Assembly (NCBI RefSeq): GCF_000971155.1
Contig: NZ_BBLX01000001.1
Location: 351,879-415,878 of the forward strand
Length of the DNA: 64,000 bases
Direction of reading: 5' to 3'
Source: Demequina maris
Lineage (GTDB): Bacteria; Actinomycetota; Actinomycetes; Actinomycetales; Demequinaceae
Part shown: one piece after another, positions 1 through 64,000 of the stretch
Layout of the letters: the number at the start of each line of letters is the position of its first letter
How positions within the stretch are numbered: position 1 is the stretch's first letter
Program-made: the position numbers and the translations under genes
The notes under the pieces: generated by a model
The model's input: only the letters and a program-made list of their open reading frames with translations
What the model was told of the DNA's origin: nothing
The model's database searches: none

Positions 1-486
<486 letters not shown>

Positions 487-546
487 CTACTTACCCGTTG
501 CGCCGCCAGCCGGACAGAAGTCCCAGGTGAGGGCCTCGCGGGGGGC

Positions 547-1530
547 CTAGTCGTCCTCGAGGAGCTCCTGGCTGATGCCCGCCTCGGTGTCCGGGATGCC
601 CAGCTCCTCGGCACGCTTGTCGGCGGTCGCCAGGAGGCGCCGGATGCGGCCCGCGACGGCGTCCTTCGTGAGCGGCGGGTCGGCGAGCTTGCCCAGCTCC
701 TCGAGCGACGCCTCGCGGTTCGCCAGGCGCAGCTCGCCGGCCTCGCGCAGGTGCTCGGGCAGGTCCTCGCCGAGGATCTCGAAGGCGCGGGCGACGCGCG
801 CGCCGGCCGCGACGGCCGCACGGGCGCTGCGGCGCAGGTTCGCGTCGTCGAAGTTCGCGAGGCGGTTGGCGGTGCCGCGCACCTCGCGGCGCGTGCGCTT
901 CTCCTCCCACGCGAGGACGGAGTCGTGCGCGCCGAGCCGGGCCAGCAGCGCGGAGATCGCGTCGCCGTCACGGATCACCACGCGGTCGACGCCGCGCACC
1001 TCGCGCGACTTCGCGCCGATGCCGAGGCGACGGGCCGCGCCCACGAGCGCCAGGGCGGCCTCGGGTCCGGGCGACGTCACCTCGAGCGCGGACGAGCGGC
1101 CGGGCTCGGTGAGCGAGCCGTGCGCGAGGAAGGCGCCGCGCCAGGCGGCGACGGTGTCCTCGATCGCGCCGCCCACCACGTGCGGCGGGAGGCCGCGCAC
1201 GGGCCGTCCGCGGTGGTCGAGGAGGCCGGTCTGACGCGCGAGCGCCTCGCCCTCCTTGACCACGCGCACCACGTAGCGGTTGCCCTTCTTGAGCGCGCCT
1301 CCGGAGACCACGATGATCTCGGAGCCGAGCCCGTAGGTCTCGTGGATGTAGGTGCGGAGCCGCCGCGCCGCGGCGGCGGTGTCGAGCTCCGCCTCGATGA
1401 CGATGCGCCCGGAGACGATGTGCAGCCCACCCGCGAAGCGGAGGGTCGCCGCGATCTCCGCCTTGCGTGCGGAGACCTTCTCGACCGGGACGCGCGCGAG
1501 CTCGTCCTTCACCTGTGCCGTCAATGCCAT
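547..1530 (-). CDS. whiA: WhiA sporulation/cell-division regulator family protein
   Basis: A 327-residue DNA-binding protein of the WhiA family, which in Streptomyces controls sporulation septation with WhiB and exists in most Gram-positive bacteria. It begins [16 protein letters not shown], the conserved N-terminus of the LAGLIDADG-like domain (about residues 1-200), and ends in the helix-turn-helix domain (about 215-310; [20 protein letters not shown] and [19 protein letters not shown]). Length is normal. It is the last gene of the conserved uvrC-rapZ-yvcK-whiA block, 20 nt after yvcK. A CAGGAT hexamer 7 nt upstream of the ATG could give an additional leaderless transcript. Its targets here cannot be read from sequence. 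Confidence 0.95.
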
Positions 1531-1550
1531 GGCGACAATCCTGCCATCAC

Positions 1551-2498
1551 TCAGCGCGCGAGCGCTCCGCCGCTGCGGACCCAGGACACGAGGGCCTGAT
1601 ACTGCTCGCGCAGGAGGCCCGCATCGTGACGGTCGAGCGTGCCCGGCTCGCGCACCGGCGCGACGACGTAGCGCGCCCCCCAGGACTCGACGGCGGCCCT
1701 CAGGGCCGCATCGTCCTCCGAGGCGTCGACCAGGACCGCCGCGGGGACGAAGCCGGGCGCGGCGTCGCGCAGCGCCGCGAGGTCGTCGACGCGGTCGGTG
1801 CCCGCGGTCTCCTCGTCCTCGTGGGCGATGTTGAGCGTGAGGATCGTGCGCGGGCCGGCCTCGACGAGCGCGGCCGCGACGCGCGGCACCAGGAAGTGGG
1901 TGAGCACGGACGTGTACCAGCTGCCGGGTCCGAGGATCACGGCGTCGGCCTCAGCGATCGCCTCGAGCGTGGCGGCCGGCACCGCGGGTTCGACCGGGTC
2001 GATCGCGAGGCAGCGCATGCGCCCGGGCGCCGTCGCCACTGCGACCTGTCCGACCACCCGTTCGACGCGGTCGCCGACCGCGAAGTCCGCGCTCACCGTG
2101 ATGGGCTCGGTGGAGACGGGCAGGACGCGGCCCTCGCAGCGCAGCAGCCGCGCGACCCAGTCGAGGCCCTCGACGATGCCGCCGGTACGGTCCCACAGGC
2201 CCGCGATGAGGAGGTTGCCGACCGCGTGCCCGTCGAGCGGGCCGCTGGTGGCGAAGCGCCACTGGAGGACGTCGCGCCAGGTGCGGCCCCAGTCGGTGTC
2301 CTCGCACAGGGCGGACAGCGCCATGCGCAGGTCGCCCGGCGGCGGCACCGGCATCTCGGCGCGGATGCGGCCGGACGAGCCGCCGTCGTCGGCCACGGTG
2401 ACGACCGCGGTGAGCGTCTCGCAGGCACCGCGCAGCGCGGTCAGCGAGGCGTAGAGCCCGTGCCCCCCGCCGAGGGCGACGACGTGCGGACCCGTCAT
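1551..2498 (-). CDS. yvcK: YvcK/CofD-like gluconeogenesis factor
   Basis: A 315-residue member of the CofD/YvcK family. YvcK proteins bind UDP-sugars and are needed for normal cell shape and growth on gluconeogenic carbon sources; in mycobacteria the homologue is CuvA. Visible signatures are the N-terminal nucleotide-binding loop [14 protein letters not shown], the [14 protein letters not shown] motif and [19 protein letters not shown] near residue 190. The ATG at 2498 overlaps the rapZ stop (ATGA), implying translational coupling. The gene carries one copy of the dispersed GCATCGTCC word at 1708-1716. It is not the F420-pathway CofD, judged by the rapZ/whiA context. Confidence 0.93.
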
Positions 2499-3415
2499 CG
2501 CGGCTCCCGGTCACGATGCGTGACGCGCACCTGGTAGCCGCGGTCGCCGAGGACCCGGCCGAGCTCCTCGGCGATCGCGACCGAGCGGTGCTTGCCGCCC
2601 GTGCAGCCCACGCCGATGGTGACCGAGTGCTTGTCGTGCGCGCGGTAGCGGTCGAGGACGCCGGCGATCACGTCGGCATAGCCGTCGACGAAGTCGCGCG
2701 CGCCGTCGGACGCGAGCACGTAGTCCCGCACGGCGGGGTCGAGGCCGGTGAGGGGGCGGAGCTCGGGCTCCCAGTGCGGGTTCTGGAGGAAGCGGACGTC
2801 GGCGACGAAGTCGGCGTCGTGCGGCGAGCCGTTCTTGAAGCCGAAGGACTGGACGTTGACCTGGAGCGGGCGCTCGGTCTCCCCCGCGACCTCGGTCATG
2901 ACGTCGCGGAGCTGGTGGACGTTGAGGCGGCTGGTGTCGACCACCTCGGTGGACCGCTCGCGCACCGCCGTGAGCGCGGCGCGCTCGCGCGCGATCCCCT
3001 CGAGGATGGTGCCGTCGCCCTGCAGCGGGTGCGGGCGGCGAGCCTCCTCGAAGCGGTGCACGAGGGCGGCGTCCGAGGCGTCGAGGAACACGAGGCGCAC
3101 GGTGATGCCGCGCTCCTCGAGGTCGTCGAGGACCGCGATGACGTCCTGGAAGAAGTCGCCGCCGCGCACGTCGACGACGGCGGCGAGGCGGTGGTGGCGT
3201 CCGCGCCCGACCATCTCGACGAGGCCGGCGAGCAGCTGCGGCGGCAGGTTGTCGACCACGTACCAGCCGAGGTCCGCCAGCGCGGCGGCCGCCTTGGTGC
3301 GGCCGGCGCCCGACATGCCCGTGAGCACCATGACCTCCGCGTCGACGCCCGTCATGTCCAGCGCGGGGCGCGGGATGCCGGAGGGGAAGGTGACCGGGGG
3401 GACCTCGTCCATCAT
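2495..3415 (-). CDS. rapZ: RapZ/YvcJ nucleotide-binding protein
   Basis: A 306-residue P-loop protein of the RapZ (YvcJ) family. In E. coli RapZ is an RNA adaptor controlling glmS via small RNAs; in Gram-positives it hydrolyses GTP/ATP and is linked to cell-envelope metabolism. The Walker A loop [14 protein letters not shown] lies near residue 33 and the VVDNLPP motif follows. The C-terminal domain has [18 protein letters not shown], the conserved segment of the RNA/metabolite-binding half. ATG at 3415 overlaps the uvrC stop (ATGA); a second ATG follows directly. A longer in-frame reading back to 3739 would run through uvrC and is rejected. Confidence 0.94.
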
Positions 3416-5295
3416 GCGTCCAGCATGCCAGCCTCGCCCCGCAGCGCCTGGTAGACAGTCCGGGCGGTGCCCGCCCCCACGCCGGGGACGAGCGCGATCT
3501 GCTCGATCGAGGCCTCCTTGAGCCGCGCGAGCGAGCCGAAGTGGGTGAGCAGCGCCTTCGCGCGGCCCGGGCCGACGCCGGGCACCTCGTCCAGCTGGGA
3601 CACCTTCATCGCCTTGGTGCGCTTGGCGCGGTGGTGCTTGATCGCGAAGCGGTGGGCCTCGTCGCGGACCCGCTGCAGCAGGTACAGGGCCTCGGAGCCG
3701 CGCGGCAGGATCACGGGGAACTCGTCGCCCGGCACCCACACCTCCTCGAGGCGCTTCGCGAGGCCCACCACCGCGATCTCGGGCACGCCGACCTCATCCA
3801 GGGTCCGCCGCGCCGCGTTCACCTGCGGCAGGCCGCCGTCGACCACGACCAGCTGCGGCGGGTACGCGAAGCGTGCGGTCTCGCGCTCCTCGGGCGGGAG
3901 CTGCGACTCCTCGAGGTAGCGGCGGAAGCGGCGCGACAGCACCTCGCGCATCGCCTCGGTGTCGTCGACCGCGTCCGCGATCGAGAACTGCCGGTACTCG
4001 GGCTTGCGCGCGATCGCGTCCTCGAACACCACCATCGAGCCGACCTGGTTGGTGCCCTGGGTGTGCGAGATGTCGTAGCACTCGATGCGCAGCGGCGCCT
4101 CGGTCAGGCCGATCGCCTCCTGCAGCTCCTGCAGCGCCGCCGAGCGTGTGGTGAGGTCGGAGGCGCGCTTGAGCCGGTGCTGCTCGAGCACCTGCCGGGC
4201 GTTGCCGTGCCCGGTCTGCGCGAGCTCCGCCTTCTTGCCGCGGGCCGGGACGCGCATCGTCACCTTGGTGCCGCGCAGCCCGCTCAGCCACTCGGTGAGG
4301 ATCGCGGAGTCGTCGGGCAGGTGCGGCACGAGCACCTCGGGCGGGATCTCCTCGGCGTCGGCGGCGCCGTACGCCTCCTCGAGGAGGCGCACGACCATCC
4401 CCGCCGGCCCCAGCGGCTCGGGCTTGTCGACCACCCAGCCCCGCTCGCCGGCGATGCGGCCGTCGCGCACGTGGAAGACGTGTGCCGCGGCCTCGAGCTC
4501 GTCGTCCTCGAGAGAGAAGATGTCGGCGTCCACGCCCGGATCGAGCACGATCGCGTTGCGCGCCATCACCGAGTCGAGCGCCCGCAGCCGGTCGCGTGCG
4601 CGCGCGGCCGCCTCGAAGTCCTCGCGCTCGGCTGCCGCCTGCATCGAGGCGGTCAGGTCGCGCACGAGCGACTTCGCGTCGCCCGCGAGGACCTGGCAGG
4701 CCCGCTCGGCGAGCGCCTGGTGGTCCTCCGGGGAGATGCGTCCCACGCACGGCGCCGCGCACTTGTCGATGTAGCCGAGCAGGCACGGCCGGCCCTGGCG
4801 CTCCGCCTTGCGGAACACCCCGGGCGCGCACGTGCGCACCGGCAGCGCGGTCAGCAGCGTGTCGACGGTCTCGCGGATCGCCCACGCCTTCGCGTACGGC
4901 CCGAAGTAGCGCACGCCCTTCTTGCGCTCGCCCCGCATCACCTGCATCCGCGGGAACTTCTCGTTCATCGTGATCGCGAGGTACGGGTAGGACTTGTCGT
5001 CCCGGAACACCACGTTGAAGCGCGGGTCGTACTGCTTGATCCACGTGTGCTCGAGGATGAGCGCCTCGACCTCGTTGCGCACCACCGTCCACTCCACGGA
5101 CGCGGCGGTGGTCACCATGGCACGCGTGCGCGGGTGGAGCTGCGCGGGGTCCTGGAAGTAGTTCGCCAGGCGCGCCCGGAGGCTCTTCGCCTTGCCCACG
5201 TACACCACGCGGCCGTGCGGGTCCCGGAACCGGTACACGCCCGGCTTGGTCGGGATCGTGCCGGTGGCGGGGCGGTACGAGGCGGGGTCGGTCAC
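3412..5295 (-). CDS. uvrC: Excinuclease ABC subunit C
   Basis: A 627-residue nucleotide excision repair nuclease that makes the 3' and 5' incisions around a UvrB-marked lesion. In order it has the GIY-YIG domain ([20 protein letters not shown], residues about 19-38), the UVR motif that binds UvrB near 215, the central RNase H-like endonuclease half ([20 protein letters not shown] near 400, [10 protein letters not shown] near 480) and a C-terminal double helix-hairpin-helix ([13 protein letters not shown] and [13 protein letters not shown]). GTG at 5295 is preceded by TAGGCT with a 6-nt gap, a leaderless promoter that supports this start. It is the first gene of uvrC-rapZ-yvcK-whiA and follows uvrA by 16 nt. 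Confidence 0.97.
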
Positions 5296-5301
5296 GTCGC
5301 C

Positions 5302-5307
5302 AGCCTA
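5302..5307 (-). promoter_or_regulatory. Leaderless -10 for uvrC
   Basis: TAGGCT lies 6 nt upstream of the GTG at 5295, placing the transcription start at or next to the start codon. Confidence 0.6.
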
Positions 5308-5311
5308 GGGA

Positions 5312-8152
<2,841 letters not shown>

Positions 8153-8158
8153 CCGGCC

Positions 8159-8164
8159 ATGCTA
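8159..8164 (-). promoter_or_regulatory. Leaderless -10 for uvrA
   Basis: TAGCAT lies 6 nt upstream of the uvrA GTG. No SOS-box-like palindrome is obvious around it. Confidence 0.6.
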
Positions 8165-8262
8165 CGCGGAAACCGCTTCGAACACACGTTCGATGCGGCG
8201 TGTCGCGCGCCCGTGCGGCGCCGGGCGGCCGCGCCTCCCACCGTGCCACCGCGGCGCGGCGC

Positions 8263-8272
8263 GCATCGTCCC
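8263..8272 (+). repeat. Dispersed word GCATCGTCCC, single intergenic copy
   Basis: One copy of the recurring word in the 146-nt gap between the divergent uvrA and YciI-like genes, 26 nt upstream of the YciI-like start. Confidence 0.6.
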
Positions 8273-8298
8273 GTCGCCCGTCGGACCAGGATGGGCTC

Positions 8299-8583
8299 AT
8301 GAGCCTCTACGCGATCCACTACGTCTACGACGAGCGCGCCGCCGAGCGCGAGGAGATGCGCCCCGTGCACCGCGCCTGGATGCTGGGACTCGCGGAGCTG
8401 GGCATCGCCAAGGTGTTCGGCCGCTACGAGGACGACGGCGAGCCCGGCGCGCTCCTGGTCTTCGACGCGGACGGGCCCGAGGAGGTCGAGGCGATGCTGG
8501 CCCAGGACCCGTACCAGAAGGCCGGGCTCGTGGTCCGTCACTCGGTGCGGACGTGGCCGGCCGGCGGCCCCTGGACCGCCTGA
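8299..8583 (+). CDS. YciI family protein
   Basis: A 94-residue protein of the YciI-like (dimeric alpha-beta barrel) fold. It has the usual YAIHYVYDERAAEREEMRPVH opening, a central GRYEDDGEPGALLVFDADGPEEV segment and the QDPYQKAGLVVRHSVRTW ending. The family's biochemical role is poorly defined; the conserved His and Asp suggest a small-molecule enzyme. ATG at 8299 is chosen because a longer reading from 8200 adds only low-complexity Ala/Arg residues; CAGGAT lies 6 nt upstream. It stands alone, divergent from uvrA. Confidence 0.85.
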   Translation: MSLYAIHYVYDERAAEREEMRPVHRAWMLGLAELGIAKVFGRYEDDGEPGALLVFDADGPEEVEAMLAQDPYQKAGLVVRHSVRTWPAGGPWTA

Positions 8584-8847
8584 ACCTCGCCGGACCATCA
8601 GTCCCGCCCGCCAGCCGTACCGCTGACGGTGCGGATCTCGCCCGCCTCGGTCCTTCCCGTACCGCTGACGGTGCGGACCGCTCCCTCAGCCCTTGAGGCC
8701 GGGAATCGTGTCGCTTCAGACCGCCGATCGGCCCCTATGGTGGCGATCCGTGCCGCCCGCGCACGCTGACCGGTACGGGAGACCCGGGATCCACCCCGAA
8801 CCGCACCGTGAGCGGAACCGCTGGAGGTGCCGCGCTGAAGCGAGCCG
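8584..8847. repeat. Repeat-rich intergenic region between YciI-like gene and terC
   Basis: No credible gene is seen. CCGTACCGCTGACGGTGCGG followed by A occurs perfectly at 8615-8635 and 8657-8677 (42-bp period), with an imperfect inverted copy at 8801-8820 (CCGCACCGTGAGCGG). The two genes converge here, so the region may also hold terminators. The same repeat reappears at 22621-22775. Confidence 0.7.
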
Positions 8848-9870
8848 TCAGGCGTCCTCGTGCCGGTCGTGATGATGGTGCTCGCGCGGCAGGGTCTCAC
8901 CGGTGCGCCCCGAGGCGATGACGGACACCAGCGCGGCGCCGCCGATCGCGACGAGGATGACCACGAGGGAGGCCCACGTGGGGATCTCGGGGGCCCACTC
9001 GACGGGCTGCCCGCCGTTGATGAAGGGCACCGAGTTCTCGTGCAGAGCGCTCAGCAGGAGCTTGACTCCGATGAAGCCGAGCACCACCGCGAGCCCATAC
9101 GACAGGTAGATGAGGCGCCGCAGCAGACCCTCCACCACGAAGAACAGCTGTCGCAGCCCCATGAGCGCGAAGGCGTTGGCGGTGAACACGATGTACGGGT
9201 CGTCGGTCAGGCCGAAGATCGCGGGGATCGAGTCGAGCGCGAACAGCACGTCCGTGGTGCCGATCGCGATCATCACCAGCAGCAGCGGCGTGATGAGGCG
9301 CCTGCCGCCCTCCTTCACGATGACCGAGCCGTTCCGATACCCGTCGGTCGCGGGCAGGAACCGGCGCGCCATCCTCACGGCGGCGGTCTCCTTGTACTCG
9401 ACCTCGCCCTCCTCGGCGCCGCCCTCGCGGGCCACGCTCACCGCGGTCCACAGGAGGAAGAAGCCGAACAGGTAGAAGACCCACGAGAACGTGTGCAGCG
9501 CGGCCGCGCCCGCGGCGATGAACAGGCCGCGCAGCACGAGCGCGAGGACCACGCCGAACAGCAGCACCCGCTGCCGGTAGCGCGGCGGCACCTGGAAGCG
9601 CGCCAGGATCACGAGGAACACGAAGAGGTTGTCGACCGACAGCGACCATTCGGTCACGTAGCCCGCGAAGAACTCCGTCGCCTTCTGGGGCCCCGCCCAG
9701 CCGAGCATCCCGAGCCCGAACAGGCCGGCGAGCCCGACGTAGAAGCCCGTCCAGCGGACGGACTCCTTGAAGGACGGCTCGTGCGGGCGGCGCACCACCA
9801 CGAGGAAGTCGAACGCGACGACCGCGATGACCCCGAGGATGGTGATGAGCCAGACAGTCGTCGATTCCAC
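8848..9870 (-). CDS. TerC family integral membrane protein
   Basis: A 340-residue polytopic membrane protein of the TerC family. Members are linked to tellurite resistance in some bacteria and to manganese efflux or metalation of secreted proteins in others. The sequence alternates hydrophobic helices (about eight or nine) with a charged loop near 155-185. It has the conserved acidic membrane motifs EWSLSVDNLFVFLVI and TTDVLFALDSIPAIFG, typical of the metal path. The C-terminus is His-rich (REHHHHDRHEDA), a possible metal-binding tail. Start is GTG at 9870, 6 nt after TAGGAT. The metal transported here is not known. Confidence 0.9.
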   Translation of the reverse strand: MESTTVWLITILGVIAVVAFDFLVVVRRPHEPSFKESVRWTGFYVGLAGLFGLGMLGWAGPQKATEFFAGYVTEWSLSVDNLFVFLVILARFQVPPRYRQRVLLFGVVLALVLRGLFIAAGAAALHTFSWVFYLFGFFLLWTAVSVAREGGAEEGEVEYKETAAVRMARRFLPATDGYRNGSVIVKEGGRRLITPLLLVMIAIGTTDVLFALDSIPAIFGLTDDPYIVFTANAFALMGLRQLFFVVEGLLRRLIYLSYGLAVVLGFIGVKLLLSALHENSVPFINGGQPVEWAPEIPTWASLVVILVAIGGAALVSVIASGRTGETLPREHHHHDRHEDA

Positions 9871-9876
9871 CGGACC

Positions 9877-9882
9877 ATCCTA
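9877..9882 (-). promoter_or_regulatory. Leaderless -10 for terC
   Basis: TAGGAT lies 6 nt upstream of the GTG at 9870. No yybP-ykoY-like leader can exist on a leaderless transcript, so manganese-riboswitch control seems unlikely here. Confidence 0.55.
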
Positions 9883-9891
9883 GGGGCGCGC

Positions 9892-10017
9892 GGGCGACGC
9901 AGCGGGCGTGGGCGGGCGTGGAGACCTCCGCGGGCGGCGCGTGGGCGATGCAGCGGGCGCGGGCAGCCGCGGAGACGACCGCGGAGACCCCCGCTGGTGA
10001 CGCGCGGCGACGCAGCG
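9892..10017. repeat. Imperfect tandem repeats between terC and uvrB
   Basis: GGGCGACGCAGCGGGCG at 9892 and GGGCGATGCAGCGGGCG at 9943 start two similar units 51 nt apart, each continuing into a GGAGACC/GGAGACG segment. A third partial copy (GGCGACGCAGCG) starts at 10006. No gene is seen. Confidence 0.55.
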
Positions 10018-10025
10018 TGCCGGCC

Positions 10026-12089
<2,064 letters not shown>

Positions 12090-12095
12090 GCGACT

Positions 12096-12101
12096 ACGGT
12101 A
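12096..12101 (-). promoter_or_regulatory. Leaderless -10 for uvrB
   Basis: TACCGT lies 6 nt upstream of the uvrB ATG. Confidence 0.55.
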
Positions 12102-12117
12102 CGCCGGACCTCCGACA

Positions 12118-12126
12118 GGACGATGC
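12118..12126 (-). repeat. Dispersed word GGACGATGC, intergenic copy
   Basis: A copy between the coaE stop and the uvrB promoter, 6 nt downstream of the coaE stop codon. Confidence 0.6.
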
Positions 12127-12131
12127 GCCGG

Positions 12132-12725
12132 TCAGCGGGGGACGTTGAGGTCCCAGAACGCGTCCACCTGACGGTCGAGCCCCGCGACGTCGCCCGACCC
12201 GTCGAGCACGACGTCCGCGATCGCGGCCCGCTCCTCGTCGGTCGCCTGCGCGCGGATCCTGGCCAGCGCATCGTGCTCCGTCATGCCGCGGGTCGCGACC
12301 ATGCGGCTCACGCGGACGTGCTCGGGCGCCTCCACGGTGACCACGAGGTCGAAGTCGGGGCCCTGGCCGCTCTCGAGCAGCAGCGGGATGTCGTGGACGA
12401 TCACCTTGACGCCGTCGCGGCGGGCCTGACGGTCCGCGGCCGCCCCCATCGCGTACACGTAGGGGTGCACGATCGCGTTGAGCCGCTCGCGGGCGCTCTG
12501 GTCGTGGAACACGATGCCGGCGAGCGCGCGGCGGTCGAGCGCCTCGTCCTTGATGACGCGGTCGCCGAACTCCGACACGATGTCGACGAGCGCGGCCGAG
12601 CCCGGCTCGACGGCCCGGCGGGCGAGCTCGTCGTGGTCGATCACGCGGGCGCCGCGCGCACGGAAGCGCGCGGAAGCGGTGGACTTGCCGGAGGCGATCC
12701 CGCCCGTGAGGCCGATACGAAGCAC
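12132..12725 (-). CDS. coaE: Dephospho-CoA kinase
   Basis: A 197-residue P-loop kinase performing the last step of coenzyme A synthesis, phosphorylation of dephospho-CoA. The N-terminus VLRIGLTGGIASGKSTAS carries Walker A; DHDELARRAVEPGSAAL and HDIPLLLESG are the CoaE substrate-site segments. GTG at 12725 matches the usual family start; a TTG at 12761 would add 12 residues. TTGACT lies 6 nt upstream of the GTG as a poor -10 match, so co-transcription from rpsA may also contribute, although a strong terminator separates them. The rpsA-coaE-uvrB order is common in actinobacteria. Confidence 0.93.
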   Translation of the reverse strand: MLRIGLTGGIASGKSTASARFRARGARVIDHDELARRAVEPGSAALVDIVSEFGDRVIKDEALDRRALAGIVFHDQSARERLNAIVHPYVYAMGAAADRQARRDGVKVIVHDIPLLLESGQGPDFDLVVTVEAPEHVRVSRMVATRGMTEHDALARIRAQATDEERAAIADVVLDGSGDVAGLDRQVDAFWDLNVPR

Positions 12726-12776
12726 AGCGGCAGTCAAGCACGCCGGTCCGACAGCCGCCAACCCAGGGCGGATACG

Positions 12777-12814
12777 ACGAAGGCCGCCACCCCCGCAGGG
12801 GTGACGGCCTTCGT
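12777..12814 (-). terminator. Terminator hairpin after rpsA
   Basis: ACGAAGGCCG pairs with CGGCCTTCGT, followed by CACCCC with GGGGTG and one mismatch, around a 4-nt loop. It lies 12 nt after the rpsA stop. It has no long T tract, as is usual in GC-rich actinobacteria. Confidence 0.85.
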
Positions 12815-12825
12815 ACGGGACTGGC

Positions 12826-14319
12826 TTAGTTGCCGGTCAGCTTCTCGCGGAGAGCGGCGAGGCGCTCGTCCGAGGCAAGCGTGCCCTGGTCCGCCGACGC
12901 CTCGTCGTGCGACGAGTACGAGGTCGGGCCGTCGGCCTTGCGGCCGCCCTTGCGGGGAGCGGAGGACGCCGCGGGAGCGGTCGCCTCGGCCTCGGCGGCC
13001 TGCGCGTCCTGCTTGGCGACGAACGCCTTGTGCGCCTCCCAGCGCTCGTGCGCCTTGGCGTACTCGGCCTCCCAGGCCTCGCGCTCGGACTCGAAGCCCT
13101 CGCGCCACTCCTGGGTCTCGGGGTCGAAGCCCTCGGGGTACTTGTAGTTGCCCTGGGCGTCGTACTCGGCGGTCATGCCGTAGAGCGCGGGGTCGAAGTC
13201 CTCGCCCTGCGGGTCCACGCCCTCGTTCGCCTGCTTGATGGAGAGCGAGATGCGGCGACGCTCGAGGTCGATGTCGATGATCTTGACGAAGACGTCCTCG
13301 TCGGCCGACACGACCTGCTCGGGCAGCTCGACGTGGCGGGTCGCCAGCTCCGAGATGTGCACGAGGCCCTCGATGCCCTCGTAGACGCGGACGAACGCGC
13401 CGAACGGGACGAGCTTGGTGACCTTGCCCGGGACGATCTGGCCGATCGCGTGGGTGCGGGCGTAGACCGCCCACGGGTCCTCCTGGGTCGCCTTGAGCGA
13501 CAGCGAGACGCGCTCGCGGTCCATCTCGACGGTGAGGACCTCGACCTCGACCTCCTGGCCGACCGAGACGACCTCGGACGGGTGGTCGATGTGCTTCCAC
13601 GACAGCTCGGAGACGTGCACGAGGCCGTCCACGCCGCCGAGGTCGACGAACGCACCGAAGTTGACGATCGACGAGACGACACCCTTGCGGACCTGGCCCG
13701 GCGCGAGCGCGGTGAGGAACGACGAGCGCACCTCGGACTGCGTCTGCTCGAGGAAGGCACGGCGCGACAGGACCACGTTGTTGCGGTTCTTGTCGAGCTC
13801 GATGATCTTCGCCTCGATCGACTGGCCGATGTACGGCGCGAGGTCGCGCACGCGACGCATCTCGACGAGCGAGGCGGGCAGGAAGCCGCGGAGGCCGATG
13901 TCGACGATGAGGCCGCCCTTGACGACCTCGATGACGGTACCGGAGACGACGCCGTCCTCGTCCTTGATCTTCTCGATCGAGCCCCACGCGCGCTCGTACT
14001 GCGCACGCTTCTTCGAGAGGATCAGGCGACCCTCCTTGTCCTCCTTGGTGAGGACGAGCGCCTCGACGGTGTCGCCGACGTTGACGACCTCATCCGGGTT
14101 GGCGTCGTGGCGGATGGAAAGCTCGCGCGAGGGGATGACGCCCTCGGTCTTGTAGCCGATGTCGAGGAGGACCTCGTCACGGTCGACCTTGACGATGGTG
14201 CCCTCGACGAGGTCACCGTCGTCGAAGTTCTTGATGGTCGCGTCGACGGCAGCGAGGAAATCCTCAGCGGTGCCGATGTCGTTGACGGCGATTGCGGACT
14301 CGGGGGTGGAAACGGACAT
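12826..14319 (-). CDS. rpsA: 30S ribosomal protein S1
   Basis: A 497-residue RNA-binding ribosomal protein that helps bring mRNA to the 30S subunit. Four S1 domains are visible at about residues 35-105, 122-187, 208-276 and 293-362; two carry the VNFGAFVDLGGVDGLVHVSEL and VPFGAFVRVYEGIEGLVHIS signatures. After residue 380 comes an acidic, Trp/Glu-rich tail and then an Ala/Pro linker ending DERLAALREKLTGN. ATG at 14319 is preceded by CGGAG. The leader is about 75 nt with TAGGAT at 14396-14401. The four-domain form is usual for actinobacteria; E. coli has six. Confidence 0.97.
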   Translation of the reverse strand: MSVSTPESAIAVNDIGTAEDFLAAVDATIKNFDDGDLVEGTIVKVDRDEVLLDIGYKTEGVIPSRELSIRHDANPDEVVNVGDTVEALVLTKEDKEGRLILSKKRAQYERAWGSIEKIKDEDGVVSGTVIEVVKGGLIVDIGLRGFLPASLVEMRRVRDLAPYIGQSIEAKIIELDKNRNNVVLSRRAFLEQTQSEVRSSFLTALAPGQVRKGVVSSIVNFGAFVDLGGVDGLVHVSELSWKHIDHPSEVVSVGQEVEVEVLTVEMDRERVSLSLKATQEDPWAVYARTHAIGQIVPGKVTKLVPFGAFVRVYEGIEGLVHISELATRHVELPEQVVSADEDVFVKIIDIDLERRRISLSIKQANEGVDPQGEDFDPALYGMTAEYDAQGNYKYPEGFDPETQEWREGFESEREAWEAEYAKAHERWEAHKAFVAKQDAQAAEAEATAPAASSAPRKGGRKADGPTSYSSHDEASADQGTLASDERLAALREKLTGN

Positions 14320-14395
14320 TAAGGAGTTGCTCCGGTGGACAGGGAATCGTATGGATATGGTCGGCCGGGCACGCGGGCGCACCAGACCAACGGAT

Positions 14396-14401
14396 ATCCT
14401 A
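14396..14401 (-). promoter_or_regulatory. Candidate -10 for rpsA
   Basis: TAGGAT on the minus strand gives a leader of about 70 nt with a ribosome binding site, unlike the leaderless genes around it. Confidence 0.4.
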
Positions 14402-14446
14402 CCGCGTTCTTCCCGTTCCGGCCAATGCCGTCGTCCCCGGCGCGGC

Positions 14447-14480
14447 GGGACGATGCGCCTGGTCGCCGGCGCATCGTCCC
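14447..14480. repeat. Perfect 13-bp hairpin built from two copies of the dispersed word
   Basis: GGGACGATGCGCC (14447-14459) and GGCGCATCGTCCC (14468-14480) form a perfect inverted repeat with an 8-nt spacer, 15 nt after the pfkA stop. It probably serves as the pfkA terminator, but its sequence is that of the family rather than of a random stem. Confidence 0.85.
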
Positions 14481-14495
14481 CCGGTGTCGGACGCG

Positions 14496-15518
14496 TCAGA
14501 GCCCGCGCGCCGCCATGAGCAGCTCGTCGGGCACCCACTTGGTCTTGCCCATCATCGTCTCGAAGGGCTCGAGCACGATGTGGTTGCCCTGGAGCGCGGT
14601 GAACTTGTCCGTCTCGCCGCCGACGATGCCGTCGATCGCGGCGACGCCCATGCGGGTGCCGAGCAGGCGGTCCGCCGCGGTCGGCACGCCGCCGCGCTGC
14701 ACGTAGCCGAGCACCGTGAGGCGGGTCGTGAAGCCCGTGGCGGCCTCGATGGCCTTGGTGACCTCGTGGCCGATCGAGCCGGCGATCGGGTTGCCCTTGG
14801 CGTCGAGGGTCTGCTTGCCCTCCCACTTCGAGCCCTCGGCGGGGATGGCGCCCTCGGCGACCGCGACGATCGAGAAGTTCTTGTAGCGGTGACGGTGCTT
14901 GATGCGCTTGGCGATCACGTCGATGTCGAACGGCTCCTCGGGCGCGAGGATGATGTCCGCGCCGCCCGCGATGCCCGCGGTCACCGAGATCCAGCCGCTG
15001 TGACGGCCCATGAGCTCGACGACCATGACACGGTTGTGGGACTCGGCCGTGGAGTGGAGGCGGTCGATCGCCTCGGTCGCGATGGACACCGCGGTGTCGA
15101 AGCCGATCGCGGCGTCCGTGCCGACCACGTCGTTGTCGATGGTCTTCGGGATGCCGATCACGGGGACGCCGAGCGCCTTCGACACCTTGCCGGCGGCCTT
15201 GAGCGTGCCGTCGCCGCCGATGCAGATGAAGCCGTCGAGCTTCTCGTTCTCGAAGGTCTCCTGCACGGCCTCCATGCCGCCGGGCACCTTGTGCGGGTGG
15301 CAGCGGGCCGTGCCGAGCATCGTGCCGCCGTGGACGAGGATGCCCGAGACGTCGTCGCGCGTCATCGGCCGGGCGTCGCCGTCGATGACGCCCTGCCAGC
15401 CGTTGTTGAACCCGACGATCGAGCAGCCGAGCTCGGACGTGCCGCGCTTGACCACCGCGCGGATCGCCGCGTTCAGACCGGGGCAGTCCCCGCCACCCGT
15501 GAGAAGACCGATTCGCAT
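14496..15518 (-). CDS. pfkA: 6-phosphofructokinase
   Basis: A 340-residue group III phosphofructokinase forming fructose-1,6-bisphosphate in glycolysis. It begins MRIGLLTGGGDCPGLNAAIR. The nucleotide loop reads GGDGT; Gly at the second-to-last position points to ATP rather than pyrophosphate use. The catalytic segment reads PKTIDND, with Lys in place of the Gly of E. coli PfkA, a combination known from actinobacterial ATP-type enzymes. GFDTAVSIATEAIDRL and MGRHSGW are further family motifs. ATG at 15518 sits 7 nt after TAGGGT, whose TAG is the polA stop codon. Cofactor choice is inferred from these residues. Confidence 0.93.
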   Translation of the reverse strand: MRIGLLTGGGDCPGLNAAIRAVVKRGTSELGCSIVGFNNGWQGVIDGDARPMTRDDVSGILVHGGTMLGTARCHPHKVPGGMEAVQETFENEKLDGFICIGGDGTLKAAGKVSKALGVPVIGIPKTIDNDVVGTDAAIGFDTAVSIATEAIDRLHSTAESHNRVMVVELMGRHSGWISVTAGIAGGADIILAPEEPFDIDVIAKRIKHRHRYKNFSIVAVAEGAIPAEGSKWEGKQTLDAKGNPIAGSIGHEVTKAIEAATGFTTRLTVLGYVQRGGVPTAADRLLGTRMGVAAIDGIVGGETDKFTALQGNHIVLEPFETMMGKTKWVPDELLMAARGL

Positions 15519-15525
15519 GCCACCA

Positions 15526-15531
15526 ACCCTA
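15526..15531 (-). promoter_or_regulatory. Leaderless -10 for pfkA that contains the polA stop codon
   Basis: TAGGGT lies 7 nt upstream of the pfkA ATG; its first three bases are the TAG stop of polA. Confidence 0.6.
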
Positions 15532-18189
15532 GTGTCCAGCGGTGCGCCAGTCACCGCCCGTTCCGACGTTGACATCGAGAGGGACGCTGAGGTCGCCGGC
15601 GGCGCGCATCTCCTCCCTGAGGATGGCCTCGACCGCCTCGCGTTCACCGGGGGCTGTCTCGACCACGAGCTCATCATGCACCTGAAGTACCTGGCGTGAT
15701 GCCAGACCTTCGTCCTTGAGACGCGATTCCACGCCCAGCATCGCGCGCTTGATCAGGTCCGCCGCCGAGCCCTGGATGGGCGCGTTGAGCGCGACCCGCT
15801 CCGCGATGTCGCGGCGCTGACGGTTGGTGGAGGTCAGATCCGGCACGTAGCGGCGCCGGCCGAAGATGGTCTCCGTGTAGCCGTCCTTGCGCGCCTGCAC
15901 CACCACCGCGTCCAGGTACTCGCGCACCCCGCGGAACCGCGCGTAGTAGTCGTCCACGAGCGCCTGCGCGGCGTTGACGGAGATGCCCAGCTGACGCGAC
16001 AGCCCGAAGGTCGACAGCCCGTACGCGAGGCCGTAGGACATCGCCTTGACGTGCGAGCGCATCTCCGGCGTGACGTCCTCCGGCGCGACGCCGTACACGC
16101 GCGAGCCGACGAAGCGGTGCAGGTCCTCCCCCGCCGCGAACGCCTCGATGAGCCCGGCGTCGCCCGACAGGTGCGCCATGATGCGCATCTCGATCTGCGA
16201 GTAGTCAGCCGTGACGAGCGTCTCGAAGCCCTCGCCCACCACGAACGCCTCGCGGATCCGGTGCCCCTCGGGCGTGCGGATCGGGATGTTCTGGAGGTTC
16301 GGGTCCTTGGAGCTGAGGCGCCCGGTCGCGGCGACGACCTGCGAGAAGGTCGTGTGGATGCGGCCGTCCGGCTGCACGGCCTGCGCGAGCGTCTCGATGA
16401 TCTGCGACAGCTTGGACGCGTCACGATGCGCGAGCAGCGCCGTGAGGAACGGGTGCGGCGACTTCTCGTTGAGGTCGTGCAGGGACGATGCGTCGGTCGA
16501 GTAGCCCGTCTTGATCTTCTTGGTCTTGGGCATGCCCAGGCGGTCGAACAGCACCTCCTGCAGCTGCTTCGGCGAGCCGAGGTTGACCCGGTCGCCGCCG
16601 ATCGCGGCGTACGCGTCCTCGGCGGCGCGGTCCGCGCGGCCCCGGGCCTCGTCGGACAGCGCGCCCAGCTGCTCGCGGTCGACCGCCATGCCGGCGTGCT
16701 CCATGCGCGCGAGCACGGACACGAGCGGGATCTCGAGATCGGTGTAGAGGTCCGCCATGCCGCGCTCCGCGACCATCGGGTCGAGCACGGCGGCCAGGGC
16801 GCGCACGTGCGCGGCGCGCTCCCCCGCGCCCTCCGCGGCCGAGCCGCCCAGCCCGAGGTCGAGCTCGCCCGATGCGGCGGCCGAGTCGAGCGTGAGCCCG
16901 AGGTGGCGCTGCAGGATCTGGTCGAGCTCGAAGCCGCGCTGGTCCGGGTTCACCAGGAAGGCCGCGATCTGGGTGTCCCCGACGATGCCCGCCAGGTCCC
17001 ACCCGCGCGCCTGCAGCGCGTGCCACGCGTCCTTCGCGGCGTGCAGCACCTTGGGCACCGACGCGTCCGCGAGCCAGGCGGCCAGCGCCTTCTCGTCGGC
17101 CGGGCCGAGCGCGGTGAGGTCGATGCCCCACGCGACGTCGGCGGCGTCGGCGACGCCGAGGGCCCACGCGTCGGCGTCCGCGCCGCCGCGGCCGTCGACG
17201 TGGACCGCGACGGGGCCGGTCATCGCGGTGACGGCGCCCACGGCGCCCTCGGTGCGCACCACCACGGCGGCGGTCTCCACGGCCGCCTCCGCCGCATCGT
17301 CCCCCGCCGCGAACGGCAGCAGCCGGTCGCGCAGCGTGCGGAACTGGAGCGCGTCGCAGACCTGGTGGATCGCGGCGACGTCGCCGCCGGTGTACTCGAG
17401 GTCCTCGACCGGCACCTCGACCTCGAGATCGGTGAGGAGGTGGTTGAGCTCGCGGTTGAGGCGGACCTGGTCGACGTGGTCGCGCAGCGACTGGCCGGCC
17501 TTGCCGGGCACGTCCTCCGCGCTGTCGAGGATGCCGGCGAGGCCGCCGTAGACGCCGATCCACTTGGCGGCGGTCTTGGGGCCCACGCCGGGCACGCCCG
17601 GGAGGTTGTCGCTGGTCTCGCCGACCAGCGCCGCCATGTCGGGGTACTGCTCGGGGCGCACGCCGTACTTCTCCTGCACCGCGTCCGGGGTGAAGCGCAC
17701 GAGGTCGGACACGCCCTTGCGCGGGTAGAGCAGGGTGACGTCGTCGTTGACGAGCTGGATGGTGTCGCGGTCGCCCGACACGACCAGCACGCGCAGGCCC
17801 GCCTCGCGCCCGAGGCGCGCGTAGGTCGCGAGGAGGTCGTCGGCCTCGTAGCGCGGCTTGTCGACCGCGGCGACGCCGAGCGCGCCGAGCACCTCGCGGA
17901 TCAGCGGCACCTGGGGCTCGAACTCCGGCGGGGTCTCGTCGCGCGTGCCCTTGTAGGACGGCAGGCGCTCGGTGCGGAACGTGCCGCCCGGCAGGTCGAA
18001 GGCCACCGCGAGGTGGGTGGGCTGGTGGTCCTTCATCAGCGTCGCGAGCATCGTGGTGAAGCCGTAGACCGCGTTGGTCGGCACCCCCGTGCTGGTCGCG
18101 AAGTTCTCGACCGGGAGGCCGAAGAAGGCCCGGAACGCCATCGACAGACCGTCGACGAGCAGGAGTGTTCCCTTGGTGGATTCGCTCAC
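15529..18189 (-). CDS. polA: DNA polymerase I
   Basis: An 886-residue repair and Okazaki-processing polymerase. The 5'-3' exonuclease domain (about 1-290) keeps LLVDGLSMAFRAFFG, SYKGTRDETPPEF and VSGDRDTIQLV. The middle domain (about 300-480) aligns only loosely with a 3'-5' exonuclease and lacks an obvious DxE motif, as in other actinobacterial enzymes, so proofreading is probably absent. The polymerase domain has VTADYSQIEMRIMAHL, NAPIQGSAADLIKRAM and LQVHDELVVE. GTG at 18189 is preferred over the ATG at 18210 because TAGGTT lies exactly 7 nt upstream and family length fits. Two copies of the dispersed word lie inside. Confidence 0.95.
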   Translation of the reverse strand: MSESTKGTLLLVDGLSMAFRAFFGLPVENFATSTGVPTNAVYGFTTMLATLMKDHQPTHLAVAFDLPGGTFRTERLPSYKGTRDETPPEFEPQVPLIREVLGALGVAAVDKPRYEADDLLATYARLGREAGLRVLVVSGDRDTIQLVNDDVTLLYPRKGVSDLVRFTPDAVQEKYGVRPEQYPDMAALVGETSDNLPGVPGVGPKTAAKWIGVYGGLAGILDSAEDVPGKAGQSLRDHVDQVRLNRELNHLLTDLEVEVPVEDLEYTGGDVAAIHQVCDALQFRTLRDRLLPFAAGDDAAEAAVETAAVVVRTEGAVGAVTAMTGPVAVHVDGRGGADADAWALGVADAADVAWGIDLTALGPADEKALAAWLADASVPKVLHAAKDAWHALQARGWDLAGIVGDTQIAAFLVNPDQRGFELDQILQRHLGLTLDSAAASGELDLGLGGSAAEGAGERAAHVRALAAVLDPMVAERGMADLYTDLEIPLVSVLARMEHAGMAVDREQLGALSDEARGRADRAAEDAYAAIGGDRVNLGSPKQLQEVLFDRLGMPKTKKIKTGYSTDASSLHDLNEKSPHPFLTALLAHRDASKLSQIIETLAQAVQPDGRIHTTFSQVVAATGRLSSKDPNLQNIPIRTPEGHRIREAFVVGEGFETLVTADYSQIEMRIMAHLSGDAGLIEAFAAGEDLHRFVGSRVYGVAPEDVTPEMRSHVKAMSYGLAYGLSTFGLSRQLGISVNAAQALVDDYYARFRGVREYLDAVVVQARKDGYTETIFGRRRYVPDLTSTNRQRRDIAERVALNAPIQGSAADLIKRAMLGVESRLKDEGLASRQVLQVHDELVVETAPGEREAVEAILREEMRAAGDLSVPLDVNVGTGGDWRTAGH

Positions 18190-18196
18190 AGGTGCC

Positions 18197-18202
18197 AACC
18201 TA
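18197..18202 (-). promoter_or_regulatory. Leaderless -10 for polA
   Basis: TAGGTT lies 7 nt upstream of the GTG at 18189 and decides this start over the upstream ATG. Confidence 0.55.
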
Positions 18203-18208
18203 TCTTCC

Positions 18209-18619
18209 ATGTCAGACGCCGAGGTCTCCCTGCCGCCGCTGCCCGAGGACGGGCTCATCACCCGGATGGGCATCTCCATCATGACCGTCACCCCCGACAG
18301 CGCGACGGGGACGATGCCCGTCGAGGGCAACACGCAACCCTATGGCCTGCTGCACGGCGGCGCGTCCGCCGTGCTCGCCGAGAGCCTCGCCTCGCTCGCC
18401 GCCGCCGCGCACGCCGGCCCCGACGGCATCGCGGTGGGCGTCGACCTCAACATGACCCACGTCCGAGGGGCGCGCACCGGCACCGTGACGGGTGTCGCCA
18501 GCGCGATCCACCGGGGCCGCACCGTGGCGGCGTACTCCATCACGATCACGGACGAATCGGGCGCAACCGTGTCCGTCGGACGCCTGACCTGCGCGATTCG
18601 GCCGCGCCATGCCACATGA
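18209..18619 (+). CDS. PaaI-type hotdog-fold thioesterase
   Basis: A 136-residue acyl-CoA thioesterase-like protein of the PaaI/4HBT family. The core LLHGGASAVLAESLASLAA is the hotdog active-site helix with its HGG motif; VDLNMTHVRGARTGTVTGVA and IHRGRTVAAYSITITDESG complete the fold. The natural substrate cannot be told from sequence. It is divergent from polA with start regions only about 20 nt apart, so the two promoters overlap. Placement of the ATG is a little uncertain because no clear ribosome binding site or leaderless -10 precedes it. Confidence 0.85.
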   Translation: MSDAEVSLPPLPEDGLITRMGISIMTVTPDSATGTMPVEGNTQPYGLLHGGASAVLAESLASLAAAAHAGPDGIAVGVDLNMTHVRGARTGTVTGVASAIHRGRTVAAYSITITDESGATVSVGRLTCAIRPRHAT

Positions 18620-18636
18620 ACGAAACATGGCTCAGG

Positions 18637-18642
18637 TAGGTT
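18637..18642 (+). promoter_or_regulatory. Candidate -10 for livHMGF
   Basis: TAGGTT would start transcription about 25 nt before the livH GTG, leaving room for the strong GGAGGGGG ribosome binding site at 18662-18669. Confidence 0.45.
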
Positions 18643-18673
18643 CGGCGGCAACCTTGACCTTGGAGGGGGTTCC

Positions 18674-19747
18674 GTGTTGGCCACTCTTGACCGGCGAGCG
18701 TTGCTCAGGGCAGCGCTCGTCTTCCTGATCGCGGCGGTGGGCATCACCGCGGTCCTGACGATGGGGGGCGCGGCCGAGGCCGCGACCGCCGAGACGGAGG
18801 CCGTGACCACCACGGCATCGTCCGGCGGCACCAACCTCCTCATCCAGAACCTGTTCAACGGCATCGTCTTCGGCCTGCTGCTCGCGCTCGCCTCGGTGGG
18901 TCTGTCGCTCATCTACGGCACCACCGGCCTGAGCAACTTCGCGCACGGCGAGATGGTGACCTTCGGCGCGATGATCACGTACTTCCTCGCGACCCCGCAG
19001 GAGGTGTCGTTCCCGCTCCTGCCGTTCTCGTTCTCCGTGAACTGGCCGTTCTGGCTCGCGGCGCCCGTGGGCATCGCGATCGCGACGGGCTTCGGCTGGA
19101 TCCAGGACAAGATCATCTGGAGCCAGCTGCGTCGCCGCCGCGTCGCGATGGTCCAGCAGATGATCGTGTCGATCGGCCTCTCGCTCGCCCTGGTGAACTT
19201 CATCCAGTGGTGGATGGGCGGCCGCCCGGTGCGCCTCGTCACGTCGATCGACCCCCGCAACCAGTACGGGCCGATCTCGGTGGGCAACGTCACGCTGATC
19301 TCGATGGCGATCGCCATCGCCGCGATCCTCGGCGTCGCGTTCTTCCTCCAGCGCACCCGCCTGGGCCGCGCGACCCGCGCGGTGTCCGACAACCCGGCGC
19401 TCGCCTCGGCGTCCGGCATCAAGGTCAACTCGATCATCCGCATCGTCTGGATGATGGCCGCCGGCCTCGCCGCCCTCGGCGGCATCCTGCTGGCGCTGTA
19501 CCAGCAGGGCATCGGCTTCGACGACGGCACCAAGCTGCTGATGATGATGTTCGCCGCGGTCACCCTGGGCGGCCTCGGCCATCCGTACGGCGCGCTCGTC
19601 GGCTCGCTCATCATCGGCATCGTCGCCGAGGTGTCCACCGTGTGGCTGCCGCCGGACCTGAAGTTCGCCACGGCGCTCGGCATCCTCATCATCGTGCTGC
19701 TGGTGCGCCCGCAGGGCATCCTCGGCAAGCCGGAAAGGGTCGGCTGA
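18674..19747 (+). CDS. livH: Branched-chain amino-acid ABC transporter permease LivH-like
   Basis: A 357-residue inner-membrane permease of the HAAT family. The first 60 residues form an extra segment not present in E. coli LivH: a hydrophobic helix (ALVFLIAAVGITAVLTMGG) and an Ala/Thr linker before the conserved core starting FNGIVFGLLLALASVGLSLIYG. The core has GLSNFAHGEM, RTRLGRATRAVSDNP and the EAA-like GGLGHPYGALVG segment, with about eight helices. GTG at 18674 has a strong ribosome binding site. It is the first gene of livHMGF, 1 nt before livM. The solute could be branched-chain amino acids or a related amide such as urea. Confidence 0.92.
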   Translation: MLATLDRRALLRAALVFLIAAVGITAVLTMGGAAEAATAETEAVTTTASSGGTNLLIQNLFNGIVFGLLLALASVGLSLIYGTTGLSNFAHGEMVTFGAMITYFLATPQEVSFPLLPFSFSVNWPFWLAAPVGIAIATGFGWIQDKIIWSQLRRRRVAMVQQMIVSIGLSLALVNFIQWWMGGRPVRLVTSIDPRNQYGPISVGNVTLISMAIAIAAILGVAFFLQRTRLGRATRAVSDNPALASASGIKVNSIIRIVWMMAAGLAALGGILLALYQQGIGFDDGTKLLMMMFAAVTLGGLGHPYGALVGSLIIGIVAEVSTVWLPPDLKFATALGILIIVLLVRPQGILGKPERVG

Positions 19748-19748
19748 C

Positions 19749-20717
19749 ATGGACATCCTCTTCGACGTTCTCCGCACGGCCATCGCGCCGTCGACCGCCG
19801 CCTTCGCGCTCGCCGCGATCGGTCTCAACTTCCACTTCGGCCTCACCGGCCTGCTCAACATGGGCCAGGCGGGCTTCATGCTCCTGGGCATGTACGGCTT
19901 CGCCATCTCGATCCAGCAGGGCTGGCCGATCTGGCTCGCCGTCATCGTGGGCCTCGTCGCGGCGGCGCTGTTCGCGCTGCTGCTCGGCTGGCCGACGCTG
20001 AAGCTGCGCGGCGACTATCTCGCCATCGTGACGATCGCGGCCGCCGAGATGGTCCGCTTCCTCGGGCGCTCCCAGAGCCTCAAGGACCTCACCGGCGCGT
20101 CGAGCGGCATCCGCGGCTCCGACTACAAGGCGCCCTTCGAGGAGCTGTCGCCGTTCCCCGACAGCATCGTCGAGATCGGACCGTTCTCGATGCACGGCTC
20201 CCGCTCGTCGTCGTGGTGGCTCACCCTCGTGACGTGGGCGCTCGTGTTCGTCTGCGCCGGCCTGTTCTGGCGCCTCGCGAACTCCCCGTGGGGCCGCGTG
20301 CTCAAGGGTGTCCGCGAGGACGAGGACGCCGTGCGCTCGCTCGGCAAGAACGTGTACTCGTACAAGATGCAGGCCCTCATCATCGGTGGCGTCATCGGCG
20401 CCCTGGGCGGCATCACGTGGTCGCTGGGCAACTCGGTGCAGCCCGACTCGATGGGCCGCCCCACCACCTTCTGGCTGTGGACGCTGCTGCTGCTCGGCGG
20501 CGCCGCGACCGTGTTCGGGCCGCTGCTCGGATCGATCCTCTTCTGGTCCTCGTTGACACTGGTGAAGAGCCTCGCATCCGCGTTCATCCCGTCCGATGTC
20601 CTCGCCCCCACCGAGCTCGAGCCCTTCTCCCTGGTGCTCGTCGGCGTGACGCTCATGCTGCTGGTGGTCTTCAGGCCGCAGGGAGTGCTGGGCAACAAGA
20701 AGGAGCTGGCGTTCTGA
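19749..20717 (+). CDS. livM: Branched-chain amino-acid ABC transporter permease LivM-like
   Basis: A 322-residue second HAAT-family permease. It begins with helices carrying FALAAIGLNFHFGLTGLLNMGQAGF, the conserved LivM opening. The cytoplasmic coupling loop SPWGRVLKGVREDEDAVRSLGKNV touches the ATPases, and LLLGGAATVFGPLLGSILFW lies near the end. It partners LivH in the membrane channel. The stop overlaps the livG start (TGATG), indicating coupled translation and matched stoichiometry. Confidence 0.92.
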   Translation: MDILFDVLRTAIAPSTAAFALAAIGLNFHFGLTGLLNMGQAGFMLLGMYGFAISIQQGWPIWLAVIVGLVAAALFALLLGWPTLKLRGDYLAIVTIAAAEMVRFLGRSQSLKDLTGASSGIRGSDYKAPFEELSPFPDSIVEIGPFSMHGSRSSSWWLTLVTWALVFVCAGLFWRLANSPWGRVLKGVREDEDAVRSLGKNVYSYKMQALIIGGVIGALGGITWSLGNSVQPDSMGRPTTFWLWTLLLLGGAATVFGPLLGSILFWSSLTLVKSLASAFIPSDVLAPTELEPFSLVLVGVTLMLLVVFRPQGVLGNKKELAF

Positions 20718-21568
20718 TGGCAGACACCGCATTCGCCTCGGTCCCCCACGAGCCGGGCGCAGCCAAGCCCGACGCGATCCTGATCGCGGACGGCGTGACG
20801 CGCCGGTTCGGCGGCCTGACCGCGGTCAGCGTCGACCACTTCGAGGTCCAGCGCAACACGATCACGGCACTCATCGGCCCCAACGGCGCCGGCAAGTCCA
20901 CGTTCTTCAACCTGCTCACCGGCTTCGACCAGGCGCAGGAGGGCGAGGGCGTGTTCAACGGCAAGCCGCTCCGCGGAGTGCCGTCGGCCAAGGTCGCCCG
21001 CGCCGGCATGGTGCGCACGTTCCAGCTGACCAAGGCGCTCAGCCGCATGACGGTCATCGAGAACATGCGCCTGGGCGCGCAGGAGCAGCCGGGTGAGAAC
21101 CTGCTGCGCGCGTTCGCGCCGCCGCTGTGGAAGGCCCGCGAGCGGGAGATCACGGAGCAGGCTCACGACCTGCTCCACCGCTTCAAGCTCTACGAGAAGC
21201 GGGACGACTACGCGGGCTCGCTCTCGGGCGGTCAGCGCAAGCTCCTCGAGATGGCGCGCGCGCTCATGTCCAAGCCCACCATGGTGATGCTCGACGAGCC
21301 GATGGCGGGCGTGAACCCCGCGCTCACCGAGTCGCTCCTCGACCACATCGTGGAGCTCAAGGAGGACGGCATGACCGTGCTCTTCGTCGAGCACGACATG
21401 CACATGGTGCGCCGCATCTCCGACTGGGTGGTGGTGATGGCCGAGGGCAAGATCATCGCCGAGGGCCCGGCCGGCACCGTGATGTCGAACCCGGCGGTGC
21501 AGGACGCCTACCTCGGCGCCCACCACGACACCGACCTGTCCGAGCTGTCCCTGGAGGATGACGCATGA
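20717..21568 (+). CDS. livG: Branched-chain amino-acid ABC transporter ATPase LivG-like
   Basis: A 283-residue ATP-binding subunit of the HAAT transporter. Walker A is GPNGAGKSTFFNLLTGF near residue 57, the Q-loop region reads VRTFQLTKALSRMTVIENM, the signature is LSGGQRKLLEMARALM, Walker B is MVMLDEPMAGVNP and the switch His is in LFVEHDMHMV. The C-terminal tail is longer and acidic (DTDLSELSLEDDA) compared with E. coli LivG. Its stop overlaps the livF start (ATGA). Confidence 0.93.
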   Translation: MADTAFASVPHEPGAAKPDAILIADGVTRRFGGLTAVSVDHFEVQRNTITALIGPNGAGKSTFFNLLTGFDQAQEGEGVFNGKPLRGVPSAKVARAGMVRTFQLTKALSRMTVIENMRLGAQEQPGENLLRAFAPPLWKAREREITEQAHDLLHRFKLYEKRDDYAGSLSGGQRKLLEMARALMSKPTMVMLDEPMAGVNPALTESLLDHIVELKEDGMTVLFVEHDMHMVRRISDWVVVMAEGKIIAEGPAGTVMSNPAVQDAYLGAHHDTDLSELSLEDDA

Positions 21569-22293
21569 CCGACAAGCCCGTGATCCTCAACGCGGACAAC
21601 CTCATCGCCGGCTACCTCCCGGGCATCAACATCCTCAACGGCTGCTCGATGGAGGTGAAGGAGGGCGAGCTCATCGGCATCATCGGTCCGAACGGTGCCG
21701 GCAAGTCGACCTTCCTCAAGGCTCTGTTCGGCCTCGTGCCGGTGCGCGACGGCTCCGTGACGCTGGGCGGCGAGGACATCACCAACCTGCGCGCCGACGA
21801 GCTCGTCAAGCGCGGCGTCGGCTTCGTCCCGCAGACCAACAACGTGTTCCCGTCGCTCACCATCGAGGAGAACCTCGAGATGGGTGCGTACCAGGCCAGC
21901 AAGAACTTCAAGAAGCAGCTGAAGAGGATCGGCGACCTGTTCCCCGTGCTCATCGAGCGCAAGAACCAGCGCGCCGGCTCGCTGTCCGGCGGTGAGCGGC
22001 AGATGGTCGCCATGGCGCGCGCGCTCATGATGGACCCGCACGTGCTGCTGCTCGACGAGCCCAGCGCCGGCCTCTCCCCCGCGCGCCAGGACGAGACCTT
22101 CGTCCGCACGCGCGAGATCAACAAGACCGGCGTCACGGTGATCATGGTCGAGCAGAACGCCCGCCGCTGCCTGCAGATCTGCGACCGCGGCTACGTCCTC
22201 GACCAGGGCACGTCCGCCTACACCGCGACCGGCCAGGAGCTGCTCAAGGACCCCAAGGTCATCGAGCTGTACCTGGGCACGCTCGGCGCGTAG
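21565..22293 (+). CDS. livF: Branched-chain amino-acid ABC transporter ATPase LivF-like
   Basis: A 242-residue partner ATPase of LivG. Walker A is GPNGAGKSTFLKALFGL, the signature LSGGERQMVAMARALM, Walker B VLLLDEPSAGLSP and the C-terminal end VIELYLGTLGA is typical of LivF. It is the last gene of the operon and is followed after 16 nt by a strong terminator hairpin. Confidence 0.93.
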   Translation: MTDKPVILNADNLIAGYLPGINILNGCSMEVKEGELIGIIGPNGAGKSTFLKALFGLVPVRDGSVTLGGEDITNLRADELVKRGVGFVPQTNNVFPSLTIEENLEMGAYQASKNFKKQLKRIGDLFPVLIERKNQRAGSLSGGERQMVAMARALMMDPHVLLLDEPSAGLSPARQDETFVRTREINKTGVTVIMVEQNARRCLQICDRGYVLDQGTSAYTATGQELLKDPKVIELYLGTLGA

Positions 22294-22309
22294 CGCCCGC
22301 CGCTCTCGG

Positions 22310-22343
22310 AAGGCCCGGTCCCGCCTCGGCGGGGCCGGGCCTT
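22310..22343 (+). terminator. Terminator of livHMGF
   Basis: AAGGCCCGG pairs with CCGGGCCTT, extended inward by CCCG/CGGG with a T-G wobble, 16 nt after the livF stop; GTTCTGT follows. Confidence 0.9.
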
Positions 22344-22822
22344 GTTCTGTGGCGGGCTCCCCCGTGCGTCGCAACCGGCGTACAGGACCGTCCCCGACCG
22401 CATCGTCCCTGGTCCCGTCCCGCACGCACGAGGGCGTACGCCGGTTCGCGCGCGGTGGGACGATGCGGTGGCGGGGTGGGTGGTCGCGGGGACGGGGCGA
22501 CACGGATCGGCACCACAGGGGCCTCGCGCCCGTCCCAGGCGACACGGATCGTCACCACAGGCGCGAGGCGCCCTCGGGCGGAGGGCGGCGGCCGGGTCGA
22601 ACCCGCGTGGCGGATCGCAGCCGTACTGCTGGTGGTGCGTTCGGCGCCGTTCTCGGGGCCTCCCGTGCCGCTGAGGGTGCAGCCGGCGGTGACACGTGGA
22701 GAGTCGCGGGGGCGGACGCTCAGCGGTACCGCTGACCCTCGCGACGCCTCTCTCCGCACCATGAGCGGTATCTCCGGCCACGGGGCCGGTGGGAGCGTCA
22801 AGAAGGCCGGAGGGCAAACGGA

Positions 22823-22850
22823 AGGGCCCCCGGCCGAAGCCGGGGGCCCT
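22823..22850 (-). terminator. Terminator of livK
   Basis: A perfect 12-bp stem AGGGCCCCCGGC / GCCGGGGGCCCT with a 4-nt loop, 21 nt after the livK stop. The loop-proximal GGC-CGAA-GCC is the same as in the pyk terminator. Confidence 0.9.
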
Positions 22851-22871
22851 CCGCGTGTGCGAGGTCCTGGA

Positions 22872-24146
22872 TCAGGACTCCGGCACCTCGCCGAAGACCG
22901 AGGTCAGCAGCGAGTAGGTGTTGTCGTCGCCGTACTCGTACACGCCGATGTAGGCGGACGAGGGGTCGTTGTCGGCGTTGAACGGGCCGGCACCGGAGAT
23001 CGTCTGGTAGTTGATCTCCTCGCCGTCCTCGAGCAGCGCGACGCAGTCGGCGAAGCCGGTGCACTCCGTGCCGCCCTCGGCGCCGGAGACCGCCGCCAGG
23101 TTGTCGGCGATGGTCTGGCCGTCGACGGCGCCGCCGCGCACGGCCGCGAGGGCCGAGAGCATGACGGCGTCGTAGGACTCGGCGCCGTACGCGTACTCGT
23201 CGAGCGAGCCGCCGTCCGCGACCGAGTCGAGGAGCGAACGGAAGTCGCTCTCCGGGCTCGCGCCGGGCAGGGTGCCCTTGGCGCCGGTGAGGGCGCCCGC
23301 CTCGAGCTCGTCCGAGTAGTCGGCGAGGTTGCCGTCCACGAGGTACAGCTTCGACGTGTCGAAGCCGGCCGCGACGAGCTCGGGGATGATCAGCGAGGTC
23401 TGGTCGAACGCGATGAGCGCGATCGCCTCGGGGTTGGTGGCGAGGATCGCCTGGACGTCGGAGGCGAAGCTCGAGGCCGACGGGTCGAACTCCTGACCCG
23501 AGGTGCCGTAGGTGAGCGAGCCGCCGGCGGCCTCGACGGTCTCCTGGACGACGTCGCGGAGCGAGGTGCCGTAGTCGTCGTTGAAGACGAGGACACCGAT
23601 GTTCTTGTAGCCGTCCTCGAGGATGAGGTTGCCGAGCGCGTTGCCCTGGACGGTGTCCGGCGGAGCGGTACGGAAGTACAGCGGCGAGTAGCCCGAGAGG
23701 CTGGTCGCGGTGTTGGCCGGCGAGATCTGCACGACGCCCGCGTTGGTGATGTCGTCCACCGCGTTGAGCGTGACCGACGACGAGGCCGCACCGATGACGA
23801 CGGAGACGCCGCCGCTCAGAAGCTTGGTGACCGAGTCCGAGGTGATGTTCGGGTTGTCGGTGTCGGAGGAGTCCTCGTGCTGGACGGTGACGTCCGAGCC
23901 GAGCACGCCGCCGGCCTCGTTGATCTCCTGGATCGCGAGGTCCACGCCGGCGATCTCCGGCGGGCCGAGGAACGCGAGCGAGCCGGTGATCGGCAGCAGC
24001 GAACCAACCTTCAGACCCTCACCCGAACCGCCCTCGGCGCTCGAGCTCGAACCACCCTCGCTCGCGTCAGACGAGCAGGCGGCGAGGGAAATGGTCGCGA
24101 CGGCGGCGACGGCCGCGCCACGGGCGATGGAGTTCCATCGTGCCAT
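22872..24146 (-). CDS. livK: ABC transporter substrate-binding lipoprotein, LivK-like
   Basis: A 424-residue periplasmic-type binding protein anchored as a lipoprotein. The signal peptide MARWNSIARGAAVAAVATIS ends in the lipobox LAAC, then comes a Ser/Glu/Gly linker. The mature part has the type I binding fold of HAAT systems: GSLLPITGSLAFLGPPEIAG near residue 50, QEINEAGGVLGSDVTV, and VVIGAASSSVTLNAVDDI. It faces livHMGF from the opposite strand, so it is transcribed separately and could be made in excess. ATG at 24146 is set by GGAGGAAG. The leader contains a perfect inverted repeat. The ligand is inferred only from the family. Confidence 0.9.
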   Translation of the reverse strand: MARWNSIARGAAVAAVATISLAACSSDASEGGSSSSAEGGSGEGLKVGSLLPITGSLAFLGPPEIAGVDLAIQEINEAGGVLGSDVTVQHEDSSDTDNPNITSDSVTKLLSGGVSVVIGAASSSVTLNAVDDITNAGVVQISPANTATSLSGYSPLYFRTAPPDTVQGNALGNLILEDGYKNIGVLVFNDDYGTSLRDVVQETVEAAGGSLTYGTSGQEFDPSASSFASDVQAILATNPEAIALIAFDQTSLIIPELVAAGFDTSKLYLVDGNLADYSDELEAGALTGAKGTLPGASPESDFRSLLDSVADGGSLDEYAYGAESYDAVMLSALAAVRGGAVDGQTIADNLAAVSGAEGGTECTGFADCVALLEDGEEINYQTISGAGPFNADNDPSSAYIGVYEYGDDNTYSLLTSVFGEVPES

Positions 24147-24162
24147 GTTTCTTCCTCCCACT

Positions 24163-24181
24163 AGGTGAGACGATCTCACCT
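24163..24181. promoter_or_regulatory. Perfect inverted repeat in the livK leader
   Basis: AGGTGAGA-CGA-TCTCACCT sits directly upstream of the livK ribosome binding site. It may be a repressor operator or an RNA hairpin limiting ribosome access. Confidence 0.5.
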
Positions 24182-24225
24182 TGGTTAGTGCGCGACGAGG
24201 GGAGTTCCTCATCGCGGTAACCGTC

Positions 24226-24231
24226 ACGGTA
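24226..24231 (-). promoter_or_regulatory. Candidate -10 for livK
   Basis: TACCGT on the minus strand would give a leader of about 73 nt that includes the inverted repeat at 24163-24181. The -35 is not clear. Confidence 0.35.
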
Positions 24232-24264
24232 GCGGGAGCCTGTTACGCGATTGCGTCGTGTCCA

Positions 24265-24278
24265 TCACGATTTCGTGA
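24265..24278. promoter_or_regulatory. Palindrome TCACGATTTCGTGA upstream of livK
   Basis: A 6-bp inverted repeat with a 2-nt spacer, about 35 nt upstream of the candidate livK -10. It could bind an activator. Confidence 0.4.
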
Positions 24279-24293
24279 CCGAACTGAGCACGG

Positions 24294-24312
24294 GTAGAGC
24301 AGTTTGCTCTAC
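24294..24312 (-). terminator. Hairpin overlapping the end of the ANTAR regulator gene
   Basis: GTAGAGCA-GTT-TGCTCTAC is a perfect 8-bp stem with a 3-nt loop; one arm includes the TAG stop of the regulator gene. It is probably a terminator, although no T tract follows. Confidence 0.55.
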
Positions 24313-24938
24313 TTTCCGCCCATCTGCTCGATGACGGCCTCAGCAACTTCTCGCATGGTGAGACGACGGTCCATCGAGGTCTTCTGGATCCAGCGGAAGG
24401 ACTCGGGCTCGTTGAGCTTCATCTTCTCCATGAGGAGGCCCTTGGCGCGCTCGACCTTCTTGCGGGTCTCCATGCGCTCGTTGATGTCGGCGATCTCCGA
24501 CTCGAGCGCCCGGATCTCCACGTAGCGCGACGCCGCGATCTCCACGGCCGGCAGCAGGTCGCCGGGCGTGAACGGCTTGACGACGTACGCCATGGCGCCC
24601 GCGTCGCGCGCGCGCTCGACGAGCTCGGTCTGCGAGAAGGCGGTCAGCAGCACCACCGGGGCGATGCGCTCCTTGGCGATCTGCTCCGCGGCCGTGATGC
24701 CGTCCATGACGGGCATCTTCACGTCCATCACGACGACGTCGGGCTTGTGCTCGCGCGCCAGGGCGACACCCTCCTCGCCGTTCGCACCCTCGCCGACGAC
24801 GTCGTAGCCGCCCTCGCGGAGCGTCTCGACGATGTCCATCCGGATGAGCGCCTCGTCCTCGGCGACGACGGCGCGGCGCGCACGCTTGGGGGCCTGGGTC
24901 TGCTGCTCCGCCTGGGGAGCGTCCTTCTCATCAGTCAC
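24309..24938 (-). CDS. ANTAR-domain response regulator (PdtaR-like)
   Basis: A 209-residue response regulator. The receiver domain (about 30-150) has AVVAEDEALIRMDIVETL, the phospho-acceptor Asp in VVVMDVKMPVMDG and Lys in AYVVKPFTP. The C-terminal ANTAR domain (about 150-205) has IADINERMETRKKVERAKGL and MREVAEAVIEQM, the RNA-hairpin-binding helices that act by antitermination. In Mycobacterium the homologue PdtaR pairs with the kinase PdtaS; no kinase is in this window. GTG at 24938 is chosen because TAGGCT lies 7 nt upstream and a longer start adds unrelated residues. The first 28 residues are a Gln/Ala-rich tail. Confidence 0.92.
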   Translation of the reverse strand: MTDEKDAPQAEQQTQAPKRARRAVVAEDEALIRMDIVETLREGGYDVVGEGANGEEGVALAREHKPDVVVMDVKMPVMDGITAAEQIAKERIAPVVLLTAFSQTELVERARDAGAMAYVVKPFTPGDLLPAVEIAASRYVEIRALESEIADINERMETRKKVERAKGLLMEKMKLNEPESFRWIQKTSMDRRLTMREVAEAVIEQMGGK

Positions 24939-24945
24939 AGGCGCT

Positions 24946-24951
24946 AGCCTA
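24946..24951 (-). promoter_or_regulatory. Leaderless -10 for the ANTAR regulator
   Basis: TAGGCT lies 7 nt upstream of the GTG at 24938, between the divergent regulator and tRNA genes. Confidence 0.55.
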
Positions 24952-24959
24952 GTGCCCTC

Positions 24960-25033
24960 GCCCCGGTAGCCCAACTGGCAGAGGCACGCGGCTCAAACCC
25001 GCGGTGTTGTGGGTTCGAATCCCACCCGGGGTA
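24960..25033 (+). tRNA. tRNA with anticodon CAA (Leu), short variable arm
   Basis: A complete cloverleaf. Acceptor GCCCCGG (24960-24966) pairs with CCGGGGT (25026-25032), with A as discriminator. The D stem is GCC/GGC. Anticodon stem CGCGG/CCGCG (24987-24991, 24999-25003) holds loop CTCAAAC with anticodon CAA at 24994-24996. The T arm is GTGGG-TTCGAAT-CCCAC. CCA is not encoded. CAA reads the Leu codon UUG, but the variable region is only 5 nt (GTGTT), whereas bacterial tRNA-Leu normally has a long variable arm. Amino-acid identity is therefore less certain than usual. Confidence 0.88.
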
Positions 25034-25046
25034 CGCATCGTTCCCG

Positions 25047-25075
25047 GGGACGGGTCGCGCGAGGCGGCCCGTCCC
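25047..25075. terminator. Hairpin between tRNA and converging gene
   Basis: GGGACGGG and CCCGTCCC form an 8-bp stem with a 13-nt loop, 13 nt after the tRNA and 10 nt after the stop of the converging gene, so it could end both transcripts. Confidence 0.6.
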
Positions 25076-25085
25076 GCGGGACGCG

Positions 25086-25424
25086 TCAGCCGAGCTCCCC
25101 CTTGGCGAGGGCCTCGAAGTTCTCCCACAGCGCCGGCACCGCGAACGCGTCGCGCTGGCGCAGCGCCGCCGGGCCGACCCGGTTCCACATGAGGCCGGGC
25201 GCCCACAGGTCGTAGACGAGACCCGCGTCGAGCACGCCCTGCTTGACGAACGTGCCGATGGTCTCGCCCAGCATGAGCATCACGAACACGTCCCGGTCCT
25301 GCACCGTCGCCACGTCCGGGTCGAATCCGGGGGCCATCAGCGCCATCGAGGCGTCCATGCCTCCCGCCGCCGTATGCCACTGGAGAAGCTGGACCATGAG
25401 GGACGCATCTGCCTGGGTCGACAT
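25086..25424 (-). CDS. Hypothetical protein, 112 residues
   Basis: A small soluble protein that I do not recognise with confidence. It starts MSTQADASLMVQLLQWHTAA and has two hydrophobic helices (about 40-75) separated by charged residues, and a Trp/Arg-rich stretch LWAPGLMWNRVGPAALRQRD. The pattern loosely resembles DUF4760-type proteins, but this is weak. It is probably real: GGAGGTCCCC precedes the ATG and codon use matches its neighbours. It converges on the tRNA gene and is divergent from the next gene. Confidence 0.65.
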   Translation of the reverse strand: MSTQADASLMVQLLQWHTAAGGMDASMALMAPGFDPDVATVQDRDVFVMLMLGETIGTFVKQGVLDAGLVYDLWAPGLMWNRVGPAALRQRDAFAVPALWENFEALAKGELG

Positions 25425-25559
25425 GGGGACCTCCGCATCGTTGCTGGTGGACGCCGACCTTGTTCACGTTCCTCGCGTCCGGTCCGGCTGTCAATCGGAG
25501 GGCCTGCGGAGACGATGCGCCGCCGGGCGGCCGCGCGCCGCCGCACGCACACTGGGAGG

Positions 25560-26456
25560 GTGAGGGCCCAGCGAGCCACCCCGAGGCGTGATGCCCGCGC
25601 GCGCTCCCTGGTCGCCCCGGTGCGGTGCGGCGCCGCAGGGGTCCTCCTGGCGGTCGCGGTGCTGGTCCACGCGCGCCTCTACCCCGCGGAGGACTGCGGC
25701 GTCTCGGACGCCGAGTTCGCGCTGTGGTCGCTCCTCGTCCTCGGGGTGGGGCTCTCGGCGGGCCTCGCGTCCGCGCGGGGCCTCGGCGCGAGGCGGGAGG
25801 TGGCGCGCATCCGTGCCATCGCGTGGGGGCCGCCGAACGCCATCGCGGCGATCGGGCTGGCCGGCCTGGCGGGCCTCCTCGTCCTCGCCCAGGTCGTCGG
25901 CCGCGAATCGACCGCCAGCGCTCGCGGCGCCGTCCTGACGCTCGCCGCCGGCGTCGGCGGCGCGCTCATCGGGCGGGCCGGTGTCGGGATCGCCGCGGCC
26001 CAGGACGCGGCGCCCACGAGCGCGGGTCTCGGCGCGCGCGTCGCCGACCACCTTCTCCTGCGGGACCTCTCCCGTGCGCTGCTCCCCTGGCTGGGCTCGC
26101 TCGTCGCCCTCACCACCCTCGCGCTCGGGGTGGCCCGTCTACCCACCGACGCGTGCCCCCGTCCCGACGGACCGGTGGAGGTGCTCGTGTTCGGCCTCGT
26201 CGGCACCGCGCTCGTCGCGGGCATCCACGCGATCCCGCGGGCAGCGCTGCGGCGGGCGGCGACCGAGCTCCGCGACCTGCTCGCCCCCGTCGACGCTGAC
26301 GACGCCGACGCCCTGCGCGCCCAGCTGCGTGCCCGTGAGGAGACCGAGCGGATGCTGGGCCTGACGACCTCCCTGCTCGACGAGCTCCAGGCCGGCGTAT
26401 GGGTCGCGGGCCCGCTGCTGACGGCGCTCGCGGGACTCGCCGTCAGCGGCCTGTGA
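25560..26456 (+). CDS. Hypothetical integral membrane protein
   Basis: A roughly 298-residue membrane protein with no family recognised. From GTG at 25560 it has an Arg-rich cytoplasmic start, then about six hydrophobic segments (GAAGVLLAVAVLVHARLY; LWSLLVLGVGLSAGLA; AIAAIGLAGLAGLLVLAQVV; LTLAAGVGGALIGRAGVGIA; LLPWLGSLVALTTLALGVA; VLVFGLVGTALVAGIHAI). A charged helical stretch follows (about 245-275), then a last hydrophobic tail. CACACT lies 6 nt upstream of the GTG. An upstream start at 25374 would overlap the divergent gene and adds low-complexity Arg residues. Very high GC even for this genome. Confidence 0.65.
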   Translation: MRAQRATPRRDARARSLVAPVRCGAAGVLLAVAVLVHARLYPAEDCGVSDAEFALWSLLVLGVGLSAGLASARGLGARREVARIRAIAWGPPNAIAAIGLAGLAGLLVLAQVVGRESTASARGAVLTLAAGVGGALIGRAGVGIAAAQDAAPTSAGLGARVADHLLLRDLSRALLPWLGSLVALTTLALGVARLPTDACPRPDGPVEVLVFGLVGTALVAGIHAIPRAALRRAATELRDLLAPVDADDADALRAQLRAREETERMLGLTTSLLDELQAGVWVAGPLLTALAGLAVSGL

Positions 26457-26526
26457 CGTCGGGACGTCCGGCGAGCCTTCCGCGCCCCCGCCGTGGGATG
26501 CTCGTCTCGAGACCTGAGGAGCGCCC

Positions 26527-26997
26527 ATGACGCACGCCACGACCCTGCACATCGCGCTGGTCGCGCACGACAACAAGAAGGCCGAGCTGCTCGAGTGGGC
26601 CTCCTTCAACAAGGGCAGCCTCGCCCACCACCAGCTCTACGCGACGGGCACCACGGGCACGATGCTCGAGTACGAGCTCGGCTTCCGCGTGCACCGCTTC
26701 CTGTCGGGCCCGGTGGGCGGCGACCAGCAGATCGGTGCGCGCATCGCCGAGGGCGCGATCGACATGCTCATCTTCTTCTGGGACCCGCTCGAGCCGCAGC
26801 CGCACGACCCCGACGTCAAGGCGCTGCTGCGGCTCGGCGCGCTGTGGAACATCCCGATCGCGTCCAACGTCGCCACCGCGGACTTCCTCATCTCGTCGCC
26901 GCTGTTCGCGCGCGGCTACGAGCGCAAGGTGCCGGACCTGGGGCCGCGCGACTGGGAGTCGATGCGCGGCGGCCCGGACGAGCCCGCGGCCGAGTAG
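26527..26997 (+). CDS. mgsA: Methylglyoxal synthase
   Basis: A 156-residue enzyme converting dihydroxyacetone phosphate to methylglyoxal and phosphate, a bypass used when phosphate is short or sugar phosphates accumulate. It shows [16 protein letters not shown], the phosphate-binding [25 protein letters not shown], the catalytic Asp in [14 protein letters not shown], the His in [13 protein letters not shown], and [14 protein letters not shown]. Length and motifs match E. coli MgsA closely. GAGGAGCG precedes the ATG. It converges on the sucrose-phosphorylase-like gene and is near pyk, so its setting is carbon overflow. Confidence 0.95.
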
Positions 26998-27002
26998 ATG
27001 GC

Positions 27003-28496
27003 TCAGCCCTCCAGCACGGGCGGGTCGGCGAGCAGGTCGTCGGTCTGGCCCTCGCGGCCCTGGTACCTCCACCACAGGCCCGCGCGGTGCGAGAGGAGGT
27101 CGACGGTGAGCTGCGCCTCGTCCTCCCCCGCCCGCCAGCTCATCGTGAGCACGCCGTCCTCGAGCGCGAAGGCGAAGCCGCCGTCGAAGACCGGCAGCTC
27201 CGAGCGGAACGCGCACAGCGCCATCAGCGCGCGCACCACCGGCCGCGCGAGCTCTCGATCGACCTCGCCCGGCGCGTAGCGGTGGCGGTTGATGTCGCGC
27301 CCGACGCCGCTCTCGCGCAGTAGGTCGACGTCGTTGCGGCCCGCCAGCGCGCCCACGTAGTACACCTGCGGGATGCCGGGCGTGAAGAACTGGATGGCGC
27401 GCGCCGCGAGGTAGGCGTGGTCGTCCGCGCCCAGCGCGTCGTAGAACGTGCAGTTGACCTGGTAGAGGTCGAGATTGGAGGCGGCGGCACCCGTCGCAAG
27501 GCGTGACGTGCCGCCGGACGCGGCGTGGATCCGCTCCACGAGCGCGTCGAGGTCCGCGGGCGGCAGCAGCCCGGGCGAGTCCGGCGCGGTCTGGTCCGCG
27601 CCGACGTCGATGACGCCGATGCCGTCGTGCGTGTCGAGCACCGTCACGGCGTTGCCGGGCCGGATCTCGAGCCAGCGTGCGAGCGGCTCGCCGTCACCGG
27701 TGGCGAGCGCGTGCAGCACGAGCGGCGGCAGCGCGAAGTCGTAGACCCGGTCGACCGCCGCGCCGATCTCGACCTGGCGCCGGTAGTACGAGTGCACCTC
27801 GACCAGCACCTCGAGGCCGCGCGCGCGGGCGCGGCCGGTGAACTCCTCGATGAACGCGAAGGTGTCCGGGGTCATGAAGCACGTCTCGCCGGGCGTCTTG
27901 ACGGCGTAGCCCACCGCGTCGAGGCGCACCAGCGTCGCGCCGGCGCCCGCGATCGCGTCGAGGATCGCGTCGAGGTACGCGCGGGCCCCCGGATGGGCGA
28001 TGTCGAGGTCGACCTGCTGCGGCGTGAACGTGGTCCACACCAGGCGCTTCTCCCCCGCGACCGTGTACGGCGTGAACGGCAGCCCGGGACGCGGGCGGTA
28101 GATGCGCGCCAGCTCCTCCTCGGTGGCGCCGTACGGGAACACGGCGGCCATGGTGAGGAACATCCCGGCGTACGGCGAGGCGTCGCCGCGCTCCTGCCAG
28201 TCGCGGAACGCCGCCGAGTCCGCCGACACGTGGTTGACGATGACGTCGACCATGAGGTCGCGCCCGCCGCCGACCGCGCCCAGGTCGTCCCACGTCCCCA
28301 GCCGCGGGTCCACGGCGGTGTGGTCGACGGGGTCGAAGCCGGCGTCCGCGCCGTCGTACGGCGTGAAGAACGGCAGGATGTGCACGCCCGTGAACGCCGC
28401 CGACCAGGGCGGCGAGCCGAGCAGCCGCGCCAGGCCGGGCAGGTCCCCCGCCAGCCTGTCGGCATACGTGATGAGCTGGACCCCGTTGCGAGCCAT
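27003..28496 (-). CDS. Sucrose phosphorylase-like GH13 enzyme
   Basis: A 497-residue cytosolic alpha-amylase-superfamily enzyme of the GH13 sucrose phosphorylase type, which splits sucrose or a related glucoside with phosphate to alpha-glucose-1-phosphate. The nucleophile Asp is in LVRLDAVGYAVK, the acid/base Glu in VLVEVHSYYRRQ and the stabilising Asp in VLDTHDGIGVID. The N-terminus VQLITYADRLAGDLPGL is typical of the family. ATG at 28496 follows GAGGGGGTG. No transporter or regulator for sugars is adjacent. Glucosylglycerate or sucrose-6-phosphate phosphorylase activity cannot be excluded. An inverted repeat flanks its candidate promoter. Confidence 0.88.
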   Translation of the reverse strand: MARNGVQLITYADRLAGDLPGLARLLGSPPWSAAFTGVHILPFFTPYDGADAGFDPVDHTAVDPRLGTWDDLGAVGGGRDLMVDVIVNHVSADSAAFRDWQERGDASPYAGMFLTMAAVFPYGATEEELARIYRPRPGLPFTPYTVAGEKRLVWTTFTPQQVDLDIAHPGARAYLDAILDAIAGAGATLVRLDAVGYAVKTPGETCFMTPDTFAFIEEFTGRARARGLEVLVEVHSYYRRQVEIGAAVDRVYDFALPPLVLHALATGDGEPLARWLEIRPGNAVTVLDTHDGIGVIDVGADQTAPDSPGLLPPADLDALVERIHAASGGTSRLATGAAASNLDLYQVNCTFYDALGADDHAYLAARAIQFFTPGIPQVYYVGALAGRNDVDLLRESGVGRDINRHRYAPGEVDRELARPVVRALMALCAFRSELPVFDGGFAFALEDGVLTMSWRAGEDEAQLTVDLLSHRAGLWWRYQGREGQTDDLLADPPVLEG

Positions 28497-28515
28497 GGCG
28501 CACCCCCTCGCACCG

Positions 28516-28557
28516 CGCATCGTCGCGCCTGCTCCCACCTTAGGACGCGACGATGCG
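28516..28557. repeat. Perfect 12-bp inverted repeat around the sucrose-phosphorylase-like promoter
   Basis: CGCATCGTCGCG (28516-28527) and CGCGACGATGCG (28546-28557) flank TAAGGT (28537-28542, minus strand), a plausible -10. It resembles an operator but also contains the dispersed GCATCGTC word. Confidence 0.6.
28537..28542 (-). promoter_or_regulatory. Candidate -10 for the sucrose-phosphorylase-like gene
   Basis: TAAGGT lies between the two arms of the inverted repeat and gives a leader of about 35 nt with a ribosome binding site. Confidence 0.4.
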
Positions 28558-28575
28558 GCGGCGCCCGGGGAAGCC

Positions 28576-28611
28576 GCAGGGCCCCGCCGGCCGAAGCCGA
28601 CGGGGCCCTGC
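28576..28611 (-). terminator. Terminator of pyk
   Basis: GCAGGGCCCCG pairs with CGGGGCCCTGC, then CGGC/GCCG with one mismatch and a CGAA loop, 18 nt after the pyk stop. Confidence 0.9.
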
Positions 28612-28629
28612 GAACGAGGCCGGTGCCGC

Positions 28630-30048
28630 TTAGCCGCGGACCTGGCCCACCTTGTGCACGAAGATCGAGTTCGTGGTGCCGGGCACGCCCACCGGGGTGC
28701 CGGACACGACGACCACGTAGTCGCCGTCCACCGCGCGGCCCGAGGACTTGAGGTAGCCGTCGACCAGGTTGACCATCTCGTCGGTCGAGTCGACCTTCTC
28801 GACGAGCTCGGCCTGGATGCCCCAGGACAGCGCGAGGCGCTTCTGGGTGTCGGCCGACGGCGTGAAGGCGATCATCGGGGTCGACGGGCGCAGACGCGAC
28901 ATGCGCAGCGCCGAGTCGCCCGACTGGGTGAACGTCACGATGTACTTGATGTCGAGGTTCTCGGCGATCTCGGCGGCCGCGTGCGTGACGGCGCCACCGC
29001 GGGTGTGCGGCGTCGACAGGTACGGCGCGATGCGCGAGTAGCCCTTCTCCTCGGTGTTCTTGACGATGCGGGCCATCGTCTCGACCGTGACGATCGGGTA
29101 GTCGCCGACCGAGGTCTCGCCCGAGAGCATGACCGCGTCGGTGCCGTCGAGGATGGCGTTGGCGCAGTCCGAGGTCTCGGCGCGGGTCGGCACCGGCGAG
29201 TGCGTCATCGACTCGAGCACCTGGGTGGCGACGATGACCGGCTTGGCCTGCGAGCGGCACAGCTCGATGGCGCGCTTCTGGACGAGCGGCACCTCCTCGA
29301 GCGGGAGCTCCACGCCCAGGTCGCCGCGGGCAACCATGACGCCGTCGAACGCGTCGACGATCTCGGCCAGGTTGTCGACCGCCTGCGGCTTCTCGACCTT
29401 GGCGATGACGGGGACCGTGCGGCCCTCCTCGGCCATGATCGCGGCGACGTCCTCGTAGTCCTTCGCATTGCGCACGAAGGACAGGGCGATGAAGTCGGCG
29501 CCGAGCTTGAGGCCCCAGCGCAGGTCGTCCTCGTCCTTCTCCGACATCGCGGGCACCGACACGGCGACGCCCGGGAGGTTGATGCCCTTGTTGTTCGACA
29601 CGGGGCCCGGCACGACGACCTTGGTGACGACGTCGGTCTCGGTCACGTCGGTGACCTCGAGGCGGACCTTGCCGTCGTCGATGAGGAGCGTGTCGCCGAC
29701 GTGGCAGTCGCCCGGCAGGCCCTTGAACGTGGTGCCGCAGATGTCCTTGGTGCCCTCGACGTCACGCGTGGTGATCGTGAAGACGTCGTCGACGGCGAGG
29801 TCGTGCGGGCCGTTCGCGAACTTCTCGAGACGGATCTTGGGGCCCTGCAGGTCGACCAGCACGGCGACGTTGCGGCCCGACTCCTCCGCGGCCTGGCGGA
29901 TGTTGCGGTACACCTGCTCGTGCTCCTCGGCGGAGCCGTGGCTGCGGTTGATGCGGGCGACATCCATGCCCGCGCCCACGAGCTTGCGCATCTGCTCAAT
30001 CGGCGCGGTGGCCGGTCCGATAGTGCAGACGATCTTCGCGTTTCGCAT
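28630..30048 (-). CDS. pyk: Pyruvate kinase
   Basis: A 472-residue glycolytic enzyme making pyruvate and ATP from phosphoenolpyruvate. The barrel starts MRNAKIVCTIGPA, with the substrate loop GMDVARINRSHG, the catalytic Lys region FIALSFVRNAKD and VIAKVEKPQAVDN, the metal-site GVMVARGDLGVELPLEEV and MTHSPVPTRAETSDCANAIL. The C-terminal allosteric domain follows (about 340-472). ATG at 30048 is chosen over the TTG at 30057 because GGAG lies just ahead of it. It follows gltD by 16 nt, so it may be partly co-transcribed with gltBD. Confidence 0.96.
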   Translation of the reverse strand: MRNAKIVCTIGPATAPIEQMRKLVGAGMDVARINRSHGSAEEHEQVYRNIRQAAEESGRNVAVLVDLQGPKIRLEKFANGPHDLAVDDVFTITTRDVEGTKDICGTTFKGLPGDCHVGDTLLIDDGKVRLEVTDVTETDVVTKVVVPGPVSNNKGINLPGVAVSVPAMSEKDEDDLRWGLKLGADFIALSFVRNAKDYEDVAAIMAEEGRTVPVIAKVEKPQAVDNLAEIVDAFDGVMVARGDLGVELPLEEVPLVQKRAIELCRSQAKPVIVATQVLESMTHSPVPTRAETSDCANAILDGTDAVMLSGETSVGDYPIVTVETMARIVKNTEEKGYSRIAPYLSTPHTRGGAVTHAAAEIAENLDIKYIVTFTQSGDSALRMSRLRPSTPMIAFTPSADTQKRLALSWGIQAELVEKVDSTDEMVNLVDGYLKSSGRAVDGDYVVVVSGTPVGVPGTTNSIFVHKVGQVRG

Positions 30049-30064
30049 GTTCTCCAACCTCGGT

Positions 30065-31531
30065 TCAGGCGCGCAGCGCCGACGTGTGCGCCGTCACCGG
30101 CGCCGGGAGCTCGGTGCTCCCTGTCAAGTATTCATCCATCGCGGCCGCGGCCGCGCGTCCTTCGGCGATCGCCCAGACCACGAGCGACGCGCCACGGCCG
30201 GCATCACCGGCCACGAACACGCCGTCCTGGGTGGTCGCGAAGTTGTCCGCACGCTCGATCTGAGCGCGCGACGTCAACGCTACCTGGGACTGTGCCTGGA
30301 GGTTCGTGACCTCCGGCCCAGTGAATCCCATAGCGATGAGGACCAGGTCCGCCGGGATCTCGCGCTCGGTGCCCGGGGTCGGGGTGCGCGAGCCGTCGGC
30401 GTTGTACTGCGTGACCGCCACCTTGAGCGAGCGCACGTGCCCGTCCTCGTCGCCCACGAACTCGACGGTCGACGCGAGGTACTCGCGCGTGCCGCCCTCC
30501 TCGTGGCTCGAGGAGACCTCGAACACGCGGGGGTCGGTGGGCCACGGCTGGTTGTCGGGGCGGCCGACCGGCGGCTTCTTGCCGATCGCGAGCGTGGTGA
30601 CGCTCGCGGCGCCCTGGCGCAGGGCGGTGCCGATGCAGTCCGAGCCGGTGTCGCCGCCACCGATGACGATGACGTGCTTGCCTTCCGCGTGGATCTGGTC
30701 CGGGACCTCGTCGCCCGCCACGGCCTGGTTGCCCTGGTGGAGGTACGGCATCGCGAAGTGGATGCCGTCGAGGTCGCGGCCCGGGATCGGCAGGTCGCGC
30801 TCGATGGGCGCGCCGGTGGCGATGAGGACGGCGTCGTAGCGTGCCCGCAGGTCGTCCCACGTCATGTCCGTGCCGATCGCGATGCCGGTGCGGAAGCGGG
30901 TGCCCTCGCGCTCCATCTGCGCCACGCGGCGGTCGATGATGTGCTTCTCCATCTTGAAGTCCGGCACGCCGTAGCGGAGCAGGCCGCCGATGCGGTCGTC
31001 CTTCTCGTACACCGCGACCGTGTGGCCGGCGCGCGTCAGCTGCTGCGCGGCGGCGAGGCCCGCGGGGCCCGAGCCGACCACCGCGACCGTCTTGCCGGTG
31101 TGGCGCTGCGCGATGTGCGGCGTGACGTTGCCCTCCTCGAACGCGTGCTCGATGATCTCGACCTCGACGTTCTTGATGGTGACGGCGGGCTGGTTGATGC
31201 CCAGCACGCACGACGTCTCGCAGGGCGCCGGGCAGATGCGGCCGGTGAACTCCGGGAAGTTGTTGGTCGCGTGGAGGCGCTCGATGGCGTCGGGGTACTG
31301 GCCCCGCCACACGAGGTCGTTCCACTCGGGGATGAGGTTGCCGAGCGGGCAGCCCTGGTGGCAGAACGGGATGCCGCAGTCCATGCAGCGGCCCGCCTGG
31401 CGCTTGAGCACGACCTCGTCGCGCCCCAGCTCGTCCTTGACCTCGGACCAGTCGCGCAGGCGCACGGGCACGGGGCGGTAGGCGGGGACCTCCCGCTCTC
31501 GGATCTTCAGGAATCCACGGGGGTCAGCCAC
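30065..31531 (-). CDS. gltD: Glutamate synthase small subunit
   Basis: A 488-residue NADPH/FAD subunit of glutamate synthase, passing electrons to GltB so that 2-oxoglutarate and glutamine yield two glutamates. The N-terminal iron-sulfur region has [17 protein letters not shown] and [15 protein letters not shown] binding is at [17 protein letters not shown] and NADPH binding at [15 protein letters not shown]; the second FAD motif is [19 protein letters not shown]. Its start overlaps the gltB end by 8 nt, indicating coupled synthesis. Confidence 0.96.
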
Positions 31532-34500
31532 CGGTCACCTCCAGGAACTCGGCCCAGGCACCCGGGGCGGACAGGTCGCCGCCCTTCGCCTCGAGCTCGG
31601 TGAGCGCGTCACGGACGCGTGCGTACTGTGCGGGGAGGACGCGCGTGAAGCGCGCCACGGTCGAGGGCCAGTCGGCGAGCAGCTCGCGCGCCACGGGCGA
31701 CCGGGTCTCGGCCTCGAAGCGCTCGACGAGCGTGCGGACGATGACCGCGTCCTCCTCGTCGAGCGGGCTGAGCGTGAGCTCGCCCGCGGCGAGGGCCTGG
31801 GCGTTGACGCGCTCGGCGCGCAGGTCGAGCACGTAGGCCGTGCCGCCCGACATGCCCGCGCCGAGGTTCCGGCCCGTGCGGCCCAGGATCACGGCCGTGC
31901 CGCCGGTCATGTACTCGAGGCCGTGGTCGCCCACGCCCGACACGACGGCGGTGACGCCGGAGTTGCGGACGAGGAAGCGCTCGCCCACCTGGCCGCGCAG
32001 CAGGATCTCGCCGCCGGTGGCGCCGTAGCCCACGACGTTGCCGGCGATGACGTCGCTGGTCTCGTCGAGCATCGACTCGCGCGCGGGGCGCACGATGACG
32101 CGGCCGCCGGACAGGCCCTTCGCGACGTAGTCGTTGGCGTCGCCCTCGAGGCGCAGCGTGATGCCGCGCGGGACGAACGCTCCGAACGACTGGCCGGCGC
32201 TGCCGGTGAACGTCACGTCGATGGTGTCGTCGGGCAGGCCCGCGCCGCGGTACCGGCGCGTGACCTCGTAGCCGAGCATCGTGCCGACGGTGCGGTTGAT
32301 GTTGCGCACCTCGCGCTCGATGGCGACGGACTCGCCGCGCTCGAGCGCCGGCTGCGCGGCCGCGATGAGGTCGTTGTCGAGCGCCGCCTCGAGGCCGTGG
32401 TCCTGCGTGGTCGAGTTCATGAGCGCCGCGCCCTCCTTGGGGCGGGCGAGCACCGGCGTGAGGTCGAGGCCCTGCGCCTTCCAGTGGTCGATCGCCGCGC
32501 GGGTCTCGAGGACCTCGACGTGGCCGACCGCCTCCGCGATGGTGCGGAAGCCGAGCGCCGCGAGGTGCTCGCGCACCTGCTCGGCGATGAACTCGAAGAA
32601 GGTCTCGACGAACTCGGGCTTGCCGGAGAACCGGGACCGCAGCTCGGGGTTCTGCGTCGCGACGCCCACGGGGCACGTGTCGAGGTGGCACACGCGCATC
32701 ATCACGCAGCCCTCGACGACCAGCGGCGCGGTCGCGAAGCCGAACTCCTCGGCGCCGAGCAGCGCCGCGATGACGACGTCGCGGCCGGTCTTCATCTGGC
32801 CGTCGACCTGGACGACGATGCGGTCGCGCAGGTCGTTGAGGACGAGCGTCTGCTGGGTGTCGGCGAGGCCGATCTCCCACGGGGCGCCCGCGTGCTTGAG
32901 CGAGTTCAGCGGGCTCGCGCCGGTGCCGCCGTCGTGGCCCGAGATGAGCACCACGTCGGACTTGCACTTGGCGACGCCCGCGGCGATCGTGCCGACGCCG
33001 ACCTCGGCGACGAGCTTCACGTGGACGCGCGCCTTGGGGTTGGCGTTCTTCGCGTCGTGGATCAGCTGCTTGAGGTCCTCGATCGAGTAGATGTCGTGGT
33101 GCGGCGGCGGGGAGATGAGGCCCACGCCCGGCGTCGAGTGACGCGTCTCGCCGATCCAGGGGTACACCTTGTTGCCCGGCAGCTGGCCGCCCTCGCCGGG
33201 CTTGGCGCCCTGCGCGAGCTTGATCTGGATGTCGTCCGCGTTGACCAGGTACTCCGAGGTCACGCCGAAGCGGCCCGAGGCGATCTGCTTGATCGCGCTG
33301 CGGCGCTCGGGGTCGTACAGGCGGTCGACGGACTCGCCGCCCTCTCCGGTGTTGGAGCGGCCGCCGAGGCGGTTCATCGCGATCGCGAGGGTCTCGTGCG
33401 CCTCCTGCGAGATCGACCCGTAGGACATCGCGCCGGTGTTGAAGCGCTTGACGATCTCGCTGACGGGCTCGACCTCGTCGAGCGGGATCGGCCGGCGGTC
33501 CGCGTCGAACGCGAGCAGCCCGCGCAGCGTCATGAGGCGCTTGGCCTGGTCGTCGACGCGGTCGGTGTACTCGCGGAACACGTCGTAGCGGCGCGTGCGG
33601 GTCGCGTGCTGGAGCTTGAACACCGTCTCCGGGTCGAACAGGTGCTCCTCGCCGTCGCGGCGCCACTGGTACTCGCCGCCGGTGCGCAGGCGCTGGTGCG
33701 GCGGCAGCTCGCCGGAGGCGGGGTACGCGTCCGCGTGGCGCGCCTCGACCTCGGCCGCGACGACGTCGAGGCCGACGCCGTCGATCTGGCTGGGCGTGCC
33801 GTTGAAGTGGAGGTCGACCAGCTCCTTCGACAGGCCGATCGCCTCGAAGACCTGCGCGCCGCGGTAGGACGCCATGGTCGAGATGCCCATCTTCGACATG
33901 ATCTTCAGGACGCCCTTGCCGAGCGCCTTGATGAGGTTGTGCGTCGCCTCCTCGGGGGCGACGTCGCCGAGGTAGCCGCGCTTGGCGAGGTCCTCGACCG
34001 TCTCCATCGCGAGGTACGGGTTGACGCAGCCGGCGCCGTAGCCGATGAGCAGCGCGACGTGGTGGACCTCGCGGACGTCGCCCGCCTCGACCACCATCGA
34101 CAGCTGGGTGCGGCGGTGGGTGCGCACCAGGTAGTGGTGCACGGCCGACGTGAGCAGCAGCGACGGGATGGGCGCGAGGTCCGGGTTGGAGTCGCGGTCG
34201 GACAGCACGAGGAAGGACACGCCGTCCTCGAGCGCCTCGTCGACCTCGCGGAAGATCTCGCGCAGGCGCTGGTCGAGCGCCTCGGCGCCCTCCTTGACCG
34301 GGTACAGGCCGCGGATCTTGCGCGCGGAGAACACGCCGCGGCGCTTGGGGTCGCGGTCGATGTGGAGGATCTTGGCGAGCTCGTCGTTGTCGATCACCGG
34401 GAAGTCGATGATGATCTTGCGCGCGTGCTCGGGGGTGGCCTCGAGCAGGTTCGGCTCGGGACCGAGCGAGCCTCCGGTCGCGGTGACGATCTCCTCGCGG

Positions 34501-36059
34501 ATCGAGTCCAGCGGCGGGTTGGTCACCTGCGCGAACATCTGCACGAAGTAGTCGAACAGCAGGCGGGGGCGCTTGGACAGCACGGCGATCGGCGTGTCCG
34601 AGCCCATCGCGCCGATCGGCTCGACGCCGGTCTTGCCCATCGGCGCGAGGAGGATCTTGAGCTCCTCCTCGGTGTAGCCGAAGGCGCGCTGGCGGCGCTG
34701 GACCGAGCGCGCGGAGTGCGAGATGTGCTCGCGGTCGGGCACCTCGGAGAGGCGGATCGCGTTGTCGGACACCCACTGCTCGTAGGGGTGCTCCGAGGCG
34801 AGCGCGCTCTTGATCTCCTCGTCCTCGACGATGCGGCCCTCGCGGGTGTCGACGAGGAACATGCGGCCGGGCTGCAGGCGGCCCTTGCGGATCACCTTCG
34901 CGGGGTCGATGTCGAGGAGGCCGGCCTCGGAGCCGCACACGACGAGGCCGTCGTCCGTGACCCAGTAGCGGCCGGGGCGCAGGCCGTTGCGGTCGAGCGT
35001 CGCGCCGATGACGGTGCCGTCGGTGAAGTGGAGCGCGGCGGGGCCGTCCCACGGCTCCATGAGGCCCGAGTGGTACTCGTAGAACGCGCGGCGGGCCGGG
35101 TCCATGGCCTCGTTGTTCTGCCACGCCTCGGGGATCATCATGAGCAGCGCGTGGTGGATCGGGCGCCCGCCCAGGTGCAGCAGCTCGAGGACCTCGTCGA
35201 ACGACGCGGTGTCGGACGCGCTGGGGGTGCACACCGGCATGAGCGGCGCCATGTCGCCCAGCAGCTCGGAGCGCAGCATGCCCTCGCGGGCCGCCATCCA
35301 GTTGCGGTTGCCGCGGACCGTGTTGATCTCGCCGTTGTGGGCGATGCCGCGCAGCGGCTGCGCGAGCGGCCACGACGGGAAGGTGTTGGTGGAGAAGCGC
35401 GAGTGCACGAGCGCGAGCTCCGACGCGAACAGCGGGTGCGTGACGTCCGGGAAGACCTGCTCGAGCTGGTAGGTCGTCAGCATGCCCTTGTAGGTGAGGG
35501 TGCGCGACGACAGCGACGCGAAGAACGGGCCGCCCGCGCCCTCGGCGCGCTTGCGCACGCGGTACGCCTTGCGGTCGAGCTCGATGCCGGACAGGCCCTC
35601 GCGCGACAGGAACACCTGACGGAAGGTCGGCATGGCGCCGCGGGCGCTCGGGCCGAGCGGCTCGGGGTTCACCGGCACGTCGCGCCAGCCGAGGACGGTG
35701 ACGCCCTCCTGGTCCGCGGCGGACTCGAAGGCGGCGACCTCGGCGGCCTCGGCCCCGGGGGTGAGGAACGCGATGCCCACCGCGTACTCCCCCGCGGCCG
35801 GCAGGTCGAAGCCCGCGACCTCGCGCAGGAACGCGTCCGGCACCTGCGTGAGGAGGCCCGCGCCGTCGCCGGTCTCCGTCTCGGCGCCCACGGCACCGCG
35901 GTGCTCGAGGTTCTTGAGGGCGGTGAGGCCCGCATCGACGATGTCCCTGCCTGCCGTGCCACGGAGGGTCGCGACGAAGGCGACGCCACAGGCGTCGTGC
36001 TCGTACGCGGGGTCGTAGAGACCCGCCGCGGGCTGGGGAGCGCCAAGATGCGCGACCAT
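31524..36059 (-). CDS. gltB: Glutamate synthase large subunit
   Basis: A 1511-residue glutamine-amidotransferase/FMN enzyme. The Ntn-type nucleophile is Cys24 in [10 protein letters not shown], so a 23-residue leader must be removed. The glutaminase domain covers about 24-430, the central domain 470-780, the FMN domain 830-1230 with the 3Fe-4S cysteines in [15 protein letters not shown], and the GXGXG beta-helix ends the protein (GGVIVRPA-like repeats and [11 protein letters not shown]). ATG at 36059 is chosen, with AAGGA upstream; a GTG directly before it at 36062 is also possible. The leader holds a hairpin at 36076-36095. Confidence 0.96.
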
Positions 36060-36075
36060 CACACCGTCCTTAAGC

Positions 36076-36095
36076 GTCCCCGGGAGTACGGGGAC
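36076..36095 (-). promoter_or_regulatory. Hairpin in the gltBD leader
   Basis: GTCCCCG and CGGGGAC pair around a 6-nt loop about 10 nt upstream of the gltB ribosome binding site. Possible leader control; no anti-terminator partner is obvious. Confidence 0.4.
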
Positions 36096-36143
36096 ATTCG
36101 TAGATTTCGGGGCGCCGTCGACCCGGTGTTGACACGGGCGTTC

Positions 36144-36149
36144 AGCCTA
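36144..36149 (-). promoter_or_regulatory. Candidate -10 for gltBD
   Basis: TAGGCT on the minus strand, giving a leader of about 75 nt that includes the hairpin at 36076-36095. Confidence 0.45.
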
Positions 36150-36182
36150 CCGCGAACGGCGGCCGGCACGGAATCCCGTCCC

Positions 36183-37112
36183 TCAGGCCCCGGCGGGGCC
36201 GTCGCCGTGGGTGTCGGCGACGTCGGGCGAGTCCTTCTCGCCCTGCGCGGCGGTGTCCTCGGGGTGGGAGGCACGCGCCGCGAGCCGCGACCGATCCGGT
36301 CGCTGGGCAGCCTTGCGCTGCCTCCATCCTAGGGCCGCGAACGCGGCGGTAGAACCCGCCAGCACGATGATGGACACCCACTCGTTGATGCGCAGGCCGA
36401 GGATGTGCACCGCATCGTCGATGCGGACGTGCTCGATCCACAGGCGGCCCGAGACGTAGACCATCACGTACAGCCAGAAGACGCGGCCGCCGTACAGCTT
36501 GAGGCGGCGGTCCAGGTAGATGATGAGCGCGGCGCCCGCGAGGTTCCACACCATCTCGTACAGGAACGTGGGGTGGAAGGTCGCGAACTGCTCGTAGCCG
36601 TCGGGCCGGAAGGCCGGGTCGATCTCGAGCGCCCACGGCAGGTCCGTGGGGCGGCCGAACAGCTCCTGGTTGAAGTAGTTGCCCATGCGGCCGATGGCCT
36701 GCGCGATGAGCACCGCCGGGGCCGCGGAGTCGGCGAAGGCCGTGAAGCTGACGCCCGCGCGGCGCGCGCCGATCCACGCGCCGAGCGCGCCGAGGGCGAC
36801 CGCGCCCCAGATGCCGAGGCCGCCGTTCCAGATCTTGAGCGCGTCCCACGGGTTGCCGTCGGGGCCCCAGTACGGGGCCGGCGTGGTGATGACGTGGTAG
36901 AGCCGACCGCCGATGATGCCGAACGGGATGGCCCAGAAGGCGATGTCGCCCACGACCTCGGGGTCTCCCCCGCGCTCGACCCAGCGGCGCGTGGTCAGCC
37001 ACAGGGCGACGAGGATGCCCAGCAGGATCCACAGCGCGTACGCGTGGATGGTCAGCGGGCCCACGGAGAACGAGCTCCACTCGATCGGCGGGCTGGGGAT
37101 CGACGTGGTCAT
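36183..37112 (-). CDS. lgt: Prolipoprotein diacylglyceryl transferase
   Basis: A 309-residue membrane enzyme that attaches diacylglycerol to the lipobox Cys of prolipoproteins, such as LivK and the FKBP lipoprotein in this window. The Lgt signature GRMGNYFNQELFGRPT is near residue 135; the periplasmic HPTFLYEMVWNL and GRLWIEHVRIDD segments follow. Seven membrane helices are seen. The last 45 residues form a charged, disordered cytoplasmic tail. ATG at 37112 overlaps the trpA stop (ATGA), the usual trpCBA-lgt arrangement of actinobacteria. Confidence 0.96.
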   Translation of the reverse strand: MTTSIPSPPIEWSSFSVGPLTIHAYALWILLGILVALWLTTRRWVERGGDPEVVGDIAFWAIPFGIIGGRLYHVITTPAPYWGPDGNPWDALKIWNGGLGIWGAVALGALGAWIGARRAGVSFTAFADSAAPAVLIAQAIGRMGNYFNQELFGRPTDLPWALEIDPAFRPDGYEQFATFHPTFLYEMVWNLAGAALIIYLDRRLKLYGGRVFWLYVMVYVSGRLWIEHVRIDDAVHILGLRINEWVSIIVLAGSTAAFAALGWRQRKAAQRPDRSRLAARASHPEDTAAQGEKDSPDVADTHGDGPAGA

Positions 37113-37897
37113 CGTGCGCTCCTCACGCCCTCCGCGAGCTCGGTCACCTTGGCGCGCAGCCGCTCGAGGTCGCCCTCGTCGCCGAGCGCGCGGACGAAGG
37201 CCGTGCCGACGATGACGCCGTCCGCGAAGCCCGCGATCTCGGCCGCCTGCGCCCCCGTGGACACGCCCACGCCGATGCAGACGCGCTCGGCGCCCGCGGC
37301 CCGCGCCTCGGACACCACGCGCTGCGCGGCGTCGCCCAGCGAGGCGCGCTCGCCCGTCACACCCATGAGCGGCGTGGCGTACACGAAGCCGCGGGACGCG
37401 TCGCACGTCAGCTTCATGCGCTCGCGCGTGGTCGACGGCGCGACCAGGAAGATCGTGTCGACGTCCTCGGCGCGCGCGGCCTCGACCCACTCCGGTGCGG
37501 CGTCGGGCGTCAGGTCCGGCGTGATGACCCCGGCTCCCCCGGCGGCCACGAGGTCCTGCGCGAAGCGCGACCAGCCGCGCTGCAGCATGACGTTCGCGTA
37601 GCTCATCACCACGGGCACCGCGCCCGCGTCCGCGACCGTCCGGACGGCGGTGAACGCATCGTCCACCTTGACGCCGCCCTCGAGCGCCTTCGCGGCGGCG
37701 TGCTGGATCATCGGGCCGTCGAGCACGGGGTCCGAGTAGGGCGGGCCGACCTCGACCACATCGCAGCCGGCCGCGACGAGCACGCGCATCGCGGCGAGCG
37801 AGGTCTCGACGTCGGGGTAGCCGACGGGCAGGTAGCCGACGAGCGCGGCGCGGCCCTCGGCCCGGCACGCGTCGAGCCGATCGGTGAGTGCGCTCAC
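37109..37897 (-). CDS. trpA: Tryptophan synthase alpha subunit
   Basis: A 262-residue TIM barrel that cleaves indole-3-glycerol phosphate to indole, passed to TrpB. The catalytic Glu is in [16 protein letters not shown] and the catalytic Asp in [13 protein letters not shown]; the phosphate loop is [14 protein letters not shown]. In most TrpA the first segment reads ELGxPFSDP, here [12 protein letters not shown] at 37897 overlaps the trpB stop (GTGA). One dispersed word at 37656-37664 encodes Val-Asp-Asp-Ala. Confidence 0.95.
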
Positions 37898-39102
37898 GCG
37901 TCCCCCTCCGGAAGCATGTCGAACCATCGCGCGGCCTGCTCGACGTCCTTGTCGCCGCGGCCCGAGAGCGTCACGAGCAGCGTCGCGCCGGGGCCCAGCT
38001 CGTTGCCGAGCCGCAGAGCGCCCGCGAGGGCGTGCGCCGACTCGATCGCGGGGAGGATGCCCTCCGTGCGCGTGAGGAGGCGGAAGGCCTCCATCGCCTC
38101 GGCGTCGGTGACGGGCCAGTACTCGGCGCGGCCGATGCTCGACAGCCACGTGTGCTCGGGACCGACACCGGGATAGTCCAGCCCCGCGGAGATGGAGTGC
38201 GAGGGCTGGGTCTGGCCGTCCTCGTCCTGGAGGATGTACGACATCGAGCCGTGGAGGATGCCCGGGCGCCCGCCGGTGAGGGTCGCCGCGTGGCGGCCCG
38301 TGTCGACGCCGTCGCCCGCCGCCTCGCAGCCGATGAGCCGCACGCCCGCATCGTCCAGGAACGCGTCGAACGAGCCGATCGCGTTGGAGCCGCCGCCCAC
38401 GCACGCGAGGACCGCGTCCGGGAGGCCGCCGAGCGCGAGCATCTGCTCGCGGGCCTCGACGGAGATCACCCGCTGGAAGTCGCGGACCATGGCCGGGAAC
38501 GGGTGGGGGCCGGCGGCGGTGCCGAACACGTAGTTGGTGGTCTCGACGTTGGTGACCCAGTCGCGGAACGCCTCGTTGATCGCGTCCCGGAGCGTGCGGG
38601 TGCCGGTGGCGACGGGGATCACCTCGGCGCCGAGGAGGCGCATGCGCGCGACGTTCAGCGCCTGCCGCTCGGTGTCCTCCTCGCCCATGTAGATCACGCA
38701 CTCGAGGTCCATGAGCGCCGCCGCGGTCGCGGTCGCGACGCCGTGCTGGCCCGCGCCGGTCTCGGCGATCACGCGGGTCTTGCCGAGGCGCTTCGTGAGC
38801 AGCGCCTGGCCGAGCACGTTGTTGATCTTGTGCGAGCCGGTGTGGTTGAGGTCCTCGCGCTTGAGGAACACGCGCGCGCCGCCGGCGTGGGCGGCGAAGC
38901 GCGGCACCTCGGTGACGATCGAGGGGCGTCCCGTGTAGTCGCGGGCGAGCCGCTCGAGCTCGCCGGTGAACGCGGGGTCGATGCGGGCCTTGTCGTACGC
39001 GTCGGTGAGCTCGTCGAGCGCGGCCATGAGGGCCTCGGGGACGAAGCGGCCGCCGAACTCGCCGAAGTACGGCCCGGGGGCCGACTGGAGGGAGTCCGTC
39101 AC
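37894..39102 (-). CDS. trpB: Tryptophan synthase beta subunit
   Basis: A 402-residue PLP enzyme condensing indole with serine to tryptophan. It begins near [16 protein letters not shown]. The PLP Lys is in [18 protein letters not shown], the catalytic Glu in [14 protein letters not shown] and the phosphate site in [12 protein letters not shown]. Start GTG at 39102 overlaps the trpC stop (GTGA). One dispersed word at 38348-38356 encodes Leu-Asp-Asp-Ala. Confidence 0.96.
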
Positions 39103-39923
39103 GGGCGCACCGACCGCAGCGCGGGGTGCGCACCGGCGGCGACCATCTGGGCGACGGTCGCGCGGGGGTCACGGTCCTTGACGAGCGCCTCGCCGACGAG
39201 GACGGCGTCCGCGCCGAGGCGGGCGTACTCGACCACGTCGTGGCTGTCGCGGATGCCGGACTCGGCGATCTTGAGGATCCCGTCGGGGATGGTGGGCGCA
39301 AGCTTGGCGAACGTGGTGCGGTCCACCTCGAGCGTGCGCAGGTTGCGGGCGTTGACGCCGATGACGGTCGCGCCGGCGTCGGCCGCGCGCTTGACCTCCT
39401 CGGCGTCGTGGACCTCCACGAGGGCCGTCATGCCGAGCGAGTGGACCCGCTCGACGAGGCTCTCCAGGGCGAGCTGCTCGAGGGCGGCGACGATCAGCAG
39501 GACCACGTCCGCGCCGTGGGCGCGGGCCTCCCACACCTGGTACGGCGTGACGATGAAGTCCTTGCGAAGGATGGGGACGTCCACCTTGGCGCGCACGGCG
39601 TCGAGGTCCTGGAGCGAGCCGTTGAAGCGGCGCTGCTCGGTGAGGACCGAGATCACCGACGCCCCGCCCGCGGCGTACTCGGTGGCGAGCAGCGCGGGGT
39701 CGGTGATGTCCGCCAGCGCGCCCTTGGACGGGCTCGAGCGCTTGACCTCGGCGATGATCCCGACCTCGTCCCGCGCGAGGATCGCGCGGGCGTCGAGCGC
39801 CTCCGGGAGGCGTGCGGCGCGCTCCTTGAGCGCGTCCATCGTGGTGAGCTCCTTGCGGACCGCGAGGTCCTCGAGGACACCTGCGACGATGCTGTCCAGA
39901 ACGCTTGTGCTGCTCCCACCCAT
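39099..39923 (-). CDS. trpC: Indole-3-glycerol phosphate synthase
   Basis: A 274-residue TIM barrel closing the indole ring in tryptophan synthesis. Conserved [15 protein letters not shown] (catalytic Lys), [20 protein letters not shown] (catalytic Lys), [13 protein letters not shown] (Glu), [14 protein letters not shown] and [12 protein letters not shown] are all present. It is not fused to TrpF. ATG at 39923 is 7 nt after TAGAGT, so the trpCBA-lgt operon starts with a leaderless message; no leader peptide or attenuator is present there. Confidence 0.95.
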
Positions 39924-39930
39924 GACGCCC

Positions 39931-39936
39931 ACTCTA
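39931..39936 (-). promoter_or_regulatory. Leaderless -10 for trpC
   Basis: TAGAGT lies 7 nt upstream of the ATG at 39923. This argues against leader-peptide attenuation at this point. Confidence 0.55.
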
Positions 39937-39985
39937 CCGCCGCAAAGATCGCCTCAAGGACGCCTCAAGTTGCGGCACAGAGTGC

Positions 39986-40222
39986 CTAGGAGAGCGGCTG
40001 GCCGTGGCCGAGCGCGCGCAGCGCGGCACCCGCCGCGAGGGCCACGACACCGACGCCGATGCCGGTGAAGGTCACGGCGTGGACCGGGATCGCGATGCCG
40101 ACCGAGATGAGGATCGCGGCGAGCACGAGGCCGACGTTGGTGACCCATCCGGCGGTGGTGCGGCCGTGGTTGTGCGGGGCGACGTCGGGAAGGTCCTGCG
40201 GCTCCAGGTGCACGCTCGACAT
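39986..40222 (-). CDS. Small membrane protein with HGxxPAAW-like motif
   Basis: A 78-residue protein with two membrane helices (VTNVGLVLAAILISVGIAI and VTFTGIGVGVVALAAGAAL). A cytoplasmic N-terminus carries HNHGRTTAGW, a variant of the HGxxPAAW motif of an actinobacterial family usually found between trpE and trpC. Its function is unknown; constant position in trp clusters suggests a role linked to that pathway or to its membrane setting. GAGGAG precedes the ATG and TAGACT at 40258-40263 could be its own -10. Confidence 0.85.
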   Translation of the reverse strand: MSSVHLEPQDLPDVAPHNHGRTTAGWVTNVGLVLAAILISVGIAIPVHAVTFTGIGVGVVALAAGAALRALGHGQPLS

Positions 40223-40255
40223 GGTTACTCCTCGGGGGACTCGTGGAATTCGGCG

Positions 40256-41803
40256 TCAGTCTAGCGAAGCCGCGGGCTCCGCCAGGCGCGACGCCGTGCT
40301 GATCGCGCGGATGAGCGCGGCCGCCTTGTGCTTGGTCTCGGCGTCCTCCGTCGCGGGCACGGAGTCCGCCACGATGCCGGCGCCGGCCTGGACGTGCGCG
40401 GTGCCGTCCTCGATGAGCGCGGTGCGGATCGCGATGGCCATGTCCATGTTGCCGGCGAAGTCGAGGTAGCCGACGGCGCCGCCGTAGAACGCGCGCCGCG
40501 TCGGCTCGATCTCGTCGATGAGCGCGATCGCGCGCGGCTTGGGCGCGCCGGACAGCGTGCCGGCCGGGAACACGGCGGTGAACGCGTCGAGCGCGCCGTG
40601 GGGCGCCTCGAGCGTGCCCACCACCGTCGAGCAGATGTGCATGATGTGCGAGTAGCGGTTGACGGTCATGAACTCGACCACCTCGACCGAGGTCGGCTCG
40701 CACACCTTGACGAGGTCGTTGCGCGCCAGGTCGACGAGCATGATGTGCTCCGCGACCTCCTTGGGGTCCGCGAGCAGCTCCTCCTGCAGCGCCTTGTCCT
40801 CGCCGGGGGTGGCGCCGCGCGGGCGCGAGCCGGCGATCGGGTACGTCGACACCCGGCCGTCCTTGACGGTGCACAGCGACTCGGGGCTCGCGCCGACCAC
40901 CGCGAACTCGCGGCCCCGGTCGTCCTCAAGCTGGAAGTAGTACATGTACGGGCTGGGGTTGAGGGTGCGCAGCACGCGGTAGACCTCGAGCGGCGTCGCC
41001 TCGCACGGCACGTCGAACCGCTGCGAGGGCACCATCTGGAACACCTCGCCGTCGCGGATCGCCTCCTTGGCGAACGCGACCGCGGCCTCGTACTCCCCCG
41101 GCGCGCTGCGCTGGGCCACGACGGGGTCGTCGCCCTCGGCGAGCACGGACACGGGTCCGGGCGTCGCGGCGGCGAGCTCGCGCTGCATGCGGTCGAGGCG
41201 CGCCACGGCGTCCGCGTACGCCCGGTCGATCCCGGTCTCCTGCGCGTCCGCGTTGACCGCGTTGGCGATGAGCCACACCGAGCCGTCGCGGTGGTCGATC
41301 GCGGCGATGTCCGTGGCGAGCAGCAGCAGCACGTCGGGCACGTCCAGCTCGCGCGGCGCCTTCATGGGCAGCGTCGGCTCCCACTGGCGGATGATGTCCC
41401 AGCCGAGCACGCCGACCATGCCGCCCGTGAGCGGCGGCAGCCCGTCGATGGCCTCGGAGCGCATCTCCTCGAGCACGTGCGCGATGGCCTCGAGCGGCGC
41501 GCCGTCGGCGAGGCCCACGGGCACGTCGCCCGACCACCGCGCATCGTCCCCGTCCACGGTGAGCATCGCGCGCGAGCGCACGCCCACGAACGAGAAGCGT
41601 GCGCGCGAGCCGTCGGGCTCGGCGGACTCGAGGATGAAGGTGCCGGGGCGCTCCTGCGCGAGCGCGCGGTAGACGGCGACGGGGGTGAGCGAGTCGGCGA
41701 GCACGCGGCGCACCACGGGGACCACGCGGTGGGACGCGCCGAGGTCGACGAAGCCCTCGAGCGTGGGCCAGGTCTGGCCCCACTCGACGTGCGCGGTGGT
41801 CAT
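40256..41803 (-). CDS. trpE: Anthranilate synthase component I
   Basis: A 515-residue enzyme making anthranilate from chorismate with ammonia from a TrpG partner, which is not in this window. The feedback site is visible near residue 50 as [18 protein letters not shown], so inhibition by tryptophan is likely. The catalytic part has [57 protein letters not shown] and [23 protein letters not shown] at 41803 overlaps the hisI stop (ATGA). One dispersed word at 41541-41550 encodes Gly-Asp-Asp-Ala. Confidence 0.95.
40258..40263 (-). promoter_or_regulatory. Candidate -10 for the HGxxPAAW-like gene
   Basis: TAGACT overlaps the last codons of trpE and gives a leader of about 30 nt with GAGGAG. Confidence 0.4.
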
Positions 41804-42159
41804 GCCTCGAGCCCGTTCACGGCGCCCAGGTCTCCCCCGGCCTCGAAGCACGTGCGGGTGCCGGTGTGGCACGCGGGACCCCGCTGGTCGACCTCGAGGA
41901 GCAGCGCGTCGCCGTCGCAGTCGAGGCTCGCGCGGACCACGCGCTGGACGTTGCCCGACGTGTCGCCCTTGCGCCACAGCTCCTGCCGCGAGCGGCTCCA
42001 GTACACCGCGCGGCCGGTCGTGAGGGTCTCGTGCAGGGCGTCGTCGTTCATCCACGCCACCATGAGGACCTCGCGGGTGTCGTGCTGCTGCACCACGGCG
42101 CAGACGAGTCCGGCGGGATCGCGCTTGAGGCGCGCGGCGATGTCAGCGGCGAGCGGCAT
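41800..42159 (-). CDS. hisI: Phosphoribosyl-AMP cyclohydrolase
   Basis: A 119-residue zinc enzyme of histidine synthesis that opens the adenine ring of phosphoribosyl-AMP. The metal-binding cysteines appear in LDCDGDALL and [25 protein letters not shown] and [18 protein letters not shown] are family signatures. It is not fused to HisE. Two ATGs (42168 and 42159) are possible; 42159 fits family length with GGAAGG about 10 nt upstream. It heads the hisI-trpE pair. Confidence 0.94.
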
Positions 42160-42329
42160 GCGGCCCATCCTTCCACGGTTGCGGGCCCGCGCCGGTGCGC
42201 CTCTCCACACCGGCCGCGCCTCGGGAGCGCTCTCCGATGCAACTTCGGCGCAGAACCCGGGTGTGCCGGTGGATGAGTGCAGAACCTGTGTGGATGAGCG
42301 CACGGGCACGCCGGCCCTCAACCGAACGG
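42160..42329. repeat. 170-nt intergenic region with short direct repeats
   Basis: GCAGAACC occurs at 42250 and 42279, and GTGGATGAG at 42269 and 42290 (21-bp period). No gene or terminator stem is evident. Confidence 0.45.
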
Positions 42330-42719
42330 TCAGAGCCGCGCGCGGCGCTCCATGACGAAGCGCCACGGCTCGGACAGGCGGACGTGGATGTCGATGCCCA
42401 CGTCGGAGCCGAACAGCCGCGCGAGGCCCTGGCACGCGGCGGCGTCGGAGGCGGCCGCGCACAGGATCGGCAGCCCGTCGAGGCCGCGCTCGGCGCACAC
42501 GCGCTGGACGGTGTCGTACGCCTCGCGCCACGCGGGGTGCCACTCGCCCACGAGGAAGTCCGTGTCGGCGAGGATGTCGAAGACCTCGGTGAGCCCGATG
42601 CGGCGTGCCTTGGACAGCTCGACCAGCTCGCGCACGGTGAGCTCCTCGAGCCGCGCGAGGTGCGACTCGAACGCCTCGCGGCGCAGCCCGCGCACGCTCG
42701 CTGCCAACGACTCGGTCAC
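42330..42719 (-). CDS. Hypothetical protein, 129 residues
   Basis: A soluble protein with no recognised family. It starts [20 protein letters not shown] and has a helical first half (about 1-60; [20 protein letters not shown]). The middle reads [30 protein letters not shown], and an Ala-rich helix with three Cys (VCAERG, ILCAAA, AACQGL) precedes [19 protein letters not shown]. The start is set by AAGGAGCAGCG ahead of the GTG at 42719. An upstream start at 42818 has no signal. It follows the ABC exporter genes after a 117-nt gap and precedes hisI. Confidence 0.7.
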
Positions 42720-42774
42720 CGCTGCTCCTTCCAGGACCGCCGCCCGCGTGGGCGGCCGCACCGATTCCATCACC

Positions 42775-42830
42775 GCATCGTCCCGCTGCCAAGGAGCGAC
42801 ACGGGTGACGCTCCCCACACCGGACGATGC
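42775..42830. repeat. Inverted pair of dispersed words after the ABC exporter genes
   Basis: GCATCGTCCC (42775-42784) and GGACGATGC (42822-42830) face each other across a 37-nt spacer that itself holds a GGAGCG/CGCTCC stem (42793-42814). The second word is 6 nt after the exporter stop codon. Confidence 0.65.
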
Positions 42831-42836
42831 GCGGGC

Positions 42837-44612
42837 TCAGTCGCGGGTCTGCGCCACCCAGGCGGCGTGCAGGCCCGCGTAGATGCCGCCGGCCTTGACG
42901 AGCTCGTCGTGGTGGCCCACCTCGACCAGCTCGCCCTGCTCCATCACGCCCACGAGGTCGGCGCGCTCGGCGGTCGACAGGCGGTGCGCGATGACCACGG
43001 CGGTGCGGCCCTGCATGAGCGACTCGAGCGCGCGCGAGATGCGCACCTCGGTCGCGGGGTCCACGGCCGAGGTCGCCTCATCGAGGATGAGCAGGTCCGG
43101 ATCGCGCAGGTAGGCGCGCGCGATCGAGACGAGCTGGCGCTCGCCGGCGGACAGCAGCTCGCCGCGCGGGCCCACGTGCGTGTCGAGGCCGTGCGGCAGT
43201 GTCTTCACCCAGCCGTCGAGGCCCAGCGACTCGAAGGCCGCGTGCGCGCGCCGCGACAGGTCCTCGGGGCTCGCGTCGGGCATCGCGTACGCGAGGTTGG
43301 ACAGGATGCTGCCGTCGAACAGGAAGCCCTCCTGCGGCACGACGGCCACCGAGCGGCGCAGCGAGCCCATGGGCACCTCGCGCAGGTCGACGCCGCCGAC
43401 GCGCACCGCGCCGTCGGTCGGGTCGAAGAAGCGCGACATCAGGCGCGCGAGCGACGTCTTGCCCGAGCCGGTCTGGCCGACCAGCGCGAGGCGCTTGCCC
43501 GCGGGCAGGTCGAGGTCGATGCCCTTGAGGACCTCGGGGCCGCCCGGGTAGGTCAGGCGGACGCCGTCGACATGCAGGTCGCCGCGGCCGTGCGGGATGG
43601 CGGTGCCGTCCTCGCCCGGGTCCGCGACCGTCACCTCCTGGTCGACGAGCTCGACCACGCGGCGCCAGCCGACCACCGCGCGCTGCATCTCCGCGAGCAT
43701 CTCGATGATCCACATGAGCGGGCCCGAGAACATGTACACCAGGAACGCGAACGCGACGACGGTGCCGACGGTGATGTCGCCGCGCAGCGCGAGGTGCGTG
43801 CCGCCGATTAGCGCGATGCCGGTGGCGAGCGACTGGCCGAGGACCGTGGACGAGAAGTTGAGCGACGCGAGCACCGACGCGCGCTTCTCGGCACGCTGGA
43901 TGTCGTCGATCTCCGTGCCGAGCTGGTCGCGCATGCGCTGCTGCACGCCGTACGCGCGGATGGTGGAGATGCCCACGAGCTGCTCCGAGGTGAGGCCGAG
44001 GAGGTCGGCCATCTTCGAGCGCACGATGTCGAAGGCGGCGCGCACGCGCGGCTGGATCCACAGCAGCGACATCACCATCGGGATGAAGGCGAGCAGCACC
44101 AGCAGCGACAGCTGCCACGAGTACGCGAGCATCACGAGGAACACCACGGCGGACTCCATCGCCGCGATCATCATCGCCGCGCCGGTCCACTGCATGAGGT
44201 CGCGCATCGTCTCGACGTCGCCCGTCACGCGCGACACGTAGCGGCCGCGCTGCTCCTCGTTCTGCGTGAGGACCGAGAGCTCGTGCACCTTGCCGAAGGC
44301 GGTGATGCGCAGCGTCGCCAGGCCCGCCTCCGCCGCGGTCACCATGCGCATGCGCACGCGCCACGCGACGATCGCGGCCATGATCAGCACGGCCGCGCCG
44401 GCCGCGGCGTACTGCACCACCACGGCGATGTCGACGCCGCCGGGCGCGAGGAGGCCCAGGTCGGTGATGCGCTGGGTGAGGAACGGCGTGGCCGCGCGGC
44501 CGGTCGCCGCGAGGGCGGCCAGCGCGAGGGTCACGCCGAGGCCCTTGCGGAACTCGGGGCTCAGCTCGAGGCCGCGCCGGAACAGCCGGCGCATCGTCAT
44601 CTGGTCGCTCAT
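42837..44612 (-). CDS. Heterodimeric ABC exporter subunit, consensus-Walker-B half
   Basis: A 591-residue half transporter with six membrane helices (about 20-320) and a nucleotide-binding domain (about 350-590). Walker A is [14 protein letters not shown], Walker [13 protein letters not shown] with the catalytic Glu, and the switch His is in [11 protein letters not shown]. The signature reads [14 protein letters not shown] rather than LSGGQ. Its start overlaps the end of the partner gene (ATGA). The substrate is unknown; a drug or lipid exporter is the usual role. Confidence 0.92.
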
Positions 44613-46477
44613 CCCACGTACCCCGCCTGCTCCTCGGCCCGCCGGCGCGAGTCCTCCTCGTATGCGAGCACCAGCTCGCGGTAGCCCGCGTCGCGCGCGA
44701 GCAGCTCGGCGTGCGTGCCGGCGTCGACGACGCGGCCGCGCTCGACGTGGACGATGTGGTCCGCGAGCATGATCGACGCCAGACGGTAGGCGATGACGAG
44801 CACGGTGGGGCCGTCCTCGCCGGCGAGGCCCGTGAGGATCTCCCGCTCGACGCGCGGGTCGACCGCGCTCGTGGCGTCGTCGAGCACGAGCACGCGGGGC
44901 GCGCGCACGAGGGCGCGGGCCAGCGCGAGGCGCTGACGCTGGCCGCCGGACAGGTTCATGCCGCGCTCGGCGAGCACGGCGTCGAGGCCCGTGCGGTCGT
45001 CGCGCGCGAGACGCTCGACCACGTCGGTGACGTTGGCGCGGCGCAGCGCCTCCCAGACCTTCTCGTCCGAGTGGTCCTCGCCGAGCGTGACGTTGTCGCG
45101 CACGGTGCCCGCGAACACGAAGGCGGTCTGCGGCACGAGGGCGACGTGCGAGCCGAGGCGCGCGATGGCCTCGAGGTCGGTGCCGTCGAGCGTGACGGTG
45201 CCCTCGGCCGGGCGCGCGAGGCGCGCGGCGGCGAGCGCCACGGTGGACTTGCCGGAGCCGGTGGAGCCGACGAGGGCCGTCACCGTGCCGGGGCTCAGCT
45301 CGAGGGAGATCTCTTCGAGGATCACGGACAGCTCGCCGTCGCCGTCGTCAGCCGCGATCGAGGCGCGGTCGAAGCGCACCTCGCCCGCGCCCGTCGCGGG
45401 CAGCTCGAGGTGGCCGGGCTCGTCGACCTCGGTGGCCGCCTGCGCGATGGTGCCGATGCGGCGGAACGCCACGAGCGCCTGGGGCATCTGGCCGAGCACC
45501 CAGCCGAGGCCGCGGATCGGCACGGCCATGAGGGTGACCAGGTAGATCGCCGAGACGACGTCGCCGACCGAGACGGCGCCCACGGACGCGCGCACCGAGC
45601 CGACGATCATGAGCGCGACCGCGCCGAGCGGCACGATCACGTCCATCAGCGGCTCGAACCACGCCGATGTGTGGCCCACGCGGGTGTCCGCGTCGCGCAG
45701 GTCGCGCGCGACCCGCGCGAAGCGCGCGGTCTCGCGGTCCTCGGCGCCGAGCGCCTTGACGACGGTGCCGCCCTCGAAGCTCTCGTGGGCGATGGTGGAC
45801 ACGTCCGCGCGGAGGCTCTGGCCGAGGTCCCAGCGGGGCGTGATGACCTTCTCGTAGACCACGTTGATCGCGAAGATGATCGGCACCACCGCGAGGCCCG
45901 TGATCGCGAGCCAGGGGTCCATGCGCCACATCGTGATGCCCGCGGCGATCATCATGACGAACGAGCCGACGGTGAAGGCGAACGGGTGCAGCGGCGAGGT
46001 CGCGGTCTCCGAGTCGGAGGACATCGCGGACAGCATGCGCCCCGACGGGTTCGAGCGGTGCCAGCCGAGCGGCAGCGACGCGAGCGCATCGGCCACCACA
46101 CGGCGGTGGCGGGCGCCCACGCCGGCGACGGCGAAGCCCTGCACCGTGCGGCGGATGCCGACGAGGATCGCGTTGGCGACGCCGATGAGCAGGAACGCGG
46201 CGCCGGCGATCCAGATCGCGGTCGACGGGTCCTGCGTGAGCGTGCCCCAGTAGCCCTGGATGGGCTCGCCGGCGACGCCCGGGATCACGACCTCGTCGGT
46301 GATGTCGCCGAGGAGCGTGCCGAACAGCACGGTGAGCAGGCTGAAGGTCGCGGCGGCGGCGACGGCGATGCCGAACTGCCACGGCTGCTCGCGCACCGCG
46401 TGGGCGAGGAGCTGGACGGCCTTCCGCGAGAAGCGGCCGGAGACCTCGTAGCGGCGCGCCTGGTCGCGCGACGTCAT
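44609..46477 (-). CDS. Heterodimeric ABC exporter subunit, degenerate-site half
   Basis: A 622-residue half transporter with six membrane helices and one nucleotide-binding domain. Walker A is [14 protein letters not shown] and the signature is a perfect [15 protein letters not shown]. Walker B ends [11 protein letters not shown], with Asp in place of the catalytic Glu, and the switch residue in [11 protein letters not shown] is Tyr instead of His. Together with its partner this gives one active and one inactive ATP site, as in TM287/288-type exporters. ATG at 46477 overlaps the hisF stop (ATGA); a longer reading through hisF is rejected. Confidence 0.92.
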
Positions 46478-47244
46478 CGGACCTCGATCCCGGCCGCGCG
46501 CATCGCGTCCTTGACCTCCTGGATCGACAGCGTGCCGAAGTGGAACACCGACGCGGCGAGCACCGCATCGGCCCCGGCCTTCGCCGCCGCGACGAAGTGC
46601 TCGACCGTGCCCGCGCCGCCCGAGGCGATGAGGGGCACGTCGACGACGGCGCGCACCGCGGCGAGCATCTCGAGGTCGAAGCCGTCGGTGGTGCCGTCGG
46701 CGTCCATCGAGTTGAGGAGGATCTCGCCGGCGCCCAGCTCCGCGCCGCGGCGGGCCCACTCGACCGCGTCGATGCCGGTGCCCTGGCGGCCGCCGTGCGT
46801 GGTCACCTCGAAGCCCGACGGCGTGACGGTGCCGTCCTGGCAGCGGCGCGCGTCCACGGACAGCACGAGCACCTGGTTGCCGAAGCGGCGCGCGATCTCG
46901 GAGATGAGCTCGGGGCGCGCGATCGCGGCGGTGTTGACGCCCACCTTGTCCGCGCCGGCGCGCAGCAGCCGGTCCACGTCCTCGGGCGAGCGCACGCCGC
47001 CGCCCACGGTCAGCGGCACGAAGACCTGCTCGGCGGTGCGGCGGACCACGTCGAGCGTGGTCTCGCGGTTGCCGGAGGACGCGGTGACGTCGAGGAACGT
47101 CACCTCGTCGGCGCCGGCGGCGCCGTACGCGGCCGCGAGCTCGACGGGGTCGCCCGCGTCGCGGAGGTTCTCGAAGTTGACCCCCTTGACGACGCGCCCG
47201 GCGTCGACGTCGAGGCACGGGATGAGACGGACTGCGACACCCAT
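46474..47244 (-). CDS. hisF: Imidazole glycerol phosphate synthase subunit HisF
   Basis: A 256-residue cyclase barrel of histidine synthesis, working with HisH (not in this window). The two catalytic Asp are visible in [20 protein letters not shown] and in [28 protein letters not shown] and [13 protein letters not shown] are the two phosphate-binding half-barrel repeats. ATG at 47244 overlaps the last base of the FKBP stop (TGATG), and its own stop overlaps the exporter start, so a biosynthetic gene is wedged between two unrelated membrane or exported functions. Confidence 0.95.
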
Positions 47245-48164
47245 CAGGCGCTTCCCTCCGGATTCCACACGTCGAGGATGTCCACGACGAAGACGAGCGT
47301 GCCCTTGGACGCGTAGCCGTAGCTCGCGGGCACCACGAGCAGGACCTGGGAGCCGGCGGTCTGGTCGAGCAGGCCCTCGTCGAGCCCGCGGACCACCTGG
47401 CCCGAGCCGATCTGGAGCTCGAACGGCGCGGTCTCGACGGGCCACGACGAGTCCAGCACGTCGCCCTTCTTCCACTTCCCGTCCTCGTCCTTGCCGGCGG
47501 ACCAGTACCACGCGGTGTAGTTGACGCTGAGGTACGAGCCGTCCTTGACCTGCGACCCCGAGCCCTGCACGAGCGTCGCGATCTGCAGGTCGGCGGGCCC
47601 GTCGCCCTTGGGGATCGTCACCGACGGCTCGCCGGACGCGGACCGCGTCACCTGGGGCAGCGCGGGATCCTCGGCCACCTCGGCGCCGACGGCGTGGTCG
47701 GGCAGCACGTCGACCACCATGGCGATGGGCGACTCCGCGTCCGCGTCCAGGCCCGGGGGCGCGACCACGAGCAGGCGCGCGCCCACGCGGACGTCGAGGA
47801 GGCGCTGGTAGAGCTCCTGGCCCACGACCTCGGGCGCGAGCAGGAAGGACCGCGGCAGGCCGTCGTACGTGTTGATCAGCGTGGTGCCGTCGTCGAGCGA
47901 CGCCCCGTAGATGTCCAGCAGCAGCGGCTCGCCGTCCTGCAGGTACTCGCCGTCGCCGTCCCACACGACCTTCGACTGCTCCTCCGAGTAGTCGAGCCCG
48001 GGCGTGAACTCGAGCGAGGGCGCGAGCGTGTCCGAGCCGCCGATCACGATGTCGGAGATGTCGCCCGAGGGCGAGGCGCTCGCGTCGACGTCGGACGACG
48101 TGGCGCTGCACGCCCCGAGCACCAGGGGCACGAGGGCGAGCGCGAGCACGGCGAGACGACGCAT
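47244..48164 (-). CDS. Lipoprotein with two FKBP-type peptidyl-prolyl isomerase domains
   Basis: A 306-residue exported protein. The signal peptide [19 protein letters not shown] ends in the lipobox LGAC. Two FKBP-like units follow. The first (about 60-165) is divergent ([32 protein letters not shown]). The second (about 195-300) is canonical ([59 protein letters not shown]). It probably acts as a folding catalyst on the outer face of the membrane. AAAGGAAG precedes the ATG at 48164; TAGACT at 48192-48197 is a likely -10. It sits 41 nt after pafA, as in many actinobacteria. Confidence 0.92.
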
Positions 48165-48191
48165 AGGGGTGGCTTCCTTTCGGGACCGTAA

Positions 48192-48197
48192 GAGTCT
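48192..48197 (-). promoter_or_regulatory. Candidate -10 for the FKBP-hisF-exporter operon
   Basis: TAGACT lies between pafA and the FKBP gene and gives a leader of about 22 nt with AAAGGAAG. Confidence 0.45.
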
Positions 48198-48205
48198 ACG
48201 GCCGG

Positions 48206-49615
48206 TCAGGCGGGGTTCAAGGCGTCGAGGAGCGCGTCGACGCGCGCGTCCTCGGTGCGGAAGGGGTCCTTGAGCAGGACCGTCGTGCCGGACGAGCCCG
48301 CGATCTTGAGGTGCACCCAGTCGACGGTGAAGTCGCGGCCGGACTCGAGCGCGCGGGTGACGAACGCGCCGCGCAGCCGCGCGCGCGTGGTCTGGGGCGC
48401 GACGGTCATCGCGCGCTGGATGTCGGCCTCGGAGACGATGCGTCGGGCCAGCCCCTGGTCCTGGAGGCGGGAGAAGACGCCCCGCTCGGGCGACACGTCG
48501 TGGAACGCGAGCTCGAGGCGCGCGAGGCGCGCGTCGTCGAGGTCGCAGCCGAGCCTCTCGCGGTAGCGCATCACGAGGCGGTGCTTGATCGCCCAGTCGA
48601 GCTCGGTCTCGACGCCGGAGAAGTCCTGCGTGCGGACCGCGTCGACGCCGCGCTGCCACAGGTCGAGGATCCGGTCGACCTCCTCGGTGGGCGCGATGAC
48701 GCCGCCGAGGTGCGAGCGCACCAGGTCGATGTACTGCTGCTGGACCTCGACCGCGGTGAGGCGGCGGCCGTCGGCGAGCTCGACGGTCGCCTTCCCGGAC
48801 AGGTCGTGGGCGACGTCGCGGATGGCCTGCATCTCGCGCGCGAGCGTGAGCTCGGGCAGCACCACGCGCGCCTCCATGAGGCGCAGGATGAGGTCCGTCG
48901 CGCCCACCTTGAGCAGGGTCGTCGGCTCGGCCATGGTCGAGTCGCCGACGATGACGTGCATGCGGCGGTAGAGCTCGGCGTTCGCGTGCGGCTCGTCGCG
49001 GGTGTTGATCATGGGGCGCGACCGCGTGGTGGCGGAGCTGAGCCCCTCCCACATGTGGTCCGCGCGCGGCGAGAAGCTGTAGTGCGCGCCCGACGGCGTG
49101 CGCGTGATGGTGCCCGCGCCGGCGACGATCTGCCGGGTGACGAGGAACGGCAGCAGCGCGGAGGCGAAGGCCTTGAAGTCCGCGCGGCGGCGCACGAGGT
49201 AGTTCTCGTGGCAGCCGTAGCTGTTGCCCGCCGAGTCGGTGTTGTTCTTGTAGAGGTGGATGGTGCCCTCGACGCCTGCGGCGCGCAGGCGCTCCTCTCC
49301 CCCGGCGACCAGGTCGTGGACGATGCGCTCGCCGGCCTTGTCGTACGCGATGAGGTCGGTGAGGGTGTCGCACTCCGCGGTCGCGTACTCGGGGTGCGCG
49401 CCCACGTCGATGTAGAGGCGCGACGCGTTCGGCAGGAACACGTTGGACGAGCGGCCCCACTGGACGACCGAGTGGAACAGGTGGCCGGCGACCTCCTCCG
49501 GCGTGACCGGGCGCGCGGCGCCGGTGTCGAGGTGGAGGCCGAACTCCGTCTCGAGCCCGAAGATGCGGCGGGCGGGGTCGACGTCGAGGGGCGGCGGGAT
49601 GTCGGTGGAGAGCAT
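48206..49615 (-). CDS. pafA: Pup-protein ligase PafA
   Basis: A 469-residue carboxylate-amine ligase that joins the C-terminal Glu of Pup to Lys of target proteins. It is of the glutamine-synthetase-like fold: RRIFGLETEFGLHLDTG gives the ATP/metal Glu residues, RLYIDVGAHPEYATAECDTLTDLIAYDK contains the catalytic-base Asp, TIHLYKNNTDSAGNSYGCHENYLVRR follows, and RPMINTRDEPHANAELYRR comes later. It lacks the extra loop of Dop. ATG at 49615 is used although it adds about 15 residues before the family core. It follows pup directly; the prcBA genes often found between them are absent. Confidence 0.95.
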   Translation of the reverse strand: MLSTDIPPPLDVDPARRIFGLETEFGLHLDTGAARPVTPEEVAGHLFHSVVQWGRSSNVFLPNASRLYIDVGAHPEYATAECDTLTDLIAYDKAGERIVHDLVAGGEERLRAAGVEGTIHLYKNNTDSAGNSYGCHENYLVRRRADFKAFASALLPFLVTRQIVAGAGTITRTPSGAHYSFSPRADHMWEGLSSATTRSRPMINTRDEPHANAELYRRMHVIVGDSTMAEPTTLLKVGATDLILRLMEARVVLPELTLAREMQAIRDVAHDLSGKATVELADGRRLTAVEVQQQYIDLVRSHLGGVIAPTEEVDRILDLWQRGVDAVRTQDFSGVETELDWAIKHRLVMRYRERLGCDLDDARLARLELAFHDVSPERGVFSRLQDQGLARRIVSEADIQRAMTVAPQTTRARLRGAFVTRALESGRDFTVDWVHLKIAGSSGTTVLLKDPFRTEDARVDALLDALNPA

Positions 49616-49632
49616 GGTGCGTCGCCCGCGGG

Positions 49633-49638
49633 AGGCTA
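49633..49638 (-). promoter_or_regulatory. Candidate -10 for pafA containing the pup stop codon
   Basis: TAGCCT begins with the TAG stop of pup and would give a leader of about 11 nt before the pafA ATG. Confidence 0.4.
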
Positions 49639-49821
49639 CTGGCCGCCCTTCTGGACGAACGATCGGACGAACTGCTCCGCGTTGACCTGCAGCGACCCGT
49701 CGATCTCCGCGAGGAGGTCGTCGAGCGCGTCCGTGGAGGCGGTCGCCGCGGCGGGGGCGGGCGCCTCCGGCTCGGGGGCGTCGTCCTCGTAGGGCTGTCC
49801 TTGCGCGTTGAGCTGGGCCAT
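49636..49821 (-). CDS. pup: Prokaryotic ubiquitin-like protein Pup
   Basis: A 61-residue disordered protein tag. The C-terminus reads [15 protein letters not shown], ending in Gly-Gly-Gln, so Dop must deamidate the last Gln to Glu before PafA can use it. The helical ARC-binding part is [20 protein letters not shown]; the first 30 residues are Ala/Pro/Glu-rich. ATG at 49821 is 6 nt after TAGACT, a leaderless message. The spacing to dop is 9 nt. Confidence 0.97.
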
Positions 49822-49827
49822 GCCGCG

Positions 49828-49833
49828 AGTCTA
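49828..49833 (-). promoter_or_regulatory. Leaderless -10 for pup containing the dop stop codon
   Basis: TAGACT begins with the TAG stop of dop (49831-49833) and lies 6 nt upstream of the pup ATG. It would let pup be made in excess over dop. Confidence 0.6.
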
Positions 49834-51345
49834 TCCGCCGATGAGCGCGTCGAGGAGGGGGTGACGCGCCGCGGCCGGCTCGTCGAGGTGGACCACCTCG
49901 AGGTGCCCGTGGTCGGTCTCGCGGTCGAGCACCACGGTGGACCAGCCGGCCGCGTCGACGAGGTCGGGGCGGGCCGCGACGATGCCGCCGCGCAGGCGCG
50001 CGCGGGTGTCCTGGGGAGCTCGGGTGGTCGCGGCCGCGACCTCGTCGTCCGAGGCGAGCCGCTCGACCTGGCCCGCGTCCGCGAGCCGCGTCGCCCACCC
50101 GTCCCCGAGGCGGCTCCACTGCAGGTCCATCGCGGCGAGCCGCGCATCGTCCCACGGCAGGCCGTCGGGGTGGCCCTCGCTCGCGTGGCGCGCGCGCAGC
50201 CTGCCGAGGAGCTGGAGCTTGGCGACCCACTCGACCTCGCGGGCGGCGGAGAACAGGTCGCCGCCGAGCCGCTCGAGGACGCCCTCCCAGCGGGCGAGGA
50301 CGGCGGCGTCGCCGGCGTCGGTCGCGTAGCTGCGGCAGATCTCGAGCAGCGCGCGCTGGATCTCGAGCGCCGTCGCGCTCTCGCCGGACGCGAGCTCGAG
50401 GCGCGCGCGCAGCTGCAGGTCGCGGGAGACCGTCTGCACGTCCTCGACGGGGGTCGCGAGCTCGAGCGCGTCGAGGCGCTCGTCGTCGGCCTCGATCGCG
50501 GACAGCACGAGCGACGTGGTGCCGATCTTGAGGAACGTCGCGACGTCGAAGAGGTTCGCGTCGCCGATGATGACGTGGAGGCGGCGGTAGCGGTCGCGGG
50601 CGGCGTGCGGCTCGTCGCGCGTGTTGACGATGGGGCGGCGCAGGGTGGTCTCGAGGCCGATCTCGGCCTCCATGTAGTCCGCGCGCTGCGACATCTGGAA
50701 GCCCGGCTCCTCGCCGAACTGCCCGAGGCCCACGCGTCCCGCGCCGGTGTAGACCTGGCGGGTCACGAGGTGCGGCGTGAGGCGCCGCGCGAGGTCGTCG
50801 AACGCGACCGCCCGGTCCACCAGGAAGTTCTCGTGGGTGCCGTAGCTCGCACCCTTGCCGTCGACGTTGTTCTTGTACAGCTCGACACGTGAGCCCTCGT
50901 CCTCGGCGTAACGCGCCGCGGAGGCCAGGGCGACGGCGTCGCCCGCGCGGTCCCAGACCACCGCATCGTGCGCGCCGGTGACCTCGGGGCCCGAGTACTC
51001 GGGGTGCGCGTGGTCGACGTAGAAGCGCGCGCCGTTGGCGAGCACCGCGTTGAGGTGGGCGGGGTCCTCCCACGAGCCGCGGCGGCGGCGCAGCGTCACC
51101 CGGCCCTCGGCGGCGTCGAACTCGGACGCGTCGGTGAGGAGGTCCTCGGAGGCCCCGAGGCGCGAGCGGCGGAAGCCGCGCTGGTCCTGGAGCGGGTCCT
51201 CACCGCCGTAGTCCCAGCGGCTGGTGGCCTCGCCCGCCCACGCGCGGCACGCCGTGACCAGGCGCGACGACATGAGGATCGGGTTGGCGCGCGGCTCGTC
51301 CGGGTCGACGATGCCGTACTCGGTCTCGATCCCGACGACCCTCAC
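49831..51345 (-). CDS. dop: Deamidase/depupylase Dop
   Basis: A 504-residue paralogue of PafA that deamidates Pup-Gln and removes Pup from proteins. RVVGIETEYGIVDPDEPRAN opens the fold. The characteristic Dop loop follows (about 35-75, SRWDYGGEDPLQDQRGFRRS). The nucleophile/base Asp is in RFYVDHAHPEYSGPEVTGAH. VELYKNNVDGKGASYGTHENFL and RRPIVNTRDEPHAARDRYRR are shared with PafA. GTG at 51345 lies 1 nt after the arc stop. One dispersed word at 50144-50153 encodes Trp-Asp-Asp-Ala. Confidence 0.95.
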   Translation of the reverse strand: MRVVGIETEYGIVDPDEPRANPILMSSRLVTACRAWAGEATSRWDYGGEDPLQDQRGFRRSRLGASEDLLTDASEFDAAEGRVTLRRRRGSWEDPAHLNAVLANGARFYVDHAHPEYSGPEVTGAHDAVVWDRAGDAVALASAARYAEDEGSRVELYKNNVDGKGASYGTHENFLVDRAVAFDDLARRLTPHLVTRQVYTGAGRVGLGQFGEEPGFQMSQRADYMEAEIGLETTLRRPIVNTRDEPHAARDRYRRLHVIIGDANLFDVATFLKIGTTSLVLSAIEADDERLDALELATPVEDVQTVSRDLQLRARLELASGESATALEIQRALLEICRSYATDAGDAAVLARWEGVLERLGGDLFSAAREVEWVAKLQLLGRLRARHASEGHPDGLPWDDARLAAMDLQWSRLGDGWATRLADAGQVERLASDDEVAAATTRAPQDTRARLRGGIVAARPDLVDAAGWSTVVLDRETDHGHLEVVHLDEPAAARHPLLDALIGG

Positions 51346-51346
51346 G

Positions 51347-52756
51347 TCACTCCCCCGCGAGGGTGCCGGCGACGACGGCGCGCGCCTCGGCGAGCTCCTG
51401 GTCCGCCGCCACCTCGAGGTGGGCGCGCGTGAGGCCCTTGGCGTGGCCAGCGACGACGCCCTTGATCGCGGCCGTCTTGGCGCGGTCGACGACGTTGCGC
51501 ACGACGGCGCCGGACACGTGCCGCGACGCGTCGCCGTGCGCGAAGATGCGGGACACGCCGGCGTCGATGAGCCCCCGTGCGGTGGCGTCGCGGTCGCCGC
51601 CGTGCGCGTCGAGCTCGGCCTGCGCGAGCGGCAGCGCGGACGTGAGGTACTTGCCGAAGATGTCCGCCGTCGCCTCGGGGCTGGGGCGCGAGATCTCGAT
51701 CTTCACGTCGAGGCGGCCGGGGCGCAGGATCGCGGGGTCGATCATGTCCTCGCGGTTCGACGCCCCGATGACGATGACGTTGCCGAGCGCCTCGACGCCG
51801 TCGAGCTCGGTGAGCAGCTGCGGCACGATCGTGGTCTCCATGTCGGAGCTCACGCCGGAGCCGCGGGCGCGGAACAGAGCGTCCATCTCGTCGAAGAAGA
51901 CGACGACCGGGGCGCCCGAGTGCGCCTTGGCACGGGCGCGCTCGAAGATGGTGCGGATGTAGCGCTCGGTCTCGCCCACGTACTTGTTGAGCAGCTCCGG
52001 TCCCTTGACGGACAGGAAGTACGAGCGGTCCGCGCCCACGGCCTCGGCGAGCGAGTGCGCGACGGCCTTCGCGATGAGCGTCTTGCCGCAGCCGGGGGGG
52101 CCGTAGAGCAGCAGGCCGCGCGGCGGGCGCAGCGCGTGCTCGCGGTACAGCTCGGGGTGGACGAGCGGGAGCTCGATCGCGTCGCGGATGCGCTCGATCT
52201 GCGGGGTGAGGCCGCCGATCGACGAGTAGTCGATGTCCGGCACCTCCTCGAGCAGCAGCGCCTCGACGCCCGTGCGCTCGACCTTCTCCGTCGCGAAGCC
52301 GGTGCGCGGGTCGATGATGACGGTGTCGCCCTCGTGCACGCGGCGCGGGGCGTCGCCTCCCACGAGCGTGACGACGCGCTCGTCCTCGCCGCGCGACACC
52401 ACGAGGAGACGGTCCTCGTCGACGACCTCGCGGACGATCGCGGCCTGGCCGGTGCGGTCCGGCTTGGCGACGTCCACGACGACGCTCATGGCGTTGAGCA
52501 GCACCTCGTCGCCGGGCGCGAGGTCCGCCTCGAGCGTGGGCAGCACGGCCACGCGCAGGCGGCGGCCGCTCGCGACCACGTCGGCGTTGCGGCCGGACCA
52601 CTCGACGAAGGTGGCGAAGGTCTGCGGCGGCTGCGAGGCCTCCGCGAGCTTCTCGCGCATCTCGCCGATCTGGTCGCGCGCGAGCGTGAGCAGGCGCTGC
52701 AGCTCCGCGTTCTGGCGCTCGAGGCGCGCGATGACGTCCTGGGCCTCGGCCACCAT
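51347..52756 (-). CDS. arc: Proteasome-type AAA ATPase ARC (Mpa)
   Basis: A 469-residue ring ATPase that binds Pup and unfolds pupylated proteins. The N-terminal coiled coil ([20 protein letters not shown]) is the Pup-docking part, followed by two OB domains (about 50-170), then the AAA domain: Walker [20 protein letters not shown], Walker [13 protein letters not shown], sensor and Arg-finger region [20 protein letters not shown]. It ends [10 protein letters not shown] and lacks the C-terminal Gly-Gln-Tyr-Leu tail used to dock on the 20S proteasome. ATG at 52756 overlaps the trmI stop (TGATG). An alternative use as a stand-alone unfoldase is likely. Confidence 0.95.
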
Positions 52757-53751
52757 CAGTCCTCCTCGGCCGCGGCGTCGCGCGCGGTCGTCGCGTCGCG
52801 GCGCACCTTGCGGATCTTCTTCTCCGACACGGCGCGCTCGCCCAGGTCCTCCGGGCTCCACTGCTCCTCGTGCGGGTAGGCGCCCTTCGCGGGACGGCGC
52901 GTGCGGCGCGGCGGCTCGACCCCGGGGGCCATGCGGCGCGCGGTGAGCAGGAAGCCGGTGTGGCCGATCATGCGGTGGTCGGGGCGCACCGCGAGGCCCT
53001 CGAGGTGCCACGTGCGCACCATCGACTCCCACGCGCGCGGCTCGGTGAAGCCGCCGTGCTCGCGCAGGTCCTCGGCGAGGCGGGACAGCTGCGTCGTGGT
53101 CGCGACGTAGGCGAGGAAGACGCCGCCGGGCGCCAGCGCATCGGCGGCCGCCTCGATGTTCTCCCACGGGGCGAGCATGTCGAGGATGATGCGGTCGACC
53201 GTGCCGGGCTCGAACACGTCCGCGACGCGGTCGGCGAAGTCGCCGATCTCGAGGCGCCAGGCGGGGTGCGCGCCGCCGAAGTGCGACTCGACGTTGGCGC
53301 GAGCGATGTCCGCGAAGTCCTCGCGGCGCTCGATGCTCACCAGCTGGCCGGCGTCGCCCACCGCGCGCAGCAGCGACATGGTGAGGGCGCCGGAGCCGAC
53401 GCCCGCCTCGACCACGCGCGCGCCCGGGTAGATGTCGGCCATCTGCACGATCTGGCCGGAGTCCTTGGGGTAGACCACCGCGGCGCCGCGCGGCATCGAC
53501 AGCACGAAGTCGCTGAGCAGCGGGCGCAGCACGAGGTAGTCGAAGCCGGCGGTGTTGGTGACGACGGTGCCCTCGGGCTGACCGATGACGTCGTCGTGGT
53601 GGAACATGCCGCGGTGCGTGTGGAACTGCTTGCCGGGCGTGAGGACGATGGTGTGGTGGCGGCCCTTGGCGTCGGTCAGCTGGACACGGTCGCCGGCGCG
53701 GAGCGGGCCCCGGCGCTCGGACGCGCCGACGGGCTCGGAGGTCTGGGTCAT
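52756..53751 (-). CDS. trmI: tRNA (adenine-58-N1) methyltransferase TrmI
   Basis: A 331-residue SAM-dependent enzyme methylating A58 in the T loop of tRNAs. The N-terminal small domain (AGDRVQLTDAKGRHHTIVLTPG) precedes the SAM domain with VVEAGVGSGALTMSLLRAVG, the SIERREDFADIARANVE acidic loop and the catalytic Asp in VDRIILDMLAPWE. The C-terminus beyond residue 285 is a basic tail rich in Arg/Lys. ATG at 53751 is 6 nt after TAGACT. It leads the trmI-arc-dop-pup-pafA cluster, a very conserved actinobacterial order. Confidence 0.95.
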   Translation of the reverse strand: MTQTSEPVGASERRGPLRAGDRVQLTDAKGRHHTIVLTPGKQFHTHRGMFHHDDVIGQPEGTVVTNTAGFDYLVLRPLLSDFVLSMPRGAAVVYPKDSGQIVQMADIYPGARVVEAGVGSGALTMSLLRAVGDAGQLVSIERREDFADIARANVESHFGGAHPAWRLEIGDFADRVADVFEPGTVDRIILDMLAPWENIEAAADALAPGGVFLAYVATTTQLSRLAEDLREHGGFTEPRAWESMVRTWHLEGLAVRPDHRMIGHTGFLLTARRMAPGVEPPRRTRRPAKGAYPHEEQWSPEDLGERAVSEKKIRKVRRDATTARDAAAEED

Positions 53752-53757
53752 GCGGTC

Positions 53758-53763
53758 AGTCTA
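53758..53763 (-). promoter_or_regulatory. Leaderless -10 for trmI-arc-dop
   Basis: TAGACT lies 6 nt upstream of the trmI ATG. Confidence 0.6.
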
Positions 53764-53832
53764 TGGGGCGCGGGGGCCGCGAAGTCCGGGGCCACCGGGG
53801 GCCCGGCAGGCCCCTTCCGCGCGGTGCGCGGC

Positions 53833-53842
53833 GCATCGTCCC
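53833..53842 (+). repeat. Dispersed word GCATCGTCCC, single intergenic copy
   Basis: Located 3 nt after the stop codon of the M50 protease gene, between it and trmI. Confidence 0.6.
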
Positions 53843-53844
53843 TC

Positions 53845-54966
53845 TCAGCTGAGCGCCTCGCGGATCTCCTCGAGCTTGGCCACCCCGACGGGCAGCCCGT
53901 CCTCGTCGGTGACCACGAGCACGTCCGTGCGGCCGAACCACGGCACCACGGCCTCGACCAGCGTCTCGCCCGTCGCGGAGGCGGGGATCTGCGCGCCGCG
54001 CACCACCGGCATCGTGACGGACATGAGCGTCGTGGTGGCGCGCGCCTCCTCGGGCACGGCCTCGGTGAGCGCGACCGGGAAGTGGCCGGCGGCCTGGCCG
54101 TCGGCGGTCAGCACGACCACCTCGCGCGCGCCGGCGGTCGCGGCGACCTGCCGGGCCTGCGCGACGGTGGCGTCGAAGGGCACGCCCACTGCGGGGGCCG
54201 CGAGCGACAGCGCGGTGACCTTCTCGCGGCGGCCGAGCACGGTGGCGGCGCGCAGCTCCGCCGAGGCGGCCGGCCAGATGACCGAGAAGAGGAACATCGC
54301 CCACACGGCCGCGACGATGTCGACGGACCCGCCCGTGAGCAGCGGCACACCCACGGCGAGCACGATGACCGCGATCGCGACGATGCGGCCGCCGTTCGCC
54401 GCCCAGCGGTGGCCCTTCCAGCGGTCGCCGGAGACGCCCCACACGATCGCGTTGACCACGCGCCCGCCGTCCAGCGGCGAGCCGGGCAGGGCGTTGAAGC
54501 CCGCGAGGATGAGGTTGAGCAGACCGGCGTACGACAGGATCCGGCCGGTCATACCGTCGAAGGCGCCCGCCGCCGCGAGGGCGCCGGCGCCGATGACCGC
54601 GTTGGTGATTGGGCCCGCGGCCGCGATGACGCCGATCTCGACGGGGCGCGGGTCCGAGCTGCGGAACTGCGTGTGGCCGCCGAAGAACGTCAGGACGATC
54701 TCCTGGACCTCGCGCCCGAACGCGCGGGCGGCCGCGGTGTGCGCGAGCTCGTGGAGGAAGACCGAGACGAAGAGCAGGATCGCGACCGCGAGGCCGATCG
54801 AGAAGCCCTGACGGCTGAAGCCGTCGGCGCCGGTGCCGTAGAAGGCCGCGAGGATGAGCGCCATCACGATCGTCGAGGGCATGAGGACGACGCGCGCGCC
54901 GAGCACGCGCCCGAGCGTGATGCCGCGCTGCTTGGCGGCGGGGGTGCGGGGCGGGGGCTGGCTCAT
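53845..54966 (-). CDS. Site-2 protease family (M50) membrane metalloprotease
   Basis: A 373-residue intramembrane zinc protease. The metal motif HELAH is in LLFVSVFLHELAHTAAAR near residue 70 and the third ligand Asp in LPGSPLDGGRVVNAI near 155. Six or so helices are followed after residue 235 by a soluble region with two CBS-like repeats (PFDATVAQARQVAATAGARE and GETLVEAVVPWFGRTDVLVV), which may sense an adenosine ligand. Natural substrates (for example anti-sigma factors) are not known. ATG at 54966 is 7 nt after TACCGT; a longer start adds Pro/Arg residues without signals. Divergent from the RecB-like gene. Confidence 0.9.
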   Translation of the reverse strand: MSQPPPRTPAAKQRGITLGRVLGARVVLMPSTIVMALILAAFYGTGADGFSRQGFSIGLAVAILLFVSVFLHELAHTAAARAFGREVQEIVLTFFGGHTQFRSSDPRPVEIGVIAAAGPITNAVIGAGALAAAGAFDGMTGRILSYAGLLNLILAGFNALPGSPLDGGRVVNAIVWGVSGDRWKGHRWAANGGRIVAIAVIVLAVGVPLLTGGSVDIVAAVWAMFLFSVIWPAASAELRAATVLGRREKVTALSLAAPAVGVPFDATVAQARQVAATAGAREVVVLTADGQAAGHFPVALTEAVPEEARATTTLMSVTMPVVRGAQIPASATGETLVEAVVPWFGRTDVLVVTDEDGLPVGVAKLEEIREALS

Positions 54967-54973
54967 GGGGACC

Positions 54974-54979
54974 ACGGTA
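54974..54979 (-). promoter_or_regulatory. Leaderless -10 for the M50 protease gene
   Basis: TACCGT lies 7 nt upstream of the ATG at 54966. Confidence 0.5.
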
Positions 54980-55054
54980 GTGGGCGGCAGCGGCCGTCCC
55001 GGCGCGCGCGGCCGCGCCGTCGCGGTTGTCGGGGCCGATGTCGGAGGGTGCACC

Positions 55055-55060
55055 TAGGGT
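55055..55060 (+). promoter_or_regulatory. Leaderless -10 for the RecB-like nuclease gene
   Basis: TAGGGT lies 6 nt upstream of the ATG at 55067. Confidence 0.6.
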
Positions 55061-55066
55061 GGTCGC

Positions 55067-55900
55067 ATGCCTCGACCGCCAGCCCTCTCCCCCTCCCGTG
55101 CCGGAGACTTCCAGCAGTGCCCGCTGCTATTCCGCTACCGCACGGTGGACCGGCTGCCGGAGCCGCCGTCGGCGGCCGCGACGCTCGGCACGCTCGTGCA
55201 CGCGGTGCTGGAGAAGCTGTACGACCTGCCGGCGCGCGAGCGCACGGTCGAGAGCGCGCACGCGCGGCTCGAGCCGCAGTGGCGGGCCATGCTGGCGAAG
55301 GACCCGGCGCTCGCCGAGCTGCACGAGGACCAGGCCGCGGAGCAGGCGTGGCTCGCGGAGGGCCGGCAGCGCCTGTCCACGTACTTCGACCTCGAGAATC
55401 CCCAGCGCCTCGAGCCGGCCGGCCGCGAGGAGTTCGTCGAGCTGCAGCTCGAGGACGGGCCGCTGCTGCGCGGCATCGTCGACCGCATCGACATCGCCCC
55501 CGACGGCTCGATCCGCATCGTCGACTACAAGACCGGCAAGACGCCCAACCCGCGCTACGGCGAACGCAAGGAACGCTTCCAGATGCGCTTCTACGCGCTC
55601 GTGATCGAGCGGCTCCGCCAGCGCCGTCCCGCGCTGCTGCAGCTGCTGTTCCTCAAGGACGGCGGGCGGCTCGAGATCCGCCCCACCGGGGACGACATCT
55701 CGCAGATCGAGCACGAGATCCGCGAGATCTGGAACGAGATCACCGCGGCCGCGCGGGACGGGCGGTTCCGGACGCGCAAGTCGGCGCTGTGCGGGTGGTG
55801 CAGCTTCCAGGAGCAGTGCCCGGAGTTCGGCGGCGCGGAGCTGCCGCTCGACCCGGATGCGGTCGAGCGCGCCCTGGGCGTCCGTCCCCTCACCGCCTGA
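55067..55900 (+). CDS. RecB-family PD-(D/E)XK exonuclease with Fe-S cysteines
   Basis: A 277-residue single-domain nuclease of the RecB/Cas4-like PDDEXK_1 group. SPSRAGDFQQCPLLFRYR carries the first Cys (near 17), LGTLVHAVLEKLYDLP gives the conserved His, and GIVDRIDIAPDGSIRIVDYKTGK holds the Asp and the DYKTG core. CGWCSFQEQCPEF near 243 gives three more Cys, so a 4Fe-4S cluster like that of AddB/Cas4 is expected. It is widespread in actinobacteria, usually near the proteasome/trmI cluster, with no defined role. There are no CRISPR genes nearby. ATG at 55067 is supported by TAGGGT 6 nt upstream. Confidence 0.9.
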   Translation: MPRPPALSPSRAGDFQQCPLLFRYRTVDRLPEPPSAAATLGTLVHAVLEKLYDLPARERTVESAHARLEPQWRAMLAKDPALAELHEDQAAEQAWLAEGRQRLSTYFDLENPQRLEPAGREEFVELQLEDGPLLRGIVDRIDIAPDGSIRIVDYKTGKTPNPRYGERKERFQMRFYALVIERLRQRRPALLQLLFLKDGGRLEIRPTGDDISQIEHEIREIWNEITAAARDGRFRTRKSALCGWCSFQEQCPEFGGAELPLDPDAVERALGVRPLTA

Positions 55901-56185
55901 GGCGCCGCCCGCCCTCTCCCGCTCCACCCGCTCCCTCCCCGCGGAAGTGGTAGCTGGTGGTCGGTTTCAGGAGATCCGTGCGCGCCATGGGTGACTGGTG
56001 GTCGTTTCAGTGCGAGATCAGCATGCGCGGCCCACTGCCCGCCGCCGCTCGGGCATCCTCACGCGCGGACCAGGCCGCGGCCGGGCCCACCGCGAGACGA
56101 CAACGATCTACCCCTGAGGCGCAGGAACCGCCCGAAAGCGACCACCATCCACCATTTTCCGTGGAGGCGTGAGGGGCTCGAGGGA
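55901..56185. repeat. 285-nt intergenic region with direct repeats
   Basis: CTGGTGGTCGGTTTCAG (55954-55970) and CTGGTGGTCGTTTCAG (55995-56010) are near-identical with a 41-bp period; GAAAGCGACCACCA (56134-56147) is a related inverted copy. No credible gene is seen. The genes on both sides converge. Confidence 0.5.
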
Positions 56186-56875
56186 CTAGGTGTCCTCGCC
56201 GAGCTCGTCGACGACCTCTCCCCCGAGGATCCGCGCCAGCCCGTCGACGTCGAGGCCCGCGAGCGACCTCACGCGGCTGAGACCGAGGCGCGCCTCGATG
56301 GGCACCAGCCGTCGCACGCCGATGGTCGCCGCCCCGGAGGCATACGCCGAGCCGACGCCCGCGGGCGAGTCCTCGAGCGCGACGCAGTCGGCGATGTCGA
56401 CGCCGAGCCGCTCGGCCGCGGTCAGGTAGGGCTCGGGGTGCGGCTTGCCGTGGGTGACCTGGTCGCCCGTGACCACGACCGCGAACGCGTCGGGGGCGCG
56501 CGAGACGAAGGCCTCGGCGAGCATCGAGTACGACATGGTCACGAGCGCGCACGGGATGCCCGCGGTGACGACGTCGTCCAGCAGCGCCCGCGCATCGTCC
56601 ATCCACGGCGTGCGCTGGCGCACCTGGGCCGTGACGCGGCCGAGCAGGTAGGTGATGATCTCGTCGGGGTCGAGCGCGACGCCGCGGTCGATCATGATCT
56701 GCGCCGAGACGGACAACGGGTTGCCGACGAGCTGCAGGCCGTCCTCGTGGGTCCAGCCCACGCCGAACTTCCTGGCGAGCTCGGTCTCCGCCGCGATCCA
56801 GTACGGCTCCGAATCGATCAGGGTGCCGTCCATGTCCCACAGCACGGCGGCCGGGAGCGTCGCCTTCTCATTCAT
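56186..56875 (-). CDS. HAD-superfamily phosphatase (beta-phosphoglucomutase-like)
   Basis: A 229-residue haloacid dehalogenase hydrolase. Motif I is AVLWDMDGTLIDSEPYW (nucleophile Asp and second Asp), motif II VTMSYS, motif III with Lys in TGDQVTHGKPHPEPYL, and motif IV DCVALEDSPAGVGSAYA. A helical cap domain lies between motifs I and II. The class includes phosphoglycolate phosphatase and beta-phosphoglucomutase; the substrate cannot be assigned. ATG at 56875 is 8 nt after TAGACT, an element shared head-to-head with the PAC2 gene promoter. One dispersed word at 56592-56600 encodes Met-Asp-Asp-Ala. Confidence 0.9.
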   Translation of the reverse strand: MNEKATLPAAVLWDMDGTLIDSEPYWIAAETELARKFGVGWTHEDGLQLVGNPLSVSAQIMIDRGVALDPDEIITYLLGRVTAQVRQRTPWMDDARALLDDVVTAGIPCALVTMSYSMLAEAFVSRAPDAFAVVVTGDQVTHGKPHPEPYLTAAERLGVDIADCVALEDSPAGVGSAYASGAATIGVRRLVPIEARLGLSRVRSLAGLDVDGLARILGGEVVDELGEDT

Positions 56876-56883
56876 ATGGGGTG

Positions 56884-56893
56884 AGTCTAGGCT
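56884..56893. promoter_or_regulatory. Overlapping divergent -10 elements for the HAD and PAC2 genes
   Basis: AGTCTAGGCT contains TAGGCT on the plus strand (56888-56893, 6 nt before the PAC2 ATG) and TAGACT on the minus strand (56884-56889, 8 nt before the HAD ATG). The two share two base pairs, so transcription of one should exclude the other. Confidence 0.6.
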
Positions 56894-56899
56894 GGCGCA

Positions 56900-57766
56900 A
56901 TGACAGCCGAGAGCGACCCCGCAGCCCTGGCCGCCGACCAGTCCGTGATGATCGCGGCCTTCGAGGGATGGAACGACGCGGGCTCCGCGGCGTCCTCCGC
57001 GCTCGACCACCTGGCGAAGATGTGGAACGCACGCGAGTACGCGGCTCTCGACCCCGAGGACTACCACGACTTCCAGGTGAGCCGCCCGAGCATCCAGACG
57101 CTCGCGGGCGGCGAGCGGGTCATCTCCTGGCCCGGCACCGTGGTGTCGACCGCGAACGGCCCGTGGGTGGGCGACCGCGACATCGCGCTCGTGCGCGGGA
57201 TCGAGCCGTCGATGCGGTGGCGCCGCTTCTGCCGCGAGATCCTCGACTGCGCCGACGACCTCGAGGTCAAGACGCTCATCACGTGCGGCGCGCTGCTGGT
57301 CGACGCCCCGCACACGCGCCCGCTGCCCACCTTCGTGACGAGCGAGGACGCCCGCGCCCGCGAGGCCTTCGACCTCGAGCGCTCCGACTACGAGGGCCCC
57401 ACCGGCGTCCTCGGCGTGCTGGGCCACGAGGCCGCGCTGCGCGGTATCACCGTGATCTCCGTGTGGGTGGGGGTGCCGCACTACATCGCGCACCCGCCGA
57501 GCCCCAAGGCGACCGTGTCGATCCTGTCGCAGCTCGAGCGCTTCCTGGGCGAGCCGATCGACCTGGGCGACCTGCCCGAGGAGGTCGAGGCGTGGCAGCA
57601 CGGCGCGGACGAGCTCGCGGAGGAGGACGAGGAGATCTCGGCCCACGTCGAGCAGCTGGAGTCCGTCATGGACGAGACGTCCCTGCCGGAGGCGTCGGGC
57701 GACGCGATCGCCGCCGAGTTCGAGAAGTTCCTGCGCCGCCGCGACCTGGGCAACGGCAAGGCCTAG
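56900..57766 (+). CDS. PAC2 family protein
   Basis: A 288-residue member of the PAC2 (proteasome assembly chaperone 2-like) family common in actinobacteria. Conserved MIAAFEGWNDAGSAASSALDHL, the FQVSRPSIQT segment, ISWPGTVVSTANGPW, IALVRGIEPSMRWRRFCREIL, TCGALLVDAPHTRPLP, HEAALRGITVISVWVGVPHYIAHPPSPKA and an acidic C-terminal part are all visible. In eukaryotes and archaea the fold helps proteasome assembly; its bacterial role is not established. This window shows no 20S proteasome, so another role is likely. ATG at 56900 is leaderless. Confidence 0.9.
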   Translation: MTAESDPAALAADQSVMIAAFEGWNDAGSAASSALDHLAKMWNAREYAALDPEDYHDFQVSRPSIQTLAGGERVISWPGTVVSTANGPWVGDRDIALVRGIEPSMRWRRFCREILDCADDLEVKTLITCGALLVDAPHTRPLPTFVTSEDARAREAFDLERSDYEGPTGVLGVLGHEAALRGITVISVWVGVPHYIAHPPSPKATVSILSQLERFLGEPIDLGDLPEEVEAWQHGADELAEEDEEISAHVEQLESVMDETSLPEASGDAIAAEFEKFLRRRDLGNGKA

Positions 57767-57785
57767 CGGCCGGTCCCGCTTCCCG

Positions 57786-57811
57786 GCGCATCGTCCGGCG
57801 GGACGATGCGC
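57786..57811. repeat. Perfect 11-bp hairpin of two dispersed words between convergent genes
   Basis: GCGCATCGTCC (57786-57796) and GGACGATGCGC (57801-57811) are separated by 4 nt. It lies 19 nt after the PAC2 stop and 3 nt after the uppP stop, so it could act as a bidirectional terminator. Confidence 0.85.
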
Positions 57812-57814
57812 GCG

Positions 57815-58678
57815 TCAGGTCGCGCTGATGGCCCCCGCCGCGAGCAGGCCGACGATCGCGCCCGAGGCCGCGATGCGGTAGATCACGAACGGCGTGTAGC
57901 TGTGGTGCGAGATGAGCCTGAGGAACCACACGATCACCGCGTAGCCCACGCCGAAGGCGACGGCCGTAGCGATCGCGGTGTTGAGGAAGCTCGGCGAGCC
58001 GGCCTCCCCCAGCGTGTCCCACTCGGTGAACAGCTCGAAGAAGCCCGAGCCGAGCACCGCGGGGATCGCCAGCAGGAACGAGATGCGGGCGGCGGCCTCG
58101 CGCGTCATGCCGAGGAACAGGCCCATGGTGATGGTGCCGCCCGAGCGGGAGACGCCCGGGATCAGCGCCATCGCCTGCGCGAAGCCCAGCAGGATCGCGT
58201 CCTTGAGGGTGATGTCCTCGAGGTGGCGGCGCTTCTCGCCCATGCGGTCCGCGATCCACAGCACGATCGCGAAGCCCGCGAGCACGAAGGCCGTGATGTA
58301 GAGGTTGCGCAGCGTGGTCTCGATCGTGTCCTTGAACAGGACGCCGAGGATCACGATGGGGAACGAGCCGAGGATGACCCACCAGCCCATGCGCGCGTCG
58401 GGGTCGGCGGCGCCGATGGTGCGGGCCTTCCAGCCCACGGCCTCGCGGTCGAGCAGGGCGCGGAACCACGCCGCGATGATGCGGACGATGTCCTTCCAGA
58501 AGTAGAGGATCACCGCCGCCTCGGTACCGATCTGGATGATCGCGGTGAAGGCGGCGCCCGGGTCCTCGCCGTGCGGGAGCAGCGCGCCGATGACGCGGAT
58601 GTGCGCGCTCGAGGAGATCGGCAGGAACTCCGTGAGTCCCTGCACCAGCCCGAGGATGACTGCTTCCCACCAACCCAT
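57815..58678 (-). CDS. uppP: Undecaprenyl-diphosphate phosphatase
   Basis: A 287-residue membrane enzyme of the BacA/UppP family recycling the lipid carrier for peptidoglycan synthesis; overproduction gives bacitracin resistance in other bacteria. The two active-site segments are VQGLTEFLPISSSAHIRV near residue 12 and LIPGVSRSGGTITMGLFLG near 165. About eight membrane helices are present. ATG at 58678 is 7 nt after TAAGGT; a longer reading overlaps the divergent AKR gene. It converges on the PAC2 gene. Confidence 0.95.
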   Translation of the reverse strand: MGWWEAVILGLVQGLTEFLPISSSAHIRVIGALLPHGEDPGAAFTAIIQIGTEAAVILYFWKDIVRIIAAWFRALLDREAVGWKARTIGAADPDARMGWWVILGSFPIVILGVLFKDTIETTLRNLYITAFVLAGFAIVLWIADRMGEKRRHLEDITLKDAILLGFAQAMALIPGVSRSGGTITMGLFLGMTREAAARISFLLAIPAVLGSGFFELFTEWDTLGEAGSPSFLNTAIATAVAFGVGYAVIVWFLRLISHHSYTPFVIYRIAASGAIVGLLAAGAISAT

Positions 58679-58685
58679 GGCGGCA

Positions 58686-58691
58686 ACCTTA
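58686..58691 (-). promoter_or_regulatory. Leaderless -10 for uppP
   Basis: TAAGGT lies 7 nt upstream of the ATG at 58678. Confidence 0.55.
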
Positions 58692-58732
58692 GTGCCCGCG
58701 TGTTGCGCGCCGGTGACGCCGTCGACCTTCGG

Positions 58733-58738
58733 TAGCGT
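58733..58738 (+). promoter_or_regulatory. Leaderless -10 for the aldo/keto reductase gene
   Basis: TAGCGT lies 7 nt upstream of the ATG at 58746. Confidence 0.55.
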
Positions 58739-58745
58739 CACCCCC

Positions 58746-59708
58746 ATGCAGCGCGCACGGATCGGCACCACGGGACTCGAGGTGTCGCGTCTGGCGCTCG
58801 GCACGATGACGTGGAGCCGCGACACCGACGCCGAGGAGGCGGGCGGCCAGCTCGACGCGTTCCTCGACGCGGGCGGCACGCTGCTCGACACCGCCGCCTC
58901 GTACGCGGACGGGGGTTCCGAGGAGCTGATCGGCCGCATGCTCGGCGGCTCCGTCTCCCGCACCGACATGCAGATCTGCACCAAGGCCGGCATCCGCCGC
59001 ACCGCCCACGGCGGCATGGTCGACGCCTCCCGCGACACGATGCTCGACACCCTCGACGCGTCGCTGCGCCGGCTCGGCACGGACCACGTCGACGTGTGGC
59101 TCGTCCACCAGTACGACGCCGGCACGCCGCTTGACGAGACCCTCCACGCGCTCGAGATCGCGGTGAACAGCGGCCGCGCCCGCTACGTGGGCGTCTCCAA
59201 CTACCCCGGCTGGGCGACCGCGCACATCGCGGCCCTCGCCGACCGGCGCCCCACGCTCGCCGCGACCCAGGTGGAGTACTCGCTGCTCCAGCGCGGCATC
59301 GAGCGCGAGGTGGTGCCCGCCGCATCGTCCCTGGGTCTGGGCGTGATGGCCTGGTCGCCGCTGGGACGCGGCGTCCTCACCGGCAAGTACCGCACGTCCA
59401 TCCCCGCGGACTCGCGGGCCGCCTCCGAGCACCTCGCGGGCTTCGTCGAGCCGTACCTCGACGACCGCGCCGGCAGCATCGTCGAGGCGCTGGCGATCGC
59501 GTCCGAGGGCCTCGGCGTGACGCCGCTCGAGACCGCGCTGGCGTGGGTGCTCGCACGTCCGTTCGTGGCGACCGCCGTCGTGGGCGCGCGGACCGCCGAG
59601 CAGCTGCTCCCCTCCCTCACCGCGGCGACGCTCAAGCTGCCGCCCGCGATCGTCGACGCGCTCGACGAGGTCTCCGCCATCGAGCTCGGATACCCGGAGC
59701 GCCGATGA
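58746..59708 (+). CDS. Aldo/keto reductase
   Basis: A 320-residue NADPH-dependent (beta/alpha)8 reductase. The catalytic tetrad is visible: Asp and Tyr in TLLDTAASYADGGSEELIG, Lys in MQICTKAGIRR and His in VDVWLVHQYDAG. YVGVSNYPGW and AWSPLGRGVLTGKY are family motifs, and VVGARTAEQLLPSL binds the cofactor. The physiological aldehyde or ketone is not known. ATG at 58746 is leaderless. One dispersed word at 59322-59331 encodes Ala-Ser-Ser. Confidence 0.92.
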   Translation: MQRARIGTTGLEVSRLALGTMTWSRDTDAEEAGGQLDAFLDAGGTLLDTAASYADGGSEELIGRMLGGSVSRTDMQICTKAGIRRTAHGGMVDASRDTMLDTLDASLRRLGTDHVDVWLVHQYDAGTPLDETLHALEIAVNSGRARYVGVSNYPGWATAHIAALADRRPTLAATQVEYSLLQRGIEREVVPAASSLGLGVMAWSPLGRGVLTGKYRTSIPADSRAASEHLAGFVEPYLDDRAGSIVEALAIASEGLGVTPLETALAWVLARPFVATAVVGARTAEQLLPSLTAATLKLPPAIVDALDEVSAIELGYPERR

Positions 59709-59784
59709 CCACGGCGCGCACGGGCCTCGTCGACCGGGGAACGTGCGCGCGCGACGCGGGTGACGGACGACGCGCCGGGACGCC

Positions 59785-60117
59785 TCAGCGCAGCTGGAAG
59801 TCGTCGAGGTCGTCGTCGAGGACGTCCTCGTCCTCCTCGGCGTGCGGGTCGAGGCCGTCGTCGTCCTCGTCCTCGTCGACGTCGGACTCGTCGCCCTCGT
59901 CGGGCTCCTCCAGCTCGATGTCGTCGAGCAGCATCGGCAGGGTCTCCCCGTACTCGACGTCGAGGACGGCCTCGTACCGGTCGAAGGCGTCGGCGAGCGC
60001 GTCGTACGCGTCGTCGACGGCGACGTCGGAGTCGCCCCGACGGGCCAGCACGGCGGCGAGGTGCTCCTCGTACGCCGCGATCAGCAGCCTCAGCGCCTCG
60101 TGCGCCTGGGAATCCAT
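59785..60117 (-). CDS. Hypothetical acidic protein, 110 residues
   Basis: The first 60 residues (MDSQAHEALRLLIAAYEEHL, AVDDAYDALADAFDRYEAVL) form a helical pair. The rest is an Asp/Glu tail (residues about 62-110, rich in DED repeats) ending DLDDFQLR. No family is recognised; the amphipathic helices suggest a small protein-binding module. It looks real because TAACGT lies 7 nt before the ATG and the gene is divergent from the DUF5703 gene with a shared 42-nt promoter region. Confidence 0.7.
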   Translation of the reverse strand: MDSQAHEALRLLIAAYEEHLAAVLARRGDSDVAVDDAYDALADAFDRYEAVLDVEYGETLPMLLDDIELEEPDEGDESDVDEDEDDDGLDPHAEEDEDVLDDDLDDFQLR

Positions 60118-60124
60118 GGCTATG

Positions 60125-60130
60125 ACGTTA
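60125..60130 (-). promoter_or_regulatory. Leaderless -10 for the acidic protein gene
   Basis: TAACGT lies 7 nt upstream of the ATG at 60117. Confidence 0.5.
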
Positions 60131-60159
60131 CCCGCGGAACAGGTTGAATGGGAGGCGAG

Positions 60160-60417
60160 ATGAACCACGACGCACGCAGGACCGCCCACATCATCACCCC
60201 TCGACGCACGGCCGCCCCGGCGGACTCGCGCTTCGACTGGCGGGTGGTGGACATCCCCGTGGAGGTGACACGGGCGGAGGCGCGCGCGCTCCTGACGGAG
60301 CAGGCCGAATACGGCCGGTGGGACCTCATCCGCTCCCAGACCTTCATCGGCGGCGCGCGTCGCGTGTGGCTGCGCCGCCGCGTCATGAACGTGCGCCGCA
60401 CCGACGACGCGGCGTAG
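60160..60417 (+). CDS. DUF5703 family protein
   Basis: An 85-residue protein matching the actinobacterial DUF5703 pattern: FDWRVVDIPVEVTRAEARALLTEQAEYGRWDL followed by GARRVWLRRRVMNVRR. It is basic and soluble, with no known function. ATG at 60160 is chosen because GGGAGG lies 5-10 nt upstream; an ATG at 60148 would put that sequence inside the gene. It is divergent from the acidic-protein gene. Confidence 0.85.
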   Translation: MNHDARRTAHIITPRRTAAPADSRFDWRVVDIPVEVTRAEARALLTEQAEYGRWDLIRSQTFIGGARRVWLRRRVMNVRRTDDAA

Positions 60418-60597
60418 GGCTCGCGCACTCGCGCCTCCCCCTTCCGGAAGTCACACGTCTGACGACCGGCGCGCGCCGCCTGAACGGGGATCCCGGATCA
60501 CGTGCCGCCAGCGGTGTGACTTGCGTACCGCGGGACGATGCGCCGCTACCGCGGGACGATGCGGGGGTGGCGCGCGCGGGACTGCGCCCGGGTGCCG
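60418..60597. repeat. 180-nt intergenic region with tandem dispersed words
   Basis: TACCGCGGGACGATGCG occurs perfectly at 60526-60542 and 60547-60563 (21-bp period). AAGTCACAC (60448-60456) and GTGTGACTT (60514-60522) form a separate 9-bp inverted repeat with a 57-nt spacer. The flanking genes converge. Confidence 0.7.
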
Positions 60598-61761
60598 CTA
60601 GGCCTCGTCCGGCTCGGGCAGCCCCGCGATGAAGTCCGCGACCAGGTTGAGGTTGGCCTTCTCGAGCCGCCACGGCTCGTCTCCCAGCTGCCCGCGCAAC
60701 GGGTCCGCGGTCACCACGACCACGAGGCCGAGCTCGGGCAGCACCGCGATCTGCTGGCCGCCGTGGCCCCACGCGAGCCGGTACGTGTGCGGCCCGGCGT
60801 CGATGATCCACCACTGGTACCCGTAGGCCGTGCGGTCGAAGTTGTCGCCCACCTTGTAGTACCAGGCGCTCTCCGTGTACGGCGTCCAGGACTGCTCGAC
60901 CCAGGCCTCGGGCACCACCTGCTCGCCGTCGACCCGGCCGCCGTCCAGGTACATCTGGCCGAAGCGGGCCATCTCCCGCGCGGTCACGAAGAGCTCGGTG
61001 TAGCCGAGGCGATAACCCTCCCAGTCCTGGGTCCACTCGCTCGGCGTGGTCGCGAGCGGGTCGAACAGGCGCGCCTGCGCGTAGGCGAGCAGGTCGTCGT
61101 CGGCGCAGGCCCGGGCGACGGCGATCGCCAGGAAGTGCGACGACAGGTTCGAGTAGTCCCAGCCGGTGCCCGGGTCGCGGGCCAGCGGCACGTCGACGAC
61201 GTTGGACGGCGCGAAGCCGTGGAACAGCAGCTCGACGCCCTCCGCGGACGCCTCGAGCCACGGGTAGCCCGCGCGCATCTGCAGCAGCTCCTCGATGGTG
61301 ATCTGCTCCTTGCGGGGGTCGGCGACGCGGCCCGCCAGCTCCGGGAAGTAGGTCATCATCGGCTCGTCGAGGCCGGCGATGCATCCCTCCTCGATCGCGA
61401 TGCCCACGAGCGCGCCCGTGTAGCTCTTGGTCACGGACTGCACGTTCTGCGACAGGTCCGCGTCCGTGCCGTTGAAGTAGTCCTGCGCCACCACGTACCC
61501 GTTCTTGATGACGGTGAGGCTGTGGATGCTCTCGAGGGTGCCGGCGCGCCAGTAGAGCTCCGCGACGGCGTCGGGGTCGAGGCCCTGCTCCTCCGGGGTC
61601 GACGCCTCGAAGCCCTCGAAGGATTCGGGCGCGTACTCCACCACGGCGAGCTCCTCGGCCGACGGGCCGCCCGCTGCGCAGGCGCCGAGGACCAGGACCG
61701 CGACCGCCCCCGCGAGCGCGGCGCGACCCCCGGACGCTCCCCGTCGGAGCCTCGCGCGCAT
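60598..61761 (-). CDS. Serine hydrolase lipoprotein (class C beta-lactamase family)
   Basis: A 387-residue exported hydrolase of the beta-lactamase/DD-peptidase fold. The Arg-rich signal peptide ends in the lipobox VLGAC (near residue 28). Active-site Ser and Lys are in QSVTKSYTGALVG, the Tyr in WDYSNLSSHF, and the third motif is LAWGHGGQQIAVL. The family includes esterases and peptidases more often than true beta-lactamases, so antibiotic resistance is not implied. GAGGTG lies upstream of the ATG. Confidence 0.88.
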   Translation of the reverse strand: MRARLRRGASGGRAALAGAVAVLVLGACAAGGPSAEELAVVEYAPESFEGFEASTPEEQGLDPDAVAELYWRAGTLESIHSLTVIKNGYVVAQDYFNGTDADLSQNVQSVTKSYTGALVGIAIEEGCIAGLDEPMMTYFPELAGRVADPRKEQITIEELLQMRAGYPWLEASAEGVELLFHGFAPSNVVDVPLARDPGTGWDYSNLSSHFLAIAVARACADDDLLAYAQARLFDPLATTPSEWTQDWEGYRLGYTELFVTAREMARFGQMYLDGGRVDGEQVVPEAWVEQSWTPYTESAWYYKVGDNFDRTAYGYQWWIIDAGPHTYRLAWGHGGQQIAVLPELGLVVVVTADPLRGQLGDEPWRLEKANLNLVADFIAGLPEPDEA

Positions 61762-61847
61762 CGGGAATCACCTCGCCGGTCCTGTGGCGCTCCCTCCCCG
61801 TCCACCATAGGCACGATGCGTTCGGCCGCGCCCGCGCGCGGCCCGGC

Positions 61848-63146
61848 TCAGCAGTCGGTGAGGAAGCGCACCATCACGTCCGTGCCGAACTCGAGCGAGT
61901 CGATCGGCACGCGCTCGTCGATGCCGTGGAACAGGCCAGGGAAGTCCAGCTCGGGCGGCAGCTTCAGCGGCGCGAAGCCGTAGCCCGCGATGCCGATCGT
62001 CGCGAGGTGCTTGTTGTCGGTGCCGCCCATCATCGTGTACGGCAGGACGATCGCCTCGGGGTCGTCGAACGTCACGGCCTCGATGGCCTTGTGCACCAGC
62101 GGCACGTCGAACGGCAGCTCGATCGACGCCTCGGTGATGTACTGCTCGACCTTGACGTGCGTGCCCGCGAGCTCCTCGATCTTGCGCAGCACCTGCTCCT
62201 GCTGGCCGTGGAGGAAGCGCGAGTCGACGAAGCCGCCCGCAGTGTCGGGGATGACGTTGACCTTGTAGCCCGCGTCGAGCATCGTCGGGTTCGACGTGTT
62301 CCGCAGCGACGCCTCGACCATGCGGCCCACCGCGCCGAGACCCGCGACGAGCGCGTCGATGGTGGCGGGGTCGTCCGCGTAGTCGACGCCGAGCAGGTCG
62401 GCGGTGCCGCGCAGCAGGTGCTCGGACGTGGGCGAGATCTCCATCGGCCACTCGTAGGCGCCGATGCGCGCCATCGCGCCGCCCAGGTGCACGACCGCGT
62501 TGTCGTGGTGGACGAGCGAGCCGTGGCCCTGTACCCCGGAGGCGGCGAGGCGCAGCCACTGCATGCCCTTCTCCCCCGTCTGGAAGAGGTAGACGCGCTT
62601 GCCGGCGACCTGGATCGAGAAGCCGCCGACCTCCGACACGGCCTCGGTGGCGCCGCGGAAGTCGTCGGGGTGGTTCTCCACCATCCACTTCGCGCCGCGG
62701 TGGCCGCCGTGCTCCTCGTCCGCGAAGAACGCGATGACGATGTCGCGGGCGGGCTTCACGCCGGCGCCGATCATGCGGCCGATGGCCGCGAGGTACATCG
62801 CGTCGACGCCCTTCATGTCGACCGCTCCGCGGCCCCAGATCATGCCGTCCTTGACCTCGGCGCCGAACGGGTCGACCGTCCAGTCCTCCGGGAAGGCGGG
62901 CACGACGTCGAGGTGGCCGTGGAGCACGAGCGGCGGGCGCGTCCGGTCGGCTCCCTCCCACAGCGCGGTGACCGAGGCGCGGCCCGGCTCGGACTCGCGG
63001 ATCACGGGCTCGAGGCCCAGGTCGGACAGGAACGTGGCGACGTACTCGGCCGCGGCGCGCTCGCCGGGGCCCTCCTCGTCGCCGTAGTTCGAGGTGTCGA
63101 TGCGCATGAGGTCGCGCGCGAGGCGGACGACGTCGGACTCGGTCAT
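61848..63146 (-). CDS. M20 family metallopeptidase
   Basis: A 432-residue di-zinc peptidase of the M20/ArgE-DapE group, of the form often annotated as an M20/M25/M40 hydrolase. Metal ligands and catalytic residues appear in VLHGHLDVVPAFPEDW (His, Asp), GRGAVDMKGVDAMYL (Asp), AFFADEEHGGHRGAKW (Glu-Glu) and the C-terminal FHGIDERVPIDSLEFG (His). The dimerisation domain is about 190-310. The substrate is a peptide or acylated amino acid of unknown type. ATG at 63146 is 6 nt after TAGCCT. Confidence 0.92.
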   Translation of the reverse strand: MTESDVVRLARDLMRIDTSNYGDEEGPGERAAAEYVATFLSDLGLEPVIRESEPGRASVTALWEGADRTRPPLVLHGHLDVVPAFPEDWTVDPFGAEVKDGMIWGRGAVDMKGVDAMYLAAIGRMIGAGVKPARDIVIAFFADEEHGGHRGAKWMVENHPDDFRGATEAVSEVGGFSIQVAGKRVYLFQTGEKGMQWLRLAASGVQGHGSLVHHDNAVVHLGGAMARIGAYEWPMEISPTSEHLLRGTADLLGVDYADDPATIDALVAGLGAVGRMVEASLRNTSNPTMLDAGYKVNVIPDTAGGFVDSRFLHGQQEQVLRKIEELAGTHVKVEQYITEASIELPFDVPLVHKAIEAVTFDDPEAIVLPYTMMGGTDNKHLATIGIAGYGFAPLKLPPELDFPGLFHGIDERVPIDSLEFGTDVMVRFLTDC

Positions 63147-63152
63147 GCGGTC

Positions 63153-63158
63153 AGGCTA
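63153..63158 (-). promoter_or_regulatory. Leaderless -10 for the M20 peptidase gene
   Basis: TAGCCT lies 6 nt upstream of the ATG at 63146. Confidence 0.55.
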
Positions 63159-63177
63159 GCGGTCCCCGACCGACCGC

Positions 63178-64000
63178 TCACATGACGCGCCAGCCGTTGA
63201 CGATGACGATCCCGAGCACGACGAGCCCGGCGGTCGCGAGCAGGTAGGTGAGCCAGCGGAAGCCCGCCTTCCACGCCGCGATCACGAGGCACGCGACGGC
63301 TCCCGGGATGAGCGCGAGGCCGTAGCGGCCGGTGACGTTCGGGAAGTACTGCGGCACCGCGGTGTTGAGGTACGCCTGCATCTGCACGACCGTCGGGTAC
63401 AGGATCGTGCCCGCCATCACCATCCACCCGAGCGAGCGGCGCGCGGGCTCCTTCGCGCACGCCACGATGACGCCGAAGATCGCGCCGATGACGAGGAAGT
63501 TGAGCAGCCGCGTCCACGAGATCATCAGCGCGACGTTGAGCGGCTCCTGCAGGTAGTAGTCGGAGGCGAGGTTGAGCCCGCTGAACGCGGTCTCGAGCCA
63601 CTCCGAGCCCGGCAGGCCGAGCACGTCGCGCGTGTTGAGCCCCACCAGCGGGTTCTGCCAGTTCGGGTCGCCGCGCGTGCCCTGCCAGGCCTGCCAGATC
63701 AGGTACGGCACGAGGATCGCGCCGGCCATCGCGCCCACGATCGCGGCGTCCCGCCCGCGCGGGCGCGAGCGGCGCCAGTCGCGCAGCATGCGGAAGGCGA
63801 GGAGCGCGCCGAGCGCGATGAACGGGATCGCCGCGATGGTCTTGGTCATGCCCGCCACGCCGGCGAGCAGCGCGGGCAGCCGCCAGTCGACGTCGTCGTC
63901 GACGAAGATGCGCGCCGCGATCCAGACGGCCGAGGCGCCGATGAGGACGGTCGCCGCGTCGGGGTTGACGGTGGTGACGGCGTGCAGCACGCGAGGGAAG
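63178..64000 (-). CDS. Polytopic membrane protein, C-terminal part (cut by window edge)
   Basis: The last 274 residues of a larger membrane protein whose start lies beyond the window. About seven helices are present. VTTVNPDAATVLIGASAVWIAARI near the visible start resembles DUF2142 or GT39-like membrane proteins that carry an NP(D/N) motif in a periplasmic-to-membrane turn; SEWLETAFSGLNLASDYYLQEP is an outer loop and GRYGLALIPGAVACLVIAAW is near the end. A cell-wall polysaccharide role is likely from the family but not shown. The stop lies 31 nt before the M20 peptidase gene. Confidence 0.75.
   Translation of the reverse strand, partial: FPRVLHAVTTVNPDAATVLIGASAVWIAARIFVDDDVDWRLPALLAGVAGMTKTIAAIPFIALGALLAFRMLRDWRRSRPRGRDAAIVGAMAGAILVPYLIWQAWQGTRGDPNWQNPLVGLNTRDVLGLPGSEWLETAFSGLNLASDYYLQEPLNVALMISWTRLLNFLVIGAIFGVIVACAKEPARRSLGWMVMAGTILYPTVVQMQAYLNTAVPQYFPNVTGRYGLALIPGAVACLVIAAWKAGFRWLTYLLATAGLVVLGIVIVNGWRVM

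Follow-up and report, generated by a model that had tools for sequence, protein, structure and literature searches.

A putative DNA uptake sequence with dialects in the actinobacterial genus Demequina

To our knowledge, tags that mark a bacterium's own DNA for uptake are known so far only from two Gram-negative families, and our literature search found no DNA uptake sequence for a Gram-positive phylum. The DNA uptake sequence (DUS) of the Neisseriaceae is a non-palindromic word of 10–12 bp that is the most abundant repeat of its genome, with hundreds to thousands of copies, that lies in permissive intergenic DNA and in inverted pairs, and that occurs in dialects a few bases apart around a fixed core, which track phylogeny and include two-dialect genomes (PMC3630211). 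The word described below is similar in these respects, but it differs in sequence, belongs to a Gram-positive phylum with about 70% GC, has a lower density (GCATCGTCCC, 769 copies in 2.97 Mb), and forms fewer inverted pairs. It is also relatively richer in one-mismatch copies: exact and one-mismatch copies together amount to 2.2 times the exact ones, as compared with 1.15–1.45 in Neisseria, where, in the example of K. oralis, such totals include the exact copies (PMC3630211). A dedicated minor pilin, ComP or ComN, serves as the receptor in such systems, with variants that correspond to the dialect. The USS of the Pasteurellaceae (PMC12616744) is alike in having a 9-bp core, hundreds of copies, and two dialect types divided by subclade; its sequence is different, and its AT-rich flanking tracts were not seen around the Demequina word. 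Among the Actinomycetota, Micrococcus luteus is transformed via ComEA/ComEC and pili. Its competence uses Flp/Tad pili, unlike the type IV pilus cluster of Demequina, which also has T2SSE-family ATPases outside that cluster that may include Tad/Flp ones. The term "uptake sequence" was absent from both PMC12849477 and PMC4322843 in a text search.

The window analyzed here, a stretch of 64,000 nucleotides from Demequina maris, holds 26 copies of GCATCGTCC, as compared with a mean of 2.0 and a maximum of 6 in 100 dinucleotide shuffles. The original prediction had listed 25 of these copies, all at exact positions, and had missed the one at 18309 on the minus strand; its chance expectation of about one was lower than the shuffled mean, but its claim of a number far above chance stands. 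The copies are as follows.

1708..1716, plus strand, word within a called gene
5933..5941, plus strand, word within a called gene
8263..8271, plus strand, intergenic word in a divergent gap
12118..12126, minus strand, intergenic word
14448..14456, minus strand, intergenic word, inverted pair with 14471
14471..14479, plus strand, intergenic word, inverted pair with 14448
16483..16491, minus strand, word within a called gene
17294..17302, plus strand, word within a called gene
18309..18317, minus strand, word within a called gene, base −1 is G, the copy missing from the original list
18815..18823, plus strand, word within a called gene, base −1 is G
22400..22408, plus strand, intergenic word between convergent genes, inverted pair with 22458
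22458..22466, minus strand, intergenic word between convergent genes, inverted pair with 22400
37656..37664, plus strand, word within a called gene
38348..38356, plus strand, word within a called gene
41541..41549, plus strand, word within a called gene
42775..42783, plus strand, intergenic word, inverted pair with 42822
42822..42830, minus strand, intergenic word, inverted pair with 42775
49318..49326, minus strand, word within a called gene
50144..50152, plus strand, word within a called gene
53833..53841, plus strand, intergenic word
56592..56600, plus strand, word within a called gene
57788..57796, plus strand, intergenic word between convergent genes, inverted pair with 57801, possible hairpin
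57801..57809, minus strand, intergenic word between convergent genes, inverted pair with 57788
59322..59330, plus strand, word within a called gene
60533..60541, minus strand, intergenic word, same-way pair with 60554
60554..60562, minus strand, intergenic word, same-way pair with 60533

The word-free interval of 15 kb from 22467 to 37655 was considered as a mobile island and rejected as such, having core genes (among them pyruvate kinase, glutamate synthase, and lgt) and normal GC.

In the whole D. maris genome, GCATCGTCCC occurs 390 times on the plus strand and 379 times on the minus strand, and a reversed control word occurs twice on each. Among all 10-mers with at least 12 occurrences in 464 kb sampled from this 2.97-Mb genome, CGCATCGTCC has the top z value; the 223 copies observed are far in excess of the 7.0 (order 3) or 23.9 (order 5) expected from a Markov background, a 9- to 32-fold enrichment that leaves the predicted overrepresentation in place. 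Because CGCATCGTCC is the top-scoring 10-mer and base −1 is C at 90% of 248 sites, the better unit is CGCATCGTCC(C), one base longer to the left than the word first proposed. The core is fixed: single changes at positions 2–8 of CGCATCGTCC are at chance level (121 observed, 116 expected). The ends are looser, with one-mismatch words summing to 265 as compared with 161 expected and the excess lying at positions 1, 9, and 10. CGCATCGKCC has 1653 copies in the D. maris genome and its reversal 44, a control that is imperfect because most genomes of the order have more GCATCG-like words than reversed ones. Each of 295 other genomes sampled from the phylum, a sample made up of genera other than Demequina and including some genomes of nearly 10 Mb, has at most 208 copies. 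Such copy numbers of a short word, in the hundreds to thousands and well beyond background, are as found for DNA uptake sequences. No published name for it turned up in our literature search, in keeping with the remark in the original prediction that no named motif was known; 63 papers contain the word, and none of the 20 titles listed among them concerns this subject.

The placement of the word is biased toward DNA between genes. With gene calls from an in-house script, 13 of the 26 copies in the window are intergenic and 6.6% of the window is intergenic, close to the 13 of 25 copies and 6–7% estimated originally. The density is 2.16 per kb between genes and 0.38 per kb within them, 5.6 times higher, and an artefact of codon usage was therefore rejected. 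It is highest in convergent gaps (2.84 per kb), followed by codirectional (2.49) and divergent gaps (1.29), and copies in gaps are skewed toward the 3′ end of the upstream gene. A promoter or regulator site was rejected because 162 of 248 copies (65%) are inside genes and because divergent, promoter-bearing gaps are the least dense. Most copies stand singly; inverted pairs within 60 bp number 12 among the 248 sites, about 3-fold over the roughly 4 expected. The intergenic over-density, the proximity to gene ends, and the inverted pairs agree with a DNA uptake sequence, the pairs being only about 3-fold over expectation. The pairs in gaps and the bias toward 3′ ends would also fit a family of REP, MITE, or terminator repeats, of which the REP-like terminator had been among the roles proposed originally. 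The longer conserved palindromic extragenic element of such a family was not found: no conserved element extends beyond about 4 bases on the flanks of the word, and the copies are mostly single and largely within genes, so that we regard this reading as extremely improbable. Inverted pairs in Methylobacterium/Methylorubrum were set aside as a separate repeat, with only 126 copies in 5.3 Mb of Methylorubrum salsuginis, several of them lying 23 or 62 bp apart.

The distribution over the strands bears on whether the word is a polar sequence, acting in Chi-like recombination or KOPS-like segregation. Both KOPS and Chi have strong polarity and no known tie to intergenic DNA. The strand totals are balanced, 279 and 270 in D. 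sediminis and nearly equal in D. maris (390/379), and the first 100 plus-strand words of D. sediminis, which span its initial 982 kb, come at one per 9.8 kb, as compared with one per 9.7 kb overall. Relative to fork direction, 76 words in the D. sediminis sample point one way and 53 the other (p 0.05), a slight excess in favor of polarity that assumes an origin at coordinate 1 and a terminus halfway; the GC skew over these stretches is positive up to 0.675 Mb, negative between 0.81 and 1.35 Mb, and mixed beyond that, and does not clearly confirm these positions. Strong orientation bias between replichores was thus not found, and the segregation and Chi-like roles suggested originally are very improbable. 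Occurrence on both strands without strong replication polarity is what is seen with DNA uptake sequences.

The word also changes position between species. In an alignment with D. sediminis that covers 33 kb, 8 of the 26 words have a counterpart at the corresponding position and 18 lack one, and 3 words are present in D. sediminis only; the word accordingly stands at non-homologous places in a close relative, and the original view of it is not refuted. Conservation in place is no better than for other 9-mers (8 of 26 for the word, 9 of 41 for the others). Word density rises with the GC of the gene, from 0.15 per kb in the lowest fifth to 0.69 per kb in the highest fifth. A low-GC pilus block of 12.6 kb has no copy, and a 20-kb stretch of D. 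sediminis with 61% GC and a phage-integrase gene has one; such word-poor stretches are probably acquired DNA.

Across the genus the word appears in three forms. (i) The T form, GCATCGTCCC, has 452–945 copies in 16 of 44 Demequina genomes and 14–81 in the other 28. (ii) The G form, GCATCGGCC, has 409–2018 copies in 20 of these 28 T-poor genomes, with 44–110 for the reversed control. (iii) The R form, AGCGTCGG[C/G]C (AGCGTCGGSC), has 141–1201 copies in 4 of the 8 remaining genomes, with 24–51 for the control. We set the class thresholds at over 400 copies, or over 140 for the R form, and the four leftover genomes (G004, G036, G039, and G043) have 75–123 R-form copies as compared with 25–45 for the control. 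The k-mer scans took in 14 of the 28 T-poor genomes. All forms have the scaffold GC[A/G]TCG[T/G][C/G]C in common, and the changes fall at scaffold positions −1, 3, 7, and 8, base −1 being read from the available DNA, often at few sites. A tree from AroE, PilB, AroC, AroB, and AroK, covering 39 of 47 genomes (15 of the 16 with the T form and 18 of the 20 with the G form), clusters the dialects, with 13 members each in the T clade (SH-aLRT 100) and the G clade (SH-aLRT 99); PilB belongs to the pilus cluster, G043 is less than half filled, and the outgroup is single. Within the T clade the G-form count drops with increasing T-form count (rho −0.64 over 13 genomes that are related to one another), as is expected if one dialect replaces another. 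Dialects with a common core thus follow phylogeny as DNA uptake sequences do, albeit imperfectly, since the T form arose at least two times on the tree. A related word found in a different family of this order, GGACGGCATCG, suggests that uptake-tag systems may be wider in the Actinomycetota.

The dialects also bear on two readings with an intracellular reader or marker. A genome-wide site of a chromosome-organizing or nucleoid protein, with a specificity that drifts between species, would be spread over the whole genome on both strands with a fixed core and an intergenic bias, as observed, and would be compatible with a reader encoded outside the pilus cluster. The turnover of positions, the low density in low-GC genes, and the replacement of dialects over whole genomes together call for a drive by which new sites acquire copies of the word, and site-by-site selection for a structural protein gives no obvious drive of this kind; in addition, the word is rare or missing in some genomes. 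We consider this reading unlikely. The non-palindromic word, its fixed core, and the differences between species are also compatible with a site at which a restriction or defense system methylates or otherwise marks self DNA, but this alone explains neither the large enrichment nor the dialects. We know of no reason to expect methylation targets to be strongly enriched or to prefer gene ends, and with both features present here such a site is quite improbable. The original prediction was sound in describing a real, genome-wide, intergenic-biased word, although none of its four proposed roles is the best fit. A DNA uptake sequence was absent from its candidates.

The competence machinery is widespread in these genomes. 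ComEC and DprA were each found in 46 of 47 genomes, PilB/PilT-type ATPases in all 47, and ComEA in all 33 loci examined, and the D. maris genome carries a type IV pilus cluster. In D. sediminis, G037, and G011, ComEC is split over two reading frames, reflecting either sequencing error or real loss. The machinery is present as expected for natural transformation, yet it does not discriminate, because word-poor relatives have it too: G004 and G043, with little or no word, still carry ComEC, ComEA, DprA, and pilus genes. By eye, the minor-pilin block within the cluster falls into two broad types, A and B, with at least nine switches on the tree. These types do not match the dialects (7 A and 8 B for the T form, 6 A and 11 B for the G form, p 0.72), and the minor pilins of the cluster were rejected as sole reader, sister genomes of the same dialect (G000; G010 and G019) differing in the block. 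An extra pilin-like gene lies outside the cluster in about 30 of the 47 genomes, for example at G000:C15:82323-82391 on the minus strand and at G037:C1:1017929 on the plus strand, and at least seven word-rich genomes have, among the matches listed, cluster pilin genes only.

On these sequence comparisons, CGCATCGTCC(C) is probably a DNA uptake sequence that serves natural transformation and comes in dialects. The tag would be preferred by a competence receptor on the cell surface, and free DNA would enter via the type IV pilus, ComEA, and ComEC, with DNA of the cell's own kind favored. Biased uptake followed by recombination would let the tag accumulate at permissive places, namely gene ends and tolerant codons, and drift in the receptor's preference would slowly rewrite the genome to a new dialect, giving the T, G, and R forms of the genus. 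We infer that the word influences DNA uptake and that Demequina is transformable. The literature search found no report of uptake or transformation for Demequina; "Demequina" and "uptake sequence" never occurred together, and "Demequina" and "natural transformation" co-occurred in a single paper, in unrelated contexts. We lean toward the view that sequence-specific uptake evolved independently in Demequina and split into at least three dialects, which would add a third case to the two known and the first from a Gram-positive phylum, with the word read by a component outside the known pilus cluster, possibly the extra orphan pilin. If this is true, DNA self-tagging evolves repeatedly, even without an outer membrane, and natural transformation is predicted in a genus for which the search returned none. 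The 44 genomes of the genus would then show gain, replacement, and loss of dialects on one tree, so that the debate on the origin of such tags, by molecular drive or by selection for exchange among kin, would become directly testable.

The window contains 26 exact copies of GCATCGTCC, distributed over both strands, as compared with a mean of 2.0 and a maximum of 6 in 100 dinucleotide shuffles. The 25 positions listed in the original prediction are all correct, and one further copy had been overlooked; the intergenic excess reported there is also borne out, with 13 of the 26 copies intergenic by our own gene calls, in which genes cover 93.4% of the window. The source genome, a 2.97-Mb draft in 22 contigs, has 769 copies of GCATCGTCCC (390 and 379 by strand; designated the T form) versus 4 of the reversed word. 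The word has a fixed core and looser ends: single changes at positions 2–8 number 121 versus 116 expected, and those at positions 1, 9, and 10 together number 144 versus 45 expected. Copies with one mismatch at any position total 265, and 200 permuted words gave a mean of 59 and a maximum of 466. The base that follows the word is preferentially C, and C is also weakly preferred 3 and 4 bases upstream of the leading C. In the window combined with a sample of its own genome (stretches L147–L166), three other words are mildly enriched, namely CTGCGCGA (212 versus 69), AGCGCCTC (188 versus 63), and CGGGGGAGA (34 versus 2.9).

The comparison set comprises 47 genomes of the family, 44 of them from the genus. 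Many Demequina species are among the matches listed for the inverted pair GCATCGTCCC..GGGACGATGC (one genome per species, GTDB 220). Copy numbers of GCATCGTCCC within the genus are bimodally distributed, with 452–945 copies in 16 of the 44 genomes and 14–81 in the other 28. Fourteen of these T-poor genomes were scanned for k-mers in samples of 40 to 138 kb, which brought out other leading words with the shape of GCATCGTCCC: CGCATCGGCC, GGCATCGGCC, AGCATCGGCC, and ACAGCGTCGG(G/C)C. By whole-genome counts, the G form, GCATCGGCC, is present in 409–2018 copies in 20 of the 28 T-poor genomes (reversed control, 44–110), and the R form, AGCGTCGGSC, in 1201, 308, 255, and 141 copies in G037, G026, G034, and G033, respectively (controls, 24–51). 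In the four leftover genomes (G004, G036, G039, and G043), the R form has 75–123 copies versus 25–45 for its control and the G form 68–282 versus 34–114. The k-mer sampling covered G004 and G043 but left out G036 and G039, and no dialect-like top word was found in the G004 and G043 samples. The G004 samples (L167–L169, L258, and L265–L267) contain overlapping 11-mers around AGTGTCGGTTCTGAG, with 6 copies each in 138 kb, suggesting a dispersed repeat in a genome without an uptake-like word. A single scaffold, GC[A/G]TCG[T/G][C/G]C, plus a leading dialect base fits all forms. Much G form persists in several T-form genomes, up to 664 copies (G017), and in the T clade the T- and G-form counts are inversely related (rho −0.64, p 0.018, n = 13 related genomes).

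A tree of 39 genomes was built from AroE, PilB, AroC, AroB, and AroK. The dialects, classed by more than 400 copies for the T and G forms and more than 140 for the R form, fall on it as follows. (i) Thirteen T-form genomes form one clade (SH-aLRT 100). (ii) Thirteen G-form genomes form another (SH-aLRT 99), and five more G-form genomes are on branches outside it. (iii) Two further T-form genomes, G020 and G028, are in a third clade, beside one R-form genome and two poor genomes. The AU test rejects a single origin for the T form (p 5e-5). Counting matches to the T, G, or R form, including those due to chance, the five tree genes have 140 copies spread over 46 different sites; at some of these sites, though not without exception, the form is that of the genome's own class. 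At AroK column 64, the T form is present in 5 T-class genomes and the G form in 4 G-class genomes, the exceptions being 2 T-class genomes with the G form and 1 G-class genome with the R form.

Among 248 word copies, 86 are intergenic, and the density is 2.16 per kb between genes versus 0.38 in genes. By gap type it is 2.84 per kb in convergent, 2.49 in codirectional, and 1.29 in divergent gaps; within codirectional gaps, successive fifths counted from the end of the upstream gene contain 19, 14, 7, 6, and 5 copies. Inverted pairs within 60 bp number 12 (about 4 expected) and same-way pairs 6 (about 4 expected), and spacing is near random (CV 1.07). Twenty even stretches of the D. sediminis chromosome (NZ_AP027736.1) have 69 plus and 60 minus words. 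Relative to replication, 76 are oriented one way and 53 the other (p 0.05) if the origin is placed at coordinate 1 and the terminus halfway, positions for which the GC skew of the stretches gives no clear support. The word is no GC-richer than the genome, yet it is densest in GC-rich genes, rising from 0.15 per kb in the lowest GC fifth to 0.69 in the highest. Of the 26 words in the 33 kb that could be aligned with D. sediminis, 8 are retained there and 18 are not, and 3 words are new in D. sediminis; in the same alignment, 9 of 41 copies of 60 permuted words are kept in place.

The closest known counterparts of the Demequina word are the Neisseriaceae uptake word DUS (PMC3630211) and the Pasteurellaceae uptake word USS (PMC12616744), and the latter paper gives these two families as the only ones from which uptake sequences are known. 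No report of an uptake sequence in Actinomycetota was among the matches listed in a literature set that lacks most subscription journals and preprints. Among 297 genomes of the order, GCATCGKCC has a density per Mb of 382–822 in the 22 Demequina genomes drawn that have the T or G form, 206–239 in four genomes from a different family (f20), and 187 in one genome of a third, f11. Samples from f20 (L285–L290, from G100, G240, and G270) have a top word of their own, CGATGCCGTC (17 versus 0.37 in 69 kb); the f11 samples (61 kb) have none. The word GGACGGCATCG is present in 107–423 copies in 10 of 17 f20 genomes (G069, G100, G114, G127, G140, G153, G166, G192, G205, and G270), in 13–70 in the other 7, and in at most 71 among 231 other genomes of the same draw. 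It has GGCATCG in common with the Demequina words, and may be either a sister dialect or a coincidence. In Methylorubrum salsuginis and other Methylobacteriaceae, GCATCGTCCC is found in pairs with recurrent spacings (23 and 62 bp several times), a pattern that resembles a structured family of repeats with no relation to Demequina.

ComEC and DprA were each found in 46 of the 47 genomes of the family, T2SSE-family ATPases in all 47, and ComEA at all 33 loci examined. In three word-rich genomes, ComEC appears to lie over two reading frames, reflecting either sequencing error or recent loss:
G022:C1:423579-424363, ComEC over two reading frames (D. sediminis)
G037:C1:2039413-2040200, ComEC over two reading frames
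G011:C1:296957-297743, ComEC over two reading frames
The genome of the window also has a type IV pilus cluster, assigned by Pfam and position:
G000 C22:139258-150895, type IV pilus cluster between aroE and aroC
By Pfam it includes T2SSE ATPases, a PilC-type T2SSF protein, a prepilin peptidase, PilM, and three pilin-like proteins (N_methyl), of which one falls slightly below the Pfam cut-off; the names PilN, PilO, PilX, aroE, and aroC are from position and our reading. The block (G000:C22:138960-151547) has a GC content of 0.649 and zero exact words over 12.6 kb. On the tree, the type of its minor-pilin part changes at least nine times, without association with dialect, and exchange of these genes between species is more frequent than a change of dialect. 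Therefore, should the word serve as an uptake tag, the minor pilins of this word-free cluster are probably not what reads it. A further N-methylated pilin-like gene, located away from the cluster, is a candidate reader:
G000:C15:82323-82391, minus strand, N-methylation motif
By motif search, a further gene of this kind is present in at least about 30 of the 47 genomes among the matches listed. Seven word-rich genomes (G006, G007, G014, G016, G032, G040, and G042) have three N-methylation matches, all in the cluster, among the matches listed. In D. sediminis, the matches outside the cluster are in a low-GC stretch (61%) with a phage-integrase gene:
L223:528-1178, minus strand, pilin-like gene
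L223:3-287, minus strand, pilin-like gene

The most economical interpretation is that the Demequina word is a DNA uptake sequence, which biased uptake followed by recombination would keep in the genome. The observations are of sequence patterns, from which we infer uptake bias, transformability, and a receptor in Demequina. Such an uptake sequence would account for the enrichment, lack of polarity, and permissive placement of the word, for the turnover of its positions, the replacement of dialects, and its loss in some species, and for its scarcity in DNA that was probably acquired.
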